Source: Herbiconiux ginsengi (lineage in GTDB: Bacteria > Actinomycetota > Actinomycetes > Actinomycetales > Microbacteriaceae). Taken from it: 64,000 nt of DNA. Positions 1-64,000 of the stretch are shown here, one piece after another. Position 1 is the stretch's first letter; every line of letters begins with the position of its first letter. The position numbers and the translations under genes were made by a program. The stretch covers positions 884,979 through 948,978 of the forward strand of contig NZ_FNPZ01000002.1 of assembly GCF_900107435.1 (NCBI RefSeq), written 5' to 3'. The notes beneath the pieces were generated by a model. The model saw nothing but the letters and a program-made list of their open reading frames with translations, did no database searches and was not told the DNA's origin.

Positions 1-429
1 CAGCCGGGCAGCGAGGAATCCGCCCCGCTCGAGGGTATGGATGCGTTGAAGCAGCTGGGCATCCTCCGCCTCCTCGCGTCGTTCACGCCCGGTGCGTACG
101 ACGGCCTCGCCGACTACGACGATGACGCCCGACGGCAACTGGCCATCCTGAGCAACCGGAACACGATGACACCCACACTCATCGACGAGGCGACCCGCAC
201 CCCCGAGAACTTCGCCGCCGCCCGCTCACAGACCTTTCCGCGAGACCTCCCCGTGCTCGTGTTCGTGGTGGGCACGGACCCCGAGATTCCGGGCTGGGTG
301 AAGCTCCACGAGGCCCAGCTGACTCAGGTCGACCACGGAGAACTGGTGCCACTCGATGGCGGCCACTACCTCCACCACACGAAGTCTGCGGAGATCGCGG
401 CGAAGACGAGGGAGTTCTTGGGCCGCTGA
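1..429 (+). CDS. alpha/beta hydrolase, C-terminal part (5' truncated by window)
   Basis: The reading frame is open from base 1, so the gene starts upstream of the window; an internal ATG lies at 37. The visible 140 or so residues look like the end of an alpha/beta-fold hydrolase. A strand reading LPVLVFVVGTDPEIPGW is followed near the end by GGHYLHH, the usual place of the catalytic histidine, and then a short terminal helix. The nucleophile elbow would lie outside the window, so substrate and subgroup cannot be judged. A 111-bp hairpin begins 18 bp after the stop codon. Confidence 0.7.
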   Translation, partial: QPGSEESAPLEGMDALKQLGILRLLASFTPGAYDGLADYDDDARRQLAILSNRNTMTPTLIDEATRTPENFAAARSQTFPRDLPVLVFVVGTDPEIPGWVKLHEAQLTQVDHGELVPLDGGHYLHHTKSAEIAAKTREFLGR

Positions 430-447
430 CCCGTCGTCCTCGTTGCC

Positions 448-558
448 GGGTGGGGACGGAGTCTTGTCCGGTTGGAGCCATAGTCCCCCGCCCGCTGCGC
501 GGGCTCCCGCCAAACCCGATGCCAATGGCTCCAACCGGACAAGCCACCATCCCCACCC
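448..558 (-). repeat. 111-bp covarying hairpin element, copy 1
   Basis: Arms at 448-481 and 525-558 are inverted repeats of 34 bp; the inner 19 bp are a perfect match (463-481 with 525-543). Read on the minus strand, the 43-nt core contains TGGCATCGGGTTTGGCGGGA, then a small stem GCCCGC/GCGGGC with loop GCA. The same 111-bp architecture occurs at 25070-25180, with a nearly identical core but different arms. It could be a REP-like mobile palindrome or a structured RNA. The two cores lie in opposite orientation in the window. Confidence 0.85.
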
Positions 559-597
559 TCCCGTTTCGACCGTGGCCGCGAGGTCGTCGTGCCCGAT

Positions 598-650
598 CTC
601 AAACGGTGACCGACATCACGACCTCACCGGATGCAGCGATCACCGGTTGC
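598..650 (-). pseudogene. relic of the 3' end of the gene at 10177-10533
   Basis: These 53 bp match 10176-10228 with one mismatch. They encode, on the minus strand, the last residues of the 10177-10533 protein (IAASGEVVMSVTV and stop). The rest of that gene is absent here: beyond 650 the sequence is unrelated. The sequence downstream of the stop is also partly shared (439-461 with 10142-10164), but here the 111-bp hairpin lies between the two blocks. Confidence 0.75.
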
Positions 651-689
651 GATGGCAATCACACCAATTCCACTTCGCTCGGTTCAACT

Positions 690-723
690 CCCATGGCCGA
701 CCGATTCCCATAGCCGACCGATC
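690..723. repeat. 17-bp tandem direct repeat, two units
   Basis: Two adjacent 17-bp units (690-706 and 707-723) read CCCATGGCCGACCGATT and CCCATAGCCGACCGATC. They lie at the 3' end of the small minus-strand gene at 722-1051. No function is evident. Confidence 0.6.
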
Positions 724-1051
724 AATCCCAAGGCAGAAGCGAACCATCGTTGGTCAACCGATACCCACGCTTGCCAACCGGCGACATGTCGTTCGCCTTC
801 TCCATCATCACGAAATGGAGCCATCGACCCGCGTTGACGAGATCGGAACCACCCCCGCCCAACGCGCTCCGAGCAGCCTTGGCGAACCCAGCCAAGTTGT
901 TCTCAAACGCAGAAGTCGGTATCAGGAACTGCAATTGACTGCCGTCAATCCTCTCGTAGGAGACCACCTCCTCAGCCTCGTCGGCGCTCAAGATGCCCTC
1001 ACCCGGAGCAAGGATTTGCTGAAAGAGCTCCCTCCGAAGATCTATCTGCAC
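722..1051 (-). CDS. hypothetical small protein, 109 aa
   Basis: A GTG start at 1051 follows the stop of the next upstream gene by 3 nt, so the two look co-transcribed. The composition is that of a soluble globular protein, with mixed charged and hydrophobic residues, an alanine- and glycine-rich stretch near residue 60 and no membrane segment or signal peptide. I do not recognise a family. It lies beside a transposase relic, so the unit may be a remnant of a longer operon. Confidence 0.5.
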   Translation of the reverse strand: MQIDLRRELFQQILAPGEGILSADEAEEVVSYERIDGSQLQFLIPTSAFENNLAGFAKAARSALGGGGSDLVNAGRWLHFVMMEKANDMSPVGKRGYRLTNDGSLLPWD

Positions 1052-1054
1052 AAT

Positions 1055-1273
1055 TCAGTCTCCGATCGCACCAGAAGGCCATGCCGTAACGACATTCTCC
1101 GTCGACCGGCCCACCGCGACATAGGCCGTGAAGCTCCGCATGCTTCCTGACCTTGTGTCGTAGAGCTCAATGTAGGTCGAATATTGGTAGGAGTTATTGC
1201 GATCGAGGCTGACGACACCGTCCGGCCAGACGAGCGTTTGGGTGATGACGAAACTGCGAATGAACGTGTCCAT
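1055..1273 (-). CDS. hypothetical protein, 72 aa, probably 5' truncated
   Basis: The frame ends 3 nt before the GTG of the 109-aa gene and contains beta-rich sequence such as TQTLVWPDGVVSLDRNN and YSTYIELYDTRSG. An ATG lies at 1273, but it has no clear ribosome binding site. The frame abuts an IS3-type transposase relic immediately upstream, so the original N-terminus was probably removed by that insertion. No family is recognised. Confidence 0.4.
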   Translation of the reverse strand: MDTFIRSFVITQTLVWPDGVVSLDRNNSYQYSTYIELYDTRSGSMRSFTAYVAVGRSTENVVTAWPSGAIGD

Positions 1274-1280
1274 GGTCTTG

Positions 1281-1392
1281 TCATCCGTAGGCCCGTCCAG
1301 GAGCGGCGGTCGAGGACGTTCTTCTGCAGGAGCGCGAAGAACGATTCCATGGCGGCGTTGTCGCCGGTGGAGCCGACTCTGCCCATTGATCC
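1281..1392 (-). pseudogene. IS3-family transposase (OrfB/DDE) relic
   Basis: The minus strand encodes GSMGRVGSTGDNAAMESFFA, followed by LLQKNVLDRRSW. This is the classic C-terminal part of IS3-family OrfB around the last catalytic glutamate (the E of MESFF). The frame then drifts away from the family after about 35 residues, and no terminal inverted repeats or other part of the element are visible. It is a small internal fragment left by an old insertion that appears to have truncated the adjacent 72-aa gene. Confidence 0.8.
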
Positions 1393-1515
1393 GACCCCTT
1401 TCGCTACCCAGTTCTACTCTGGTGGCCTCTCAAGTACGGGTATTAGTACACTCATGGGTGGCTTGCAGTTCGCCCCTTATTAGGAGTGCAGCGTGATTAC
1501 GATCGGTGAAGCCAA

Positions 1516-2211
1516 ATGAACGATAAGCGAGGCTTTGCATTCGCGGTTGTGGGGGCGCTTCTCGCAGCATCGGGCTTTCTGATACTGCAGTTCGTGCGGA
1601 CCTCACAATCCACCGGTGATTCCGTGGCCGCGGGGATTCTCGTCGGTGTGATGGCGATCTCACTGGTCACGGTCATGCTTATCGGTGGCTACGTCGTCGC
1701 CGTCGCATACGGGTGGGACATTCGAGCCCGGAATCTTCGCGCGCAGGGCTCATGGGATGTTATCGCTTCAGCGCTGCGCTCCGAAGAGTTGATTAGTGAA
1801 CTTCGGAGGGGAAATCCAGCAGGAGCTCGCCGTGTCATTCCCCGGGGTTTGACTATTGTTGCCAACTCTCAGGGGATCGGAATTTGGTCAGGTCGAAGCA
1901 CCCTTGCGCTCGAATTGTGGCTTCCCTGGTCAAACATTGACGACATACGGCCCGCGATAGGTCGTGATGTCCTAGAACGGTATCGGGCTGTTGGGTTGCT
2001 AGTTCGGTGGGGGCCCACGATGTTGCAGCTGCCGATACCGGTTACTGGCGGTTTCCCTTTTGGCGTACGTCCTGCAAACCAGCGGGTGATCGACGAGTTG
2101 ATTGAGCAACTGCTTCGAGCACGGTCGCGGGGAATTGCGGCGACGACGAGGCAGGCGGCAGCGGCCTGTCATCGCCCGTACTTCGTGGACGATGGGGATG
2201 TGTGCGGATGA
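1516..2211 (+). CDS. hypothetical membrane protein, 231 aa
   Basis: There are two hydrophobic segments near the N-terminus (about residues 8-27 and 40-63). A cytoplasmic or extracytoplasmic domain of about 150 residues follows, containing IGIWSGRSTLALELWLPWSNIDDIRP, a pattern reminiscent of PH-like membrane proteins. The C-terminal 30 residues are basic, alanine-rich and probably disordered. It is a single gene with no evident operon partner. The function is unknown and the family assignment is only an impression. Confidence 0.6.
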   Translation: MNDKRGFAFAVVGALLAASGFLILQFVRTSQSTGDSVAAGILVGVMAISLVTVMLIGGYVVAVAYGWDIRARNLRAQGSWDVIASALRSEELISELRRGNPAGARRVIPRGLTIVANSQGIGIWSGRSTLALELWLPWSNIDDIRPAIGRDVLERYRAVGLLVRWGPTMLQLPIPVTGGFPFGVRPANQRVIDELIEQLLRARSRGIAATTRQAAAACHRPYFVDDGDVCG

Positions 2212-2469
2212 TCCGACACGGCGAATCGTCGAAAGACGTCCTGTGGATAACTTGCCCAGCTGATTGCCGCAGCCAAGGACGCTGTGAAGATCTTGTCGAC
2301 AATCTCCACCAGTGCAAGCGTGGCGGCTGCGACCTGGGTGGACATGAACAGGGGACTGCTGCACGGATAAGTGAAGATGTCACCTATTCGCGCAGCAGTC
2401 CCCTAACTTGGGCAGGCTCGGTAGTGGCCTGAGATCAGACCGATCAGCCATCAACCGAAGGAACAGTCA
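2212..2469. other. intergenic region with one DnaA-box-like site
   Basis: No convincing gene lies here. It contains TGTGGATAA at 2242-2250, a perfect match to the DnaA-box consensus in one orientation, but only a single copy. A long hairpin follows at 2350-2404. A single box is not evidence of an origin. Confidence 0.5.
2350..2404 (-). repeat. 25-bp-arm hairpin
   Basis: Arms 2350-2374 and 2380-2404 form an inverted repeat with a 5-nt loop. Three positions are mismatched on the plus strand, but on the minus-strand transcript all three become G-U pairs, giving an uninterrupted 25-bp RNA stem. No T-tract follows, so it is not a standard terminator. It could be a small mobile palindrome or a structured RNA. 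Confidence 0.7.
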
Positions 2470-2685
2470 ATGGATGCACCCAGCGTGATCATCGGCATCA
2501 TCGTCTACGTCGTCGGCTTCGCCGTCGCGATCCTCGTCCTGTCGGCCGTCATCCGGAATGCGGTCAGGCGCGGCGTCGAAGACGTGCTCTACACGAAGGG
2601 CAAGGACGGCCTGTGGTCGGCGAATCCATGGGTTATCTCTATCGCCAAGGAGGTCGCAGCGGAGACGCGCAAGACCGACGCCTGA
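2470..2685 (+). CDS. small single-span membrane protein, 71 aa
   Basis: The ATG at 2470 follows GAAGGA at a plausible ribosome-binding distance. Residues 5-29 form one hydrophobic segment (VIIGIIVYVVGFAVAILVL). A short basic juxtamembrane stretch (RNAVRRG) and a soluble tail of about 35 residues ending in lysine/threonine-rich sequence follow. The family is not recognised; the lone-gene setting gives no functional hint. Confidence 0.6.
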   Translation: MDAPSVIIGIIVYVVGFAVAILVLSAVIRNAVRRGVEDVLYTKGKDGLWSANPWVISIAKEVAAETRKTDA

Positions 2686-2763
2686 TCGCGGGGCTGCCCG
2701 AACGGCTGAGGCAGTGGGTTCCAACAGGCGCCCCGCCTGCAAAGCCCGAGTAGCGTCACGACG

Positions 2764-2973
2764 ATGAGAAGCAGAGCCAGGCGCAAAACGCTCATCGCCG
2801 TCGGTATTGCTACCCTGCTGGTCGAGGTCGTCTTCGCCGGACAGGGCGCGAACCTGATCCCCGGAAGCTCAATGACCGGAGACCGCACCTGGCTCGACGT
2901 CGGCCTCGCGCTCGCACTCGTCGGCGTTGTGCCGCTCGTGGGTGGAATTCGGCGTCGAGGGACCAGCAGCTGA
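2764..2973 (+). CDS. small two-span membrane protein, 69 aa
   Basis: A basic start (RSRARRK) precedes a hydrophobic segment at about residues 9-26, and a second lies at about 44-61. This predicts a small hairpin membrane protein with both ends inside. It lies 78 bp after the preceding small membrane protein gene in the same direction. The family is not recognised. Confidence 0.5.
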   Translation: MRSRARRKTLIAVGIATLLVEVVFAGQGANLIPGSSMTGDRTWLDVGLALALVGVVPLVGGIRRRGTSS

Positions 2974-3088
2974 AGCGCGCGCTTCTGCGTGAGGGCGGGA
3001 GGCCCAACACCCGACACCTCGCCGCTCGCCAAACATTTATAGCGGACGTGATACTCAGCGGTGCGGCGGGCCGCCCAACGGTCATCAG

Positions 3089-4687
3089 TTAGACGACGGG
3101 CACTCGGGTGATGGTCACGTCCAAATTCATGTTCTTGAGCTGTCGTCCGTGCTGCATCAGATTCAACTTGCTGAAGAACGGGAGCCAGTTAGTCCCATCG
3201 GCGGCGGAGTTGGCGAGCACCACGTAAGACACGGAGTACGCCGACCGATCAATTGGGTCGGCGCTGCCGGGTATCAGCGCGAGCCACCGAGACGTCAACG
3301 GTTCAGATGTGTTCTCAACGATGTGGGTGCGCACCTTATCGCGAAAGGTGCCATCGCCGATAAAGGTGGCAGCGGATACGCTCCCCTGCGCAAATAGGTG
3401 ACTCAGCGTCGATGACCGAGACTTCCGCTTGACATGTATGAACTCGCCCGAAGATGTCAGAATGTCGCACACTTCGATGCCGCTCGCGGCGCCGCCCGGC
3501 CGTACTATGCGAGCATCCAAGAGGAGGCGATCGTCAGGGGCCGAGTCCGCAGTCCGCTCATTGAATAGTCTCTCCGCTTCTCCAGACACGGCATCCGGAA
3601 AGACTGTCGGTGACGCGCCGAGGGAATTAGCGAACGTGTCCACTTCGTCTACCAAGGACTCACTCACCACGAACCATCGTCCCTCAATGAGTACGTAAAG
3701 CTGCAAGTCGATTCGTTGCTCAGTCACGAGGCATTGATAGACCGTCCACCGGGATTCGAACGTCGTGGAGCGACTGAAACGAACTGAGACATGACGCTGT
3801 TTCAAAGCCTCAATGGTCAGGTCGACCCGGGCGTCGCCCAGAGCATTCAGGTATGCGTCAATCTCCAGATCGTCATATTCGGTGCTCCGGGTACCCGCGA
3901 TCTTGAAGGCATCAACGTCTTCCCAGCTCAACGCCTCGGGCATGGCAAAATGCGTAGACGAAGTGTCCGACTCGATCAGCTGTTGGACCAGGAGACCGTC
4001 CAATTGCTCGATGATCGTGGCGTCTGTGACTAGTGCGAGATGGTCGATCCATTCAAAATTCGCCTTGTACGAATCTTCTTCATATGCGGCTAGGAACTCC
4101 CTGCAGATATCTGGTAGCTCCGAAGCAACAGCCACCAGATTCACGACCAGCGCATCCGAACCGGACAGCCGCTTGGCAATGCTCTTGTCTCTTGGCTCCC
4201 CTGTGACTGCTCGAAGTATGTCTCTCGACACGTCTACCCCGAACGTCGGCAGCTCCGAGCTCTTGCTGGCCTGGGTGGTTCTAGTCACAACCATGTCTTC
4301 GAACGTCTTGGTGTCGAGACTCCTGATCTGACTCGCGTCGATTCGATTTAGTGCGACGCGTAGTCCGAATTGATGCTCAATCTTCGCTGGGTCGAGAAAG
4401 CTGCGACCGTATCCGAAAGTGAAGGCTAGAAACTTGTTGTCGACCTGTAGCACGAGCAAACCCGAAGCTGACGATGAGGTCAGCGATTCTGGCTTGTCTT
4501 GTAGTGCGGGTGACACAAAGGAGACCCAACTCGGCGACACTTCCGGTTTCGATTCATAAAAGAACCGACCGACCAATCCGGAGTCGGCGTCTAGCTCGGC
4601 ACTATGGGGAGACTTGTCGGAAGCCAGTGCGTCGTCAACCGTATCGATGTCCCGTAATAGGTAGATCGTCAAGCGTCTCGATGCCAT
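3089..4687 (-). CDS. TIGR04141-type (DUF6119) protein, 532 aa
   Basis: Length and opening (RRLTIYLLRDI, a first strand and turn) fit the TIGR04141 'sporadically distributed' family, large proteins of unknown function often found in genomic islands. No membrane segments or known catalytic motif are evident. The start at 4687 lies 20 nt after the stop of the nuclease gene at 4708-5826 on the same strand, so the two form an operon in which this is the second gene. The pairing suggests a role in defence or in processing damaged or foreign nucleic acid. That is inference; family assignment is from sequence resemblance only. Confidence 0.65.
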   Translation of the reverse strand: MASRRLTIYLLRDIDTVDDALASDKSPHSAELDADSGLVGRFFYESKPEVSPSWVSFVSPALQDKPESLTSSSASGLLVLQVDNKFLAFTFGYGRSFLDPAKIEHQFGLRVALNRIDASQIRSLDTKTFEDMVVTRTTQASKSSELPTFGVDVSRDILRAVTGEPRDKSIAKRLSGSDALVVNLVAVASELPDICREFLAAYEEDSYKANFEWIDHLALVTDATIIEQLDGLLVQQLIESDTSSTHFAMPEALSWEDVDAFKIAGTRSTEYDDLEIDAYLNALGDARVDLTIEALKQRHVSVRFSRSTTFESRWTVYQCLVTEQRIDLQLYVLIEGRWFVVSESLVDEVDTFANSLGASPTVFPDAVSGEAERLFNERTADSAPDDRLLLDARIVRPGGAASGIEVCDILTSSGEFIHVKRKSRSSTLSHLFAQGSVSAATFIGDGTFRDKVRTHIVENTSEPLTSRWLALIPGSADPIDRSAYSVSYVVLANSAADGTNWLPFFSKLNLMQHGRQLKNMNLDVTITRVPVV

Positions 4688-4707
4688 TGCGAATCCCCGT
4701 TCCAGCG

Positions 4708-5826
4708 CTAAAGAACTGAGTTCGAAGCGTGTAGTCGAACGGAGGCTCGAATAGTCTCCGCGTGTTCGTATATCGCGTCCAGAGAATCAATCGGAATCTT
4801 CGTCTCAACCTTCTCGGCGTCGAAAACCCCGAGATACTTCTGCTTCTTCCCGTTGAACCACAACCGCGCAATCGGCTTCCGGTTGTTGTCGTCAAGCAGC
4901 ACCGCGAAATACGACTTCGCATCTCGATGCACGACCCGCTGCGGCTTCACCTCAGCACAGGCGATCGCCTTCACGATCTGGTAGCCCTCGAGCTCCTCCA
5001 GAGTTGTGTCGATCTCGTCCGAGTTCTGCTCGATGTCGAGGTCGGCCACGGGCTGACTTTGGACGGCGGATGGCCCGTGCGCATCGACAGCCGATGAAAC
5101 GGGGAGCGCGGTCGCCCCGAGCGCCGACTTGAGACGCTCGTTCACCCGCTCGTTGAGGAACTGCCGTGCTGCCTTGCCAACGAGCGTCGTGAACTGCGTT
5201 CGCACCTTCTGCGTGTACGCACCGTCGTAGACCCGCGAAGTGAAAAACTTGATCCACTCGTCGGATGGCTCGCGGAATTGGGCCGCAATCTCCCGCTTGA
5301 GCGCACCGACGTACTTGAGTTCTTCGGCCGCGCTGATCACCGAGTCGAGATCGAAGACATCCTTCGTGAGCTTCTTCAGCTCCGGGATGAGCGTCTCGTC
5401 AATGTCCGCAAGGTCGAGCACCAGGAAGGGCTTCTCGTCCATCCGGTTCGGTGCGTCGAGGTCGGTGTAGAAGTTGTAGACCTGGCCGTTGGTGAGCACG
5501 GCGATGCGAGCGTTGGTCACCGCGAAGTAGCGGAACAGCTGCGATGCATGCTCGATCTTCAGCTGTCCCATCGACGCCTTGCACTCGATCAGAATCTGGA
5601 CTTCGCCATCACGCACGATCGCGTAGTCGATCTTCTCGCCGCGCTTGATGCCAACGTCAGCCGTAAACTCGGGCACGACCTCAAGCGGATTGAAGACGTC
5701 GTACCCGAGGATCGTCGAAATGAACGGCATGATGAACGCGTTCTTCGTCGCTTCTTCGGTCTGTATTGCGTCGCGCTGATTCTGCACTTTTGCAGCCAGT
5801 GCGACGAGCCGTTCTTCAAACTCCAT
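4708..5826 (-). CDS. HsdR-N-like PD-(D/E)xK nuclease (COG4748 type), 372 aa
   Basis: The start is placed at ATG 5826, preceded by GGGGGA; the frame stays open further upstream but reads unlike protein. Residues 24-40 (TEEATKNAFIMPFISTI) and a PD-(D/E)xK core with D67, E81 and K83 (EKIDYAIV then ILIECK) match the N-terminal nuclease domain of type I restriction subunit R. No helicase domain, HsdM or HsdS is present. A conserved C-terminal domain (SYFAVLLDDNNRKPIARL, then YLGVFD) is typical of the stand-alone family. It is the first gene of a two-gene unit with the TIGR04141-type gene. Confidence 0.8.
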   Translation of the reverse strand: MEFEERLVALAAKVQNQRDAIQTEEATKNAFIMPFISTILGYDVFNPLEVVPEFTADVGIKRGEKIDYAIVRDGEVQILIECKASMGQLKIEHASQLFRYFAVTNARIAVLTNGQVYNFYTDLDAPNRMDEKPFLVLDLADIDETLIPELKKLTKDVFDLDSVISAAEELKYVGALKREIAAQFREPSDEWIKFFTSRVYDGAYTQKVRTQFTTLVGKAARQFLNERVNERLKSALGATALPVSSAVDAHGPSAVQSQPVADLDIEQNSDEIDTTLEELEGYQIVKAIACAEVKPQRVVHRDAKSYFAVLLDDNNRKPIARLWFNGKKQKYLGVFDAEKVETKIPIDSLDAIYEHAETIRASVRLHASNSVL

Positions 5827-6015
5827 TGTTTCCCCCGGATCGTTGGTTCCGAAGCTACCTGACAACTGTCGAGCAATGCGGAGCGGCCGCACCCCTACTT
5901 GTGGGGGCATGCCGGCCAAATCGAGATTCACGACAAAGAGATCCCGAACTTCCCGCTCGCGTAGATAAGGGGTGCCGCAACGACAATCGAGGAATAGACG
6001 TCGCCGGACAGACCG

Positions 6016-6897
6016 TTACCGACCTCGCCGGTTGTCGCCGTCCTGCTTGAGTACCGTGTCCACGGCGAGCGCCGCGGAGACCACGAGTGTTAGAAGCGGG
6101 TCTTCGAGCGACCGATGCATCTGAAGAACGTAGTTGTCGGCCTTGGTGAACATTTCTTTGCTGAAGCCCGCCCAAGTCTTCGTGATCCGAGCGATCTCGG
6201 AGCCGTGCGGGTCCTGGATGCTGAAGTCCCAGGCCTGCCAACTCTCCGCATTGATCGTCCCGAGCGTCTCGCCGTCGGCCTCCATGCGGAAGCGGACGTT
6301 GAACCTTCCTCCGAGCACTGACGCCAATACGCCGAAGTTCTCCTGCACGATCTGGCCCACATGGGTGCCGTCTTCACGCATGACGCTCACCGTCGACTTG
6401 AGAACAGTGGCCGGCCGGGTGAGCGTCAGGATTGGGCGGCCCGCCTCATCAACGATCTGGAACCGCTTGGTGGCGTTGTCCCGCCCCACGGCCATTCGAG
6501 ACATGCTGCTTCCGAACTGCCGAACGCCGCCGACCTTCCGTCCGTGCTGATTGAAGACCGAATACTCGGCTTTCCTCTCGAACAGCTTCGCCTTCTGGTT
6601 CACGACCAAGAGCGGCTCGGTGAACAGCGTTCCACCACCTGCGCGGGCCGCATCTGCGACGCCGAGTTTACGAACCTGCCGTTGCACGCCCTTGTCAACT
6701 GGCGTGCTTGTCCCAGCTTGCCCCGTGGGCTGGTTCGCGTGCGTGGCTGTCGGCAGTGGCATCGCTGGCGTAGGCGCGTCGACCGCCTGAGTGCCGGCCG
6801 AGCCCACGTGCTCGGTCCACTGATAGCCATCCCAGTACCGGTGCTCATGTCGCCCGAACGGGTCCGGGAACCACCCCGCTGACGAATGCTGACTCAT
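6016..6897 (-). CDS. DUF2510 / phospholipid-scramblase-related protein, 293 aa
   Basis: Residues 8-31 form a DUF2510 domain (GWFPDPFGRHEHRYWDGYQW), a small tryptophan-rich module common at the N-terminus of actinobacterial proteins. A proline- and threonine-rich linker follows. Residues of about 85-280 resemble the scramblase/LURP-one fold (LFTEPLLVVNQKAKLFERKA, and later alternating strands). The C-terminal hydrophobic stretch (LLTLVVSAALAVDTVL) matches the hydrophobic terminal helix of this fold. Its cellular role is unknown; a membrane-associated function is inferred. It stands alone, convergent with nothing and divergent from the surface protein gene at 7005. Confidence 0.75.
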   Translation of the reverse strand: MSQHSSAGWFPDPFGRHEHRYWDGYQWTEHVGSAGTQAVDAPTPAMPLPTATHANQPTGQAGTSTPVDKGVQRQVRKLGVADAARAGGGTLFTEPLLVVNQKAKLFERKAEYSVFNQHGRKVGGVRQFGSSMSRMAVGRDNATKRFQIVDEAGRPILTLTRPATVLKSTVSVMREDGTHVGQIVQENFGVLASVLGGRFNVRFRMEADGETLGTINAESWQAWDFSIQDPHGSEIARITKTWAGFSKEMFTKADNYVLQMHRSLEDPLLTLVVSAALAVDTVLKQDGDNRRGR

Positions 6898-7004
6898 AGA
6901 CGGAGGCTAACAGCGGCGGTCACCGAGTCCAGCAGGCTCCGACGGGTGATTCTGGTGGTCGATTCTTCTAATACGCTCGATCGAGCAGACTCCAGGGGGA
7001 ACAG

Positions 7005-8687
7005 ATGACACGTATCCGATCAGCGATCACCGCGACCATCATGGCGATCGGGCTTGTCGCCGGTTCCGTCGCCGTATCCACGTCATCCGCGGCTGCCTCC
7101 GACAGCGCGACGCATGCCATCTCGGGTCATGTTGCCAATCTGAGCCCCGCGGGCCAGAACAGCTTTGGCGTCAGCGCGCACATCCTTGTTTTTGACGAGA
7201 ACGGCAACTACGCACAGTGGGGCGATGCCGATTGGAAGGGCAACTACCGCCTCGAGGGGCTCAAAGACGGGGACTATCGAATCCAATTCACCGAGTATCA
7301 CTCGCCGTACTCAGCAGATGACGTCGGGCTTGCGCCGACGTGGTGGGGCGACACTCCATTCCGCTCCGAGGCGAAGGTGCTCACGATCGATGGAGCCGAC
7401 GAGGTGGCCGACGTGGGCATGGTCGCTGGAGCCTCGATCAAGGGCGTCGTGGACACCACCGCCTGGTACAGCGACAACGTCCAGCGAGCAACCACCTACA
7501 TCCAGAATCCCGACGGCTCGTGGGAACGCGGCGCTGAAGCCACCGTCACGAACGGCAGCTATTTCATGATCGGCGTGCCGGCTGCACCCCAGGTCATCCT
7601 GTTCAGCGACTACACGAACGGCATCGGCGGCGGGCGGATGTACAGCCCGCAATACTGGCCGAACCAGCCCACCCGATCGACGGCGAAGGTGATCCAGCCG
7701 GCCCCTGGCGACCAGTTGACCGGATACAACGCCACCCTGCTTCCCTGGGCCGCGCGGGCGGTGCAACGAATTTCCGGTGCCGACCGTTTCGAAGCGTCGG
7801 CGAACATCTCCGCCAGTCATTTCAGCGCGGGCGTGCCGGTGGTCTTCGTCGCAGATGGAACGAACTATCCGGATGCGCTGAGCGCCGGCCCCGTAGCCGC
7901 TCACCTGGGCGGTCCGGTTCTGCTGGTCACGCCGGGTGACGTCCCTGCACCCATCGCGTCCGAGTTGAACCGACTGAAGCCTCAGAAGATCTACGTGGTC
8001 GGAGGCCCGAACTCGGTCAACAACTCGACCTACTCACGGCTCGCGCAGTTCGCGCCTCAGATCGAACGGATCGGTGGTACCGACCGCTACGAGGTGTCTC
8101 GAAAGCTGGCTCTACTGGCCGCTCCTGCAATCACGCCCGACCCCACGTCGGGCGAGTCGCGCATTCAAGTGCTGTTCGCCGACGGGCGCGGCTTCGCCGA
8201 TGCACTCTCGGCCGGCTCGGCTGCCGCCTCAGGAGGTGGCGTGGTGGTCTTGGTGAATGGAGCGAACTCGAAACTGGATGCGCCGACCACGGCACTCATT
8301 CATCAGCTGCAACCGGAGTCCGCCTGGGTGATCGGCGGCCCGAACTCGATGTCGCCTGCTCTGGATGACAACATCCGGTCGTTAGGAGTGGGCTTCAACC
8401 GCATCGCCGGCGCCACTCGCTACGACGTGTCGGCAGAGCTGGGCGACTATTTCGTGGGCTGGGGTGAAGACTCCAATGCCTACTTGGCTCTCGGCTCGAA
8501 CTTCCCGGACGCCCTGTCGGGTGCGGCACTGGCCGGTGCAACCGACGCGATACTCTTCATCACACCGTCGGATTGCGTGCCCGGCAGGGTGCTGGACCGC
8601 ATGAAGACGAGCGGCACACCGAACGCCATCCTGCTGGGCGGTCCGAACAGCCTCGGCGCGGGCGTGGAACAAATGCGCCGGTGCTGA
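7005..8687 (+). CDS. secreted protein with three cell-wall-binding repeats (CW_binding_2)
   Basis: ATG 7005 follows AGGGGGAACAG. A Sec signal peptide occupies residues 1 to about 32 (basic MTRIR, hydrophobic core, AAAS-DS cleavage). Residues 38-250 look like carboxypeptidase-regulatory or SdrD-B-like beta-sandwich domains (GNYRLEGLKDGDYRIQFTEY). Three PF04122-type repeats start near residues 254, 355 and 466, each opening RI(S/G/A)G(A/T)xRYxxS and carrying NYPDALSAGP- or VVGGPNS-like blocks. The product is predicted to be bound non-covalently to the cell wall. A paralogue with the same C-terminal layout lies at 22886-24781. Confidence 0.85.
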   Translation: MTRIRSAITATIMAIGLVAGSVAVSTSSAAASDSATHAISGHVANLSPAGQNSFGVSAHILVFDENGNYAQWGDADWKGNYRLEGLKDGDYRIQFTEYHSPYSADDVGLAPTWWGDTPFRSEAKVLTIDGADEVADVGMVAGASIKGVVDTTAWYSDNVQRATTYIQNPDGSWERGAEATVTNGSYFMIGVPAAPQVILFSDYTNGIGGGRMYSPQYWPNQPTRSTAKVIQPAPGDQLTGYNATLLPWAARAVQRISGADRFEASANISASHFSAGVPVVFVADGTNYPDALSAGPVAAHLGGPVLLVTPGDVPAPIASELNRLKPQKIYVVGGPNSVNNSTYSRLAQFAPQIERIGGTDRYEVSRKLALLAAPAITPDPTSGESRIQVLFADGRGFADALSAGSAAASGGGVVVLVNGANSKLDAPTTALIHQLQPESAWVIGGPNSMSPALDDNIRSLGVGFNRIAGATRYDVSAELGDYFVGWGEDSNAYLALGSNFPDALSGAALAGATDAILFITPSDCVPGRVLDRMKTSGTPNAILLGGPNSLGAGVEQMRRC

Positions 8688-8894
8688 CGTCGTGGGCCAG
8701 GCCTTCGCACTCAACTCCAACGGGTCCAGGATGCACTCCTGCAGCTCGTCGGCGAATGCCCACCCGATGACCTCGCCGAGGATGACCGTCTTGCGGTTGG
8801 AGTACTGAGCGCGCCACAGGTGTGGCAAATCTAGACGCCTTACGGCCAGCGACAATCGACACAGTTCGCTCGCGCTCGGCGGCGCCGACGTGCG
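8688..8894 (-). other. intergenic region with an unassigned coding relic
   Basis: On the minus strand the stretch 8855 to about 8690 reads as protein-like sequence (RAQYSNRKTVILGEVIGWAF, then ILDPLELSAKAWPTT) before running antisense into the surface-protein gene. It has no start signal and no continuation. It may be the degraded C-terminal part of an enzyme gene, but no family can be assigned safely. Confidence 0.35.
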
Positions 8895-9479
8895 TCAGGC
8901 AGGCTTGCCGGACAGTAGTTCGAGATGCGCGCCGACGCGTTCTGCGAAGAGCGGGCAGTTGGCGTCCTCGAGCGCCTGCACGACGCCCTTGACTTGGCGC
9001 CCCGCGTCGGACTTGCCCTTCCAATATGCAACTTGCTTCATCACAACTCGAAGCACCATCTCCGCTGCTCCGTCATCGACAAGCACGAAGAACGCGTCAG
9101 GCTCATAGAGCTCGTAAGGAAGAGCGTCTGGATCACCGAAGTCACGACCATCGGACGTAAGAAGAAGGTCGGCCTTTGCGGCTATTGCGGCCGCGTGGAC
9201 GTGAAGGTCGTCCGGATCAGCGCCCGAGAACTCCACACGTGCGTCGTAGTCCGGCTGAATCTCGTCGAGATTATTGATCAACTGGTCATGGAAGCTTCGC
9301 GTGATCGCGCCATCAAGCTGAGGCTTTTCCCGCCTGACCGCCCGCACAACCTCGACAACGACATCGATGGACGAATGGACTTGGAACATGTCGCGTGTTT
9401 CATTGCGCAACAAGAACAGCCAATCCCTGGTCGTTCGACTGTAGAGAACGTTGCTATCGACAAAAACTCGCTGAAGCAC
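8895..9479 (-). CDS. PIN-domain toxin, 194 aa
   Basis: GTG 9479 starts a PIN-domain ribonuclease. Acidic residues expected in the active site are at D8 (VFVDSNVLY), E43 (VVVEVVRA), D90/D91 (GADPDDLHV) and D110 (LLLTSDGRDF). The protein is longer than most VapC proteins (about 130 aa), with an extra C-terminal segment of about 60 residues after the core. It lies 21 nt after the HTH antitoxin gene in the same direction, the usual antitoxin-first order. RNA cleavage is predicted; the RNA target is unknown. Confidence 0.85.
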   Translation of the reverse strand: MLQRVFVDSNVLYSRTTRDWLFLLRNETRDMFQVHSSIDVVVEVVRAVRREKPQLDGAITRSFHDQLINNLDEIQPDYDARVEFSGADPDDLHVHAAAIAAKADLLLTSDGRDFGDPDALPYELYEPDAFFVLVDDGAAEMVLRVVMKQVAYWKGKSDAGRQVKGVVQALEDANCPLFAERVGAHLELLSGKPA

Positions 9480-9500
9480 GCGCTCTACAGTAGTAGGACG

Positions 9501-9962
9501 CTAGGCGCCGCTGGGGATGTCGCCAAGGTCGCCGACCCCGTCGTCAGTTGCTCGCAGCATCTCGAATGACGCAGCGCGGCGCTGGTCTCGGATCTTCTTG
9601 CACTCGAGGACGTCTTTTGTTGCGAGACGAGTGTGCGACCCAACCTTCGTGGACGCGATCTCACCCGCAGCGATGAGTTTCATCAAGGTCGGTCGCGAGA
9701 TTCCGAGCATTTCCGCCGCGGTTGTCGTCGTGAGTTCGTCGGGGAGCGTCATGACCGAAACCGGACCGTGAGCCAACCGCTCGAGCACCCCGACGAAGAA
9801 TCGTCCAAGATCGGCACTCACCTTGATCTGCTGTCCATCATCCAACGAGACGAACAGGCCCGAGAGCGATCGATCGTGCGCCTCAGCAACGAGAGCCTCT
9901 GCCTGCTTACGAAGATCTTCGTCAACCAGAACGGTTCCATTTGACAGAAGCTTGGTAGACAT
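9501..9962 (-). CDS. HTH/excisionase-type antitoxin, 153 aa
   Basis: ATG 9962 is preferred because GGAG lies 8 nt upstream; an upstream in-frame start would add 15 residues. Residues 77-120 contain an excisionase-like helix-turn-helix (TTTAAEMLGISRPTLMKLI, then a wing with KVGSHTRL). The preceding half is helical and probably contacts the PIN toxin. It pairs with the downstream toxin at 8895-9479. A near-perfect 20-bp palindrome 62 bp upstream (10024-10043) is the likely autoregulatory operator. Confidence 0.8.
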   Translation of the reverse strand: MSTKLLSNGTVLVDEDLRKQAEALVAEAHDRSLSGLFVSLDDGQQIKVSADLGRFFVGVLERLAHGPVSVMTLPDELTTTTAAEMLGISRPTLMKLIAAGEIASTKVGSHTRLATKDVLECKKIRDQRRAASFEMLRATDDGVGDLGDIPSGA

Positions 9963-10023
9963 GGGATTGACTCCAATAAACCGAGGTACACACCGAGGAT
10001 CCGGCATCTCCCCAGCTTAGTTT

Positions 10024-10043
10024 GTTGCAGTTATAAGTGCAAC
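10024..10043. promoter_or_regulatory. 20-bp palindrome, likely TA operator
   Basis: GTTGCAGTTATAAGTGCAAC is symmetrical except for one mismatched pair (positions 7 and 14). It lies upstream of the HTH antitoxin start at 9962, and its TTATAA centre could overlap a -10 element. The likely ligand is the antitoxin or toxin-antitoxin complex. Confidence 0.55.
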
Positions 10044-10141
10044 AGGGGGCGAATGTCTCGGCAACCATAGAACCAGGTCCAGTCGACCGCACTGCCAGGC
10101 CGCGGTGCATCGTCACGGTGATCCTGAACTCGCGTGGAGTT

Positions 10142-10228
10142 CTCGTTGCCGGGTTGGGACGGAGGCTTGCCAGCTCTCAAACGGTGACCGACATCACGAC
10201 CTCACCGGATGCAGCGATCACCAGTTGC
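10142..10228. repeat. flanking repeat shared with 439-650, lacking the hairpin
   Basis: 10142-10164 matches 439-461 (22 of 23) and 10176-10228 matches 598-650 (52 of 53). At this locus only 11 bp separate the two blocks, whereas 136 bp including the 111-bp hairpin separate them in the other copy. The block includes the 3' end of the gene at 10177-10533. Confidence 0.75.
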
Positions 10229-10533
10229 AACTCTCGCACCGATCCACTCACCCTTCCGCCGAAAGCGAGCATCACCTCCTCCGGAAGCACCATCCCGCCC
10301 GACGTCGCGGCCCTCCACTCGTACCGGCCACCCCGATCGTCGCGAAGCTCCAGCCGCAGGGCGAGCACCTGACGCACGAACCCTTCGGCCAGCCCAACCA
10401 TCCGCACCACGATCCCCCACTCCCACACCTCGACGAAGGACGCCACGTAGGCGGTGCCGCTCGGTAGAACGGAGACTTGATTCACGACGATCAGCGTCGG
10501 TCGGTGCCTGCTCACCTCCGACGACGGCTTCAC
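10177..10533 (-). CDS. hypothetical protein, 118 aa
   Basis: GTG 10533 overlaps the TGA of the upstream secreted-protein gene (GTGA), so the two are translationally coupled. The product is beta-rich with alternating hydrophobic residues (SGTAYVASFVEVWEWGIVVR; LALRLELRDDRGGRYEWRAA) and lacks a signal peptide. No family is recognised. Its last 17 codons are duplicated as a relic at 598-650. Confidence 0.55.
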   Translation of the reverse strand: MKPSSEVSRHRPTLIVVNQVSVLPSGTAYVASFVEVWEWGIVVRMVGLAEGFVRQVLALRLELRDDRGGRYEWRAATSGGMVLPEEVMLAFGGRVSGSVRELQLVIAASGEVVMSVTV

Positions 10534-11135
10534 AGAGCCACCTTGATGTCGCCGTCGCTCTGCACGATCGAGCCGTTCACATACAGATCCGCAATCGCCT
10601 CCCACCGCGTGCCCTTGACGGGACAGAAGTCGTTGCCGCGAGTCGTGAGATACGTCGACGTGGTGCTCGGCCCTGACGTGCCGCAGCTTTGCCACGACGT
10701 CGACGGCCCCGACATAGGCTGCATCCGATAGATGCAGCTGAGCTGCTTCCTCTTGCCATCCCGAGGAATTGAGTTGGCGTAAGCGCTAATCCCCATGAGG
10801 CCGGGACTGGCGTTGATCTGAGCGACGACGTTCGCATATGAGGTGAACTGCTCGGATGCATCGATCGCATGGAGGTACTGCTCGAAGGTGATCGCGCTTC
10901 CGACACCGGCATCGCAGAGATGCCGCACCTGCGACCGCGCCATGCTCAGTGCCTCCGGGTCGAGCGCTGTTCCCTGCGAATCCGTGGTCGAGAGCGAATT
11001 GCCGTCGCAGACTGCAATCTCGCTATTTTCATTGGAGCTGTGAGCTGCGGACGCGAACGCGGCCTGAGCCCCGCCACCCGCAGCGAGCGCGACGAGAACT
11101 GCAGCGACAGCAGGAATGGATCTTTTCGGTGACAT
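10530..11135 (-). CDS. secreted hypothetical protein, about 201 aa
   Basis: Tandem ATGs at 11138 and 11135; the second lies 7 nt after AGAGGG and is preferred. The N-terminus has a signal peptide: basic SPKRS, hydrophobic AVAAVLVALAAGGGAQAAF, probable cleavage at AFASA-A. The mature part carries five cysteines (VCDGN, LCDAG, LSCIY, SCGTS, FCPVK), suggesting disulfides outside the cell. It is translationally coupled to the next gene by GTGA. The function is not recognised. Confidence 0.65.
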   Translation of the reverse strand: MSPKRSIPAVAAVLVALAAGGGAQAAFASAAHSSNENSEIAVCDGNSLSTTDSQGTALDPEALSMARSQVRHLCDAGVGSAITFEQYLHAIDASEQFTSYANVVAQINASPGLMGISAYANSIPRDGKRKQLSCIYRMQPMSGPSTSWQSCGTSGPSTTSTYLTTRGNDFCPVKGTRWEAIADLYVNGSIVQSDGDIKVAL

Positions 11136-11296
11136 CATCGAACCCTCTCGGTCTCCGCGCACCCGCTCCCTCTCAGAAGCTACAACTCAGATGAGTTTTT
11201 GTCGACTAATATCATGTTCATCTTCCTAAAGCGCATGCGAAGCCCTCAAGGAACAACCTTTGCTGAGCGTCCACCTTTGAGTGACCGGAGTCATTA

Positions 11297-11539
11297 ATGC
11301 CCCCACGCCTCACCGCTCGCCAGATGTTCGTGTCGGGTGTGGTCCTCACGGCCATCGGCGCCACTCTCGCGCTCGTCACCGACGGATGGCTGGCCCTGCT
11401 CTTCGGGTCCGCCGACTTTCCGCACGCCATCGCCGGCACCATCGCGACGCTCCTCAGAGAGATCGCCATGACGCTCGGGCTGGTACTAGTCGGCGTCTCA
11501 CTCCTCGCTCGCATCCTGGAGCCGTCCTCGAAGAGTTGA
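11297..11539 (+). CDS. small two-span membrane protein, 80 aa
   Basis: ATG 11297 lies 6 nt after GGAG. Hydrophobic segments lie at about residues 10-36 (MFVSGVVLTAIGATLALV) and 55-73 (IAMTLGLVLVGVSLLARIL), joined by a short loop. It is a single gene with no recognised family and no informative neighbour. Confidence 0.6.
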   Translation: MPPRLTARQMFVSGVVLTAIGATLALVTDGWLALLFGSADFPHAIAGTIATLLREIAMTLGLVLVGVSLLARILEPSSKS

Positions 11540-11621
11540 TTCTCCAGAAGAAGCTCCCCTTAAGTGGTCTTCACTCCCCCATTTCGAGGGCGAGAATCGT
11601 CCGACACCTGTCGGATACGGT

Positions 11622-12860
11622 GTGCAGATGGGCTCACCAGGATTCGCCACTATCGACTTCGAAACAACGGGCCTCTTTCCAGGCAAACACGACCGCGCGA
11701 TCGAGGTGGCGGTCGTCCACTCCGATCCGGATGGCACGATCACCGGCCGCTGGGACACGCTACTCAATCCCGGCCGCGACCTGGGCCGCCAAGACATCCA
11801 CCGCATCTCAGCCGCGGAGATCTTGCGAGCTCCAACCTTCTCCGACATCGCGCCCGAACTGATCGAGCTCCTCGACGGACGAGTGCTGGTGGCGCACAAC
11901 GCCAGCTTCGACACGCGGTTCCTGCTGGCCGAGTTGGCGCGAGCTGATATCTGGACAAGCCAAGACCTCGTGACCCTCTGCACGATGCAACTCGCTCGCG
12001 TCTACCTCCCTGGCTCCGGCCGAGCCCTCGTCGACTGCTGCGCAGCCTTCGACATCCAGCTCGAGGGCGCCCACCGCGCCTCTGTCGACGCCGGCGCGAC
12101 GGCGCAACTCCTCGCCTCCTACATCGCGCACTCCGAAGACCGCTCAGGATGGACCGATCACCTAGACCGCGCAGCCGCCTATTCGTACGGCCGCGTCCCG
12201 AGCAGAGGCGTGGCTTGGTACCCCCGGGAGGACGCCCTGAGCGGCAACGACCACCACTTCCTCGAGCGCATCACCGACAACCTCCCCGAGTTCTCCGGCC
12301 CGGATGCACACAACGACTACCTCGCACTCCTCGACCGTGCTCTCCTCGACCGGGTGCTCTCACTGCACGAGGCCGAAGGACTCGTCAAGCTCGCCGAATC
12401 CCTGGGTATCAGTCGCCCGGCCTGCGAGAAGCTCAACCTCGAATACTTCTGGATGCTCGGTGCGGCAGCCTGGTCAGACGGCATCCTCACCGACGCCGAG
12501 ACCGGCGACCTGGTCGCGGTCGCCACCCTGCTGCGCATCCCGCCCACGCAGATCGACAAGGTGCTGACTCCCCCGGATGTCGCACCCGCGTCGCCGAAGC
12601 AGCCCGGCGCCTCCCTGGGCGGTTTCGCGCTCAACCCAGGCGACCTGGTGACGCTGACGGGCGAGATGTCCCTCCCGCGCGAGCGCTGGTACGACATCCT
12701 CGTGGCGAACGACCTGGTGCCGAAGGATGCGGTCACAAAGAAGGTCAAGCTCGTCGCGGCCGCCGACCCAGACTCCATCTCGGGCAAGGCGAAAAAGGCA
12801 CGCGACTACGGCATCCCCGTCGTCAGCGAGCAGGGACTCGCCAACTTGCTCGGGATTTGA
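11622..12860 (+). CDS. DEDDh 3'-5' exonuclease with C-terminal BRCT domain, 412 aa
   Basis: The start is GTG 11622 or ATG 11628. The DnaQ-like exonuclease domain (about residues 8-175) shows D12 and E14 (ATIDFETTG), a second aspartate in LVAHNASFDTRFL, and the H-x4-D motif in HRASVDAGA. Residues of about 335-412 form a BRCT domain (GDLVTLTGEMSLPRERWYD to GIPVVSEQGLANLL), as in DinG- or PolC-type editing nucleases and NAD ligase. The middle part is helical and unassigned. A role in DNA repair or processing is inferred. This exonuclease-BRCT arrangement is common in Actinobacteria. Confidence 0.85.
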   Translation: MQMGSPGFATIDFETTGLFPGKHDRAIEVAVVHSDPDGTITGRWDTLLNPGRDLGRQDIHRISAAEILRAPTFSDIAPELIELLDGRVLVAHNASFDTRFLLAELARADIWTSQDLVTLCTMQLARVYLPGSGRALVDCCAAFDIQLEGAHRASVDAGATAQLLASYIAHSEDRSGWTDHLDRAAAYSYGRVPSRGVAWYPREDALSGNDHHFLERITDNLPEFSGPDAHNDYLALLDRALLDRVLSLHEAEGLVKLAESLGISRPACEKLNLEYFWMLGAAAWSDGILTDAETGDLVAVATLLRIPPTQIDKVLTPPDVAPASPKQPGASLGGFALNPGDLVTLTGEMSLPRERWYDILVANDLVPKDAVTKKVKLVAAADPDSISGKAKKARDYGIPVVSEQGLANLLGI

Positions 12861-13020
12861 CCGATAGTTCTTGGACACCGCGCGACAACGCGATCAACAA
12901 ATCGCTGGGTCAGGTTGACTATCCAGCGACGGGGCCGGGTATGTCGCGTAGCGGCCTTTCGAGGCCTGACTCAGGACTAAGTGCTTGGAGACTCATCCCG
13001 CTGCTGGATGCATCTGCATG

Positions 13021-13026
13021 TAGATT
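13021..13026 (+). promoter_or_regulatory. -10 element of a probable leaderless promoter
   Basis: TAGATT ends 6 nt before the GTG at 13033, which places the expected transcription start at the start codon. No Shine-Dalgarno sequence is visible. Leaderless mRNA is common in Actinobacteria. Confidence 0.4.
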
Positions 13027-13032
13027 GAAGCT

Positions 13033-13833
13033 GTGACATCGGGGGATGGTCGGTTCGCACCTGAGGCGTACGTTGATTCGGGTGAGCTCTGGTGGGAGCT
13101 CGACACTTGGCCAGGCACGAGATCGCCGATGGGTGATGAGCCGAGAATCGCGGCGTGGTTAGCCTTTAACAAGGAGCCTGGCGAGACGTTCACAACCGAT
13201 GAACTTCGAAATGCGCTCGGGCACAGGCTCAGCAAGACAAGTCGAAACGACATGGAACATTTTCAGCGTCGAATTAGACAGCTGCGGAGTATTCGGGACG
13301 GCTGGGTTTTTCCGTCAGCAAAACACGATCGCAATCTTGATGTGGGAGATTACAAGCTCGAGCGGATTGGCTGGCATCCTGCTTTGGGCAAGAGGCCCAA
13401 GGATAAATCGAAAGTCACAAAGAAGAATAAGCTGTTCGTCTTGACGCGTGACCATTACCGCTGTTTTCACTGCGGAATCATCGCGGGAGAGCCTTATCCC
13501 GATCATCCGGAGCGGACTGCCGTTCTAACAGCCGGTCATATCGTTGCAGCAGCCGACGGCGGCACGGGAGATCCCTCGAACTTGCGCGCGGAATGTTCTG
13601 ACTGCAATGAGACAGCACGCTCTGACACTCGCGCTCCTGAATCGTTGAACAGCGTACAAACCTCAATCGATAACCTGAACAATCGAGACCGGAAGCGGCT
13701 GTTGGAATGGGTTTCGGCAGGCCAGCGCGGTCGGGATAAAGTCGACGAAGCCTATGACAGGTATCGTCTCCTAACCCCGTCTGATCGTTCGGCTCTCGTC
13801 ACCCATCTACTGCGGACAACCAAGCTTCAATGA
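13033..13833 (+). CDS. HNH endonuclease, 266 aa
   Basis: The C-terminal half carries an HNH fold: zinc ligands C144 and C147 (RDHYRCFHCG), AGHIVAAADGGTGDPSNL with the catalytic-region H169 and the N of PSNL, then CSDCN. The N-terminal 110 residues are helical with GETFTTDELRNALG, possibly a winged helix for DNA recognition. It ends 6 bp from the end of the convergent C5 methyltransferase gene, so it may be that enzyme's restriction partner. The NaeI-like nuclease at 16220 is a rival candidate. Codon use is more A+T-rich than in flanking genes. Confidence 0.8.
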   Translation: MTSGDGRFAPEAYVDSGELWWELDTWPGTRSPMGDEPRIAAWLAFNKEPGETFTTDELRNALGHRLSKTSRNDMEHFQRRIRQLRSIRDGWVFPSAKHDRNLDVGDYKLERIGWHPALGKRPKDKSKVTKKNKLFVLTRDHYRCFHCGIIAGEPYPDHPERTAVLTAGHIVAAADGGTGDPSNLRAECSDCNETARSDTRAPESLNSVQTSIDNLNNRDRKRLLEWVSAGQRGRDKVDEAYDRYRLLTPSDRSALVTHLLRTTKLQ

Positions 13834-13839
13834 CCTGCC

Positions 13840-15096
13840 TCAGCTGATGCGGCCACGGTGCTTTTCCATATAGAGATGCCTTTCGTGATCCTGCTGACCC
13901 GTAAATCCCTTGAACTTGCCTAAGCGGTAGGAAGTTCCTGACGTCGTGGTGCGCACATCGATCTCGAAGTCGTGCGACAAGGCCGCGAGCTTCTGCTCGA
14001 TCACCGCTTGGGTGTTCGAGGGATCTAGCAGGGTGTGAAGGTGCTCAAGGGTGACATACCCAGTTGCGTTTGCGAGAGCCTTGTAGATCGGATCGTGGAC
14101 CGCTGATCCCAGCCCGACTACGTCCTGGCGGCGCCCCTCATGAAGCAAGGCTGATCTGATAGAACGCCCAATTGCTTCGGCCACCGGCGGTGGGAAGGCA
14201 TTGCCGATCTGGCGATATTGCGCGGTCTTGCGACCAGCGAAACGCCATTCATAGCCGTCACTCCAGCCCTGTAGACGAGCGACCATTGGAACTGTAAGTT
14301 TCGGCATTCGGATCGACGGATGTGGCCAATCCGCGCCCGGCGCCTCGTCGGCGACTCCCCGTCCATCGACGGCAAGATGAGCCCAGGCGGCTTTCGCTCG
14401 TGTAGGACCTAGATCCGCTCCCCCGTGCTTCTTACTTCCGCCCACCAATGTGGGCCCGATGTCGTCGGCGAGGCGCGCCCAGTCCTCCGCGTGCTTCCAG
14501 CCGTTTGACGCCATCAGGTCTTGGAGTGCGGCGCCGACGGTGACAACCTGCCCGTTCGGTTCAGGCCAGTGAAAGTAGGCGGCGTCCTCTTCCTTCATTG
14601 CGATCAGGACAAACCGGGGGCGGAGTTGAGCCACACCAAAATCAGCCGAATGGACTAGGCGCCAGTCCGCGACATACCCGAATTCCGCCAGACGATCAAG
14701 TATGCGCTGACGATATCCAGCGAATCGGTTGGAAGCGAGACCTCGCACATTTTCCAGAAGAAGAGCTCGAGGCTGAATCACGCCGACTTGCTCTACTGCC
14801 CACGCGAAAAGGTCTCGCTCGTCCGAAGATCCAAGCTGTTTGCCGGCGATTGAGAACGGCGGGCACGGTACGCCTCCCGCCAGCAAATCAATACCGACGT
14901 AGTCGGCAGGATCCCACACATTAATGTCGGCTACATCGCCCTCAGCGATCTTCCAAGAAGTGTTCTCCCGCAACGTCTGGCACGCATAGGCATCAAGTTC
15001 TACGGCGAGAGCATGGCTGAAGCCTGCGTTATGCAAGCCAAGCGCCTGCCCCCCTGCTCCAGCGCAGATTTCGACGACCGTCAGATCAGATTTCAT
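13840..15096 (-). CDS. DNA (cytosine-5-)-methyltransferase, 418 aa
   Basis: The C5-methyltransferase motifs are in order: I (VVEICAGAGGQALGL, residues 7-21), IV with catalytic C78 (GGVPCPPFS), VI (ENVRG, 115-119), VIII (QLRPRFVLI), and X (QIGNAFPPPVAEAIGRS). About 100 residues follow motif X, an unusual C-terminal extension with a helical, possibly winged-helix part (YVTLEHLHTLLDPSNTQAV). It protects host DNA by methylating cytosine in a restriction site. It is divergent from the vsr gene, with 77 bp between starts. M.NaeI, which acts on GCCGGC, is also a C5 enzyme, so pairing with the NaeI-like nuclease is plausible. Confidence 0.92.
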   Translation of the reverse strand: MKSDLTVVEICAGAGGQALGLHNAGFSHALAVELDAYACQTLRENTSWKIAEGDVADINVWDPADYVGIDLLAGGVPCPPFSIAGKQLGSSDERDLFAWAVEQVGVIQPRALLLENVRGLASNRFAGYRQRILDRLAEFGYVADWRLVHSADFGVAQLRPRFVLIAMKEEDAAYFHWPEPNGQVVTVGAALQDLMASNGWKHAEDWARLADDIGPTLVGGSKKHGGADLGPTRAKAAWAHLAVDGRGVADEAPGADWPHPSIRMPKLTVPMVARLQGWSDGYEWRFAGRKTAQYRQIGNAFPPPVAEAIGRSIRSALLHEGRRQDVVGLGSAVHDPIYKALANATGYVTLEHLHTLLDPSNTQAVIEQKLAALSHDFEIDVRTTTSGTSYRLGKFKGFTGQQDHERHLYMEKHRGRIS

Positions 15097-15173
15097 GCAG
15101 CACTCCTGGCCATCATTTCCTCGCCCTCCGCACTCTGTTGCGCAGCGGGGCGAGATTGGTACTTTGAGAATAG

Positions 15174-15659
15174 ATGTACATCATCACCGATACCTCCGAC
15201 ACGCGAGATTCTCCGACTAGCGCCGGACGATCGCGCAACATGCGAGCGATAAAACGCGTCGATACGAAGCCCGAGCTTGAGCTGCGATCTGCTCTGCATC
15301 GCAGAGGTCACAGGTTCCGTAAGGATTTCAGAATCGATACTGAACAGCGGCGAGCCCGTCCGGACGTTGTCTTTACGAAGCAAAAAGTATGCATCTTTAT
15401 TGACGGGTGTTTCTGGCATTCCTGCCCCATCCATGGTCGAAGACCAACAGTCAATCAGGCCTACTGGACACCAAAACTCACGAGGAACAGTGACCGCGAC
15501 AGGGCAACGAATGATGCCCTCGTTGCTGAGGGCTGGATCGTCATACGAATTTGGGAGCACGTCGAGCTGGCAGCCGCAACCGATCGAATCGAGCGCGCGC
15601 TCGCTGACCGAGCAGCGGGCGGTCCTGCGATGCAAAGTTCAGTCATACAGGTGGAGTGA
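15174..15659 (+). CDS. vsr: very short patch repair endonuclease Vsr, 161 aa
   Basis: The sequence has the Vsr hallmarks: RSRNMRAIKRVDTKPELELR (20-39), the metal-binding D64 in ARPDVVF, the DGCFWHSCP block (77-85), YWTPKLTRN, and GWIVIRIWEH at the end. Vsr nicks 5' of the T in T:G mismatches that arise when 5-methylcytosine deaminates, so its place beside a C5 methyltransferase is expected. Its 3' end overlaps the convergent zinc-ribbon gene by 21 bp. Confidence 0.93.
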   Translation: MYIITDTSDTRDSPTSAGRSRNMRAIKRVDTKPELELRSALHRRGHRFRKDFRIDTEQRRARPDVVFTKQKVCIFIDGCFWHSCPIHGRRPTVNQAYWTPKLTRNSDRDRATNDALVAEGWIVIRIWEHVELAAATDRIERALADRAAGGPAMQSSVIQVE

Positions 15660-15842
15660 CTTGGCCTTCCGCTCAGCGCGTGTTTCAGCCTTGAAGTTGG
15701 CTTTGATCCAAATTTCGTCCGCGCAATCCTCCGAACACGCCTTCCACGGCATGACGCGCTCACGCTTCGTCACACGAATTCCGCAGTTGCGGCATCTGTA
15801 GAGACGCCGAGGCTTCCATTGTTTTGCGACAAGCCGGTTCAT
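15639..15842 (-). CDS. small zinc-ribbon-like protein, 67 aa
   Basis: C17-x2-C20 and C36-x3-C40 (YRCRNCG; KACSEDC) look like a four-cysteine zinc site, with basic residues on both sides and a highly charged C-terminal helix. ATG 15842 overlaps the TGA of the upstream RHH gene (ATGA), so the two are translationally coupled. The 3' end overlaps vsr by 21 bp tail to tail. It could be a toxin, an effector or a nucleic-acid-binding partner of the RHH protein. No family is recognised. Confidence 0.6.
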   Translation of the reverse strand: MNRLVAKQWKPRRLYRCRNCGIRVTKRERVMPWKACSEDCADEIWIKANFKAETRAERKAKSLHLYD

Positions 15843-15982
15843 GAGTCTTCCCGCACATAATTGGCGAGTTCCTCGGCTACGACAGCACTTAGCTCGTCGC
15901 CATGTTGCACAGCTTTCGATTGGGCAGCCATCCAGAGCTCCGCAGAGACCTCGACGTGAATTGTTCGAATAGTCGGTGTCAT
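15839..15982 (-). CDS. ribbon-helix-helix protein, 47 aa
   Basis: This short gene runs from ATG 15982 to TGA. The product fits an RHH antitoxin or repressor: beta strand TIRTIHVEVSAELW, then two helices (AAQSKAVQHGD and LSAVVAEELANYVRE). The start codon lies inside the first of three operator repeats, so autoregulation is likely. Its stop overlaps the start of the 67-aa zinc-ribbon gene. The divergent gene at 16046 encodes a second RHH protein. Confidence 0.65.
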   Translation of the reverse strand: MTPTIRTIHVEVSAELWMAAQSKAVQHGDELSAVVAEELANYVREDS

Positions 15983-16036
15983 GACACCATACTACAGCTC
16001 GTCATGACACCCCACAAGGTCAATCGTCATGACACC
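15975..16036. promoter_or_regulatory. three operator repeats between divergent RHH genes
   Basis: GTCATGACACC occurs at 15978-15988, 16001-16011 and 16026-16036, spaced 23 and 25 bp. The first copy sits in a perfect 14-bp palindrome, GGTGTCATGACACC (15975-15988), that includes the start codon of the 47-aa gene. The spacing of about two helical turns suits cooperative RHH dimers on one face of the DNA. Confidence 0.75.
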
Positions 16037-16045
16037 ATTGGAGTT

Positions 16046-16189
16046 ATGCCCAATCAGCCGAAGACACCAATGAAGTCGTTCAGGATCTCTGAGGACCTAT
16101 ATCGATCCGCGCTCTCGAAGGCCAAGTCGGAGGGAAAATCGCTCACCGATGTTGTGCGCGAAGCTTTGGAGCACTACATCAGCTCGTGA
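16046..16189 (+). CDS. ribbon-helix-helix protein, 47 aa
   Basis: The RHH pattern is clear: MKSFRISEDLYRSALSKAKS, followed by LTDVVREALEHYISS. The start is ATG 16046, with GGAG close upstream, or the internal ATG at 16070. The gene begins 10 bp after the third operator repeat and is divergent from the other RHH gene. Lying alone with no toxin downstream on its strand, it may be an orphan antitoxin or the regulator of the opposite operon. Confidence 0.7.
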   Translation: MPNQPKTPMKSFRISEDLYRSALSKAKSEGKSLTDVVREALEHYISS

Positions 16190-16219
16190 ACTACGGATTG
16201 GTCGGGGCAGCGTCAGGCC

Positions 16220-17143
16220 TTAAGGACCTTCCAGTTCTTCGACGGTCCCGCGCTCAGGCAGCTGCGGAGCATCTCTGACTACCTCGTCATCGGCCCTCGC
16301 GCGTCGCCACCGCTCACCCGCGATCACGGCGCCCGAACCATCATTTGACGGAACAACTCGGACTGAGATGTACTCCATGGCAGACGGCACCGGCACGCCA
16401 AGAGCCTTGGCAATGTGAGCATGGTACTTCCCACTCAGTATCACGATGCCTTCGCTAGCTAGCACCGAGCGCGATCCACCGTTTCCGCGCACGCGCTTCT
16501 GGGCATCCAGTTGCCGCGCCACCGTCGCGACAGTGGTGCGATGGACTATGCGACCCTCTGCAGCGCGAAACAGTCGGTGAAGGCGCTGCGTTCCTTTTGT
16601 GCTGTCGAGAATGTGCGCAACGACGTCTTCCGGAAGCTGTAGCAGAACATTTGGTGGCAATTGAGCATCACGCCACAACCACTTGATGGCTGCCCTGCCC
16701 GCGGGACTCAACTGACTCTTCTGATCGCGATTGGTCTTCTCTCGGCGGTTCATTTCGGAGACTCGCACAAGCCCTACGGACCAGCGCGATGCGGCGTCGT
16801 CTGCGGTGCCTACAAGCGCAATCTGGTCAAAGACCTCAGGCGGAAGCATCCAGCCGCCCATCGACTGACTCCACTTGGCGTCTACCTCGTACCCCTCAAT
16901 GAAGAAGTCGAGCTTTGCGCCGCCTTCGAAGGAGAACTCGCGCTGCGCATTGATTTCGAATAGCGATCCAAAGTGGGTCTTCTCGGTTTTCATTAGTTCG
17001 TCCCACTTATAACGGCCAGTCTCTTGGCCGTTATAGATCATGTCGAATGTGTGCCGAATCACGCTGCCCCACCGCGAACCGTCAGGGTCAAGTCTCAGTA
17101 GCTCTTCAGCGACCGTCTCGAGTGGGAGGTCGACTACTGACAT
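16220..17143 (-). CDS. NaeI-like type IIE restriction endonuclease, 307 aa
   Basis: ATG 17143 gives a protein of about NaeI size. GQETGRYKWDELMKTEKTHF then EINAQREFSFEGG and KLDFFIEGYEVDAKWSQ match the NaeI endonuclease domain. The catalytic residues of NaeI (E70, D86, D95, K97) correspond with one constant offset to E63, D79, D88 and K90. At the position of NaeI Leu43, known for converting the enzyme to a topoisomerase when changed to lysine, this protein has I36. The C-terminal half would be the CAP-like effector-DNA-binding domain. NaeI cuts GCCGGC; the same site here is inferred. Longer upstream starts look non-coding. Confidence 0.85.
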   Translation of the reverse strand: MSVVDLPLETVAEELLRLDPDGSRWGSVIRHTFDMIYNGQETGRYKWDELMKTEKTHFGSLFEINAQREFSFEGGAKLDFFIEGYEVDAKWSQSMGGWMLPPEVFDQIALVGTADDAASRWSVGLVRVSEMNRREKTNRDQKSQLSPAGRAAIKWLWRDAQLPPNVLLQLPEDVVAHILDSTKGTQRLHRLFRAAEGRIVHRTTVATVARQLDAQKRVRGNGGSRSVLASEGIVILSGKYHAHIAKALGVPVPSAMEYISVRVVPSNDGSGAVIAGERWRRARADDEVVRDAPQLPERGTVEELEGP

Positions 17144-17554
17144 CACGACTTCTTCATGATTGGACACGAGGCGAGCATACAGAGCGCCCGTGATGAGCGA
17201 TGCGTGGCGGCGCCGCGGACAGCAGGGGCGATGCCCGTCCAAGAACAGGCCCATATGCGCGCGGCCGAAGTATTCGGCTGGTCCACTCGAATCAGTGAGA
17301 GCAGCGGGAGTCACGCCGACCTGCGGAAGCGCCCCAGCTCGAGTTGGCGATGGAGTGCACTCCTCAATCTACGGGGAGGGCTGACGCATGAAGATTTGAC
17401 TGAACCCGACGACTCCAATCCTGAGTATTAGAGATTGGCTCGTGAACGTAGAAATCTCGAATCGCGCAACGATCGTGTCACCCGAATTGGGGATCCGTGA
17501 ACGAGCGACAATCGCCATGACTACCGATTGACTTCTTCCAACGTAGGGGGAACA
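17144..17554. other. gap between divergent genes, no supported gene
   Basis: This 411-bp stretch separates the NaeI-like gene from the divergent NA37-like gene. Open frames exist on both strands but have no start signals or protein-like composition. It presumably holds the two promoters. No repeat or hairpin stands out. Confidence 0.5.
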
Positions 17555-18604
17555 TTGACAAACTATTCCGGCCTTGAGCTTGGCCCGATCGTGATGCACC
17601 AAGTCCGACGTACAGACGACCCGCAGCGGCGATTTGAGGTTCACCTCACTGATGAGCCAGTGGTGCTTGAATCTGAGGACCGCACGTTCCTTACGATGCG
17701 ATTTTTGAAAGTACTCAGCAATCGCGGAGTTGCGATCATTGCGGACAGTGACGAACCGAGCGAGGTAAGGACGGCGGTTCTTCAAATGTGGGCGCCGGGC
17801 ACCGACTTCGTAGCGCAGAGTAAGTCCATCGCAATGTCATTGTCGAACGTACAACCGGGGAGTGCATTGGCAGGACTTCTCATGGTGGCCCAGGCGAAAC
17901 TCGGGGGTGATGACCTACTCGTGGTTGCGAAGGTTGAGCATCAGGAAGCCATGCGTCTGGAGCCCACGACAAACGCGGTCGGCCATCAAGTCTATGAGGT
18001 CGAGCACATTCGAGACCTGGTCTTTGGAGACGCTGCTCGGATCTACAAAGTTGCCGTTTTTTCACGCAGCTCATCAGCCGCCGGAATTGTCGGGGGCGAG
18101 CTTGTTGACGAACAGAATGGGCGCGGGTTTGCCGAGTATTTCTTGACTCGCTTTCTGGGAATGAAGCTTCGCGAGGAGCCAGCGGTACTCACAGAAAGAT
18201 TCCTGACAGGCATGACTGCGGCCATCAACCAAAGCACAATGGGCGCCGAAGCCAAGATAGATGCGCAGTCCTCATTGCTTTCGGAGCTTAACTCCAACAC
18301 GAATTTCATCAACCCGAATGCCTTCATCCAGGCTCACATACCGGCTGGACATGGAAGCGAAATTCGTCACCTCGCGGAGGCGTCCCAAACTCCCACCACC
18401 CAGTTCGCGAAGGACACTAGCCGAGTTGATACGCAGACGCGGCGGATGCGCGTGGATTTGGCAAATGGCGTGTTAGTGATCGCTCCCCCATCCGAAATCG
18501 GCCCCGAGAAGTCAGTTCGCGTTGAAGAGGGCGCTGACGGCACTGACCTAATCACTATTCAAGGAAGCCGCATAACCTCACTTAAGTCGACCGGCGGCCG
18601 TTAG
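17555..18604 (+). CDS. NA37/NdpA-like nucleoid-associated protein, 349 aa
   Basis: TTG 17555 follows AGGGGGA and is preferred over an earlier TTG at 17528. The protein resembles the 37-kDa nucleoid-associated family: N-terminal beta-rich part, central LLVVAKVEHQEAMRLEP, GRGFAEYFLTRFLGMKL, and a helical segment ending in a beta-rich C-terminus. It stops 1 nt before the GTG of the RelA/SpoT-like gene, so the pair is translationally coupled. It would bind DNA or nucleoprotein; within the defence island it may sense invading DNA. The family call is from pattern resemblance. Confidence 0.55.
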   Translation: MTNYSGLELGPIVMHQVRRTDDPQRRFEVHLTDEPVVLESEDRTFLTMRFLKVLSNRGVAIIADSDEPSEVRTAVLQMWAPGTDFVAQSKSIAMSLSNVQPGSALAGLLMVAQAKLGGDDLLVVAKVEHQEAMRLEPTTNAVGHQVYEVEHIRDLVFGDAARIYKVAVFSRSSSAAGIVGGELVDEQNGRGFAEYFLTRFLGMKLREEPAVLTERFLTGMTAAINQSTMGAEAKIDAQSSLLSELNSNTNFINPNAFIQAHIPAGHGSEIRHLAEASQTPTTQFAKDTSRVDTQTRRMRVDLANGVLVIAPPSEIGPEKSVRVEEGADGTDLITIQGSRITSLKSTGGR

Positions 18605-18605
18605 C

Positions 18606-19592
18606 GTGACTGGTTGGACCCCTGAGCGGTTATACGACCGATTCACAGAGCAGTTCGCGGTGTACAAAGATGCAGCCTCAGAAATCGAGCTTCGTGTCAA
18701 AGGCGCCCTGGACCCAAAGATCGTACATTCGATTTCTGCGCGGCCGAAGGATCCACTCGAGCTGTTTAGAAAGCAGCGCCGGAAAGGATACCTCGACCCT
18801 TGGTTGGACTGCCCGGACCTAGTAGGTGCTCGGGTCATAGTCCCGGAAGCGAGCCTAAAGTCGGTGGTCACCGATACTTTGAATGCACAAGAAGGATTAT
18901 CTGTGGTAGTTGAAGATCAGACTCTCGACGCCGACCCCGAAGTGCTTCACTATCGCGGCCTTCATTTACATATTACGTATAAGGACCTCACGAACGCCGA
19001 CGGAATCCCCATTCGGTGTGAAGTTCAGGTTCGAACGATTGCAGAACACGCATGGTCTGAGACGGTTCACAAGTACGTTTACAAGTCACCGATTGACCTA
19101 CCGGCAGACGCTCGGCGCGTGTTTAGTCGGCTGTTAGTGCTTGTCGAATTGTTTGATGAAGAGCTCACGAAGGGAGCGGGAATGGTCAGCTCATTGGAGA
19201 GCTATCAATGCCTCCAGCTTTCGAGACATCTTGAACGGAAGCTTCAAGATTTTGCGGCTGTCCCCTCTGACATAGGGCTCAGCGTGGAGAACATCGTCGC
19301 ACTGGCGACGGCGGGGAGCGGAACGATCGAGTCGTTCCAACAGGACACCGATTCGTACATAGAGGAGCACCGCTCAGAGCTTCACGGCATCATGAGCGCC
19401 TACGGCCCGTCTGCGAGTGGCTTTGACATTGCGTCAAGGTGGATCTTGACACAAGGCGAAGCTCTCTTGCTACTGGCTCTCCTCGATAAGGACGAATACG
19501 CTCTAAGTGCTCAGCTTCGAGACTCTGATCTATACCACGTCGTGGAGCAGCTCGCCCTTATCAGCGGACACAGTGGATTTGTCATTGAGTAG
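18606..19592 (+). CDS. RelA/SpoT-like nucleotidyltransferase-domain protein, 328 aa
   Basis: The synthetase-type RelA/SpoT fold spans about residues 35-165: SARPKDPLELFRKQ (basic ATP region), D71 in DLVGARVIV, Y116 in HYRGLHLHI, E139-V-Q-V-R-T, H148, and H155 with YVYK. No HD hydrolase, TGS or ACT domain is present. It is longer than house-keeping small alarmone synthetases, with a helical C-terminal half of about 160 residues of unknown role. It could make (p)ppGpp or another pyrophosphorylated product, as toxSAS/CapRel toxins do. It is coupled (1-nt gap) to the NA37-like gene. Confidence 0.8.
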   Translation: MTGWTPERLYDRFTEQFAVYKDAASEIELRVKGALDPKIVHSISARPKDPLELFRKQRRKGYLDPWLDCPDLVGARVIVPEASLKSVVTDTLNAQEGLSVVVEDQTLDADPEVLHYRGLHLHITYKDLTNADGIPIRCEVQVRTIAEHAWSETVHKYVYKSPIDLPADARRVFSRLLVLVELFDEELTKGAGMVSSLESYQCLQLSRHLERKLQDFAAVPSDIGLSVENIVALATAGSGTIESFQQDTDSYIEEHRSELHGIMSAYGPSASGFDIASRWILTQGEALLLLALLDKDEYALSAQLRDSDLYHVVEQLALISGHSGFVIE

Positions 19593-19937
19593 AGATCCGA
19601 CACCTGCGTCGCAGGCCTTCAACTCTCGAGCGCAGCTCACTCCAGTGTCGCTGACAACGAGAGGGACGACGCCGCGGAGTCTTGCATGAGTTAGAACCTG
19701 ACCAAGAAGACTGTGCGGGTGCTCTTGGCTGTGATCCAGTCGAGCTGGGGCTTCGACGTGTCTTCGTGGTCGAACAGGTTCGTCAAGGTCCCGAAGGGCT
19801 TCCCTTTCAGGGCTCCGCCGACAAGTTCGCGCGCTGGTTCTGGCGATGAGTCTCGTTGAGAACCAGTTGATTCGCGTCGATCGGCGGCTCCGTCGCGCTT
19901 GCTCGCGGACTGACGGACTCCCGCTAAGTTCGTTCTC
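19593..19937 (-). other. intergenic region with a possible gene relic
   Basis: There is no complete gene in 345 bp. On the minus strand 19691 to about 19830 reads as a protein C-terminus (ALKGKPFGTLTNLFDHEDTS, then KSTRTVFLVRF and stop). It lacks a start and merges upstream into low-quality sequence. It is probably the decayed end of a larger gene; no family is recognised. Confidence 0.4.
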
Positions 19938-20759
19938 ATGACTGACAAGGTTGCGCTCGCCTACTTGCTCCGGTCTGTAAACGCGCGCTATGTAGAAGTG
20001 TTTTACGGCGACGAGCGAATAAGCGAAGCTACTGGATTTGTGGTCGAGCACGAAGAGAGACTTTTCCTCATCAGCAACCGGCATGTGCTGGCCGGGATGA
20101 AGCCAGGGAGTATGGAATTAGTCGACAAAGCTGGCAGACAAGCAACTAGCGTGCGAATCACCTCATATGTCGCAACCGAATCGAGTTCGGCGACGGTGTG
20201 CCAAGACTTCCCTTTGATAGCTCCATCCACGGCTGGAGGATATCCGTCGGCCCTCTGGTTCGAGCATCCCACTTACGGAAACACCGTTGATGTTGCCGCT
20301 CTTGAGCTGACCGATCTACAGGCCCCCGACTACGCTCTGCAAGACGAGACCGTGGCGAACGACGAGTCTTCGATGTACCCGATCAGACAACTCGATACGA
20401 TGACCGTAATCGGTTATCCAGGTGGCGTGCACGGTGGAGTTCGCGGCAAGGCCGTATGGATGAAAGGCACCGTTGCCAGCGACTACGCCGATGAAGTCGA
20501 CGGACTGCCCAGATTCCTCATCGATAGTCGGACGCGTGCGGGAATGTCCGGTTCGCCGGTCTACTTCAGCGCCGCAGGTCGCAGCGCAGTTGTGAGCGAA
20601 GGGATTCTCTCAATCGCAGACCCTGACGCCTTTCAATTCGTCGGTGTTTACTCAGGCAGAATATTTGACGAGTCGGACGTCGGGTACGTCTGGCGAGCAA
20701 AGACAATGTGGGAGATCGTTGTCGGCGAAGTGTTAGGGCAGGCGTATCAGCCGATCTGA
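19938..20759 (+). CDS. trypsin-like serine peptidase, cytoplasmic, 273 aa
   Basis: The chymotrypsin-fold triad can be placed at H49 (FLISNRHVLAG), D118 (NTVDVAALEL) and S204 (RAGMSGSPVYF, the GxSGS motif). IGYPGGVHGG lies between D118 and S204. No signal peptide or membrane segment is visible, so it acts inside the cell, unlike secreted trypsins. Cytoplasmic trypsin-like proteases occur as effectors in bacterial defence systems, which suits its place between the RelA/SpoT-like gene and higBA. No dedicated sensor gene is adjacent. Confidence 0.8.
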   Translation: MTDKVALAYLLRSVNARYVEVFYGDERISEATGFVVEHEERLFLISNRHVLAGMKPGSMELVDKAGRQATSVRITSYVATESSSATVCQDFPLIAPSTAGGYPSALWFEHPTYGNTVDVAALELTDLQAPDYALQDETVANDESSMYPIRQLDTMTVIGYPGGVHGGVRGKAVWMKGTVASDYADEVDGLPRFLIDSRTRAGMSGSPVYFSAAGRSAVVSEGILSIADPDAFQFVGVYSGRIFDESDVGYVWRAKTMWEIVVGEVLGQAYQPI

Positions 20760-21038
20760 GCGTTGCCGCTCTCAATATCCCCGCTCCGCGTCAGTGACAA
20801 CGGAGGATCTAGAGTGCCGGAGTGAAGGGCACTCCACGTTCTCTCGCACGGGACGTTCGTTCCAGCGTCGAACTGGAAGCGCCTGGCCGATTAGTGACCA
20901 TCCGAGGTGTAGTTGGTTGGTGAGGTGAAATGGCCTCGCGAACGCTGGGAAGCCTTGCGCGATGTGACTCATGTGAATCGAGGATTGAGCATCAGCTCTT
21001 CACCTAGCCACTAGTAACGCGACCCGTTATCATTGAGC
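20760..21038. other. intergenic region, nothing recognised
   Basis: No gene, relic or strong hairpin is supported in these 279 bp between the protease and higB genes. It presumably holds the higBA promoter. Confidence 0.5.
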
Positions 21039-21320
21039 ATGATCCACTCGTTCGCCGACCTCAACACGGAGCGGGTCTGGAATCGGCAGCATGTCCGCCG
21101 ATTCGGCAGTGACCTGCAGCGCATGGCGAACCGCAAGCTCCTCATCCTGGACGCGGTTGAGGATCTCAATGAGCTTCGCATTCCGCCCGGCAACCGTCTC
21201 GAACAGTTGAAGGGCGATCGCGAAGGTCAGCACAGCATCCGAATCAACGACCAATGGCGCATCTGCTTCGTCTGGACTCCCACGGGTCCGGCTGATGTGG
21301 AGATCGTCGACTACCACTGA
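21039..21320 (+). CDS. higB: HigB-type mRNA interferase toxin, 93 aa
   Basis: The RelE/HigB fold is evident: SFADLNTERVW at the start, LRIPPGNRLEQLKGDREG in the middle, QHSIRINDQWRICFVW and VEIVDYH at the end, with R and H residues typical of the catalytic surface. ATG 21039 is preferred over an in-frame TTG two codons upstream. Toxin-first order with higA 11 nt downstream is characteristic of higBA. It would cleave mRNA on translating ribosomes. Confidence 0.92.
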   Translation: MIHSFADLNTERVWNRQHVRRFGSDLQRMANRKLLILDAVEDLNELRIPPGNRLEQLKGDREGQHSIRINDQWRICFVWTPTGPADVEIVDYH

Positions 21321-21331
21321 GAGGAGACATC

Positions 21332-21628
21332 ATGGCAACCGCACACGCACCGATCCACCCGGGTGAGATCCTTCTCGAGGAGTTCCTGAAGCCGCTGGAG
21401 ATCAGCCAGTACCGGCTCGCACAGGCGATCAACGTGCCGCCTCGGCGCATCAACGAGATCGTTCACGGCAAGCGCGGTATCTCCCCCGACACAGCAGCTC
21501 GGCTTGCCCGGGCGTTCGGGACCTCGGATCGATTCTGGACGAATCTGCAAACCCGTTACGACCTCGAACTCGTAGCGGAAGCCAAGACCGAGGAACTCGA
21601 CCGGATCGTGCCGCTGCTCAGCGCGTGA
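21332..21628 (+). CDS. higA: HigA-type antitoxin, 98 aa
   Basis: This is an HTH_3/Xre-type antitoxin: IHPGEILLEEFLKPLEISQY, then RLAQAINVPPRRINEIVHGK (the helix-turn-helix) and GTSDRFWTNLQTRYDLELV. ATG 21332 follows GAGAGGAGAC. It neutralises HigB and represses the operon. A degraded relative lies at 24785-25048. Confidence 0.93.
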   Translation: MATAHAPIHPGEILLEEFLKPLEISQYRLAQAINVPPRRINEIVHGKRGISPDTAARLARAFGTSDRFWTNLQTRYDLELVAEAKTEELDRIVPLLSA

Positions 21629-21761
21629 CCAATCAGAGGCTGAATCTCCGATTCACCCACTCGGAGGGCTGACTGCGCTTCACCGCAATGTTCGGGTTCC
21701 CAACCGCTACTCCGCGCCGGGACAGGTGCGGCGGATGCATGCGGAGGAATACACTCGCCGC

Positions 21762-22628
21762 ATGTCCGATGCCAATGGAGGCAACAGGCCACCGTTTCCG
21801 GAGAACGTGCCGGCAGCGGGCACGGGCATGCCGCAGTCTTCTCATGACGGTGCGCAACAGCCGCCCGCGACGGCCGGCCAGCCGGCACCGGCTTCGGCCG
21901 CGACTCCGGTGGCGGCGCGGCATCCCAAGAGGGTCTATGCGATCGGCGGCGCGATTCTGGTGGCTGTGGTCGGGGCGACAGCGTCGGCCGTCATCACGCC
22001 CGAACGGCTCGACGGGCTCTTCGCCATGTTCGGTGGTGGTGCCGGTGCGGGGGTCGCGGCATCCGCTTCATCGACGCCGCCGGGGCTCGAGACCAAGAAC
22101 GTCTCGAGTGGCGACAAGGCGCTGTCGTTCGCGATTCCTGCCGAATGGGGTGCGCGCACCGGGAATTACAACGTGAGTCCGGATGCCGGAACCGCCGTCG
22201 TCACCGGAACCCAAGTCGACTCACCGGTCGAGTTCGGCGAAGACGGAGCCTACGTCGCGGTGTCGAAGGACTTTGCGACCAGAACAGGGCTGGCCGGCCT
22301 CGAATCCACCGACCTCCGCGCCCGCGCCGACGACCTCGTCGGAAAGGCGGACTGGACGATCGACGGATGCATCGCCTCCGACGAGCCGTCCCGCGAGAAG
22401 GATGGCTGGCAGCTGGCGACGCGGTATTGGACGGATTGCGCGCAGATCCCCGACAGCAAGCTGTGGGAGATGGTGGCCATCGATGACGAGGGGACGATGG
22501 TCGTGACGCTGCAGGTGTTGCTGTCGCCGGATGCATCCCCCGAGGTCATGGACACGATCGTCGGCTCCTTCACTGTCGACCCGCGGAAGGTGGCGTCTGG
22601 GCTGGGGGGCGACGTCGTGCTTCCTTGA
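21762..22628 (+). CDS. membrane-anchored extracytoplasmic protein, 288 aa
   Basis: ATG 21762 opens a proline- and alanine-rich cytoplasmic stretch of about 55 residues. One membrane segment (RVYAIGGAILVAVVGATASAVI) and an extracytoplasmic domain follow, with SGDKALSFAIPAEWGARTGN and two cysteines (DGCIAS, TDCAQ) that could form a disulfide. This layout resembles actinobacterial type II membrane proteins with a PsbP/LpqN-like outer domain, though the fold call is uncertain. The Shine-Dalgarno-like GGAGGA is rather far (13 nt) from the start. Confidence 0.6.
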   Translation: MSDANGGNRPPFPENVPAAGTGMPQSSHDGAQQPPATAGQPAPASAATPVAARHPKRVYAIGGAILVAVVGATASAVITPERLDGLFAMFGGGAGAGVAASASSTPPGLETKNVSSGDKALSFAIPAEWGARTGNYNVSPDAGTAVVTGTQVDSPVEFGEDGAYVAVSKDFATRTGLAGLESTDLRARADDLVGKADWTIDGCIASDEPSREKDGWQLATRYWTDCAQIPDSKLWEMVAIDDEGTMVVTLQVLLSPDASPEVMDTIVGSFTVDPRKVASGLGGDVVLP

Positions 22629-22689
22629 GGTGGGCATTTGCCGCGCCTGGAGGGATGGCGGCACAGTCGACGTCGGAGCGGGCCGAAAT

Positions 22690-22790
22690 CAGGCGGCGTG
22701 GGCAGGGTGGCACGACTTCGCAGCGACGAACTGCACGACGTCATGGCCGCAATCGAGATAGTTGGGCCTGCACGTGCACGTATGTCCCGC
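22690..22790 (+). pseudogene. relic of a DUF222/HNH gene 5' region
   Basis: LRSDELHDVMAAIEIVG encoded here matches LSDDELLDVMAAIEAVG near the N-terminus of the DUF222/HNH protein at 25234, and the DNA is also similar. The match stops soon after and no full gene follows. A related element may once have been inserted here. Confidence 0.6.
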
Positions 22791-22885
22791 GGATGCCTCG
22801 GCGCGCCTCAGTTTCGCGCGCAAGCACCACACGTGCAGAATAGGCAAGGGTCGACACCGTAGGCGGCCAAAGGGGGTGGACGCCG

Positions 22886-24781
22886 ATGAAGGCACGATCG
22901 ATGGTGGCCGCAGCAGGGATTACCGCCCTGCTGCTATCTACCGCACCTGTTGCGGCAGATGCATCCGTGTCGGTTCAAAGCGATGCGGCGGCTAGCCCCG
23001 CAACAGCGTCGGCGAATGAGGTCATCGCAACCGTCCAGAGCGAGCCGTATTACTACAACTCGTACGAGACTTTCTTTGCCACCCCAAACAACCTCCCGGC
23101 TCCGGTCACCCCGGTCACAACAGTGCTGCATGTCGAACTGACCGACGCGTTCCTCGCGGGAGCATCCGACAGCCTGACCTGGAAAGTCGAGGGCTTAGAC
23201 GGCCTGACAGGGACTTCAATCATCGATCGAGAGGCGAAGGCCGTCGACATTGCACTTCCGGCCAACTTCTACGACCTGGCATCGACGTCGATCTGGCCTG
23301 GAACTCTGTATCTGACCTTCTCCTCGCGTGCGAGGAGCGCCGACCGCCTTCCATCCGTTCCCGCGCGATTCACCCAGGACCAGGCCTTCGGCTGGACCAG
23401 CACCACCAGCTATGTGCTCAAACTCAAACCCGCCAGCGCGGACTCTGAATCGACAGTGCAGATTCCGATGTCCAAGATCCATTCTCCTGGGCCCCAACTC
23501 ACCAGACATTACTGGGCCACGACGGACGAGGGGGCGGTCATCGACGAGACGACGACGCTCCGCTTCGTCTCTTCCGACCCGATCTGGGCGGCGGCGGGCG
23601 CGGCCACCGCACCCAGCGCCTACATCCAGCGGCCATCACTCGACTGGAGCGACGGGTATCGCGTTCCGACGAGCGAGCGTCCATCGGTTTCACCCGACAA
23701 CTCGTCGATCGCGGTGCCGTTCTCATCCGTGACCGGGGTGGACGGGCCCGCGATCGGCGGCGCCTCCCTGATTCAGTTCACTGCCGGCATGGCCAATCAG
23801 TACCTGGAAGGAACGCTGGCAACCGCGGTCATTCCGATCGGCACGAACACCTCCATCGGCGACACGCGCTCGACGCGGCTCGCCGGCCCCACTCGCTACG
23901 ACGGGAGCATCACGGATGCTGCAGTCGCCTTCCCCGACGGCGCGCGGCGCGTGTACCTCGCTTCCGGCGAGGTGTTTGCCGATGCCTTGAGCGCCGGACC
24001 GGCCGCCGTGCACAATGGTGCGCCGCTCGTGCTCGTAACCTCGTCGCAATATTCCTCGGCGAAGTATCTCTCGTGGCTACAACCCGAAGAAATAGTCGTT
24101 CTCGGTGGACAGGCTTCCACACCGGATGACGTCGTGGCCGACATCCTTCGCGAATCCAAGCTCGACCCCGACTCATACACGCTGCGGCGTGATGCGGGCG
24201 CCGACAGGTATGACGCCTCACTTGCCATCTCAGCGGCCGAGTTTCCGGAGGGCGCGGCTACCGCATTTCTCGCCTCGGGGTCCGGATTCGCGGATGCGCT
24301 CACCGCGATCCCTGCCGCCTCGCGCGAAGGCGCGCCGGTCATCCTCATCCGTGGCGATCAGCCGCGACTCGATGACGCCACCATTTCCGAACTCGATCGC
24401 CTCGGGGTGTCGAATGTCGTGATCGCTGGGGGCCCCGCGAGCGTCTCAAACGGGATCGAGAAGCAGCTAGGGCAGCTCTATCCCGGCGAGGTGACTCGAT
24501 TCGGCGGGGCCACCCGCTTCGACGTCGCAGAATCGCTCAACGCCGCCTATTTCCCCACGGCGACGACAGCCTACGTGGCGACAGGAGCCAACTTTCCGGA
24601 TGCGCTTACCGGCGGCGTTCTTGCTGGCGTCAAGGATGCACCCCTCGTTCTCGCTCGCACCGAGTGCATTCCGGCGTCGACGTGGCAGCGTCTGGCCGAC
24701 TGGGCGCCGTCGAAAGTCACCCTGATTGGGGGCACGAACAGTCTCGCGCCAGTGATGCAGAGTCTCCCGCGGTGTGACTGA
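22886..24781 (+). CDS. secreted protein with three cell-wall-binding repeats, 631 aa
   Basis: ATG 22886 follows GGGGGTGG. A signal peptide spans residues 1-27 (KARSMVAAAGITALLLSTAP, cleavage near ADA-S). Residues 30-325 are a beta-rich region of unknown fold with many Ser/Thr/Tyr residues. CW_binding_2 repeats begin near 331 (RLAGPTRYDGS), 433 (GADRYDAS) and 537 (RFGGATRFDVA), each with FADALSAGP-like and VVLGG/VVIAGG/VTLIGG blocks. The C-terminal repeat ends in a short cysteine-containing tail like the paralogue at 7005. The protein is predicted to be held at the cell wall, with the N-terminal region as the display domain. Confidence 0.85.
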   Translation: MKARSMVAAAGITALLLSTAPVAADASVSVQSDAAASPATASANEVIATVQSEPYYYNSYETFFATPNNLPAPVTPVTTVLHVELTDAFLAGASDSLTWKVEGLDGLTGTSIIDREAKAVDIALPANFYDLASTSIWPGTLYLTFSSRARSADRLPSVPARFTQDQAFGWTSTTSYVLKLKPASADSESTVQIPMSKIHSPGPQLTRHYWATTDEGAVIDETTTLRFVSSDPIWAAAGAATAPSAYIQRPSLDWSDGYRVPTSERPSVSPDNSSIAVPFSSVTGVDGPAIGGASLIQFTAGMANQYLEGTLATAVIPIGTNTSIGDTRSTRLAGPTRYDGSITDAAVAFPDGARRVYLASGEVFADALSAGPAAVHNGAPLVLVTSSQYSSAKYLSWLQPEEIVVLGGQASTPDDVVADILRESKLDPDSYTLRRDAGADRYDASLAISAAEFPEGAATAFLASGSGFADALTAIPAASREGAPVILIRGDQPRLDDATISELDRLGVSNVVIAGGPASVSNGIEKQLGQLYPGEVTRFGGATRFDVAESLNAAYFPTATTAYVATGANFPDALTGGVLAGVKDAPLVLARTECIPASTWQRLADWAPSKVTLIGGTNSLAPVMQSLPRCD

Positions 24782-24784
24782 GGT

Positions 24785-25048
24785 GTGAGTCTCGGCGCTG
24801 ATCCTGAGTCGAGTGTCGACGTAGAGCAATGGGCGGCAACTGCTGAGAAGCCGCTGGACATCAGCCCGTATCGCTTCGCGCAGGCGATCGACGTGCCCGC
24901 TCGACGCATCGACGAGACCGTTCAGGGCAAGCGCGGGATTCGCCCGACGGCAGCGCAACTTGCTCGCGCATTCGGCACCTCGGATTGCTTCTGGACGAAC
25001 TATCGGACCCGGTATGACCTCGAGCTCGTCATCCAGCATTCCTGGTGA
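24785..25048 (+). pseudogene. higA relic (orphan antitoxin remnant)
   Basis: KPLDISPYRFAQAIDVPARR and AQLARAFGTSDCFWTNYRTR closely follow HigA at 21332-21628, but the first 20 or so residues are replaced by unrelated sequence, one helix residue is missing, and the C-terminus diverges (IQHSW). No toxin gene accompanies it. The frame is still open from GTG 24785, so a truncated protein might be made. Confidence 0.7.
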
Positions 25049-25069
25049 TCGTAGGTGCGGGCCGAGACT

Positions 25070-25180
25070 GGGCGACGTGGGGTGGGTGATCCGGTCGAGT
25101 CATTGGCATCGGGTTTGGCGGGAGGCCGCGCAGCGGCCGGGGGACTATGACTCGACCGGATCACCCACCCCGCGGCGCCC
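25070..25180 (+). repeat. 111-bp covarying hairpin element, copy 2
   Basis: 34-bp arms 25070-25103 and 25147-25180 pair with two mismatches. The 43-nt core on the plus strand matches the core of copy 1 (448-558, minus strand) at 41 of 43 positions. The only two differences are a swap of one base pair in the inner stem (GGCCGC/GCGGCC here, GCCCGC/GCGGGC there). Arm sequences are mostly different between copies, yet each pairs with its own partner. It begins 22 bp after the higA relic and ends 54 bp before the DUF222/HNH gene. Confidence 0.88.
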
Positions 25181-25221
25181 AACCACCCCGAACTAAACGA
25201 GTTTAAATCATCTAATTCTGA

Positions 25222-25227
25222 TAGAAT
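25222..25227 (+). promoter_or_regulatory. -10 element of a probable leaderless promoter
   Basis: TAGAAT ends 6 nt before ATG 25234 in an A+T-rich stretch that lacks a Shine-Dalgarno sequence, so transcription probably starts at the start codon. ATTCTGATAGAAT around it is a small palindrome and might be a regulator site. Confidence 0.45.
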
Positions 25228-25233
25228 TTCAGT

Positions 25234-26637
25234 ATGAAAAGCACCCTCCGCCTCCACGAGATCGCCGCCGATCTCCGAGGCGTTGCGGGTGAGATCGGCG
25301 TCCGGATGGCGGGGCTGAGCGACGACGAATTGCTCGACGTCATGGCCGCGATCGAAGCCGTCGGGCGGGTCGTCGGAGCGGCGCAGGTGCGGGTCGCTGG
25401 GGAGGTCGGGGTGCGGTCGCGCAGCGAACTCGGGGATGAGGGGCTGAGTCGGTCGCAGAACTTCACGAGCCCGGTCAAGCTCGTCGCGAGCGTCACGGGC
25501 ACGTCGGCGCACGAGAGCAAGGTGCGGCTCGAGGTCGGGCGCAAGCTGCGCGGGGCCGTGCTTCTGGGCGGCGGCGAGGGGCCGGCGCCGTTCCCGGTCG
25601 TCGCGCAGGCGCTCGACGAGGGAATCCTCGCCGTCGAAACGGCGTCGGTCATCGTGGCGCGGTGCAGCGAGCTCGCGGTGCGTGGATGCTCGCCCGACGT
25701 CGTGGCCAGTGCCGAGCAGACGCTCGTCGATGAGACCGTCACGGGGCGTCTGACGACGGATCAGACGTCGAAGCTCGCCATCCATCTGCGCGAGGTCATC
25801 GATCCCGATGGAGCCGAGCCGCGGGACGAGGTGCACCAGCAGCAGCGCTCACTCACCATCGCTCAGGCGAGCGACGGCATGATCCGCGGGCGGTTCGCGC
25901 TCACTCCCGAGCAGGGCGGGGTGTGGCTGGCGAGCATCCAGGCGATGCAGAGTCCGCGCGTCTCAGATGCACAGGGCGGCGGCCCGCGGTTCCTCAGTGA
26001 AGAGGAGTTCGTCGCGCAGACCGTCACCGCCGACATCCGCACCCAGGCGCAGAAGAACGCCGACACCGTCACCGAACTCATCGCGCGTGCCGCCGGCGCC
26101 CCCGACATGCCGCGCATCAACGGCTCCGCCACCACGGTCAACGTGCACATCTCGCTCGACGACCTCGAGGCGGGGCGCGGAGTCGGGTGGATCGACGGGG
26201 TCGACGAGCCCGTTCCCGCCTCCACCGTGGCCCAGATGCGCTGCCACTCTCCCATCTCCGCGACACTCTTCGGCGACCGCGGCGAAGTGCTCTACCAGGG
26301 CAAGACGAAACGACTCTTCACCGCGGCCCAGAACCGCGCCCTCGCCGCCCGAGACGGCGGATGCGTGTGGAACGGATGCGATCGACCCCCGTCGTTCTGC
26401 GAAACGCACCATGTAGACGAATGGGTCTCCGACGATCATCCACCCGGCCGCACCGACATCGACAACGGCCTGCTGCTCTGCCATTTCCATCACAGCCACC
26501 TGCATCGCTCGGCGTGGAAACTCATCATGCTCGGAGGCGTGCCACACCGCGTGCCGCCCCGATGGATCGACATCGAGCAGACCCCCATCCCCACCACGCG
26601 CCGCCGCGCGGGCGGCCCACGCCGCAAGGCCGCCTGA
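25234..26637 (+). CDS. DUF222/HNH (13E12-repeat family) protein, 467 aa
   Basis: The N-terminal DUF222 region (residues about 5-320: LSDDELLDVMAAIEAVGRVV; DRGEVLYQGKTKRLFTAAQ) is followed by a C-terminal HNH domain: DGGCVWNGCDRPPSFCETHH, VSDDHPPGRTDIDNGLLLCH, FHHSHLHR. This is the 13E12-repeat family, which is multicopy in many Actinobacteria. The M. tuberculosis REP13E12 elements, which serve as phiRv1 integration sites, carry relatives. Its biochemical role is unsettled. A hairpin element lies immediately upstream and a relic of the same family at 22690. Confidence 0.88.
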   Translation: MKSTLRLHEIAADLRGVAGEIGVRMAGLSDDELLDVMAAIEAVGRVVGAAQVRVAGEVGVRSRSELGDEGLSRSQNFTSPVKLVASVTGTSAHESKVRLEVGRKLRGAVLLGGGEGPAPFPVVAQALDEGILAVETASVIVARCSELAVRGCSPDVVASAEQTLVDETVTGRLTTDQTSKLAIHLREVIDPDGAEPRDEVHQQQRSLTIAQASDGMIRGRFALTPEQGGVWLASIQAMQSPRVSDAQGGGPRFLSEEEFVAQTVTADIRTQAQKNADTVTELIARAAGAPDMPRINGSATTVNVHISLDDLEAGRGVGWIDGVDEPVPASTVAQMRCHSPISATLFGDRGEVLYQGKTKRLFTAAQNRALAARDGGCVWNGCDRPPSFCETHHVDEWVSDDHPPGRTDIDNGLLLCHFHHSHLHRSAWKLIMLGGVPHRVPPRWIDIEQTPIPTTRRRAGGPRRKAA

Positions 26638-26771
26638 GCGGAGTCGGGTCCGGGGGCGGGTCGGGGCGGGTCGGGCCACATACGACCAGCGGATACGGGA
26701 GACGACCGAGAACTCATCGACGATTCCCGACGCGGCGGCTCAGATACAGGCCAACCGGGCGCATCCCACCC

Positions 26772-27188
26772 CTAGTCGGCGTGATCGTTCAGGGCACTCA
26801 AGGCCTCGAAGAGCGCCGCACGCTGGGGCTCGTCGAGAGGCGCGAAGAGCTTCGGCAACTCATCGGCCACCACCCGACGGCCGGCCGCGAGCGCATCGGC
26901 CCCGGCGGAAGTGAGCACGTGCTCGAGGCGACGACCGCGGCCAGGCGCCCGCGAGACCAGACCACGATCGATCAGGCGGGTCGCGAGCGTTCCGAACGAC
27001 TGATCGCTCTGAAAGGTCGCCACGGCGAGGTCGTGCGCGGATGCGCTGGGCGCCTGATCGATGGCCCGCAGCGCGTCCCACTGCACGAGGCTCACCCCGG
27101 CTGCCCGGAGCGCGGCATCCATCGTGCGGTGATTGCGGTACTGCGCACGCTTCAACGCCTGCCCGAGGAGTTCCAAATCTGTCGCCAT
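26772..27188 (-). CDS. MarR-family transcriptional regulator, 138 aa
   Basis: The winged-helix layout of MarR is visible: VSLVQWDALRAIDQAP, ASAHDLAVATFQSDQSFGTL (recognition helix), ATRLIDRGLVSRAPGRGRRL with the basic wing tip, and a C-terminal dimerisation helix. It is divergent from the alpha/beta hydrolase gene at 27240, with 51 bp between starts that contain a palindrome. It probably represses itself and the hydrolase, with a small aromatic or reactive compound as inducer (inference). Confidence 0.88.
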   Translation of the reverse strand: MATDLELLGQALKRAQYRNHRTMDAALRAAGVSLVQWDALRAIDQAPSASAHDLAVATFQSDQSFGTLATRLIDRGLVSRAPGRGRRLEHVLTSAGADALAAGRRVVADELPKLFAPLDEPQRAALFEALSALNDHAD

Positions 27189-27199
27189 GGTGTTAGCGT

Positions 27200-27227
27200 A
27201 TCAGCAGATTTATATAAACATCTTGAT
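27200..27227. promoter_or_regulatory. palindromic MarR operator
   Basis: An imperfect 28-bp inverted repeat ATCAGCAGA-TTTATATAAA-like centre-CATCTTGAT fills most of the 51-bp divergent region. It would overlap both promoters and is the likely binding site of the MarR regulator. Confidence 0.6.
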
Positions 27228-27239
27228 TTGGAGTCGCCC

Positions 27240-28037
27240 ATGTCCTCTCGCTTCGTTTCCCGCGCATCCGTCACCGAGGCCGGCGATCCGGCACTGCCGA
27301 CCGCACTCGTGCTGCACGGAGGCGGCGGACCCCGCACCGTGGCACCGATCGTCGGCCACCTCGCCGCGACACACCACGTGCTCGCTCCGACCCACCCGGG
27401 ATGGGACGGCACCGCCCTCCCCGACGACCTGACCTCCGTGGCCCAGCTCGCCGGCGACTACCTGGAGCTGCTGCCGAGCGACGCCACCGAGAGCCGCGAG
27501 CAGCACGGCGTGACGCTCGTGGGGTCGTCGATCGGCGGATGGATCGCACTCGAGATGGCGATCCAGGCCGCGAGCGATGCCCGCCGCTACGCCGGACTGA
27601 TCGACTCGGTCATCGTCATCGATTCCGTCGGGGTCGACGTGGCGGGCGAACCGATCGCCGACTTCTTCTCCCTCAGCCCTCGACAGCTCGCCGAACGCGC
27701 GTGGCACGACGCCGACCGCGGATTCATCGACCCCGTTGGGCTCTCCGACGAACAGCGAGCGGTGCAGGCGGGCAACGGCCGCGCGATGGCGACGATCGCG
27801 GGCGCCGGCATGAGCGATCCGTCGCTGCTCGCACGACTCGCCGCCGTGACGGTGCCGACGCTCGTCGTGTGGGGCGCCAGTGACGGGGTGGTGACTCCGG
27901 CATACGGGCGCGCGCTGGCGTCGGCGATTCCGAACGCGAGCTTCGTGCAGATCGAGGAGGCCGGGCACCTCCCCCACCTCGAAGCGGCGGGCGCGACATT
28001 CGAGGCCGTCGACCGGTTCCTGTCGCTGCCGCACTGA
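27240..28037 (+). CDS. alpha/beta hydrolase, 265 aa
   Basis: The fold markers are in order: HGGGGP (26-31, oxyanion region), nucleophile elbow VGSSIGG with S97, an aspartate in VVWGASDGVVTP, and catalytic histidine in EEAGHLPHLEA. Length fits a complete esterase- or haloperoxidase-like hydrolase. ATG 27240 follows TTGGAG. Its divergent neighbour encodes a MarR regulator that probably controls it. The substrate is unknown. Confidence 0.87.
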   Translation: MSSRFVSRASVTEAGDPALPTALVLHGGGGPRTVAPIVGHLAATHHVLAPTHPGWDGTALPDDLTSVAQLAGDYLELLPSDATESREQHGVTLVGSSIGGWIALEMAIQAASDARRYAGLIDSVIVIDSVGVDVAGEPIADFFSLSPRQLAERAWHDADRGFIDPVGLSDEQRAVQAGNGRAMATIAGAGMSDPSLLARLAAVTVPTLVVWGASDGVVTPAYGRALASAIPNASFVQIEEAGHLPHLEAAGATFEAVDRFLSLPH

Positions 28038-28050
28038 GCGGCGTCAAGAC

Positions 28051-28100
28051 GCCGCCAGGTGCCGCCAGGTGCGGCCAGGTGCGGCCAGGTGCAGCCAGGC
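28051..28100. repeat. 10-bp tandem repeat, five units
   Basis: Five contiguous decamers GC(C/G/A)GCCAGGT (28051-28100, the last ending in C) lie just after the hydrolase stop at 28037. Units 1-2 and 3-4 are identical pairs, which suggests recent slippage. No function is evident. Confidence 0.85.
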
Positions 28101-28195
28101 GGTCAGCCGGCCGGCCTGAAAGCGACGCGGGCGGGGCGCCGGGTCGGGGCGACCGTCATCCGGTCGCGCACCGATTCCCGGGGCCCCGGCTCCAC

Positions 28196-28927
28196 TCACA
28201 CCCGAGCGGCGAGCGCCTCCGCGTAGAACCCCGACGGGTCGTTCGCGAGCGACGACTTCACCAGACGCGCCCACTCATCCACCAGCACCTCGATCGCCCC
28301 GGCCTCGACACCGTCGAGCGTGGCCACCGCCACCTCGCGCGGGTCGAGCATCGGGCCGTCGTAGCCGTCCATCAGGCGCGTGTCGGCCGCACCGAGGTGC
28401 ACGCCCTGCACGAGGGTGCCCTGACCGGCGAGCTCGAGGCGCACACCGTTGGTCATCGCCCACTCCGCCGCCTTCGCCACGGCGTAGGCGTTCGCACCCT
28501 CGGTCGAGAACCACGACAAGGCCGACAGGATGTTGACCACCGCTCCCCCGCCGTTCGCCGCGAGCACCGGCTTGAACGCCCGGATGACGGAGAGCGTGCC
28601 GAAGAAGTGCGTGTCCAGTTCGAGGCGCAGGCCCTCGAGATCGCCGTCACCCAGCAGGTTCGCGCCCGTCGAGATGCCCGCGTTGTTGACGAGGAGGGTG
28701 ACGTCGGTGGCCCGCGCCGCCGCATCCGTCACCGATGCCGCATCGAGTAGATCGAGCCGCAGCACCTCCACCCGCGGGTCGGCGAACTCGCCCTCGGCCA
28801 GCTGATCGGGCTGGCGCACGCCCGCGTAGACCTTTGCCGCACCCCGCTCGAGCAGCTCGTCGACGAAGCGCCGGCCGATTCCGCGGTTCGCTCCGGTGAC
28901 CAGGGCGACGGATCCTGCGATGTTCAT
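28196..28927 (-). CDS. SDR-family oxidoreductase, 243 aa
   Basis: The Rossmann NAD(P) site TGANRGIG (11-18), the NNAG motif in LLVNNAGIS, a serine in ILSALSW, and the YxxxK pair in NAYAVAKAAE are intact, so a classical short-chain dehydrogenase of normal length is encoded. A basic residue after the glycine motif and VYAGVR suggest NADP preference (inference). It is divergent from a MerR regulator gene 140 bp away, a common arrangement in which MerR controls the SDR. Confidence 0.88.
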   Translation of the reverse strand: MNIAGSVALVTGANRGIGRRFVDELLERGAAKVYAGVRQPDQLAEGEFADPRVEVLRLDLLDAASVTDAAARATDVTLLVNNAGISTGANLLGDGDLEGLRLELDTHFFGTLSVIRAFKPVLAANGGGAVVNILSALSWFSTEGANAYAVAKAAEWAMTNGVRLELAGQGTLVQGVHLGAADTRLMDGYDGPMLDPREVAVATLDGVEAGAIEVLVDEWARLVKSSLANDPSGFYAEALAARV

Positions 28928-29067
28928 GGTTGTCCCTTCGACATGGGGCGGCCGCGGTCGCGGGCGCCATCCGTCTTGTAGGCTAAAACCTCACGTTGAC
29001 GTCAAGGGCAAGTCGACTCAGCGAACCGGAAGCCGGCGAACAGCCGCCGAGAAGAAACGGATGCGCG

Positions 29068-29496
29068 ATGCACGACATGCGGATCGGCGAACTGGCCGAG
29101 CGCGCCCGGGTCAGCACCCGCGCGCTGCGCTACTACGAGGAGCAGGGCATCCTGCATTCCGAGCGCACGCCGAGCGGGCAGCGCGTCTACGGCGAGTCCG
29201 CCGTCGAGCGGGTGCGTCTCATCCAGCACCTGTTCTCGGCCGGGCTCGCGAGCCGCACGATCGCGGTCATCCTGCCCTGCGTCGACACCGGCCACGCGCC
29301 CCCCGAGATGCTGAGCAGCCTGCACACCGAACGCGATCGCATCACGAACGTCATCGCTGACCTCGAACAGGCCCGGCAACGTCTCGACGACGTCATCGAG
29401 CTCACCGAGCATCCGGATGCGGAGCACTGCGACCGCGTGCGGGATGCCGCGGAACGCACGAACGCGATCCTCGAACTCGCCGATCAACCCGGGTGA
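29068..29496 (+). CDS. MerR-family transcriptional regulator, 142 aa
   Basis: ATG 29068 starts MRIGELAERARVSTRALRYY, the MerR helix-turn-helix, followed by EEQGILHSERTPSGQRVYGE and a long dimerisation helix (EMLSSLHTERDRITNVIADL). A single cysteine in the effector part (LPCVDTGH) does not form a metal-binding pattern, so a metal sensor is unlikely. It is divergent from the SDR gene, its probable target. Confidence 0.88.
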   Translation: MHDMRIGELAERARVSTRALRYYEEQGILHSERTPSGQRVYGESAVERVRLIQHLFSAGLASRTIAVILPCVDTGHAPPEMLSSLHTERDRITNVIADLEQARQRLDDVIELTEHPDAEHCDRVRDAAERTNAILELADQPG

Positions 29497-29615
29497 GGTG
29501 CTTCTCCAGGGGTTTGCCCCGTGGGAGCATCGACGAGATCGCGGCTCCGGGCGCACAGGGAGTGGACGGGCTCGGGCGCCTGGCCGGGCCAGGCCGACAT
29601 CCTTGCCGCGAATCC

Positions 29616-30185
29616 TCAGCCTCTCGTGTCGCTCGGCATCCCCGCAGCACACGTCGACGCGGCGGCGGCCAGGAAGGCACCCGGTGCGCCGACATCCGCG
29701 AACTGGAGTGCGGGCGCCGACGAGACGGTGGCGGTCGGGCTGCCGACCGAGCGCAGGTTGCCCTCGAAGGTTTCTCGAGTGGGGTCACCCGTGGTGGCCC
29801 ACGCCACCACGAAGCCTCCGGCAGTCCCCGTCGACGGGATCGCACCGATCAGCAGCCAGACCGCGTGCTCCGGATCGGGCGTCGCCGTGAGGGAGGGCAC
29901 CGTGTTCGAACCGCCCGGCAGCGGATTGTCGATCGTGGCATTCACCGCGGCCAGGACAGCGGATGACGCATCCTGACACTCCGGGGTGTCGGCCGAGGCA
30001 CCCGACGGGTAGTGCAGGGCATCGGACGACGAGTCGAGCGACGAGGAGGACGACGGCGCCGGCGTCTCGGTGGCCCTCTCCGCGACCGTGGCGGCCGGCC
30101 CGGCCGTGCAGCCGGCGAGCGCCGAGGCCAGGACGACGACGCACCCCAGCCGCCCGGCCGCCGAATCGAATGAACGTCTGCTCAT
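29616..30185 (-). CDS. lipoprotein, 189 aa
   Basis: ATG 30185 opens a signal peptide with lipobox LAGC (C26), so the product is a surface lipoprotein. A serine-rich linker follows (APSSSSSLDSSSDA), then a domain containing two cysteines (TPECQ and STCAAG) and WLLIGAIPSTGTAGGFVVAW. No family is recognised. It lies 53 bp downstream of the beta-propeller gene on the same strand and could belong to the sigma-factor operon. Confidence 0.65.
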   Translation of the reverse strand: MSRRSFDSAAGRLGCVVVLASALAGCTAGPAATVAERATETPAPSSSSSLDSSSDALHYPSGASADTPECQDASSAVLAAVNATIDNPLPGGSNTVPSLTATPDPEHAVWLLIGAIPSTGTAGGFVVAWATTGDPTRETFEGNLRSVGSPTATVSSAPALQFADVGAPGAFLAAAASTCAAGMPSDTRG

Positions 30186-30238
30186 CCCGCCACCGTACCA
30201 ACTCAGCAACAGGTGTAGAAGGATGCGACGAGACCGGA

Positions 30239-31945
30239 TCAGCCGATTCCGAACACGCGACCCTGCGAGAAGCCCACCAGATACCCGCCCGCGAGCACCC
30301 AGCGCTCGTCGTAGAACGCCGGCACGGACCACAACGCCGCACCCGTCGTCGCGTCGTAGGCCGTTCCCGTTCCGCTCTGCGGCATCGGCGACGGCGGAGC
30401 GTCCTGACCCTTCTCGCTGTAGAGCCCTCCGGTTCCGAACGCCCCGTCGAGGCGGTATTGGGCGAGCTCGCCCGACACTCCGAAGTCGGTCGAAGGCCGC
30501 TGTGAGACATCCACCACCGCACCCGTCCCGTGGTCGAAGCCGCACACCGCGCCCTTGTCACTCGACCGCATCACGACGCCATCGGCGGTGAGTCCGAACC
30601 CGTACGTGCTCACCGCCGTGCCGTCGATGCCCGGACCAGCACCGCAGGCGGCACCGTCGGCGATCCACCGCGACTCCCCCGTCACGCCGTCGACGAGCTC
30701 GAGCTGCGTGCCCGGACCGATGAGCAGCACCTCGGAGACGAGCTGCGGCGACGAGCCCGGCTGCCGAGCGATCTGGAGGATCGGCGCCACCGAATAGCCC
30801 GAGTCGAGGCTTCTGCTCCACACCTCGTTGCCGGCGTCGTCGATGCCGGCGATCGTGCGCGCCTTCTTGTAGTCGATCTGATCGGAGGCGCGGATCGTGA
30901 ATCCGTCGTAGTAGCTGTAGCTCCGATCGGTCGTCGCTCCCACCATGAGCGCTCCGGAATCCACGTCGTAGACGTCGAGCGCGCTGCTCTGACCATTCAC
31001 CCAATGAGTGACCTGCAGGATGGAACTGGTATTGGTGATCTGCGCCATCCCTGCCTGCTCGGCCTCGAACGGCACCGACCAACGGGGGTTCGCCAGATCG
31101 GCCGGGTCGGCGCGCATCACCGACCAGGATGTCGTCGGCTGCCCTTGAGCATCTCGGCCCTGTGCGAGAACCGCCACGTCGCCGGAGTCGCCGGGTACGG
31201 GATACAGCGTCGTGAGGGCAAGGTGTTCGGGCACATCGATCGAGGCCACCGTCGTTCCGGTCGCAAGATCGAGCACCTCCTTCGGCCCCGGGCCGCCGAG
31301 GGCGTCCCACACCAGCACCCGGCCTGACGTGCCGAGCAGGCTCGCGGCCGTGTGATCGCCGTAGGTGAAGTCCCACGACCAGTCTCGGCTCCAGACCTGC
31401 GCACCCGTGCTGGTATCGACCAGGGTGAGCGAGAACCTGCTGGCGTCGAGGTCGCAGTCGTAGTGGGAATCCTCCGGCGGCTGCGTCGGCCCCACCTCGA
31501 CCAGCGCGTAGCCGTCGGCGACGTCGATGACGGTCGGATGCTCGCACATGTCCCCCGCGCCGGGCAGCTGCACCGACCACGCCGGCGTCACCGCGGGCTG
31601 CGTGAGGATGTCGTGCGGCGCGATCGGGTCTCCGGTGACGACGAGCGGATGCGCGGCCGGCGCGGGTGCTGCATCCGTCGCCGGCGGGGTGGACGGGGCC
31701 GTCGCGGGCGCCGACGTGGTCGGAGGCGCCGCCGTGACGCCACCGTCGCCGAACAGCGAGACACCGGTCACCGCGAAGGCCACCGCGGTGCCGCCGAGCC
31801 CCAGCCCGAGGGCGGCGAGAACGGCCGCGACCGCGATGCGCACCTGGCGGCGGCGGTCCCGGCGGGGCGACTGCTCCACGACATCCAGCAGCGCGGAGCG
31901 GATCGCGGCGCTCCGCTGCTCGTCGAATCGAGGTCGGTCGTTCAT
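30239..31945 (-). CDS. membrane-anchored PQQ-like beta-propeller protein, 568 aa
   Basis: Residues 1-35 are cytoplasmic (RSALLDVVEQSPRRDRRR), about 36-62 a membrane span (RIAVAAVLAALGLGLGGTAV), and a Pro/Ala/Thr linker precedes a large outer domain with repeated WSRDWSWDF- or WSVPFEAE-type blades, the PQQ-like propeller pattern. ATG 31945 overlaps the TGA of the ECF sigma gene (ATGA). Its position and topology suggest an anti-sigma-like membrane sensor, although a classic zinc anti-sigma motif is not visible in the short N-terminal part. Confidence 0.7.
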   Translation of the reverse strand: MNDRPRFDEQRSAAIRSALLDVVEQSPRRDRRRQVRIAVAAVLAALGLGLGGTAVAFAVTGVSLFGDGGVTAAPPTTSAPATAPSTPPATDAAPAPAAHPLVVTGDPIAPHDILTQPAVTPAWSVQLPGAGDMCEHPTVIDVADGYALVEVGPTQPPEDSHYDCDLDASRFSLTLVDTSTGAQVWSRDWSWDFTYGDHTAASLLGTSGRVLVWDALGGPGPKEVLDLATGTTVASIDVPEHLALTTLYPVPGDSGDVAVLAQGRDAQGQPTTSWSVMRADPADLANPRWSVPFEAEQAGMAQITNTSSILQVTHWVNGQSSALDVYDVDSGALMVGATTDRSYSYYDGFTIRASDQIDYKKARTIAGIDDAGNEVWSRSLDSGYSVAPILQIARQPGSSPQLVSEVLLIGPGTQLELVDGVTGESRWIADGAACGAGPGIDGTAVSTYGFGLTADGVVMRSSDKGAVCGFDHGTGAVVDVSQRPSTDFGVSGELAQYRLDGAFGTGGLYSEKGQDAPPSPMPQSGTGTAYDATTGAALWSVPAFYDERWVLAGGYLVGFSQGRVFGIG

Positions 31946-32577
31946 TTCACACCTCCGGTGACACTTGTGGGCGGATCGAGCAGTTCGCTCGTGTGGGCGG
32001 CGAGACGCGTCTTGGCCCGGGAGAGCCGCGACTTCACGGTTCCGGCAGGAACGCCGAGCACCCGGGCGGCCTGCTCCATGGTGAGTTCTTCGAGCACGCA
32101 GAGGGTCAGCACGTTCTGGTCGGCCTCGGTCAAGCGGGCGAAGGCCTCACGCACCCGTGCGTCGCGGGCATCCTGATCGATGCGCTCGCCGACGGCATCG
32201 GCGGGGTCGGGATGATCGCCGACCGATGGTTTCGGGATGCGCTCGATCACCGCCCGGTAGCGTCGCGTGCTGCGGGCGAGGTTGCGCACGACATGGTTCG
32301 TGGCCACGAGCAGCCAGCCGACCACGGAGCCGTCGACCACGCGAACGGATGCGCGCTTGCGCCACGCCTCGAGAAAGACGAGCGCCGTCACGTCTTCGGC
32401 GTCGTGCGGATCGCGGATCAGCCGCAGCGCCTGCCCGAACACGCGGTCGCGATGGGCGTCGAAGACGCGGCCGAACGCGGCGGAGTCGCCGCCGATGGCC
32501 GCGGCCCAGTCGGCCGCCTCGGCCGGTTCGGCAAGCTCGGCCTGCTCGGCCTGATCGCCGTGAGATTCCGTCCTCAT
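31942..32577 (-). CDS. ECF-type RNA polymerase sigma factor, about 211 aa
   Basis: Region 2 (DSAAFGRVFDAHRDRVFGQA, then DPHDAEDVTALVFLEAWRKR) and region 4 (LTEADQNVLTLCVLEELTME, then AARVLGVPAGTVKSRLSRAK) are intact. The start is uncertain: ATG 32577 is used, but ATG 32613 is possible and the frame is open further. The stop overlaps the start of the membrane beta-propeller gene, which implies a sigma/anti-sigma-like pair. Target promoters are unknown. Confidence 0.85.
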   Translation of the reverse strand: MRTESHGDQAEQAELAEPAEAADWAAAIGGDSAAFGRVFDAHRDRVFGQALRLIRDPHDAEDVTALVFLEAWRKRASVRVVDGSVVGWLLVATNHVVRNLARSTRRYRAVIERIPKPSVGDHPDPADAVGERIDQDARDARVREAFARLTEADQNVLTLCVLEELTMEQAARVLGVPAGTVKSRLSRAKTRLAAHTSELLDPPTSVTGGVK

Positions 32578-32766
32578 ACCCTCTACTGTCCGCTCCTGCC
32601 CCGAGGGTTCCATTCTGGTGCGATTCTCTCGAGCCAGGCGCCTGCAGGGTGCGGTCAGGCGGACCGCCGGAGCCGGATCCGTGAGGGGGGCCGGCGTCGA
32701 CGCCACGGCCGACGCCGGTTCTGGTGGCGACTCGCGCACCGCGGCTTCCGCACCGGCCGGGTCGAA

Positions 32767-33780
32767 TCAGCGCGCGGGGGCGCCGCCGGACGGGGCGTTT
32801 CCTCCGCCGCCGCCCGCGGGCGCCGCGCCCGCCGTCGGTGTCGTGCTCGTGTCGACCCGCACCGTGAGTGCCACCCGGTAACCCGACGTCGCGTCGCCGG
32901 TCACCGTCGCGAGCTGCAGGGCGCCGCCGTCGTCGCCGAAGACGTTGTCCGAGTCGAGACTCACCTTCGCCAGGTTCGCACTCGACCCGTCGTAACCGGA
33001 GCCGGCGTAGACGGTGTCGCACGCATCCTGCGGCATGGCCACCTGCGAGGTCGCGATCGCGTTGGCCGAATCGGTGATGTCGTCGACGCCGGGATACACC
33101 TCGAAGTGGATGTGCGGCCAGCGACCCGAGTAGCACGCGGGGAAGATCGAGGTGAACGACACCGCGCCGTTGCCGTCGGCGACCTGCACACCGCGCAGGT
33201 AGGTCTCGTTCTCGACGCCCTCCGAATACATGGAGTAGTTGCCCGCGGCATCGCAGTGCCAGACGTAGACGGCGACGCCGGTGAACGGCGCATCGCCGTT
33301 CGCCATGTCGAGGATCGTCAGCGTGAGAGCGATGGGCACGCCCGCGGCCGTCGCTCCCCCGCCGATGCTGGTGCGGATGTCGCTGCGCACAACTCCCGAC
33401 TCCTCGAGCGCATCGGCGCCGTTCGAGCCGTCTCCGGGATAGGGGCCGGCGGTCTCGTCCGGGATCTCCCCCGCCGGCAAGGCGGTCCCGCTGCCGCCCG
33501 CACTGCTCGTGGCGGTGGGTGTCGCTGTGCCGGTGGCGGTGCCGCTCGTGCCGGTCGACCCGGCGGCGCTGCTTCCACTGCCACCGCCGGTGGTGCACGC
33601 CGCGAGGGCGACGGCACCCAGACCGATCCCGACGACGCTCAGCATCGCCCGACGACTCACCAGGGTGCGGATGTCGAACGCGACACCCTGATCCACCACC
33701 TCCTCGTCGACACGATCCAGGAGCCGGCCTTCGTAGGCGGGACCGTCAGGGGTGGACTCGGGTTCGGGGATCCTGCTCAT
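32767..33780 (-). CDS. intradiol ring-cleavage dioxygenase-family lipoprotein, 337 aa
   Basis: ATG 33780 lies 5 nt after GAGG. A cytoplasmic lead of about 42 residues is followed by a twin-arginine signal (SRRAMLSVVGIGLGAVALAA) with lipobox LAAC, so the enzyme is exported and lipid-anchored. The dioxygenase core has LTILDMANGDAPFTGVAVYV, the first iron tyrosine in NYSMYSEG, and ACYSGRWPHIHFEVY with the second tyrosine and two histidines. The C-terminal tail is Gly/Pro/Ala-rich. Extracytoplasmic members of this family are common in Actinobacteria; the substrate is unknown and no aromatic pathway genes are adjacent. Confidence 0.85.
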   Translation of the reverse strand: MSRIPEPESTPDGPAYEGRLLDRVDEEVVDQGVAFDIRTLVSRRAMLSVVGIGLGAVALAACTTGGGSGSSAAGSTGTSGTATGTATPTATSSAGGSGTALPAGEIPDETAGPYPGDGSNGADALEESGVVRSDIRTSIGGGATAAGVPIALTLTILDMANGDAPFTGVAVYVWHCDAAGNYSMYSEGVENETYLRGVQVADGNGAVSFTSIFPACYSGRWPHIHFEVYPGVDDITDSANAIATSQVAMPQDACDTVYAGSGYDGSSANLAKVSLDSDNVFGDDGGALQLATVTGDATSGYRVALTVRVDTSTTPTAGAAPAGGGGGNAPSGGAPAR

Positions 33781-33897
33781 GGCTACCTCACTCGTTCGTC
33801 GATCGGATGCCCTCAGTGTTCGTGACGTCTCGATGCGCATCCGATGAGGCGGCTACGAGGCCCCTATGAACCACATCGTCGGCGTAGCGTGAGACGC

Positions 33898-34833
33898 ATG
33901 GCACGCAGATGGGTTGCAGAAGACTACGGAGACCTCGACGTCTTCGCCGAGATCGACGCCGAGGTTCCGGCGCCCGGGCCGGGCGAAGTCACCATCGAGG
34001 TGAGGGCCGCCGGCATGAACCCGGCCGACTACAAGCGCGTGGCCCACGGCACCGACCGCAGCCTGCTGCCGCTGCCGGTCGGCTACGAGTGCGCCGGTGT
34101 GCTCACCGCCGTCGGGCCCGACACGGAGATCGGTTCGGGCGGCGGCGCCGTGGGCGACGAGGTGCTGGCCTTCCGGGTGCAGGGCGCCTACGCGACGTCG
34201 CTCACCGTGCGCGCCGCCGACGTTTTCGCGAAGCCCGCGAGTCTGCCGTTCGCCGACGCCGCGGGCCTCTTGCTCGCGGGAACCACCGCGGCCGAGATGC
34301 TCCACGTCACCGGCGTGAAAGCGGGTGACACCGTGGTCGTGCACGGCGCATCCGGAGCCGTCGGCGTCATGGTGCTGCAGCAGGCCGCCCTCCTCGGCGC
34401 CCGGGTCATCGGCACGGCGAGCGAGCGCAATTTCGACGTGGTGCGGCGCTTCGGCGGCGAGCCGGTGGTCTACGGGCCCGGGCTCGAACAGCGGGTGCGG
34501 GATGCCGCGCCCAGCGGCGTCGACGCGGCGCTGGACACCGTGGGCACCGATGAGGCGGTGGACGTCTCGCTCGCCCTCGTGGGCGATCGCGACCGGATCG
34601 TGAGCATCGCCGCCGCCGGCCGCGCGGCCGCCGAGGGTTTCCACGCGATCGGTGGAGCCATGCCGGCGAGCAAGGTCTTCCGCGACTCCGTCCGGGGGCG
34701 GCTCATCGAGCTCGCGGGTGCCGGCCAGCTGGTGGTGCCGATCGCGCGCACCTACCCCCTCGCCGAGGCGCGCGCCGCGCTCGAGGAGCTGAAGGGCCAG
34801 CATCCGGGCGGCAAGCTCGTGCTGGTGCCGTGA
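33898..34833 (+). CDS. NADP-dependent quinone oxidoreductase-like protein (MDR family), 311 aa
   Basis: ATG 33898 begins a zinc-free medium-chain reductase: GEVTIEVRAAGMNPADYK, LPLPVGYECAGVLTAVGPD, the nucleotide site VHGASGAVGVMVLQQAALLG, and a C-terminal GGKLVLVP strand. The zinc-binding cysteine cluster of alcohol dehydrogenases is absent, as in quinone oxidoreductases. It is a single gene followed by the HAIR-controlled Clp gene. Confidence 0.87.
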   Translation: MARRWVAEDYGDLDVFAEIDAEVPAPGPGEVTIEVRAAGMNPADYKRVAHGTDRSLLPLPVGYECAGVLTAVGPDTEIGSGGGAVGDEVLAFRVQGAYATSLTVRAADVFAKPASLPFADAAGLLLAGTTAAEMLHVTGVKAGDTVVVHGASGAVGVMVLQQAALLGARVIGTASERNFDVVRRFGGEPVVYGPGLEQRVRDAAPSGVDAALDTVGTDEAVDVSLALVGDRDRIVSIAAAGRAAAEGFHAIGGAMPASKVFRDSVRGRLIELAGAGQLVVPIARTYPLAEARAALEELKGQHPGGKLVLVP

Positions 34834-34921
34834 GGCCGTGAGCTCCGCCACACCGGGCGGAAGGAGAATTACCAGCTTCTGACAGCACACGAGGGAATAC
34901 CCGACGCCCCTGAGCGTTGAA

Positions 34922-34942
34922 CTTGAGCATAAGGCACTCAAG
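34922..34942 (+). promoter_or_regulatory. HAIR operator (HspR binding site)
   Basis: CTTGAGC-N7-ACTCAAG matches the HspR-associated inverted repeat CTTGAGT-N7-ACTCAAG with a single change. It ends 21 bp before the GTG of the Clp ATPase gene. HspR with DnaK represses such genes until heat stress. Confidence 0.88.
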
Positions 34943-34963
34943 TTTCACAAGCCAGGAGGTTTC

Positions 34964-37603
34964 GTGCCCGAGAACTTCACCCCCAACGAGGGTTCACACG
35001 CCGAGGGCGGCAGCAACTCGTTCGACGAGTTCCTCGCTCGCTACCTCGAAGGCGAGCGCGCCGCCCGCGCCGGGCGCTCGATCGACCTGAGCAAGCTCAT
35101 CAGCCGGCGCACACAGGAGCTGCTGGCCCAGGCCGGGCAGTACGCGATCGAGCACGGACACCGTGAGCTCGACGCGCTGCACATCCTGCGCACCATCGCG
35201 CCGCAACAGCCCGCGTCCGACGCCATCCGCGGTGTCGGCGCCGACCCCCGGGCCATCGCGGCGGCCGCCGAGCAGCGTCTGCCCGCCAACAGCAGCGACG
35301 CGGTGACGCAGCCCGCTCTCACCCAGTCGGCCCAGCGCGCGCTGTTCCACGCCTACCAGGTGGCGCGCGCATCCGGCTCGACCTACATCGACCCCGAGCA
35401 CCTCTTCTTCGCGCTCGTGATCAACCAGGACTCCCCCGCCGGCCAGGTTCTGGCCCAGGCGGGCGTCACCCCCGACGCTCTTCAGGAAGGGATGCGCCAG
35501 AACGTGAACACGGGATCTGAGGGCGCCACCAACGGCGACCCGACCCAGACGGCGGGTGCCGACGGCGCTGACGCGTCCGAGACCCCGACCCTCGACAAGT
35601 TCGGCACCGATCTGACCGAGCTGGCCCGCAACGGCGAGCTCGACCCCGTGATCGGCCGGCTCGACGAGATCGAGCAGACCATCGAGATCCTCTCCCGCCG
35701 CACCAAGAACAACCCCGTTCTGGTCGGTGAGGCCGGTGTCGGAAAGACCGCGATCGTCGACGGCATCGCCCAGGCGATCGTCGACGGCTCGGTGCCCGAG
35801 CAGCTGCGCGACAAGCGCGTGGTCTCCCTCGACCTGCCCGCGATGCTGGCCGGAACCCGGTTCCGCGGCGACTTCGAGGAGCGGCTCACCAAGCTGATGG
35901 ACGAGATCTCGGCTCACAAGAGCGAGATCATCGTGTTCATCGACGAGATCCACACCGTCGTCGGCGCCGGAGGCTCCGGTGAGGGCGGAATGGACGCCGG
36001 AAACATCCTGAAGCCCCGCCTCGCGCGCGGCGACCTGCACCTCGTGGGAGCCACCACGCTGAAGGAGTACCGCGGCATCGAGAAGGACCCGGCGCTGGAG
36101 CGCCGCTTCTCCCCGGTCACCGTCGGTGAGCCGTCGCTGGACGACTCGGTGCTCATCCTGCAGGGCCTCCGCCCGGCATACGAAGAGCACCACGGCGTCT
36201 CCTACACCGACGCGGCGCTGACCGCGGCGGTGGAGCTGTCGGCACGGTACGTGAGCGATCGCTTCCTGCCCGACAAGGCCATCGACCTGATCGACCAGGC
36301 AGGCGCGCGGCTGCGTCTCTCGCTCGGCAAGATCCCGACGGTCGTCGACATCTCCGCTCTGCAGGCCGACCTGGCCTCGCTCGAGAGCGCGAAGAACGCC
36401 GCCGTCTCGGCCGAGCACTACGAGGAGGCGTCGCGCATCCGCGACGAGATCGAAGACGTGCAGCAGCAGCTGGCGGAGGCGACGTCGGTGAACCGTCGCG
36501 TCGCATCCGAACGGGCCGCGGGCGGCATCGACCTGGATGCGGTTGTGGACGAGGCCGAGATCGCTGCGGTGATCTCGCGGGCCACCGGCATCCCGGTGTC
36601 ACGCATCGGCGAGGTCGACCGTGAGCGTCTGGCCGCCCTCGAGGGCGAGCTGCACGAGCACGTGATCGGACAGGACGACGCCGTGACCGTGGTGGCCAAG
36701 GCCGTGCGCCGCAACCGCACGGGCATGGGCGACGCGCACCGGCCGATCGGTTCGTTCCTCTTCCTCGGACCCACGGGCGTCGGTAAGACCGAGCTGGCGA
36801 AGACCCTCGCGGCCTCGCTGTTCGGATCGGCGTCGAACATGATCCGTTTCGACATGTCGGAGTTCGGCGAGCGCCACACGGTCTCCCGGCTGGTCGGTGC
36901 CCCTCCCGGGTACGTCGGCTACGACGAGGCCGGTCAGCTGACCGAGCGCGTGCGTCGCAACCCCTACTCGGTGGTGCTGTTCGACGAGATCGAGAAGGCG
37001 CACCCGGATGTCTTCAACCTGCTCCTGCAGGTGCTGGACGACGGACGCCTGACCGACGGGCAGGGCCGCACGGTCGACTTCCGCAACACGGTCGTCATCA
37101 TGACCTCGAACCTGGGGTCGGAGTTCCTGGCCTCGCGGTCGGGGGCGATGGGATTCGTGGCTCGCGCTGCCGACGGCAGCGACGGCAACGGTTTCGGCTC
37201 GGACAAGGCTCTGCGCGACCGCGTGATGGGCAAGCTCCGCGAGGCCATGCGACCCGAGTTCCTCAACCGGATCGACGAGATCGTGCTGTTCCGCAAGCTC
37301 GAGAAGGCGCAGCTGCGCGAGATCGTGTCGCTGCTGCTGGGTGCCACGCGTGCCCGGCTCGACGCCCACGAGATCGAGCTGACGGTGACGGATGCCGCGA
37401 TCGACTGGATGGCCGAGAACGGCTACGAGCCCGAGTACGGTGCACGGCCGCTGCGTCGGGTGATCCAGCGCAACGTCGACGACGCGATCGCGGATCTGCT
37501 GGTGACGGGCGCGCTCGTCGACGGCGGGTCGGTCACGGTCGACGCGGCCTCCGGGTCGCTCTCGGTCAGGGCTGACGCCGAGGCATTCGCCCAGGCCGCC
37601 TGA
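34964..37603 (+). CDS. Clp-family AAA+ unfoldase, ClpC-like, 879 aa
   Basis: GTG 34964 follows AGGAGG by 4 nt. An N-terminal Clp repeat domain (residues about 40-175) precedes D1 with Walker A GEAGVGKT (about 255) and Walker B IVFIDEIH (about 323). A UVR motif ([20 protein letters not shown], about 485) replaces the long ClpB coiled coil, and D2 has [10 protein letters not shown] (about 602). AMGFVARA near 730 carries MGF where ClpC and ClpX have the ClpP-binding loop, so it may feed ClpP. The 38-residue N-terminal lead is unusual. It is controlled by the HAIR site, an arrangement better known for clpB. Confidence 0.88.
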
Positions 37604-37617
37604 TCCCTCCTGGAAAG

Positions 37618-37644
37618 GCCGGACACTTCGGTGTCCGGCTTTTT
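37618..37644 (+). terminator. Rho-independent terminator
   Basis: A 9-bp stem GCCGGACAC / GTGTCCGGC closes a TTCG loop and is followed by five T residues, 14 bp after the Clp gene stop. Confidence 0.93.
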
Positions 37645-37724
37645 CGCGTGCCTACCCCTTCGCATGCCCGGACGGGTGTCGGAGGGTGGGGTCACACTGG
37701 GGGCACCAAACAGAAGGGAACCTC

Positions 37725-38114
37725 ATGACCACGCAACTCACGTCCGTCGACCCGGACTCGATCCCGCGGAGTCCCGCCTTCACCCAGGGCATGATCATCC
37801 CCGCCGGGCCCACGCTCTACGTCGGCGGGCAGAACGGCATCGACAGCTCGGGCGCGTTGCTCGAGGGTCTCGGAGCGCAGACCGAACAGGCACTCCGCAA
37901 CGTTCTCGCCGTGCTGGCCGAGGCGGGAACGGGGCCGGAGCACGTCGCCAAGCTCACCATCTACCTCACCACGGGAGTCGATCCGAACGAGGCCTACGCC
38001 GCGAGCGCCGCGGTCTGGCGCCACCGCACCGCGGTCACGGTGATCGCGGTGCCCGAGGCCCGGCCCGGGGTGCTGGTCGAGATCGAGGCGGTGGCGGCGA
38101 TTCCCGCCTCGTGA
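37725..38114 (+). CDS. RidA-family deaminase (Rid/YjgF), 129 aa
   Basis: ATG 37725 follows GAAGGGA. The chorismate-mutase-like fold of RidA is seen in RSPAFTQGMIIPAGPTLYVG, GQNGIDSSGALLEGLGAQTE, a conserved-position arginine in RTAVTVIAV, and a terminal VLVEIEAVA. RidA proteins hydrolyse reactive enamines/imines formed by PLP enzymes. The GVDP insertion and modest identity to archetypal RidA suggest a Rid subgroup outside RidA proper. Confidence 0.85.
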   Translation: MTTQLTSVDPDSIPRSPAFTQGMIIPAGPTLYVGGQNGIDSSGALLEGLGAQTEQALRNVLAVLAEAGTGPEHVAKLTIYLTTGVDPNEAYAASAAVWRHRTAVTVIAVPEARPGVLVEIEAVAAIPAS

Positions 38115-38265
38115 CCGCGACGCGTGGCACCTGGGTACCGCCGGTACCACTGGCGGGGTAGACGGATCTCCACCTTGGGGAGGATTCGCCGACGCACGCG
38201 AAACGCGACGATGGAGAAACCGGCAGGGAGCCGGGCCGGGGTCCGGTGAAGCGTGGAGGATCGAC

Positions 38266-38622
38266 ATGTCGCAGGTGTGGTGCATCGTGAGTGAAGACAA
38301 CGTGACGGCCCGGGAGCTCGCCGAACCGCTGCTGCGCGAGGGGCGGCAGGTCGCCCTGCTCTCCCCCGACGTCAGCTCGTTCGCGATGCTCGTGAACGAG
38401 TGGGGCGATGCGGTGGTGTCGGCCGAGATCCGCGAGCCGAGCATCCTCTCACTCAGTGACGCGCTCTGGCAGATCGAGGAGAACTTCGGCGCGGTCGACG
38501 TCATCGCCCTCGTCGACGACTCGCGCCGGCCCGACCGGGTTCAGGATGCGGTCGACTTCTTCGCCACACGCTGGCCCGAGGCCGACGTCGTGATCGTGGC
38601 CCCGGCCACCGCCCCGCACTGA
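38266..38622 (+). CDS. hypothetical Rossmann-like protein, 118 aa
   Basis: ATG 38266 follows a GGAGG sequence. The alternating pattern (VWCIVSEDNVTARELAEPLL; VDVIALVDDSRR; ADVVIVAPAT) resembles a half Rossmann fold of the SDR type but lacks a TGxxxGIG motif. The 151-bp upstream gap may hold a promoter. No function is assigned. Confidence 0.6.
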   Translation: MSQVWCIVSEDNVTARELAEPLLREGRQVALLSPDVSSFAMLVNEWGDAVVSAEIREPSILSLSDALWQIEENFGAVDVIALVDDSRRPDRVQDAVDFFATRWPEADVVIVAPATAPH

Positions 38623-38649
38623 TTTGCCGGCTCCGCCGTTCCTTTCCGG

Positions 38650-39063
38650 TCAGAGCGCCCAGGGATTGACGATGTCGATCCCGAGGTCCTCGAAGTCCCG
38701 CTCGTTCCGGGTGGCGAGCGTCGCACCGTGCGTGCGACAGATCGCGGCGATCATCCCGTCTTCGACGCTCAAGGCGCGACCCGCGCTTCGTCGCGCCTCC
38801 GACAGCTCAGCGTAGGCCCGCGCGGATGCTTCGCCGTAAGGGAGGATGTCGTGCCGGAAGGTTCGCACGATCGCCTCGATTCCCTCGATGAGTTCCGAAC
38901 GACGACGCCCGTCGGGGAGTGAGCGGGCGCCGCAGAGGATCTCCCCGACACTCACCGCCGTGATCGCTGCCGGCTCGTCAAGGCCGGCGAGCCAGTCGAG
39001 CACACCCGGCGACGGCCTCGGCCGCAGTGGTTCCGACAGAACGTTCGTGTCGAGCACGATCAT
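38650..39063 (-). CDS. vapC: VapC-type PIN toxin, 137 aa
   Basis: Acidic PIN residues are at D5 (MIVLDTNVLSE), E41 (VSVGEILCG), D102 (SVEDGMIAA) and D123 (TRNERDFED). Length and terminal NPWAL-type ending are typical of FitB-like VapC proteins. ATG 39063 overlaps the TGA of the antitoxin gene (ATGA). It is predicted to cleave RNA, such as a tRNA anticodon or 23S rRNA loop. Confidence 0.93.
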   Translation of the reverse strand: MIVLDTNVLSEPLRPRPSPGVLDWLAGLDEPAAITAVSVGEILCGARSLPDGRRRSELIEGIEAIVRTFRHDILPYGEASARAYAELSEARRSAGRALSVEDGMIAAICRTHGATLATRNERDFEDLGIDIVNPWAL

Positions 39064-39302
39064 GAGAGGTCGAGGTGACGCGGAAGAGAACGCGCGGGAA
39101 GGGCGAGTTCAGGCAATCCGACTCCTTCGGTGCGCAACTCGCCGGTCAGCGACAACCAGGCATCGACGAACCGGTTCTGGGACACAGCCGACGTGAGGAT
39201 GGCACGCGCCTCCGCTTCCATGGAGCGGTTGTTGGCGACCGCGCGCTCTTTGATCCGGCGACGCACCTCGTCGTCGAGATTGCGAACGATGATCGCGGCC
39301 AT
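39060..39302 (-). CDS. vapB: VapB/FitA-type antitoxin, 80 aa
   Basis: RHH N-terminus AAIIVRNLDDEVRRRIKERA and NNRSMEAEARAILTSAV mark the FitA-like antitoxin; the C-terminal half, with RFVDAWLSLTGELR, would wrap the toxin. It is the first gene of the pair, with a 15-bp perfect palindrome 24 bp upstream. Confidence 0.92.
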   Translation of the reverse strand: MAAIIVRNLDDEVRRRIKERAVANNRSMEAEARAILTSAVSQNRFVDAWLSLTGELRTEGVGLPELALPARSLPRHLDLS

Positions 39303-39325
39303 GACACTCCTTCGCTCTGCAGAAC

Positions 39326-39340
39326 GCTATCAACGATAGC
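39326..39340. promoter_or_regulatory. VapB operator palindrome
   Basis: GCTATC-AAC-GATAGC is a perfect inverted repeat with a 3-nt spacer, just upstream of vapB. It is the likely autoregulatory site of the VapBC complex. Confidence 0.6.
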
Positions 39341-39445
39341 AGTCGCTCACTCGCCATGGGAGTGGGAGTCCCATGGCGAAACGGCTAGCCTCGACCAGAC
39401 CGAGGAACGGCCCTCGGAAGCCGATCGAGGGCGGGGGAACAACGG

Positions 39446-40291
39446 ATGACGACGATCGGTCGCGCGACCGTTCCGCTCCGCATCGCAGCAGCGGCGGGGA
39501 TCGTGCTCGGCATCCTCGGGATCGTGGGCGCGCTGCTGCTCCCCCACGACATGACCTGCACCAGCGCCGGAGACTGCCGCACCGTCAACGACCTGTTCTT
39601 CGCCATCGCGATGATCGGACGCATCGTGGGGGCGCCGTTGGCCGCCGCCGGCAGCTTCGCCATCGGTTTGAGCCTGCTGACGACCGCGTTCCGGCCGCCA
39701 CCCGCGCCCGAACCCGAATCCGAATCCGATCCGCGCCGGGAGGCGACCATGACCCGTGACCTCGAAGCCGAAGCGACGACACCACGCATCCTCGCTCCCG
39801 CCCGCGCCCTGTGGACGTACGCGCTCGTGCTCTTCGCGGTCTGCGCCACCGCCGCCGTCTTCGTCTCGCTCCCCCTGACCCAGATCGCCTTCGGCAGCAG
39901 CTGCGACGAGAACGGATGCACCTACTCGGCCCTGTCCACCGTCATCCAGGTCGCGGGATTCCTCGCCCCGAGCGTGATGATCGCCTCCCTGCTGATCGTC
40001 GCACTGGCCATCGTCGCCAGCACCATCAACCGGCACGGCGGTATCCGTGTGGGCGGCGCATCCGACCGCGACCAGCATGGGCACCGGCGCGGGCACGGGC
40101 ACAGCGCGGATGCCGACGGGCTCGACCGCCGCGATCCCGACGCCGAGCTCGACGAACTCCTCGAGGCCGCCACCGACGACATGGGCCGCGTGCGATCCCG
40201 CGGCCCGGCCACGTGGCGCGGGGGCGACCTCACCCCGTTCATGCGCCCGCCCAGTGGCGACGGCGCCGACGCCCACGACGTGCGGGACTGA
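39446..40291 (+). CDS. membrane protein with four predicted spans, 281 aa
   Basis: Hydrophobic segments lie near residues 11-33, 50-82, 122-145 and 165-193. Paired cysteines flank the outer loops (MTCTSAGDCR and SSCDENGCTY), suggesting disulfide-linked extracytoplasmic loops in each two-helix half; the halves look like an internal duplication. A His/Asp-rich cytoplasmic tail (RDQHGHRRGHGHSADADG) could bind metal. ATG 39446 follows GGGGGAAC. No family is recognised. Confidence 0.65.
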   Translation: MTTIGRATVPLRIAAAAGIVLGILGIVGALLLPHDMTCTSAGDCRTVNDLFFAIAMIGRIVGAPLAAAGSFAIGLSLLTTAFRPPPAPEPESESDPRREATMTRDLEAEATTPRILAPARALWTYALVLFAVCATAAVFVSLPLTQIAFGSSCDENGCTYSALSTVIQVAGFLAPSVMIASLLIVALAIVASTINRHGGIRVGGASDRDQHGHRRGHGHSADADGLDRRDPDAELDELLEAATDDMGRVRSRGPATWRGGDLTPFMRPPSGDGADAHDVRD

Positions 40292-40322
40292 CCGGGGCCC
40301 TGACCATGAAAGGGCTCGATCG

Positions 40323-41012
40323 TCAGTACGACGGGCGACCCTTCCGACCGGCACCACCGCCGGATAACGAATCCACCTCTTCGCCGGCACGAACGGGAGC
40401 CGGCAGGTGCTCGAGCGACGGGCCGATTCCGACCACCGCGCGCAGCCGCGGGCGCACTGCGCGCGTGCGGTTCGGCCGCCACACCCGCCATGCTGCGAAG
40501 AATCCACCCGCCGCGCCGGCGACCACCGCCACCACGATCGTGATGGTCGTCGCCTGCCAGGAGCCGAGCAGCAGCGAGAGCACGATCCAGGGCACCGCCG
40601 TGCCGATGGCCACGACGTGCAGCACCGAGAATCCGCGGCGCCGGATGGCGCGCTGCTGCCACCCCGGATGCGCTGAGTGCCGGCGCACCCGCCGTCGCGC
40701 CTGCGCATCGAGCACCGGCCACGCGAGCAGAGCGACGAGCGCCGTCCACACCCCCGCGCACAGCCCGACGAGCAGGCCCGCGAAGTTCACCGACGGTCTC
40801 GCGTTCATCGCACCGTCGGCGACCACGATCACCGCCAGCTGATAGGAGAGCAGTGCCGCCACCGCCGACGCGGCCGCTCCGTGGAGGACGAACCAGCCGC
40901 TGCGATCGTCGGCACCGCCGAGAGTCTCGCCCTGGTCGTCATGGTGCGGTCCGGACGCCGCTTCGGGCGCATCCGTCGCCTGTGTTCTCGGGAACCCCTT
41001 TGTTCCGCGCAT
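40323..41012 (-). CDS. membrane protein with four predicted spans, 229 aa
   Basis: ATG 41012 lies 6 nt after GAGG. After a 45-residue hydrophilic lead, hydrophobic segments appear at about residues 45-67 (LHGAAASAVAALLSYQLAVI), 77-99, 128-150 and 153-172, followed by a basic tail (RVWRPNRTRAVRPRLR). It is convergent with the preceding membrane protein gene. The family and function are unknown. Confidence 0.6.
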   Translation of the reverse strand: MRGTKGFPRTQATDAPEAASGPHHDDQGETLGGADDRSGWFVLHGAAASAVAALLSYQLAVIVVADGAMNARPSVNFAGLLVGLCAGVWTALVALLAWPVLDAQARRRVRRHSAHPGWQQRAIRRRGFSVLHVVAIGTAVPWIVLSLLLGSWQATTITIVVAVVAGAAGGFFAAWRVWRPNRTRAVRPRLRAVVGIGPSLEHLPAPVRAGEEVDSLSGGGAGRKGRPSY

Positions 41013-41213
41013 GTGTATCCTCGCTTCTTGCCCCGGCGACGCTGCCGGTTCGGGTCGCACCCGCACGAGGCGGGGCGGGGAACGAATGGGCACCGGGTCG
41101 GCGCGCATCCGTTCGCTACCTCAGTCTTACCGCGCGAAGAACCCCGCGTCCACCAGCAACGCCACACCTGTCGTTCCCGGGCGTCGCCGCCCGCGTCCCC
41201 GCGACGGGACGGG

Positions 41214-42194
41214 TCAGTGGCGCCCGCAGGAGTCGCGCACGGTGAGCCCGACCGGCACCACCGTCGAGTGCTCGAAACGCGCATCCGGAGTGTTGAAGCG
41301 CTGGAGGGCCCGCGTGGCGGCGAGTCGACCGAGGCGGGCCGGATCCTGGTCGATCACGCTGACCGAAGGTGTGAGCCGGTCGGCCATCGGGAAGTCGCCG
41401 AAGCCCACGAACGCCAGGCCCGACGCCTTCAACGCCGTGAAGGCGTGCATCGTGACCCGCGCGTTCGACGAGAAGGCGGCCGTGGGCGGTTCGGCCAGTC
41501 GTGCGAGGCGCGCGAGTTCGCGCCCTGCGCCCTCGTCGCTCCCCGCGTCGAAGGCGATCAGCTGCTCGTCGAGCGGCACGCCGGCGTCGCCCAGCGCTTC
41601 GGTGTAGCCGTCGAGGCGACGGCGGGTGCTCGGCGGATGCGTCTGGTCGCCGAGGAAAGCCACCCGGCGGTGCCCGTGGTCGAGCAGGTGACGGGTGGCG
41701 AGGTAGGAGCCGTGGCGGTCGTCTTCGACGAAGGAATCGGCATCGAGATCGCTCGGGGCCCGGTCGACGAACTCGATCGGGGTGTGCTCGGTCCAGGGCG
41801 CGAGCCAGGCGTGATCGGCTGCCACAGGCGCGAGGATGAGGCCCATCAACTGCGTGCGCAGCAGGGCTTCGAGCACCGGGCGCTCCCGCGCCGGGTCGTC
41901 ACCGATGCTCGTGACGAGCGTGGTGATGCCGCTCGCCGAGCAGACCCGCTCGACGGCGCGCACGACGGCCGCGAAGAACGGGTCGACGACATCCGGCACC
42001 GCCACACCGACGCTCGAGGAACGGCCGGCGCGGAAGGTGCGCGCCAAGACGTTGGGCACGTAGTTGAGGCTGCGCATCGCCTCCTCGACCCGCGTGCGGG
42101 TCTCCGGCAGCACGTGCGGGTCGTCGTTGAAGACCCGTGACACCGTCTTGGCACTCACGCCGGCGTGCTGGGCCACGTCTTGCATGGTCGCCAC
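41214..42194 (-). CDS. LacI-family regulator, 326 aa
   Basis: The N-terminal helix-turn-helix ATMQDVAQHAGVSAKTVSRV, hinge VPNVLARTFRAGRSS, and a periplasmic-binding-protein-like core with VDRAPSD and GFGDFPMADRLTPSVSVIDQD are complete. Length is standard. It lies 76 bp downstream of the LacD-like aldolase gene on the same strand and probably controls the kinase/aldolase operon. The inducer is presumably a sugar or sugar phosphate. Confidence 0.9.
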   Translation of the reverse strand: MATMQDVAQHAGVSAKTVSRVFNDDPHVLPETRTRVEEAMRSLNYVPNVLARTFRAGRSSSVGVAVPDVVDPFFAAVVRAVERVCSASGITTLVTSIGDDPARERPVLEALLRTQLMGLILAPVAADHAWLAPWTEHTPIEFVDRAPSDLDADSFVEDDRHGSYLATRHLLDHGHRRVAFLGDQTHPPSTRRRLDGYTEALGDAGVPLDEQLIAFDAGSDEGAGRELARLARLAEPPTAAFSSNARVTMHAFTALKASGLAFVGFGDFPMADRLTPSVSVIDQDPARLGRLAATRALQRFNTPDARFEHSTVVPVGLTVRDSCGRH

Positions 42195-42270
42195 GTGCGC
42201 TCCCTCCGTGCCGACTCGGTGCGGCCTGCTCCCCGGGCGACGACAGGCATCCGTCGTCGCCCGAGAGAGT

Positions 42271-43188
42271 CTACGGGCGGGTTGCTCCGACCGGGCCGGC
42301 GAGCACGCCGTCGATCACGGATTCGAGCTCGAGCAGGCGGGGCAGGGCGCGGCCGGTGAGCAGGTCCTCGCGGGTCTCCGAGGAGATCGAGAGGCTGTCC
42401 TTCCAGAGCGAGCGGCCGGCCATGGCGCCGCGGGCGCCGTTCTCGACGGCGGTGCGCACCTGTCCCACGAAGGTCTCGTGGTCGACGCCCGCCGACAGCA
42501 CGGCCCACGGCACGCCCTGGGCGGCAGCGGTGACGGCGGCGCATCCTTCGGCGGAGCCCGCGTACTGCAGCTTCAGCACCTTCGCGCCGGCGGCGACGGA
42601 GAGCTCGGCCGCACCCTCGATGAGCGAGGGGAAGATCGCCGCGTACTCCTCGTCGGTCTCGCCGTCGAGCTGGTAGGTGAGGATCTCGACGATGAGCAGC
42701 ACGCCCTCGGCCTCGCACTCCTTCACGAGGCGCGCGATGTCTTCGAGCACGACGGTCTCGTCGTCGCGACGGTCGGCGCGGAGGTACCAGAGCATCTTCG
42801 CGGCGTCGCCACCGAGCTCGCGCACGCGGCGCGGCGTCACGCCCTCGACGTAGCGGGTGCGCTTCAGGCCGTTCTCGGTGGCGAAGCCGGAGGCGTCGAG
42901 TGCGACCACGAGGCCGGTGTCGCGGGCGAGGGTGCCGTCGTCGACGACGCGCGGCAGGGCGGTTTCGGCGTCGAGGAGGATCGCGGGAGCCGCGTTGCCG
43001 AGGTGGCGCAGCAGGTCGGACTTGGCGTCGGCCAGCCCGTCCTTGGTGATCGAGTCGGCGCCACCGGGGGCGTCCTTCATGACGGCCTTCATGCCGTTGC
43101 GCTGATCGGCGGCGACGATGAGCATCCCGCCGGCGGGCGTCGAGATCTTGGCCATCGCGCGGCGTTCGAGTGAGTTCAGTTCGTTCAC
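42271..43188 (-). CDS. LacD-like class I aldolase, 305 aa
   Basis: GTG 43188 overlaps the TGA of the FGGY kinase gene (GTGA), with AAGGAG 8 nt upstream. The TIM-barrel markers GGMLIVAADQRNGMKAV, ILLDAET, LLIVEILTYQLDGE and KVLKLQY (Schiff-base lysine near residue 205) match tagatose-1,6-bisphosphate aldolase LacD and its relative sulfofructose-phosphate aldolase. It would cleave a ketose (bis)phosphate into trioses, using the product of the coupled kinase. The stereochemistry is undetermined. Confidence 0.82.
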   Translation of the reverse strand: MNELNSLERRAMAKISTPAGGMLIVAADQRNGMKAVMKDAPGGADSITKDGLADAKSDLLRHLGNAAPAILLDAETALPRVVDDGTLARDTGLVVALDASGFATENGLKRTRYVEGVTPRRVRELGGDAAKMLWYLRADRRDDETVVLEDIARLVKECEAEGVLLIVEILTYQLDGETDEEYAAIFPSLIEGAAELSVAAGAKVLKLQYAGSAEGCAAVTAAAQGVPWAVLSAGVDHETFVGQVRTAVENGARGAMAGRSLWKDSLSISSETREDLLTGRALPRLLELESVIDGVLAGPVGATRP

Positions 43189-44564
43189 GGGAGGTTCTCC
43201 TTGGTGAGGGGGTGGGACAGGATCGGGGTGAGCAGGCGGGCGGCGAAACGGGTGGCGCCGTAGGCGGTGTCCTGCGAGCGATCGGAGACACGCACGTTCG
43301 GCAGCACCTGCTCGCGGGCGCGACGAACCGAGCGCATGCTCGCCCAGCCGCCGGTGAGCAGAGCGGATGTCGCGGGCGGGACATCGCGGTCCATCGCGTC
43401 GATCAGCACGGCGATCTCGTCGTTGCCGTGGCGCAGCACCGCGCTGAAGAGATCGGCGGGGCCCGCGCCATCCGCATGCATCACGAGCCGCAGCACGCCG
43501 TCGTCGTTGCGGGCTCCGGCGACGTCGACGTCGCCCGGCTGCAGCACGCCCTCGACGGGCTGCTCCATCACGGCGGCGTCGAGCGCGTCGCGCCCGTCGC
43601 GGTCGGTCACCCCCACGAGGTGCAAGGTGCGGCGCATGAGCAAGCCGGTCTTCACGCCGGCGACGAGCACCCATTTGCCCGGGACGACATGGCGCACGCA
43701 GTTGATGAAGTACTCGGCCAGGCGATCGCGGGCGTCGAACGGCAGGGGCTCGTCGAGCACGCGCAGCAGAACCTCCGCGGTGCCCATGGAGACGTGGTAG
43801 CGGTCATCCGCGAACTCGCCCGTCGAGACGGCGGAGACGAGGTGGTCGTGGCCGGCCACGCTGAGGCGGGCGCCGGCGACCGATGCCGGGAGACCGGGCG
43901 CCGTGGCCTCGCCGAGCGGCGTGCCGGCGTCGACGAAGGGCGGGAGGAAGTCGTCGGTCACCCCGAGGTGGGCCATCAGCTCGGGCCAGGGTGCTCCGGT
44001 GTCCTGATCGAGCAGGCCGGTGCGGGAGGAGAGCGAGTACTCGGCCGCCGCACGACCGCCGAGGCTCGCCACGACGAACTCGGGCAGGTTGAGCCACTGC
44101 GCGCCCCGCAGGTCGAGGCCCGCGTCGCGCAGGTGCAGGAGCTTGATGACCGAGACCTGCACGCCGAGCGGGAGGCCGGTGCGGCCGGCGAACTCGGTGC
44201 GGATGCTCGCGGGCAGCGCCTCGACCTGCTCGGCGCCGCGCGGGTCGAACCAGGCGATGGCCGGTGCGATCGGGCTGCCGTCGGCGCCGAGGACGATGCC
44301 CGACTCCCCCATGCCCGAGACGGCGATGGCCTCGATGCGGGCGTCGGGGCCACGGAGGTCGGCGAGCCCGGTGGCGGCGAGGGCGAGCAGCTCGTGCACG
44401 GTGGCGAGGAGGTCGACGGCGTCCATGGTGGTGGTGCCACCGGGGCCCGGACGCCAGGGCGTGGGGAGCTGGCGGATGAGCACCTCGGCGCCGGCGTCGT
44501 CGGCGACCAGGATCTTCACTCCGGTGCTGCCGAGGTCGAGGCCGGCGACGAGGGTGGTGGTCAC
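43185..44564 (-). CDS. FGGY-family carbohydrate kinase, 459 aa
   Basis: GTG 44564 follows GCAGGAG. The first phosphate loop VAGLDLGSTGVKI (6-18), IEAIAVSGMGESGIVLGADG, AIAWFDPRG and a C-terminal LLTGGWASMRSV block define the FGGY fold. It phosphorylates a ketose or polyol whose phosphate presumably goes to the coupled LacD-like aldolase. A glycine-rich ATP block (HVSMGTAEVLLR) is intact. Two identical 18-bp repeats lie upstream at 44623-44674. Confidence 0.87.
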   Translation of the reverse strand: MTTTLVAGLDLGSTGVKILVADDAGAEVLIRQLPTPWRPGPGGTTTMDAVDLLATVHELLALAATGLADLRGPDARIEAIAVSGMGESGIVLGADGSPIAPAIAWFDPRGAEQVEALPASIRTEFAGRTGLPLGVQVSVIKLLHLRDAGLDLRGAQWLNLPEFVVASLGGRAAAEYSLSSRTGLLDQDTGAPWPELMAHLGVTDDFLPPFVDAGTPLGEATAPGLPASVAGARLSVAGHDHLVSAVSTGEFADDRYHVSMGTAEVLLRVLDEPLPFDARDRLAEYFINCVRHVVPGKWVLVAGVKTGLLMRRTLHLVGVTDRDGRDALDAAVMEQPVEGVLQPGDVDVAGARNDDGVLRLVMHADGAGPADLFSAVLRHGNDEIAVLIDAMDRDVPPATSALLTGGWASMRSVRRAREQVLPNVRVSDRSQDTAYGATRFAARLLTPILSHPLTKENLP

Positions 44565-44622
44565 GGTGGGCTCCTGCGGAAGTCTGCGGTGGGGCGATGA
44601 CTGCCGCGTCTGCTTCGACCGC

Positions 44623-44674
44623 CATGTCATCGATGTCATGGTGACTCTAACACAGTCATGTCATCGATGTCATG
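44623..44674. promoter_or_regulatory. two identical 18-bp repeats upstream of the FGGY kinase
   Basis: CATGTCATCGATGTCATG occurs at 44623-44640 and again at 44657-44674, 34 bp apart start to start. Each contains an ATCGAT centre between two TGTCAT-like halves in direct orientation. The repeats lie just upstream of the kinase gene and probably bind its LacI-type regulator. Confidence 0.75.
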
Positions 44675-44740
44675 CCTTCTTTCGGAATTCCTTCCGGCTC
44701 CGTGCCGCGCCGTCTCCCCACTCAGGCCGAGGCGTCCGCC

Positions 44741-44809
44741 CATTCGGGAGGAGCTCAGCCAGACCGAGGCTGAAAACGGCGTCGGTTCGGCTGAGCTCCT
44801 CCCGAAATG
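44741..44809. repeat. long hairpin between divergent regions
   Basis: CATTCGGGAGGAGCTCAGCC (44741-44760) pairs with 44789-44809 across a 28-nt loop that can itself pair (ACCGA/TCGGT). No T-tract follows. It lies 12 bp from the end of the SDR gene at 44822 and may limit read-through or be a mobile palindrome. Confidence 0.7.
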
Positions 44810-44821
44810 AGGCGTGGGGCC

Positions 44822-45589
44822 TCAGACGGCGGTGTAGCCGCCGTCGATCACGATGCTCTGGCCGGTGAGGTACGACGAGGCATCCGACGCCAGGTACACG
44901 ACGAGCCCGTGCAGGTCTTCGGGCTGCCCCATGCGCCCCGCCGGGATGGTGCCGACCCACTGCGCCGCCAACTCGGGGTTCGCCTCGGTGAATTCGCGCG
45001 TCATATCGGAGAGGAAGTAGCCCGGCGCGATCGCGTTCACCCGGATGCCGGCGGACGCCCACTCCACTGCGAGCGACGACGCGAGGTGGCTGACGGCCGC
45101 CTTCGACGCATTGTAGGAGGCCTGGAACTGCGGCTGGTTCACGATGAACGCCGACATCGACGAGATGAACACCGCAGATGACGGCAGCCCCGCCGCGAGC
45201 GCACGCCGACCGAACGACTGCGCGGCGAAGAAGGTGCCGTCGAGGTTCACCGAGAGCACCTTGCGCCAGATCTCGGGCGGCACGTCGACGCTCTCGCCCC
45301 AGATGGTGATGCCCGCCGCGGTGACGAGCAGGGATGCGGTGCCCAGCTCTTCCTCGGCGCGCGCGAACGCGCGGTCGACGGCGTCGGCATCCGTCACATC
45401 GACCGGGTACCCGCGGGTCTGCACACCCGAATCGGCCGCGAGCCGCTCGGCCGACTCTTCCACGATCGGCAGCAGGTCGAGCAGGGTGACGTTCACGCCC
45501 TGGCCTGCCAGGGCCGTCGCTATCGAGTAACCGAGCCCGCGGGCTCCTCCGGTCACGACCGCGGTGCGGCCTTTCAGGTCGTCGAACAT
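44822..45589 (-). CDS. SDR-family oxidoreductase, 255 aa
   Basis: Motifs are complete: TGGARGLG (13-20), LVTAAGI (NNAG variant), a serine in FISSMSAF, YNASK (about 159-163) and IAPGYFLSDM, ending YLTGQSIVIDGGY. It resembles gluconate 5-dehydrogenase or ribitol/sorbitol-type SDRs of sugar operons. It lies upstream of the kinase/aldolase operon on the same strand and downstream of the second SDR gene (127 bp). It likely interconverts a polyol and ketose. Confidence 0.87.
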   Translation of the reverse strand: MFDDLKGRTAVVTGGARGLGYSIATALAGQGVNVTLLDLLPIVEESAERLAADSGVQTRGYPVDVTDADAVDRAFARAEEELGTASLLVTAAGITIWGESVDVPPEIWRKVLSVNLDGTFFAAQSFGRRALAAGLPSSAVFISSMSAFIVNQPQFQASYNASKAAVSHLASSLAVEWASAGIRVNAIAPGYFLSDMTREFTEANPELAAQWVGTIPAGRMGQPEDLHGLVVYLASDASSYLTGQSIVIDGGYTAV

Positions 45590-45716
45590 CAGGGCTCCTT
45601 CGTGGGGGTGGGCGGAGTGGAGGTGGGCGAAGTGGAGCTAGGCGGGGTGGAGGCGGGCCAGGTACGCGTAGGCCAGGTGCGGACCGACCGGATGCGGGCG
45701 CTCAGCACCGGGCCCA

Positions 45717-46466
45717 TCAGATCTCCTGGTCGGTCGGCAGGATGACGAGGTCGCGGATGGTGACGTGCCGCGGACGGGTCAGCATGAACAGCACGGCGTC
45801 GGCGACATCCTCGGAGCGGATGCCGGTGCGGTCGCCCACCTTCTGGGCGACGCCGTCGGCGCCCTCCGCGAATCCCCACAGCTCGTTGAGCACCACACCG
45901 GGCGCCACCGCACCGGCCCGCACTCCGGAGCCCACCAGCTGCCGCCGCAGGGTGTGCACGAACGACTGCATCGCGTGTTTCGTGGCGGAATAGACGGGTT
46001 CCCAGTGGATGTCCTGGTGACCCGAGACCGAGCTCGTCACCAGCACGTCGCCCGTTCCCGCCGCGATGAGGTGCGGCAGCGCAGCGCGCACGGTGGCCAT
46101 GGCTCCGAACACGTTCACCGACACGAGGTGCTCGATGGTCGCCGGATCGGTGTCGACGAAGTCGCCGCCCGTGTAGAGTCCGGCGTTCGCGAGCACGTCG
46201 TCGAGGCGGCCGAATTCGGCCAGCGCCACTCGCACCGCCTCCTCGGAGACGGCGGCACGGGACACGTCGCCGGCCACGATGCGCGAGGGTCCGGGCAGGG
46301 CGTCGGACACGAGGCGCAGCCGCTCCTCCGAGCGGCCGACGAGCACGAGTTCGGCGCCTTCGGCGGAGAGCGCGTGGGCGTAGGAACGCCCGATGCCGGA
46401 GCTGGCGCCGGTGATGAGAGCCACGCGGCCCTGCATGCGGCCGCCCGGTGCGTCAGTGATGGTCAT
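45717..46466 (-). CDS. SDR-family oxidoreductase, 249 aa
   Basis: ATG 46466 overlaps the stop of the class II aldolase gene (ATGA). TGASSGIGRSYAHAL, LANAGLYTGG, SSVSGHQD and YSATKHA (YxxxK) are intact. Tight coupling to the aldolase and rhamnulokinase genes implies a role in the same deoxysugar or polyol pathway, perhaps oxidising lactaldehyde or the initial alcohol. The substrate is inferred only from context. Confidence 0.87.
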   Translation of the reverse strand: MTITDAPGGRMQGRVALITGASSGIGRSYAHALSAEGAELVLVGRSEERLRLVSDALPGPSRIVAGDVSRAAVSEEAVRVALAEFGRLDDVLANAGLYTGGDFVDTDPATIEHLVSVNVFGAMATVRAALPHLIAAGTGDVLVTSSVSGHQDIHWEPVYSATKHAMQSFVHTLRRQLVGSGVRAGAVAPGVVLNELWGFAEGADGVAQKVGDRTGIRSEDVADAVLFMLTRPRHVTIRDLVILPTDQEI

Positions 46467-47515
46467 CGGATCGCTCCATCCGGGGTGCGGTCGGTAAGGG
46501 TGTCGGGGGTGGTGGATCCAGAGGTGCGGGCGGGACCGGTCGGGGCGACGACAGGCGCGGGTGCCGCGGTCGCCGCGGCCAGCGCCGCCCGTCGCAGCAG
46601 CTCGTCGGGGCGGGTGTCGATGCGCGCCACGTCGGCGGCGTGGAGGAAGACCGGGCCGCCGGCGGGAAGCGATCCGAGGATCACCTCCGCCACCTTCACC
46701 GCCATCTCGGTGACCTGCAGCACCTCGGCGGTGCTCGCACCGAGGGCGAACATCCCGTGGTTCTGCAGGTACACCACCTTCGGAGCCGCCCCCGTCGCCG
46801 CGATACGGTCGCGGAGCATCCGTCGTACCGCTCGGGCGAGCTTCAGGCCGGGGTCCAGGTAGGGCACGAGCAGCGGATCGGTGCCGAGCACCACGATCTG
46901 GTCGGGGAACAGCGATCCGTCGACCAGCAACGACGCCAGCGGCGAGCAGAGCAACGCATTCACCGGCACCGGATGCGTGTGCCCGACCGCGTCGACACCG
47001 GGCAGGTCGAGGCACACCGCGTGCAGCAGGGCCTCGACCGAGGGGCGGCGTCCACCCGGGGAGGCCGCGGCGAAGAGCGCGCGCACGGCCTCGTCGTCGG
47101 CGGTGGTGTCGGTGGCGGGGCGGGTGACGGCGTCGCCGAGGTCGCCGGCGCCACGGTCATCCGGATGTGTTTCCTCCGCCGCGTCCACCAGCCGCAGCAC
47201 CGCGGCGGTGTCCATCTCGACGAAGTCGCCCGGCTCGGCGATCGCCATCGACACCCCGGAGGCCTTCACGCGCATCCGCCCATCGCCGAGCGTGACCGAG
47301 GCGTTGCCCTCCGCGAGCACGGCCCAGCGTCGATCCGGCCGGCCGAGCTGACGGGAGAGCTCGACGAGAGCGGCGGTGGCACTGTCCGTCGTCGCGCTGC
47401 CGCCGGTCACCGCGTCGCCGGGTGCGGGGCCGCCGGCCGCGACGTCGCGGGGCGCAGCGTCGCTGAGCGCGGTGCCGCCGGCCGCAGTGTCACCGAGCGC
47501 GGGGGAATTCGTCAC
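46463..47515 (-). CDS. class II aldolase/adducin-family protein, 350 aa
   Basis: GTG 47515 overlaps the TGA of the rhamnulokinase gene (GTGA). After a low-complexity Ala/Gly/Asp-rich lead of about 45 residues, the aldolase core shows WAVLAEGNASVTLGDGRMRV, zinc histidines in VGHTHPVPVNALLCS, and QNHGMFALGAS with a further histidine. Family members cleave rhamnulose- or fuculose-1-phosphate into DHAP and lactaldehyde. Adjacent kinase and SDR genes fit that role; no isomerase gene is in the window. The C-terminal 40 residues are Ala/Thr/Pro-rich and probably disordered. Confidence 0.83.
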   Translation of the reverse strand: MTNSPALGDTAAGGTALSDAAPRDVAAGGPAPGDAVTGGSATTDSATAALVELSRQLGRPDRRWAVLAEGNASVTLGDGRMRVKASGVSMAIAEPGDFVEMDTAAVLRLVDAAEETHPDDRGAGDLGDAVTRPATDTTADDEAVRALFAAASPGGRRPSVEALLHAVCLDLPGVDAVGHTHPVPVNALLCSPLASLLVDGSLFPDQIVVLGTDPLLVPYLDPGLKLARAVRRMLRDRIAATGAAPKVVYLQNHGMFALGASTAEVLQVTEMAVKVAEVILGSLPAGGPVFLHAADVARIDTRPDELLRRAALAAATAAPAPVVAPTGPARTSGSTTPDTLTDRTPDGAIR

Positions 47516-49185
47516 GCCGTCGTCCTTTCGGTGAGGGGGTCGGGGTGCCGCGGTCGCGACGACGGCTCGTACTGCGCGATACCGCCACCGGCCGCTCCGC
47601 CGGCGACGTACACGGCCGCCAGGCTCGAGAACTCCCCTGCCGCGACGAGCTGCACCGCCAGGTTGCCGAACGCCGACGCTTCCGCGGGGCCGGCGATCAC
47701 GGGCAGTCCGGTGAGCTCGGCCGTGCGGCGGCAGAGCAGCTCGTTGCGCGATCCGCCGCCGACGATCCGCACGCCGCGCACCGGCGATCCGGTGAGCCGC
47801 GAGACCGCTCGCGCCGCTTCCGCGTAGGCGGCGGCCAGGCTCTCGACGATGCTGCGCACCGTTCCGAGCATCCCGTCGGGCGGCGCCTGTCCCGACTCCA
47901 TGCACAGCCGGGCGATGCGCTCGGGCATGTCACCCGGGGCGAGCAGGCGTTCGTCACCGACGTCGAAGACGGGTGCTGCGAGGTCACCGCGCGCCGCCGC
48001 CTCCTGAACCAGGGCGATCGGATCGAGCGGATGTCCGAGCTCGTCCGACCATTGCCGCGCGCACTCCACCAACAGCCACATCCCGGCCAGGTTGCGCAGC
48101 AGCAAAGTCGATCCGGTGACCCCGCTCTCGTTCGTGAATCCCGCCTCGCGGGCCTCGCGACTCAGCCCGGGCGCCTCGAGGCACAGGCCGGCGAGCGACC
48201 AGCTGCCGCTCGAGACCAGCAGCTGCGCGGCATCCGGCTCGGCGAAAGCCAGTGCCGAGGCGGTGTCGTGCTCGGCCACGCGAAACACCGGCACGGGGGC
48301 AGCGCTGCCGATCCGCTCGGTGATCTGCGGGAGCGTGACGCCCGCGGGAGAACCGGCCGCGAGCGGATCGGGAAAGGTGAAGCCACCGAGATCCCAGCCG
48401 TCGATGAGCTCCGGCGACCACTCACCCGAGCGGGCGTCGAGCAGCTGCGTGGTCGACGCGATGGTGCGCTCGGCGCCCACCTCGCCCGTGAGCAGGAACA
48501 CCCAGAGGTCGGGCACGAGGAGCAGAGTGCCGCCGGTCGCGCCACGGAGCAGCTCGGCACGCAGGCGGTAGGACGTGTTGATGGGCTGCGCGGGGACACC
48601 CGAGATCGCGTAGACGCGGTCGGCGGGGATCGCGATGGCCGCATCCGCGGGGCCGGCGGGATCGGCGCCGCGATAGTGATCGACGTGACCCGAGAGCACG
48701 CGGGCCGGGATGGCGGCGGCCCCGACCGCGGTGGGCGCCAGGGTGTCCGCGTCGCGGGCCGGGATGGCCGCGGCCCCGACCGCGGTGGGCGCCAGGGTGT
48801 CCGCGTCGCGGCCCGGGATGTCGACGGCCCCGACACCCGCGGTAGCCCGGGTGTCGGCGTCGGCGGCCGGGACGGGTGCGGGATCGAGCAGGCCGTAGTC
48901 GACGCCCCAGCTGTCGACGCCGATGCCCGCGAGCACACGACCCTCCGCTGCGGCGGCGCGTGCGGCCGCCGCGAGACCGGTGAGCGTCTCGTCGAACAGC
49001 CGCTCGACGTCCCAACGCAAGGTGGCGCCCGGTCGCAGGGAATCGGCGTGGGGGCCGTTCGCGAAACGGTGCACCTCCGTCATCCGCACCTCACCGGCCT
49101 CGACCGTGCCGAGCATCACACGGCCGCTCGTGGCGCCGAGGTCGACGGCGGCGTAGGCACGCGAGGACGATGCGGCAGCAGGCAT
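47512..49185 (-). CDS. rhaB: rhamnulokinase-like FGGY kinase with tandem-repeat insertion, 557 aa
   Basis: AYAAVDLGATSGRVMLG (10-26), GIGVDSWGVDYGLLDP, PINTSYRLRAEL, TTQLLDARSGEWSPELID, EHDTASALAFA and VRIVGGGSRNELLCRRTAEL follow RhaB order. Residues 109-162 are three 18-residue tandem units (IPARDADTLAPTAVGAAA type) that ordinary rhamnulokinases lack; they sit right after LLDPAP in domain I, probably a surface loop. The start ATG 49185 is divergent from a DeoR gene. It would phosphorylate L-rhamnulose or a similar ketose at C1; GTGA-coupled to the aldolase gene. Confidence 0.85.
   Translation of the reverse strand: MPAAASSSRAYAAVDLGATSGRVMLGTVEAGEVRMTEVHRFANGPHADSLRPGATLRWDVERLFDETLTGLAAAARAAAAEGRVLAGIGVDSWGVDYGLLDPAPVPAADADTRATAGVGAVDIPGRDADTLAPTAVGAAAIPARDADTLAPTAVGAAAIPARVLSGHVDHYRGADPAGPADAAIAIPADRVYAISGVPAQPINTSYRLRAELLRGATGGTLLLVPDLWVFLLTGEVGAERTIASTTQLLDARSGEWSPELIDGWDLGGFTFPDPLAAGSPAGVTLPQITERIGSAAPVPVFRVAEHDTASALAFAEPDAAQLLVSSGSWSLAGLCLEAPGLSREAREAGFTNESGVTGSTLLLRNLAGMWLLVECARQWSDELGHPLDPIALVQEAAARGDLAAPVFDVGDERLLAPGDMPERIARLCMESGQAPPDGMLGTVRSIVESLAAAYAEAARAVSRLTGSPVRGVRIVGGGSRNELLCRRTAELTGLPVIAGPAEASAFGNLAVQLVAAGEFSSLAAVYVAGGAAGGGIAQYEPSSRPRHPDPLTERTTA
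48700..48861. repeat. 54-bp in-frame tandem repeat inside the rhamnulokinase gene
   Basis: Three units: 48700-48753 and 48754-48807 differ at one base, and 48808-48861 is more diverged. The 54-bp length keeps the frame and adds 18 residues per unit. The near identity of the first two points to recent duplication. Confidence 0.92.
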
Positions 49186-49246
49186 GTCACTCCCTCGTGA
49201 ACGGTGGCGGCACGGCCCGGGCACCCGGTGCGCCGCACGCGATGTT

Positions 49247-49260
49247 ATTTCTTGTGAAAT
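49247..49260. promoter_or_regulatory. palindrome in the rhamnulokinase/DeoR divergent region
   Basis: ATTTC-TTGT-GAAAT is a perfect 5-bp-arm palindrome in an A+T-rich patch between the divergent starts at 49185 and 49345. It is a candidate DeoR operator or part of the promoter. Confidence 0.4.
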
Positions 49261-49344
49261 GTAGCATTGACGAACAAGATCCGGCAAGGTGGGAATCCGG
49301 CACGGTGGGATCGGCATCCGATCCATTCGACGAAGGAGCACGGC

Positions 49345-50106
49345 ATGGCACTGAAGGGCACCCTCGACGGCGAGACGCGCCGTGCCGCCCTGCTCGAACT
49401 CACCGACGAGCGCGGCAGCCTGCAGCTGGCGGAGGCCGCTGCGATGTGGGGCGTGCATCCGATGACCATCCGCCGCGATTTCGAGCTGCTCGAGAGCGCG
49501 GGCCGGGTGCGCCGGGTGCGCGGCGGAATCGTTCCCGTGCAGATCGACGCGTTCGGCACACGCCAGGGCCGCAATCTGCGGGCGAAGGAGCGGATCGCCG
49601 CGAAGATCCTGCCCCTCCTGCCCGACGGCGGAGCGGTCGGCCTCGACTCCTCCACCACGGCCTACGTGCTCGCCGACGCGGTGCCGGCGACCAGCGGGCT
49701 CACCCTGGTGACCAACGGGCTCAGCGCCTTCGACGCCCTCGCCCGCAAGCCGAACGTGCGAAGCTACCTCACGGGTGGCGAGCGTGAGGAGCAGAACCTC
49801 AGCCTCGTCGGCGCCCTCACGATCTCGGCGTTCTCGGCCTTCCACTTCGATTGCTCGGTCCTCTCCGCGCTGGGCGTGCACGGCGACAGCGGCACCAGCG
49901 AGAGCACCCTGGCGCAAGCGGCGGTGAAGGATGCGATGGCCCGGGCCTCGGCCTCGGTGATTCTCGCGGTCGACGCCTCGAAGCTGCAGTCGCGGGCGCG
50001 GGTGCGGGCGCTCACGCTCGATCGGATCGACGTGCTGGTGACGGAGCTCGACCCCGCCGACCCCCGGCTCGATCCCTATCGCTCGACGGTGCCGCGCATC
50101 CTCTGA
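49345..50106 (+). CDS. DeoR-family regulator, 253 aa
   Basis: ATG 49345 follows GAAGGAG. The DeoR helix-turn-helix LQLAEAAAMWGVHPMTIRRD and the sugar-phosphate isomerase-like effector domain (VGLDSSTTAYVLADAV, LVTNGLSAFDAL, LTGGEREEQ) are complete. Divergent from the rhamnulokinase/aldolase/SDR operon, it is its probable repressor, with a phosphorylated sugar as inducer. Confidence 0.9.
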   Translation: MALKGTLDGETRRAALLELTDERGSLQLAEAAAMWGVHPMTIRRDFELLESAGRVRRVRGGIVPVQIDAFGTRQGRNLRAKERIAAKILPLLPDGGAVGLDSSTTAYVLADAVPATSGLTLVTNGLSAFDALARKPNVRSYLTGGEREEQNLSLVGALTISAFSAFHFDCSVLSALGVHGDSGTSESTLAQAAVKDAMARASASVILAVDASKLQSRARVRALTLDRIDVLVTELDPADPRLDPYRSTVPRIL

Positions 50107-50188
50107 CCCGCCCATCGACACCGACCCGTCAGTTCTTGTCGCTCTGGCGCGGTCTGAGCGGCAGAAAGTGACGGGTCGGCGAGGGGTC

Positions 50189-51169
50189 TCAGGGGGTGGC
50201 GGGCTCGGTGAGAGGGGTCGCGGGGTCGGGATGCGCGGTGAGGGTCGCCGGGGGCGCCTCGGCTACCGAGGAGAGCAGGGTCGTGGCCTGGGAGACGGCG
50301 AGCGCTCCCCAAGAGGCCGCGAGCTGCAGGCCGGCGGAAACGTCGACCGTGCCGTCGGGGCGCGACGATCCCACCAGGAACCCGGCCAGCGAGGCATCGC
50401 CCGCACCGGCGGTGTTGACGACGGTGGCCACCGCCTTGGCGTGATGCACCCCGGCCGCCGAGACGCAGAGGGCACCGTCGGCGCCCATGCTCACGTAGAC
50501 GAACTCGCAGCCGGCCTCGTGCAGGCGCCGGGCGGCATCCGTCACATCGCCGATCGTGCGCAAGGCGACGCCGGTGAGCTCGGCGAGCTCGTGGGTGTTG
50601 GGCTTGATCAGCGCGACCGGCCCGAGATCGGCGGTCACGTCGCGCAACGCCGCCCCCGCCGTGTCGATCGCGACGCGCACGCCCCGAGCGGATGCGTGAC
50701 GCACCAGATCGAGGAACGGCACCGGCCGCCCCGACCCGGCCAGCGGCGGGATCGATCCGGAGATCACGAGCCACTCGGCGTCGAGGCGCTCCAACTCGAA
50801 CTCGGTGCGCTCGACCAGGGCGGCCCAGAGGCCGGCGTCGACGGGCACCGGCCCCTCGTTCACCTTGGTGGTGACTCCGGATGCGTCGAGCAGCGTCGTG
50901 TTCACACGAGTGCGACCCTCGTCGGGCACGCCCGCGATCAGGCCTGCGAATCCGCCCTGTTCGGCGAGCGCCGCCCCCTGCGCTCCGAGAGCGAGCACGG
51001 CCGAGACGGGCACGGAGGAGAGCGCGACGGCCCGGGCCACGTTCACACCCTTGCCGCTCAATTCGGTGTTGACAGCGGTGGCGCGGTTGACCTCGCCGAG
51101 GGCGAGGTGCGGGAGGTGGTAGGTGAGATCGATCGCCGGTGCGGGCGTCAGGGTCACGATGCCGCTCAT
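50189..51169 (-). CDS. PfkB-family 1-phosphofructokinase / tagatose-6-phosphate kinase, 326 aa
   Basis: ATG 51169 overlaps the stop of the DeoR gene (ATGA). VTLTPAPAIDLTYHLP, the GKGVNVARA motif (39-47), LVISGSIPP, IKPNTHELAELTG and the catalytic GAGDASLAGF block match the FruK/LacC branch of PfkB kinases. It would convert a ketohexose monophosphate to a bisphosphate, the substrate of the class II aldolase at 54623 (inference from context). Confidence 0.87.
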   Translation of the reverse strand: MSGIVTLTPAPAIDLTYHLPHLALGEVNRATAVNTELSGKGVNVARAVALSSVPVSAVLALGAQGAALAEQGGFAGLIAGVPDEGRTRVNTTLLDASGVTTKVNEGPVPVDAGLWAALVERTEFELERLDAEWLVISGSIPPLAGSGRPVPFLDLVRHASARGVRVAIDTAGAALRDVTADLGPVALIKPNTHELAELTGVALRTIGDVTDAARRLHEAGCEFVYVSMGADGALCVSAAGVHHAKAVATVVNTAGAGDASLAGFLVGSSRPDGTVDVSAGLQLAASWGALAVSQATTLLSSVAEAPPATLTAHPDPATPLTEPATP

Positions 51170-52092
51170 GCGGGCACTCCTTCGGTGGGGTGCGCATCCA
51201 TGGTTTCGGCGACGTCGCGCACGTCGTCGCCGCGTTCGACGCGCACGACCGTGCCGCCCTCGACAACGCGCACCGCCACGCCATCTTCGGCGAGGCGCTG
51301 CAGGAGGTCGCGCGTCGCGGATGCGGGGTCGAGCAGGGCCTCGTCCACTGCGGCGAGCGGGATCGAGCCGGCGAGACCCGCGGCGGACAGGCCATGCGAA
51401 CCGCCGATCAGCAGCACCCTCCCGGCGACCGCCGCGACGGATTCGGTGACGGCCGCGCGATCCGGATCCACGGCGAGCACCCGTCCGTTCGCGCCGAGGC
51501 CGGTGGGTTCGATCACGGCGAGGTCGAGGCTCAGCGTCGCGGCGAGGTCGCGAGCCCACACCCCGGTGGCGCCGCCGTCGGCGCCCACGGCGCCTCCGAG
51601 CAGGTGGATCTCGGACGGCTCATGCACTGCCGCGGCCGCCAGCGCGACCGGAACCGAGGCGGTGACGATGCGGATTCCCCGTCCGGGGGGCAGCATCGCC
51701 GCGAGGGCCTCGCCCACCGGTCCACCGTCGAGGTAGACACCAGCATGGTCGGGCAGCAGCTCGAGAACGGCGAGGGCCAGCGCACGGATGCTCTCGGCAG
51801 CGTCGGACGCATCCGGGGCCGCCGCCACTACCGCGCCATCCGCTCCCGGCGGAATCGCTCCCCCGTGCGCGCGCACCAGGAGGCCTGCGGCTTCGAGCGA
51901 GCGGAGGTCGCGCCGCACGGTCTCCTCGGCCACGCCCAGCGTGCGGGCGAGCTCGCCCACCTCGACCCGGCCGGCGTCGGCCAGCGATGCGAGGATTCCG
52001 GCGCGACGCGACCGCACCGCGCTGCTCGCGCCCGGCGTCGGGCCGGAAGTCTTCTGACCGGTGCCCAAACTGGTCGGTGTCGCCGAGGTCAT
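51166..52092 (-). CDS. DeoR-family regulator, 308 aa
   Basis: ATG 52092 overlaps the TGA of the FGGY kinase gene and its stop overlaps pfkB, so it is the middle gene of a three-gene coupled operon. GRVEVGELARTLGVAEETVR is the helix-turn-helix; VYLDGGPVGEALAAM and LLGGAVGADGGATG are in the effector domain. The C-terminal 55 residues (LLQRLAEDGVAVRVVEGG to DAHPTEGVPA) extend beyond a typical DeoR protein of about 255 aa. Confidence 0.87.
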   Translation of the reverse strand: MTSATPTSLGTGQKTSGPTPGASSAVRSRRAGILASLADAGRVEVGELARTLGVAEETVRRDLRSLEAAGLLVRAHGGAIPPGADGAVVAAAPDASDAAESIRALALAVLELLPDHAGVYLDGGPVGEALAAMLPPGRGIRIVTASVPVALAAAAVHEPSEIHLLGGAVGADGGATGVWARDLAATLSLDLAVIEPTGLGANGRVLAVDPDRAAVTESVAAVAGRVLLIGGSHGLSAAGLAGSIPLAAVDEALLDPASATRDLLQRLAEDGVAVRVVEGGTVVRVERGDDVRDVAETMDAHPTEGVPA

Positions 52093-53663
52093 GCGCCGCC
52101 CTCGCCCGAGCCGGCCGCTTCGACGCCATCCACATCCCCTGCCGCCTGTGCCGCCTCCTCCCGCGCCCGTGCCGCCCACCAGGGGCCGAGCGCCTCGGTC
52201 GCCTCGTCGAAGGAGCGGATGACGCCCGCCCAGTAGCCCGCCGACTCCGCGGTCGGCACGACCGGCACCGAGCGCTCCACGAGTTCTTGCGCGGCCTCGA
52301 CCGATGCGAACAGCCCCACCGAGGTGCCCGCGACCGCGGCCGCCCCGAAGGCGCCCGCCTCCTCGTTCTGCACCACCGTCACCGGCGAGCGCAGCGCATT
52401 CGCCACGAGCTGCACGTAGAGCGGAGCCCGGGCGATGCCGCCGCCGAGCACCACGGGTTCCTCCCAGTCGAACCGCTCGCCGAGGGCCCGGGTGTGCCAG
52501 ATGTGCATCAGCACGATGCCCTCGAGCGTTCCGCGCAGCACGTGCGCCGGCGTGTGCCAACCCCGCACCCCCGCGAGCGCGGCCGAGCTCGCGGCGCCGA
52601 GCGGCGAGTCGAAGAGGAAGGGCAGCACGAGCGGCACCTGTTCCTGCGGATCGAGCGCGGCCGCCTCGGCGAACAACCTGTCGCGCGCCGCGTCGTCGCG
52701 CACGCCGAGGAGGCGCAGCACCCAGTCGAGCGAGGGCGAGGCCGTTGCCGAGGTCGACATGGCGATGCGCAGGTCGGGCCGGATGGAGAGCCGCGACTGC
52801 CAGCGTGGATCGACGTCGGGGCGCGTGGTGGTGACCCCGTTCGTGCTGAACGACCCGGCCACCAGGGCCAGCCGGCCCGGCACGAGTGCGCCCATGCCGA
52901 TCGACGCGGCCTGCACGTCGTGCATCCCCGCCACCACAGGCGTGCCGACCGCCAGCCCCGTGAGTTCCGCCGCCGCGGGCAGCACGTGGCCCACGATGTC
53001 GCCGCTCGAATGCAGTGGCGGCAGCAGCCGCATCAGGTCGGCGGGCAGCCCGTAGGCCTCGAGAACCTCAGGGCTCCAGCTCGCGGTCGCCGTGTCGAGA
53101 AACGAGGCGGTGGCGTCGGAGTAGTCGGTGGCGATGCCGCCGGCCAGCCGCAACCGGATCACGTCTTTGCAGAAGAGCATCGCATCCGCCGCCCGCACCC
53201 GCTCGGGGTCGTGCCGCAGCAGCCAGCGCAGGAGGTTGCCCGCGGCTCCCGGTGTCGGCTCCTGGCCGGAGCGCTCGAGCACCACGCGCATCCGCTCGGG
53301 GTCGGCCGACAGTTCGTCGGCTTCGGCGTGGGCCCGCGAATCCATCGCGGTGATGGCCGGGCCGACCGGCGCCCCGGCCGCGTCGACGAGATGCAGGCCG
53401 TCACCGTGCCCGGCGATGCCCACCGCCACGATCTGCTGCGGATCGACGCCCGACGCCGCCACCGCCTCGGCGATCGCCTCCGCCGCCGCGCTCCACAGCG
53501 CATCCTGTGGACGTTCCGCGTGGCGGGGCACGCTGCGGTCGACCGGACTCGACCGCCGGCCGACACCCACCGCCCGCAAGCGCTCGTCGTGCACCACCGC
53601 CTTCACCGCGGTCTGCCCGGCGTCGACACCGAGCACGTAGCGCGCCATGCGATCTGAAGCCAT
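52089..53663 (-). CDS. FGGY-family carbohydrate kinase, 524 aa
   Basis: LGVDAGQTAVKAVVHD is the first phosphate loop; IVAVGIAGHGDGLHLVDAAG, AITAMDSRA, ALVAGSFSTNGVTT and VVLGGGIARAPLYVQLVANA follow FGGY order. GHGDG resembles polyol kinases such as those for erythritol or xylulose. It starts at ATG 53663 (an internal ATG at 53648 is possible) and is divergent from the DeoR gene at 53815. It is the first gene of the kinase-DeoR-pfkB operon. Confidence 0.87.
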   Translation of the reverse strand: MASDRMARYVLGVDAGQTAVKAVVHDERLRAVGVGRRSSPVDRSVPRHAERPQDALWSAAAEAIAEAVAASGVDPQQIVAVGIAGHGDGLHLVDAAGAPVGPAITAMDSRAHAEADELSADPERMRVVLERSGQEPTPGAAGNLLRWLLRHDPERVRAADAMLFCKDVIRLRLAGGIATDYSDATASFLDTATASWSPEVLEAYGLPADLMRLLPPLHSSGDIVGHVLPAAAELTGLAVGTPVVAGMHDVQAASIGMGALVPGRLALVAGSFSTNGVTTTRPDVDPRWQSRLSIRPDLRIAMSTSATASPSLDWVLRLLGVRDDAARDRLFAEAAALDPQEQVPLVLPFLFDSPLGAASSAALAGVRGWHTPAHVLRGTLEGIVLMHIWHTRALGERFDWEEPVVLGGGIARAPLYVQLVANALRSPVTVVQNEEAGAFGAAAVAGTSVGLFASVEAAQELVERSVPVVPTAESAGYWAGVIRSFDEATEALGPWWAARAREEAAQAAGDVDGVEAAGSGEGGA

Positions 53664-53814
53664 GAGGTCTCTCTCCGATCGAGGACAACGGATGCGCGTT
53701 TCGCCCGAATCCGTCTGTTTGCCTCAGCATACCAACTCATTCGGTCACTTCTGGAGGGCTATACGGACTAATTCGGGTAGAGTGTGCACGAACCGACCGA
53801 GCGACGGAGACACG

Positions 53815-54609
53815 ATGTACCCAGCGGAGCGCCACGCCGCCATCCTGGCCGCCGCCCGGGCGCACGCCGGCGAGGTCGGCGTGCAGGAGCTGAGCGAGTC
53901 GCTCGGCGTCACCGCCGAAACGGTGCGCCGCGACCTCGGCGCCCTCGAACGGCGCGGACTCCTCCGCCGGCGCCATGGCGGCGCGGTGCTTCTGCCGCGC
54001 GCCCCCTTCGAGCCCACCCTCCAGCAGCGCGGCCTCGCGGAGTCCGACGAACGCCGGGCCGTCGCCCGAGCGGTGGTGGCCGAGCTCCCCGACGAGGGGG
54101 TGCTGCTGCTCGACTCCGGATCGATGACCTTGGAGATCGCCACCCTGCTCGCCTCCGACATCCCCACCCCGCGGTCGATCGTGGTGGTCACGAACAGCCT
54201 GCCGGTCGCGGCCCTGCTCGGGCCGCACCCCACCATGACCGTGCTGGCGCTCCCCGGCGCGGTGCGCCCCGTGACGCAGGGGGTCGTCGGCCCCTGGACC
54301 GAGCAGCGGCTCGCCGAGTTGCACGCCGACGTGGCGGTGCTCGGCGCGAACGGGGTGGTGGCCGGCGAGGGCGCATTCACGACGCTGCCGGAGGAAGCAG
54401 CGGTGAAGCGACGGATGCTCGCGGCCGCTTCCCGGCGCATCCTCGCCGTCACCGCCACCAAGTTCGGCAGCCGGTCGCTGTGCCGATTCGCCGGCCTCGA
54501 CCGTTTCGACCTGGTCGTCACCGATTCCCGGCTCGACCCGGCGACAGCCGATGCGGTCGCCGCCGACGGGCCGGGTCTCGTGCTCGCCCCGCTCCCGCCC
54601 CACCCCTGA
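53815..54609 (+). CDS. DeoR-family regulator, 264 aa
   Basis: ATG 53815 follows GGAGACACG. The helix-turn-helix VGVQELSESLGVTAETVRRD and effector domain (LLDSGSMTLEIATLL, VVTNSLPVAALLG) are complete. It is followed 13 nt later by the class II aldolase gene and is divergent from the FGGY kinase operon, so it probably regulates both. Confidence 0.9.
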   Translation: MYPAERHAAILAAARAHAGEVGVQELSESLGVTAETVRRDLGALERRGLLRRRHGGAVLLPRAPFEPTLQQRGLAESDERRAVARAVVAELPDEGVLLLDSGSMTLEIATLLASDIPTPRSIVVVTNSLPVAALLGPHPTMTVLALPGAVRPVTQGVVGPWTEQRLAELHADVAVLGANGVVAGEGAFTTLPEEAAVKRRMLAAASRRILAVTATKFGSRSLCRFAGLDRFDLVVTDSRLDPATADAVAADGPGLVLAPLPPHP

Positions 54610-54622
54610 GAGGACCCCCGTC

Positions 54623-55441
54623 ATGACCCTCGTCTCCACCGGCGACATCCTGAACCGCGAGCGCGCGGTGCTCGCCTTCAACGTGATCCAGCTCGAGCAC
54701 GCGGAGGCCATCGTGCGCGGTGCGGAGGCGGCCGGCCGGCCCGTGGTGCTGCAGATCTCCGAGAACGCCGCCCGCTACCACCGGGGGCTGGCGCCGATCC
54801 TGGCCGCCACGCTGACGCTCGCGCAGGGAGCGGGCGTCGACGCCGCCGTTCACCTCGATCATGCCGAAGACGAGGCGCTCGTGCTCGAGGCGGTGGAGCT
54901 CGGAGCCACCTCGGTGATGTTCGACGCGGCCACCCTGCCCGACGACGAGAACATCGCCCGCACGGCGGCCGTCGCCCGCACCGCACAGGCACGCGGCGTC
55001 TGGGTGGAGGCCGAGCTCGGCGCCATCGGCGGCAAGGGCGGAGCGCACACGCCCGGTGTGCGCACCGATCCGGCCGAGGCCGCCGCCTTCGTGGCGGCGA
55101 CCGGCGTCGACGGGCTCGCCGTTGCCGTCGGCAGCTCGCACGCCATGACGTCGCGCAGTGCCACGCTCGACTTCGGCCTCATCGCCGAGCTCGCCGCGGC
55201 CGTTCCGGTGCCGCTCGTGCTGCACGGGTCGAGCGGCGTGAGCGATGCCGACCTGGTGCGTGCCGTGGGGAACGGGATGCGCAAGATCAACATCTCCACC
55301 CACATCAACGGCATCTTCACCCGGCGCATCCGTGAGATCCTCGACGGCGACCCGGTGCTGGTCGACCCGCGCAAGTACCTCGGGCCGGCCCGTGACGCGG
55401 TGGCCGCCGAGGTGCGGCGGCTGCTGGAGCTGGTGGCCTGA
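54623..55441 (+). CDS. class II ketose-bisphosphate aldolase, 272 aa
   Basis: ATG 54623 follows GAGAGGA. AFNVIQLEHAEAIVRGA, HLDH at 77-80 (D79 acid, H80 zinc ligand), the zinc-site GSSHAM and LHGSSGVSDADL identify the FbaA/GatY/KbaY family. It cleaves fructose- or tagatose-1,6-bisphosphate to DHAP and glyceraldehyde-3-phosphate. A PfkB kinase lies in the divergent operon, giving a kinase/aldolase pair. A cluster of strong hairpins lies just downstream. Confidence 0.87.
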   Translation: MTLVSTGDILNRERAVLAFNVIQLEHAEAIVRGAEAAGRPVVLQISENAARYHRGLAPILAATLTLAQGAGVDAAVHLDHAEDEALVLEAVELGATSVMFDAATLPDDENIARTAAVARTAQARGVWVEAELGAIGGKGGAHTPGVRTDPAEAAAFVAATGVDGLAVAVGSSHAMTSRSATLDFGLIAELAAAVPVPLVLHGSSGVSDADLVRAVGNGMRKINISTHINGIFTRRIREILDGDPVLVDPRKYLGPARDAVAAEVRRLLELVA

Positions 55442-55472
55442 GCTGACCGGGGACTGGCTCGCCATATTCTCC

Positions 55473-55536
55473 GCGCCCGGCAGGCCTTCGGCCTGTCGGG
55501 CGCTCATTGCTCGCGCCGCCGCTACTGCGGCGCGAG
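55473..55536. repeat. two strong hairpins after the aldolase gene
   Basis: GCGCCCGGCAGGCC (55473-55486) pairs with 55490-55503 (one G-U), and CTCGCGCCGC (55510-55519) pairs with GCGGCGCGAG (55527-55536). No T-tract follows either; they may act as Rho-dependent or bidirectional barriers between convergent operons. Confidence 0.6.
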
Positions 55537-56039
55537 GCGACATGTTCGCGTGCGGTCGGAGGGCCCGGCCTGCGGTCGGACCCTCCGGCCGCGCGCTCAC
55601 CCCGGGTCGTCGAGCGCGGCCCGCAGCCAGCGTTCCCGTCCCGATTGATCCGGGAAGCGCAACGAAGCCCGCGGGCCTTTCCCGACCGTCGACAAAGGCC
55701 CGCAGCCAGCATTCCCGTCCCGATCGATCTGGGAAGCGCAACGAAGGGCCGCGAGCCTTCTGGGCCGTCGAAAGAGGCCCGCAGTTAACATTCCCGTCCC
55801 GATCGTTCTGGGAAGCGCAATGACGCCCGCGGGCCATTCTCGGTCGTCGAAAAAGGCCCGCAGGCCTTATTCCCGTCCCGATCGATCTGGGAAGGGCAAT
55901 GAAAGCTGCGGGCCTTTTTCGACGACCCAGGGTGAGGCCTCGGCCGCTTGCGACCGAAGCCGAACATGTCGCGGAGCGCCGGGCAAGGACCGGCGCGACC
56001 CGGGGACGTCGCGCGAAGCACGGCGCCCCCGGCAGCTGG
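55537..56039. repeat. 79-bp-period tandem array with inverted flanks
   Basis: TTCCCGTCCCGAT recurs at 55633, 55712, 55791 and 55870, exactly 79 bp apart. Each unit holds a TTCCC...GGGAA inverted repeat and a GCCCGCGGGCC-type palindrome followed by T/C-rich sequence. In the last unit AAGGCCCGCAG pairs with CTGCGGGCCTTTTT (55906-55919). The flanks are related in inverted orientation: GCGACATGTTCG and CTCACCCCGGGTCGTCGA on the left recur reversed on the right (about 55918-55974). The 79-bp period is not a multiple of 3, so the array is unlikely to be coding. It fills the gap between the convergent aldolase and ABC-transporter genes. Confidence 0.85.
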
Positions 56040-57029
56040 CTAGCAGCTCGACTTGTAGACCGCGTCCGCTCCCTCACCGTCGATGTTGTCCTTCGTGAGG
56101 ATGGTGAATCCGGTCTGGATCTCCGGCTCGGTCGTCTCACCCTTCAGCGCCGCGATGGCCTGCTCGACGCCGTCCTTGCCGATGGTGGCCGGCTCCTGGG
56201 CGACGAGCGCCTGAACCGTACCGGCCTTCAGCTGCTCGACCTGGGCGGGCCCGGCGTCGAAGCCGACGATGGTCACCTGGTCCTGCTTGCCGGCCTGCTG
56301 GACACCGGTCGCGGTTCCTTCGGCGGCGAACAGGTTCGCGGCAAAGATACCCACGATGTCAGGGTCCTTCTGCAGAGCAGCGGTCACGATCTCGGCCGCG
56401 GTGGCCGGCTCGTTGTGGCTGTACTGCACGCCGAGGTAGTCGAAGCCGCTGGCGGCTTCGGCGGCCTTCTGGAAGCCCTCGACGCGAGCGTCGGTGGTGG
56501 AGATGCCGGGGTCGACCGAGACGACGAGCACCTTGCCGCCATCGGGGTGCGCCTGCTGGATGGCCTCGAATGCAGCCTTTCCACCGCCCACGTTGTCGGA
56601 TGCGATGGCCGACACGGCGAACGACGGGTCGTCGACCGTGGTGTCCACCAGCACGACCTTGATGCCCGCGTCGGCGGCCGCCTTCAGCGGGGCCTCCATC
56701 GCGGTGACGTCGGTCGGGGCGACGAGCAGCGCATCCGGCTTGGATGCGACGACCGAGTCGACGATCGGCTTCTGCAGGGTCGGGTCGAACTTCTCCGGAC
56801 CCTGGGTGGTGACCGTGGCGCCGGCCTCCTTGGCCGCGGCTTCGATGCCGCACTGCATGGAGATGTAGAACTCGTCGCCCGCCACACCCTGCACGAACGC
56901 GATCTTGTAGCCGCCGCTGGCGCTGTCGGTCGAGGTCGAGTCGCCGCCTCCGCTCGAGCAGCCCGCCAGAGCGAAGCCGGCCGCCGCGGTCAGGGCGACG
57001 ACGCCGAGAGCCTTCTTGTTCCACTTCAT
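56040..57029 (-). CDS. sugar ABC transporter substrate-binding lipoprotein, 329 aa
   Basis: The signal peptide ends in lipobox LAGC (C24). The periplasmic-binding fold type I pattern (GYKIAFVQGVAGDEFYISMQ, LLVAPTDVTAMEAPLKAAAD, VVLVDTTVDDPS, GIFAANLFAAEG) is that of RbsB-like ribose/polyol-binding proteins. It is the last gene of the importer operon, after the permease (67-bp gap). Substrate cannot be deduced. Confidence 0.9.
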   Translation of the reverse strand: MKWNKKALGVVALTAAAGFALAGCSSGGGDSTSTDSASGGYKIAFVQGVAGDEFYISMQCGIEAAAKEAGATVTTQGPEKFDPTLQKPIVDSVVASKPDALLVAPTDVTAMEAPLKAAADAGIKVVLVDTTVDDPSFAVSAIASDNVGGGKAAFEAIQQAHPDGGKVLVVSVDPGISTTDARVEGFQKAAEAASGFDYLGVQYSHNEPATAAEIVTAALQKDPDIVGIFAANLFAAEGTATGVQQAGKQDQVTIVGFDAGPAQVEQLKAGTVQALVAQEPATIGKDGVEQAIAALKGETTEPEIQTGFTILTKDNIDGEGADAVYKSSC

Positions 57030-57096
57030 CGTGATACCTGTCCTTCTTCTACTAGTGATGCATTCAGGGTTGGTGCTGAATTCCTTGATGCTGTTC

Positions 57097-58221
57097 TCAT
57101 GTGTTCTTCCTTCTGGCGAAGAAGTGCCGCCAGAGGCTTGTGGAGGCCCCGCGGGCCGCGGAGGCCCGCCTGACCTGGTCGACGTAGACCGCGGCGATCA
57201 GCACGGCGCCGACCGCGACCTGCTGCCAGAACGGCTGCACGCCGGTGATGACGAAGCCGTTCTGCAGCACGGCGGGGATGAACAGACCCACGACGGTGCC
57301 GAAGATCGTTCCGTAACCGCCGAAGAGCGACGTTCCGCCGATGACGACCGCCGCGATGACGTTCAGGTTGGTCTGCGACTGACCCGCGATCGCGGTGGTG
57401 CTGAACTGCGAGAGCGAGAGGATGCCCGCGACACCCGCGAGCGCTCCCGACATCCCGTAGACCTTGATGAGGTGCCGGTCGACCTTCACGCCGACGCGGC
57501 GCGCGGCTTCCTCGCTCGAGCCGATCGCGTAGGTGTAGAGACCGAACTTGGTCTTGTGCAGCACGAACGCGCCGATCAGGATCACGACCAGGGCGATCAC
57601 CGAGATGATCGGGATGCCGCCGAGCACGTTGCCGTACCCGATCGTGGAGGTCAGCACCGAGGGCACCTGGCGGATGTCGATACCGCCGGTGATGATCTGC
57701 GCGAGGCCCAGGGCCATACCGAGCGAACCCAGCGTCACGATCAAGGGCGGCACTTTCGCCTTCGAGATCAGCAGGCCGTTGAAGATTCCCCAGGCCAGGC
57801 CCGACGCGATCGCCACCAGGATGCCGATGGTCGCCACCCCCCAGCCGTCGCCGCCGACGGCCCGCATCACCATCGCCGAGACGACGCCGGAGAAGACCAG
57901 CACCGAGCCGACCGAGAGGTCGATGCCCGAGGTGATGATGATGAAGGTCATGCCGACACCGAGCACACCGAGGATCGAGGCGTTCTGCACCACGAGGCGC
58001 AGGTTCGACAGCTGCGCGAAGGTGTTCGGCGCCATGATGCTGAAGATGATGACGATGACGATCAGAACGATGAAGATCTGGAACGCCTGCGCCTTGAAGA
58101 TCCGCGGCACCCGGCTCTTGCTCTCCCGTTCGACGGCCATGTTGATGGAGATCGTCTCGGGCCCGGCTTCCGGTCCGAACTCGGCCTTCTTGATGTCGTC
58201 TTCTCTCACGTCGTCGCTCAT
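57097..58221 (-). CDS. sugar ABC transporter permease (RbsC family), 374 aa
   Basis: A cytoplasmic lead of about 45 residues precedes around eight to ten membrane segments. GVGMTFIIITSGIDLSVGSV, IVTLGSLGMALGLAQIITGG and VIGGTSLFGGYGTIFGTVVG are signature blocks of the RbsC/BPD_transp_2 family. ATG 58221 overlaps the stop of the ATPase gene (ATGA). A single permease gene implies a homodimer. Confidence 0.92.
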   Translation of the reverse strand: MSDDVREDDIKKAEFGPEAGPETISINMAVERESKSRVPRIFKAQAFQIFIVLIVIVIIFSIMAPNTFAQLSNLRLVVQNASILGVLGVGMTFIIITSGIDLSVGSVLVFSGVVSAMVMRAVGGDGWGVATIGILVAIASGLAWGIFNGLLISKAKVPPLIVTLGSLGMALGLAQIITGGIDIRQVPSVLTSTIGYGNVLGGIPIISVIALVVILIGAFVLHKTKFGLYTYAIGSSEEAARRVGVKVDRHLIKVYGMSGALAGVAGILSLSQFSTTAIAGQSQTNLNVIAAVVIGGTSLFGGYGTIFGTVVGLFIPAVLQNGFVITGVQPFWQQVAVGAVLIAAVYVDQVRRASAARGASTSLWRHFFARRKNT

Positions 58222-58979
58222 GCTGCACCCCTCGTGCTCGCGCCGGTCATCAGGCCGACGAGTTCTTCCATGTTCGTGTCCTTGGCGTCGAGCGACGCGG
58301 CGCGGTGGCCGAGCCGGAGCACCTGGATGCGATCGGAGACCTCCATCACGTGGGGCATCGAGTGGCTGATGAAGACCACGGCGATGCCCTTGTCGCGAAC
58401 GCGGCGGATCGTCTCGAGCACGTTCTTGGTCTGGCGCACGCCGAGGGCCGCGGTGGGCTCGTCGAGGAACACCACCTTGTTCGCCCAGTGCACGGCACGG
58501 GCGATGGCGATGGCCTGGCGTTGACCGCCTGACATCGAACCGACGGGCGAGGTGAGCGAGCGCACGGTGGCGCCCAGCTCGTCGAAGGCGCGGCGCGACT
58601 CCTTCGCCATGGCTTTCGTGTTCATGGTTCCGAAGAAGCCGGCGATGCCCTTGTTCATCACCTCGCGACCCAGGTACATGTTCTGCACCGGGTCGAGGTG
58701 GGGCGCGAGGGCGAGATCCTGGTGCACGGTCTCGATGCCGAGCGCGCTCGCCTGCATCGGTGTGGTGAGCTGGATCTCCTCGCCCTCGAACGTGATGGTG
58801 CCCGTGTCGATGGCGAGGTTGCCCGAGAGGGCTTTCACCAGGGTGGACTTGCCGGCGCCGTTGTCGCCGATCAGGGCGGTGACTTCGCCGGGGTAGACCT
58901 CGAAGTCGAGGTCGTCGAGCGCACGGACGTGTCCGAACGCCCGGGAGATGCCTCGTGCCTCCAATACCGGTGTGCTCAT
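58218..58979 (-). CDS. sugar ABC transporter ATP-binding protein, 253 aa
   Basis: Walker A GDNGAGKST (38-46), the Q loop in VHQDLALAPHL, signature SMSGGQRQ, Walker B VVFLDEP and switch histidine in VFISHSM are intact. It has only one ABC domain, whereas RbsA-type proteins are usually a tandem of two (about 500 aa), so it would dimerise. It is coupled to the permease by ATGA and follows the ManA-like gene by 93 bp. Confidence 0.92.
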   Translation of the reverse strand: MSTPVLEARGISRAFGHVRALDDLDFEVYPGEVTALIGDNGAGKSTLVKALSGNLAIDTGTITFEGEEIQLTTPMQASALGIETVHQDLALAPHLDPVQNMYLGREVMNKGIAGFFGTMNTKAMAKESRRAFDELGATVRSLTSPVGSMSGGQRQAIAIARAVHWANKVVFLDEPTAALGVRQTKNVLETIRRVRDKGIAVVFISHSMPHVMEVSDRIQVLRLGHRAASLDAKDTNMEELVGLMTGASTRGAA

Positions 58980-59072
58980 GTCAGTTCACTCCTTTCCGGC
59001 CGTCTTCGGCCTGCGGGTGGGTCTGTGTGATGGTCAGGGGATGCTCCTGTTGTCCGTCTCGTCGGGCGCGGG

Positions 59073-60119
59073 TCATGCGACCGTCCCTTCGGCGAGTGAT
59101 CGGGGCCAGCCGATGCCGGGGGCGGCGACCAGCACGCTCGCCGGCCCTCGAACCTCCCAGGCGCCGAATCCGGCCGGGACGGCGAGTGCTTGGCCGCTGT
59201 AGACGGGGAACTCCTCGTCGCCCGCGAGCACGCCGTCGCCGGCGAGCACGAGCACTACGGAGAACCCGGCGGCGATCGGGACGCCGCCGGTTCCGGGAGC
59301 CGCATGCAGCACCCGGAAGTAGGGGTCGGCGGCCGGGGCGAGCAGGCTCACGGCCTGGTCGCCGCGGGCGTCGAGGTCGGAACGGCTGATCAGCGCGGCG
59401 AGCGCGCCTGCGCCGAGGGCATCGGTGGAAACGGCCGGCATCACCGCGTCGAAGCCGAGTCCCAGGTGCGACTCCTCGCGGGTCGAGGTGGTGATCGACC
59501 ATTCGAGCACGATCGAGAAGTCGGTGGGCTCCTGCACCTCGGCCACGAAGATGCCGGCGTCGATGGCGTGCACGGTTCCGGCGGGTACGAGCACGCCCAT
59601 GCCGCGGGAGACCTCGATCCGATTCATCCGCGAGAGCATCCATTCGGAGTCCTGCGCGTCGCGTCGCCGGTCGAGCTCGTCGCGGTCGACGGCCTCCTTC
59701 CACCCCAGGTGCACCGCCGAGCCGGGCTCGGCGTCGAGCACGAACCACGCCTCGGTCTTGCCGTAGGGGCAGTCGAGGTGGCTCGCGGCGAAGGAGCGCG
59801 ACGGGTGCACGTGCACGGGGAGGCGCTGGCGGGCATCGAGCAGCTTCACCAGGACGCCGGTGTCGGAGGCGTTCGCCGCGTCGGCGTGATCCGCGCCCAC
59901 CCAGGCCGCCGGGTCGCCCGCGACGAGGTCGCGCAGCAGCTCGCCGTCTTCGGTGCGGGCCAGGCCGATGTCACCCTGTCCGGCGCGCGAGACGGTGGCT
60001 GCCAGCCATTCCTCGGGCTGGAAGTCGCTGGTCTGCTCGATGCCGCGCAGGCGGGCGATCCGGTCGCCACCTCGGTAGAAGTGGTCGATCAGATTGGGGG
60101 CCAGGACAGCCGGCTTCAT
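59073..60119 (-). CDS. class I mannose-6-phosphate isomerase-like protein, 348 aa
   Basis: ATG 60119 overlaps the stop of the LacI gene (ATGA). The cupin metal site is visible: LPVHVHPSRSFAASHLDCPY, GKTEAWFVLDAEPGS and PAGTVHAIDAGIFVAEVQEP with a histidine. Length is close to the family. It isomerises aldose and ketose 6-phosphates (mannose-6-P and fructose-6-P) or a related pair used by this locus. Confidence 0.85.
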   Translation of the reverse strand: MKPAVLAPNLIDHFYRGGDRIARLRGIEQTSDFQPEEWLAATVSRAGQGDIGLARTEDGELLRDLVAGDPAAWVGADHADAANASDTGVLVKLLDARQRLPVHVHPSRSFAASHLDCPYGKTEAWFVLDAEPGSAVHLGWKEAVDRDELDRRRDAQDSEWMLSRMNRIEVSRGMGVLVPAGTVHAIDAGIFVAEVQEPTDFSIVLEWSITTSTREESHLGLGFDAVMPAVSTDALGAGALAALISRSDLDARGDQAVSLLAPAADPYFRVLHAAPGTGGVPIAAGFSVVLVLAGDGVLAGDEEFPVYSGQALAVPAGFGAWEVRGPASVLVAAPGIGWPRSLAEGTVA

Positions 60120-61228
60120 CGGGCGTCTCCTCGGGTCGTGGTGGTGGATGCGGATGCGGGTGCTGCTCCGGATGCGGGTGCTGCTCCGGATGCCGAGGCG
60201 GTTGCCCGGGCGGGCAGCGGGGCGGCGATCTCGCCCGAGCCGCGCTGCAGCAGGGCGGTGGGCACGATCCACTCGCGCGGTTCACCGGACGGCGATTCAC
60301 GCAGAGCCAGCAGGCGCTCGATCGCCGCGTTGCCGATCAGGAAGGGATCCTGGTCGATGCAGCTGACTCCGGGACGCACCACGTCGGCGAAGGAGAAATC
60401 GCCGAAGGCGATCATCGCGGTGTCCTGACGGTGGGTGCGGTGCAGGGCGGCGGTGAGACCGATCGCGGCTTTCGCGTTCGAGGCGAAGAAGGCGGTGGCG
60501 GGGCGGTCGAGGGCGAGCAGCCGGTCGGCCTCGCTGCGGTAGTCGAGGCTGCCGTCGATGGTCTCGGAGACGAGTTCGGGATCGAACGGGAGCCCCGCGT
60601 CGCGCAGCACGTCGAGGTAGCCGCTCATCCGTCGTTCGATGGTGGAGAAGCGCTCGTCGCGGTCGAAGAAGGCGATGCGTTCGTGGCCGAGATCGACGAA
60701 CTGCTGCACGGCGAGCACCGTGGCGCCGTAGTCGTCGACCACGATGCTGTCGTAGCCGGCACGCGAGCGGTCGACGGCCACCACGGGCGTGACGGCGCGG
60801 TAGGGGTCGAGGTAGGGCTGTTCGGGAGCCACCGGTGCGAAGATCACGCCCGCGACCTGGTGCCCGGCGACGAGGCTGAGCAGCTGTTCGCGCTCCTGGG
60901 CGGCGTCGAGATTCGACGACGCCACCAGAACGCTGAGGCCCTCGGTGAGCGCCCGGGTCTCGATGGCGCTCACGAGCGCGGCGAAGAACGGGTCGGCCAG
61001 GGTGTCGATGACCACGCCGATCGCGCCGCCGGTGCCCGACTTGAGCGAGCGCGCCGCCGTGTTGGGCACGTAGCCGAGAACCTGGATGGCGTGCAGAACG
61101 CGGGCCCGGGTCTCCGGATGCACCGCCTCTTCGGCGTTGACGACCCGCGAGACGGTCTTGATGCTGACACCCGCGCTGGCGGCGACGTCTTTGATGCCGG
61201 GGCGGCGAGATCCTGAGATCTTCGGCAT
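60116..61228 (-). CDS. LacI-family regulator, 370 aa
   Basis: ATG 61228 lies 8 nt after GGAGG. GIKDVAASAGVSIKTVSRVV is the helix-turn-helix; VPNTAARSLKSGTGG the hinge; VDRSRAGYDSIVVDDYGA and AFGDFSFADVVRPGVSCIDQ the effector core. A low-complexity tail ASASGAAPASGAAPASAS follows the fold, from an 18-bp DNA repeat. It is the first gene of the lacI-manA-ABC operon, so autoregulation is likely through the palindromes at 61244 and 61323. Confidence 0.9.
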   Translation of the reverse strand: MPKISGSRRPGIKDVAASAGVSIKTVSRVVNAEEAVHPETRARVLHAIQVLGYVPNTAARSLKSGTGGAIGVVIDTLADPFFAALVSAIETRALTEGLSVLVASSNLDAAQEREQLLSLVAGHQVAGVIFAPVAPEQPYLDPYRAVTPVVAVDRSRAGYDSIVVDDYGATVLAVQQFVDLGHERIAFFDRDERFSTIERRMSGYLDVLRDAGLPFDPELVSETIDGSLDYRSEADRLLALDRPATAFFASNAKAAIGLTAALHRTHRQDTAMIAFGDFSFADVVRPGVSCIDQDPFLIGNAAIERLLALRESPSGEPREWIVPTALLQRGSGEIAAPLPARATASASGAAPASGAAPASASTTTTRGDAR

Positions 61229-61243
61229 TCTGTCCACCTCCAG

Positions 61244-61257
61244 TGACAGCGTTGTCA
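61244..61257. promoter_or_regulatory. LacI-type operator O1
   Basis: TGACAGCGTTGTCA is a 14-bp palindrome with one mismatched pair, 15 bp upstream of the lacI start at 61228. It resembles O2 closely (core ACAxCGTTGTC). Confidence 0.75.
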
Positions 61258-61322
61258 TGACCGTCGAGGTGAGAAGTCCCGCACCTCGTCGTTGCGTTGT
61301 CCGCCTATACTGGCCACACGGC

Positions 61323-61334
61323 GACAACGTTGTC
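61323..61334. promoter_or_regulatory. LacI-type operator O2
   Basis: GACAACGTTGTC is a perfect 12-bp palindrome with the CG centre typical of LacI operators, 41 bp upstream of the ATG at 61376. A TATACT -10-like hexamer lies just upstream at 61306-61311. Its centre is 78 bp from that of O1, allowing a DNA loop. Confidence 0.8.
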
Positions 61335-61375
61335 AAGTGGTCGTCAGGTCTCGATTCGATAAACCCGGGAGCAGC

Positions 61376-62839
61376 ATGATCGTCGTCGTCGCCGGTGCCG
61401 CGGGCAGCGGCAAGAGCACCCTCGGCCTCGAACTCGCCCGTTCGCTCGGTGCCGCTCTGCTCGATCTCGACACCCTCACGAACCCGCTGCTGGAGGGTCT
61501 GGGCGCCGAGCTCGCAGGCGGCGCGCACTGGAACGATCCGGCCCTCCGTGGGCTCGTGCGGCCGGCCCGATACGCCGCTCTGCGCGCCGCGCTGGCCGAC
61601 CAGGTGCGCGCGGGCGGGAGCGCCGTGCTCGTGGCGCCGTTCACGGCCGAACTGCTCGGCGGGCCGGAGTGGGAGCAGCTGATCGAGGCGGCGGGGAGCG
61701 CGCCTGTGGTGGTGTGGCTCGTCGCGAGTCCGGAGCTGCTCGCCGAGCGACGCCGGCTCCGGTCCGCCGACCGCGACTCGCACGTCGTCGACCCGCCCGC
61801 CGGGCACGCGCCCGTCGTGCCGCACCTCGGCGTCGACGCGTCGCGGCCGACGGCCGAGCAGCTCGCCGATGTGCTCGCGCGGCTCGGGGTCGAAGCCGGA
61901 CGCGCCGACGACGGCCGCGTCAACGACGGCGGCGCAGGCGGGGGCAGCGGCCACGACGGTGGCGGCGCAAACGGGGGCGGCAGCCACGACGGTGGCGGCG
62001 TCGACGACAGCGCCCGCGACGTCGGCCGCCACAACGGCAGCACGGACAAGAGCGGCAGCCCCGGCGGCAGCGGTGTCGACGACGGCGCCCGCGACGACAG
62101 GGACCGGGACCTCAGTGCCCGATCCGTCGGGGGCGGCCGGACGCTGCCCACCGACTCCCCCGTCTTCGCGCGCACCTTCGACGCGGCGTTGTTCGACCTC
62201 GACGGAACGCTCATCGACTCCACACCGGCCGTCGTCCGCTCCTGGGCGCAGCTCGGCCGGGAGTACGGGCTGGAGACCGATCTGCTCGCGTCCGGTCACG
62301 GGCGGCCGGCATCGCAGGTCATCGCGGCTGGCTTCCCCGATCACCTCGCCGCGGAGGCGCTCGCCCGCGTGACCGAGATCGAGGCCGCCGATCTCGACGG
62401 CGTGGTAGCCCTCGAGGGCGCGGCCGCCCTCCTCGATTCGCTTCCCGATTCGGCGCGCGCCATCGTCACGAGCGGCACGCGGCTCATCGCGGGCAACCGC
62501 ATCGGCGCGGCCGGCCTCACCCCGCCCGTCGTGCGCGTGACGTTCGACGACGTCACGCACGGCAAGCCGCATCCGGAGCCCTTCCTGCTCGCCGCGGAAC
62601 GCCTCGGCGTCGACCCCACGGACTGCGTCGTCTTCGAAGATGCGCCCGCCGGGCTCGCCGCCGCTAGGGCGGCCGGATGCACGACGGTCGGCATCGTCGG
62701 CACCCACGACGAGCACGAGCTCGACGCCGACCTCCTGGTCGACGGCCTGTTCCAGCTGCGGGTCGTGCTCCAGCCCGGCGGCGGCTTCCGGCTCGCCCTC
62801 GCGGACGGCCCCTCGCACGACCACGCCGACCCGCGCTGA
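61376..62839 (+). CDS. fused P-loop kinase - HAD phosphatase, 487 aa
   Basis: Residues 1 to about 165 are a P-loop kinase ([40 protein letters not shown]), similar to gluconokinase or shikimate-kinase folds. A Gly/Asp/Ser/His-rich linker (about 175-250, imperfect repeats such as [15 protein letters not shown]) leads to a HAD phosphatase: motif [12 protein letters not shown] (about 271), motif [27 protein letters not shown] with the lysine, and VVFEDAPAG. Sugar-phosphate phosphatases of the GPP/YfbT type are close in pattern. Two-domain fusion is unusual. ATG 61376 follows CGGGAGCAGC; it is controlled by the operators shared with lacI. Confidence 0.78.
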
Positions 62840-62866
62840 GCGCCGCACATCGACGTCCCGGCCCCT

Positions 62867-63024
62867 CGCCAGGTCGCGCTAAGTGCACACTCCACGCGCG
62901 ACAAGCGGCACTTCGCGCTACCCCGCGAGCACCTCCCAGGCCAGCCACGCGCCCCCAGCGTCGCCAGGTCGCGCAAAGCGCGCACTCCACGCGCAGGAGG
63001 CGGCACTTCGCGCTACCCCGCGAG
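62867..63024. repeat. 63-bp direct duplication at a convergent gene end
   Basis: 62867-62929 and 62962-63024 share 56 of 63 bases, 95 bp apart. Each copy has an internal near-palindrome (GCGCTAAGTGC with GCACTTCGCGC) and ends with the codons LAG and stop of a minus-strand reading frame. The right copy forms the last codons of the mannitol-dehydrogenase-family gene; the left copy is a repeat of that gene end. Confidence 0.85.
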
Positions 63025-64000
63025 GGCCTCGAGGGTGCCGCGGGCGCCCAGGGCGGCCAGACGTGCGCGTGCGGCGACGAACGCCGAGCGGAGGCGCTCG
63101 TCGGAGCCGAGGTCGCCGAACACGGGGGCGTAGTCGAGGAACGAGCCCGGGGCATCCGCTTCGCCGGCCACGGCCGACCGCAGCTCGTCGAGCCGCTTGT
63201 CGACCGGCTCGAGGATGCCGCCGCTGTCGGCCCGGCCCTCGAGGAAGCGACTCCAGGCCGCCAGCACGAGCACCGAGCGCTCGATCGGGCCGCCGGTGCG
63301 CAGCTGTTCGCGCAGCACCGGCAGCAGGAACTTCGGGATGCGCTCGGAGCCGTCGACGATCTGACGCATCAGCGTGTCGCGGATGGCCTCGCTCGAGAAG
63401 CGGCGCATGAGCTCGGCCGTGTAGTCGTCGAGATCGACGCCCGGCACCGGGGCGAGCGTGGGCCGGGCCTCCTCGTTCATGTAGCCGAGGAGGAAGCGGG
63501 CGAACAGCGGATCGCGGCACACCTCGTGCACATACGTGGCGCCCGAGAGCAGGCCCAGGTAGCTCATCGCCTGGTGCGAGGCGTTCAGCAGCCGCAGTTT
63601 CATCACCTCGTAGGGCTCGACGTCGGCCACGAGCTGCACGCCTACGGCGCCGAAGTCGGGGCGGCCGTCGGTGAAGTCGTCTTCGAGCACCCATTGCACG
63701 AACGACTCGGAGAGCACGGGCCAGCGGTCGTCGACGCCGAACTCGCGCGACACCCGCTCGAGGCCCGCGTCGGTGGTGGCCGGTGTGATGCGATCGACCA
63801 TCGAGTTCGGAAAGCTCACCTCGGCGGCGATCCAATCGGCGAGGCCCTGATCGATCCGCGCCGCGAACGCGAGCACGGCCGCCCGGGCCACCCGGCCGTT
63901 GCCCTGGATGTTGTCGCACGACATGACGGTGAACGGCGTCGCTCCGGCGTCACGCCGCTCCCGGAGACCGATCACGAGGAAGCCGAGGGCGCTCGTCGGG
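63013..64000 (-). CDS. mannitol dehydrogenase-family protein, C-terminal part (cut by window)
   Basis: The frame stays open to base 64000, so the start lies beyond the window. TPFTVMSCDNIQGNG, VDRITPATTD, WVLEDDFTDGRPDFG, EPYEVMKLRLLNASHQAMSY and PKFLLPVLREQL are characteristic of the mannitol 2-dehydrogenase/fructuronate reductase family, with the catalytic lysine in EVMKLRLLN. It oxidises a polyol or reduces a hexuronate with NAD. Convergent with the kinase-HAD gene. Placement in a sugar locus supports a polyol role. Confidence 0.9.
   Translation of the reverse strand, partial: PTSALGFLVIGLRERRDAGATPFTVMSCDNIQGNGRVARAAVLAFAARIDQGLADWIAAEVSFPNSMVDRITPATTDAGLERVSREFGVDDRWPVLSESFVQWVLEDDFTDGRPDFGAVGVQLVADVEPYEVMKLRLLNASHQAMSYLGLLSGATYVHEVCRDPLFARFLLGYMNEEARPTLAPVPGVDLDDYTAELMRRFSSEAIRDTLMRQIVDGSERIPKFLLPVLREQLRTGGPIERSVLVLAAWSRFLEGRADSGGILEPVDKRLDELRSAVAGEADAPGSFLDYAPVFGDLGSDERLRSAFVAARARLAALGARGTLEALAG

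Follow-up and report, generated by a model that had tools for sequence, protein, structure and literature searches.

The window analysed here, a 64,000-nucleotide stretch of the Herbiconiux ginsengi genome, contains two hairpins with nearly the same core and largely different arms, which raises the question of what kind of element keeps its arms paired while their sequence changes. Re-measurement confirmed the coordinates and lengths given in the initial annotation, with 34-bp arms and 43-nt cores making up 111 bp in both copies (Table 1). The cores are identical at 41 of 43 positions; the two differences exchange a C/G pair of the inner stem for G/C and so restore pairing. The arms of copies a and b differ (19/34 and 18/34 identical positions) yet pair within the copies, with 31/34 and 32/34 Watson-Crick arm pairs. 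In a scan of the window that allowed loops of up to 90 nt, these were the top two hairpins by score; a repeat search showed that the window also holds longer, poorer inverted repeats (74% complementary). As RNAs of 146 nt, flanks included, copy b folded with a z-score of -7.3 and copy a with one of -6.0, and none of 200 shuffles was as stable in either case.

Table 1. Coordinates of the two hairpins and of their neighbours in the window.
Feature	Position	Strand	Description
Hairpin copy a	448..558	(-)	Arms 448-481 and 525-558, core 482-524; core strand is minus
Copy a, match to covariance model R1	446-561		129 bits; copy a is one of six model-building copies
Core of copy a, 43 nt	482..524	(-)	G-rich internal loop and inner stem with GCA triloop
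Hairpin copy b	25070..25180	(+)	Arms 25070-25103 and 25147-25180, core 25104-25146; core strand is plus
Copy b, match to covariance model R1	25068-25182		121 bits; copy b is one of six model-building copies
Core of copy b, 43 nt	25104..25146	(+)	Compensating change sits in inner stem
ORF	37..429	(+)	Stop on tail side of copy a, 17 bp away; ORF and copy a in antisense orientation
DUF222 gene	25234..26637	(+)	Start ~52 bp past copy b; neighbour by position

The ORF beside copy a gave no Pfam match at E ≤ 0.001. The home genome has 12 DUF222 matches, and a general linkage between hairpin and DUF222 was rejected because this hairpin was present at only 1 of the 12 fetched loci.

A covariance-model search of the genome and its relatives, as the initial annotation had proposed, showed that the family is real and dispersed, with a stem that covaries across genomes and one strand favoured. 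Copies a and b are the only two in the home genome, a result that this annotation would have counted against its reading, but the relatives hold more, with 38 copies across 6 of 16 Herbiconiux genomes. The model, run without decoy genomes, matched 29 of 398 Microbacteriaceae genomes and, outside this family, a further 8 genomes, two of them doubtful; in the single weak matches L134 and L176 the core was absent by eye. Core-pattern searches gave no matches with the reversed patterns used as controls. In total, the series comprises about 110 hairpins (114 table rows, a few doubtful). The length of exactly 111 bp holds for copies a and b but not for the family, whose matches to the model are mostly 94-126 nt long.

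On one strand, the members share a conserved G-rich internal loop, with TGGC(A)TCGGGNCTGGCGGG on its 5′ side and GGGA or GGGGGCAT on its 3′ side, and this loop is conserved across genera, itself without a partner. An inner stem is present, and the outer stem of about 20-35 bp is highly variable in sequence with its pairing kept. The unpaired 3′ tail reads exactly CACCCCGAG in 13 of the 38 Herbiconiux copies, compared to 0.04 per 38 in shifted controls, and with one mismatch in 5 further copies, among them copy b and not copy a (shifted controls, 0.45 per 38). According to a home-made gene model, 42 of 44 copies are intergenic. Small dispersed DNA hairpins of this family occur in several related actinobacterial groups, and among the open-licence papers listed we saw no title or opening of an abstract that describes them.

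Several observations bear on whether these hairpins move. Over 123-124 bp, the copies L085:5070, L085:11051 and L093:5074 are 97-99% identical, and their adjacent flanks are unlike; L085:5070 and L093:5074 lie near one 1.1-kb homologous segment (376 bp off and adjacent to it, respectively), so that their independence is incomplete. Some subfamilies take the same arms to new sites. As in MITEs, a small repeat stands at unlike sites, whereas the conserved terminal inverted repeats expected of MITEs are missing here: the terminal arms vary widely, and only within some subfamilies are they held in common. No clean empty site with a target duplication was found, the sole candidate reading as a deletion remnant. 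A site that reads as the 3′ end of dnaE is filled in 2 of 9 genomes, and three others have a spacer of 4-19 bp without a long palindrome. At the beginning of the G415 contig, no dnaA was seen among the long ORFs.

Two-hairpin units of the form A(-)-spacer-B(+) occur at several sites in one genus, and all 6 pairs less than 500 bp apart in one set of matches have the orientation (-,+). The neighbours are convergent genes in genomes G095, G391 and G215, whereas in G152 and G333 one neighbour shows its 5′ end. The members of the one (-,+) pair seen a few kb apart, G391 C1, are separated by 3.7 kb, and the translations of the genes between them read as hisD, nrdR and pyrD. An autonomous element within this pair was therefore rejected, and no autonomous copy was found.

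We also searched for a mover or a known relative. PF01797, which we take to be the Y1 domain carried by RAYTs, the REP transposases, had no match in any of the 6 Herbiconiux carriers, and its single match among the 16 Herbiconiux genomes lies in a non-carrier. The tags GTAG (6 of 112 copies, compared to 5.7 in shifted controls) and CGTC (16 of 112, compared to 28.2) showed no excess, with the ends of 16 copies being approximate. The suggestion of a REP-like element moved by a transposase was right in kind, but a REP/RAYT origin is rejected for Herbiconiux. The same applies to a retroelement or retron origin, since the reverse transcriptase domain PF00078 was found in 0 of 6 Herbiconiux carriers; overall, it was present in 3 of 16 carriers and 2 of 8 non-carriers.

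Rfam gave no match above the gathering score in the window. For five loci at E ≤ 1 it gave 11 matches, all below the gathering score (10 to miRNA families and one to a C/D-box RNA), of which the best had an E-value of 6e-5 and 45 bits, compared to a gathering score of 100. Copy b had no phage or plasmid match at E ≤ 0.01, and L127 had no plasmid match. At E ≤ 10, copy b retrieved 178 phage records, mostly from Mycobacterium phages, none of which covers 80% of the query; ten of these each cover 37% at an E-value of 7e-3 and lie inside genes. Four core patterns had no match in viral contigs. Four GG tracts are present in 72 of 81 copies; a G-quadruplex core was rejected because a quadruplex appeared in the minimum-energy RNA fold of 7 of 112 copies, compared to 32 of 385 shuffled-core controls.

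An absence of covariation in other genomes, which the initial annotation would have counted against a selected fold, was not what we observed. In the 38 Herbiconiux copies, aligned by fitting to the covariance model, 95.5% of stem cells are paired, compared to at most 45.5% in slid controls; changes on both sides occur at 31 of 39 pairs, and none of 500 shuffles reached any of five measures. At orthologous sites (16 comparisons, 469 pairs) we counted 26 single changes, about 3-fold below the 86.6 expected at the flank rate, and 21 compensated doubles, about 10-fold above the 2.0 expected, with both counts biased towards paired states because the stem pairs were picked by their pairing. This count leaves out L118 versus L117 and L120 (12 doubles each), three L122 comparisons that had no shared pairs, and redundant comparisons within the sets L125/L126/L131/L142/L149 and window/L073/L096. 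An arm swap as the explanation for L118 versus L117/L120 was rejected, as the site holds units of two hairpins, along with a partner that is partly deleted.

What maintains the stem pairing in place is either selection or template-switch copying, or the two together. The original argument that pairing kept despite lost sequence implies selection is not supported as it stands, because covariation alone is insufficient for it and doubles are nearly as frequent as singles. Genome G472 points the same way: six of its ten pattern matches, those free of mismatches to the pattern, share 94% of the core but in the outer arms only about 50%, and each keeps 15-18 of its 18 outer pairs. Together with the near-equality of doubles and singles, this also fits one-step template switching, and such copying between arms is a mutational route published for RNA hairpins, as far as the accessible text of PMC8794818 goes. 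On the core strand, G.T pairs outnumber A.C pairs. The ratio is 33:5 in the outer stems of Herbiconiux (11:3 when distinct columns are counted, P 0.057) and 30:5 at 43 loci of other genera (P 2e-5, shared ancestry uncorrected); a looser earlier count in 44 copies gave 52:13.

Our preferred reading, to which we assign a probability of roughly 0.6, is a new family of dispersed, non-autonomous hairpins of the host's actinobacterial order, REP- or ERIC-like in behaviour and different in build. The active form of the element would be its core strand, folded by itself as RNA or single-stranded DNA; the loop may be bound by some factor that moves or uses the element; and arm pairing would be preserved both by selection for the fold and by template-switch copying from arm to arm. 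We propose only tentatively the more specific version of a mobile hairpin (RNA or single-stranded DNA) that is recognised by structure, with the fixed G-rich loop as address, arms that need only pair and are renewed by template switching, and a mover from an enzyme class that has yet to be linked to small repeats.

Considerably less probable than the preferred reading is that the copies are barriers to transcription or RNA decay for neighbouring genes, kept for that role, with mobility being ancient or incidental. Of 42 intergenic loci in the other genera, 33 have the 3′ end of a gene within 400 bp on the tail side (26 of these 33 within 50 bp), against a background of 153 of 360 gap sides (P 2e-6; the background was drawn from Herbiconiux, and the loci include orthologous ones), and 6 of 6 Microbacterium loci agree. 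The uniform (-,+) orientation of close pairs, the convergent neighbours of three of them and the pairing kept at orthologous sites also fit such a role. However, the core strand is antisense to the tail-side gene, so that the wobble asymmetry points away from that gene's mRNA, Herbiconiux shows no tail-side bias (17/34), and no T run was seen at 3′ ends (by eye, uncounted). The 5′ ends beside the G152 and G333 pairs and the spacers of just 4-19 bp at 3 of 9 orthologous sites likewise argue against a 3′-end structure.

That arm pairing is purely mutational, a palindrome that template switching corrects while the fold is under no selection, we consider unlikely. The ratio of doubles to singles (21:26), the G472 copies and the published mechanism all speak for it, whereas a strand-blind process would not yield the excess of G.T over A.C, and the partnerless loop is conserved across genera.

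That a mobile core entered the loops of terminator palindromes already in place, the arms being host sequence, is largely rejected and highly improbable. Such an origin would fit the constant core with arms differing copy by copy, the stop codons that precede many copies, and the core-less short-loop palindromes in 400 kb of G472 (21 of 27 with a score of at least 20). In 400 kb of G415, by contrast, no core-less palindrome had a score of at least 20 and a loop of at most 12 nt, and 15 of 17 palindromes with that score belong to the hairpin family by eye (8 by script pattern), 14 of the 20 tiles sampled having been chosen for known copies; the unfilled dnaE sites and the shared arms carried to new sites also speak against it. 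A REP/REPIN of the classical type, mobilised by a RAYT or another Y1 transposase, would account for intergenic location, convergent-gene preference, inverted dimers and G.T stem pairs, all REP traits in the accessible text of PMC3733652, but is equally improbable given the Y1 and tag results above and the outer stems of about 20-35 bp, compared to 5-13 bp in REPs.

The roughly 110 hairpins form a natural series that uncouples sequence from pairing. This makes it testable what moves orphan palindromic repeats without a RAYT and which share of stem covariation is due to template switching rather than selection. Functional RNAs are usually argued for from stem covariation, and the series cautions against equating covariation alone with selection.

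Among known systems, the SLS families of bacterial genomes are likewise systematic families of stem-loop repeats; the high-GC genomes in the accessible text of PMC2267715 are Corynebacterium and Mycobacterium, and the words Leifsonia and Streptomyces do not occur in it. RNA hairpins maintained by template switching share one-step compensated changes on both stem sides, but in the accessible part of PMC8794818 these are RNA genes and not a dispersed family. ERIC and other MITEs (Correia, RUP, YPAL) resemble the family in their size of about 100-200 bp, long stem-loop and unproven mover; most MITEs in the review table have terminal inverted repeats, several with target duplications (PMC2229807, accessible part). 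In our family, by contrast, it is the terminal arms that vary, and its separation from ERIC follows that source's description, not sequence. The REP/REPIN elements of the GTAG and CGTC superfamilies come close as short intergenic palindromes and, in the accessible text of PMC3733652, are also unevenly present among relatives. REP palindromes measure 20-40 bp, however, a size that most members of the hairpin family exceed, and the family differs from them in its longer stem, its long fixed internal loop and arms whose sequence is free to change.

The dispersed hairpins are a real family. As the initial annotation stated, copies a and b in the window are each 111 bp long with 34-bp arms and 43-nt cores (internal loop plus inner stem). 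The cores differ at two bases, and both changes together restore an inner pair; the arms differ (a and b are identical at 19/34 and 18/34 positions) yet pair with their own partners at 31/34 and 32/34. Both copies fold far more stably than shuffled sequences and gave the top scores in a hairpin scan of the window.

Flanks were fetched and 38 Herbiconiux copies were then aligned (13 each from H. oxytropis and a Herbiconiux MAG, six from H. solani, two each from G000, G002 and G014). In this alignment, which was fitted to the covariance model and favours structure, 95.5% of stem cells are paired (slid controls, at most 45.5%), 31 of the 39 stem pairs vary on both sides, two of 28 outer-stem pairs are invariant, and 0/500 shuffles equalled it on any of five measures; the same arm pairing is visible in the plain printed sequences. 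What stays constant is the internal loop: its 5′ side reads TGGC(A)TCGGGNCTGGCGGG and its 3′ side GGGA or GGGGGCAT, with variation in some copies. The inner loop is a GNA triloop in 37/38 Herbiconiux copies. GNA triloops are known for their stability in single-stranded DNA, but the argument from them for that form is weak because some other genera have different inner loops in their printed copies. A quadruplex is part of the predicted fold in 7/112 copies, no more often than in controls with a shuffled core (32/385).

Model matches in the home genome (4.85 Mb in 12 contigs) were limited to copies a and b, their reverse-strand shadows and one sequence at E 4; within Herbiconiux, the model matched 6/16 genomes. 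A core-pattern scan of named genomes returned 15 stretches, every one from Herbiconiux or Microbacterium. Across the Microbacteriaceae, the 38-copy model matched 29/398 genomes and 10/85 genera (E ≤ 0.001), including one weak match without the usual core (L134); nine candidates were scored per genome, so that per-genome copy numbers are lower bounds. A deeper search of ten genomes gave 3 to 16 matches per genome. The host order yielded 11/396 genomes (E ≤ 1e-4), namely the home genome, two other Microbacteriaceae and eight from four families outside (f6, f9, f14, f18), where inspection by eye found the core in six matches, none in L176 and a doubtful case in L172 (both f6). Three reversed-pattern controls all gave zero matches.

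Copies are intergenic in 42/44 cases by a home-made gene model and in 42/43 of the other-genera set. A gene 3′ end faces the tail side (the hairpin's 3′ end) in 33/42 loci of other genera, at most 50 bp away in 26 of these 33, and in 17/34 in Herbiconiux; the background, drawn from Herbiconiux loci, is 153/360 gap sides. Pairs less than 500 bp apart in the ten deeply searched genomes are oriented (-,+) in 6/6, with differing arms wherever both members were printed. Neighbour genes were classified for five of the six pairs (all but that of G063): three pairs lie between convergent genes, and those of G152 and G333 each have one neighbour's 5′ end. Separately, three Herbiconiux genomes carry their sole two copies as (-,+) around a rearranged region, which they may border.

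Coordinates of the hairpins and of other repeats observed
Feature	Source	Position	Strand	Remark
Copy a	window	448-558	-	
Copy b	window	25070-25180	+	
Pair	window	448-25180	(-,+)	spacing 24.6 kb
Pair	G002 C2	1382523-1400491	(-,+)	spacing 17.8 kb
Pair	G014 C1	3035768-3049015	(-,+)	spacing 13.1 kb
Near-identical copy	L085	5070		near 1.1-kb homologous segment
Near-identical copy	L085	11051		
Near-identical copy	L093	5074		near same segment
Strong palindrome	window	2350-2404		short loop; hairpin scan
Strong palindrome	window	44743-44806		short loop; hairpin scan
Clustered, overlapping long inverted repeats	window	55586-55946		common motif GGCCCGCAG / TCGTCGAAAAAGG; unlike the family
Different long hairpin	G000 C4, L019	744-835		24-nt loop; close to another DUF222 gene
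TGTCGAAAATGCAGGAG-ended repeat	G415, L242	17414		
TGTCGAAAATGCAGGAG-ended repeat	G415, L245	10799		
TGTCGAAAATGCAGGAG-ended repeat	G415, L250	2045		
TGTCGAAAATGCAGGAG-ended repeat	G415, L254	9073		
TGTCGAAAATGCAGGAG-ended repeat	G415, L254	9223		
GTGGGTAC palindrome	G472, L221	14303		
GTGGGTAC palindrome	G472, L227	13631		
GTGGGTAC palindrome	G472, L229	3648		
GTGGGTAC palindrome	G472, L233	1399		

One strand of the hairpin is favoured. Because G.T on one strand is A.C on the other, a strand-blind process predicts equal counts. The non-Watson-Crick pairs of Herbiconiux outer stems comprise 33 G.T, 5 A.C and 23 others (11 vs 3 as distinct columns, P 0.057) and those of 43 loci in other genera 30, 5 and 30 (P 2e-5), both P values being computed without removing shared ancestry among copies. 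A looser count over 44 copies gave 52, 13 and 63.

At orthologous sites, nine comparisons with flank identity ≥90% (282 pairs) contain 6 compensated double changes vs 0.6 expected at the flank rate and 13 single stem changes vs 39.8; all 16 comparisons (469 pairs) contain 21 doubles vs 2.0 and 26 singles vs 86.6, where the expected counts are low if anything because flanks include coding sequence, and the picking of stems by pairing biases the opposite way. Six mismatch-free hits among ten pattern hits in one genome (G472) average 94% identity in the core and 49-51% in the outer arms (composition alone, 40%), and they keep 15-18 of their 18 outer pairs. Independent point changes do not easily make this pattern, which is more simply explained by template switching or by replacement of the arms. 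G472 also holds long short-looped palindromes whose outer GTGGGTAC is constant and whose inner part varies. In G415 there is another, separate repeat: its inverted ends are a constant TGTCGAAAATGCAGGAG, and the 53-57 nt between them vary.

Three copies have 123-124 bp in common at 97-99% identity, with unlike adjacent flanks. In one genus (G333, G388, G152), the hairpins come in units of two whose left member is similar at several sites; in one unit this member is partly deleted. The unit is inverted between orthologous spacers of G388 (L152) and G333 (L155).

The mover and the use of the hairpins we infer. Reverse transcriptase is present in 3/16 carriers overall and in none of the six Herbiconiux carriers, which also gave no match to a Y1 transposase; REP tags are not in excess in the copies, and no phage, plasmid or viral-contig home came to light for those copies and patterns that were used as queries. 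A seemingly empty site in H. oxytropis looks like the remnant of a deletion, and its arm letters differ. That the arms are a kept terminator in the genus at a putative dnaE site (read as dnaE vs a flavin-reductase-like gene) is contradicted by nine genomes: G391 and G302 have hairpins whose arms differ, G415, G262 and G095 a spacer of 4-19 bp, G366 and G163 other sequence, G337 an unrelated long palindrome and G215 another neighbour gene.

We found no description of this hairpin family in the open-licence literature searched. Its kind is known and the variant is new, with free arms, a fixed loop and one favoured strand.
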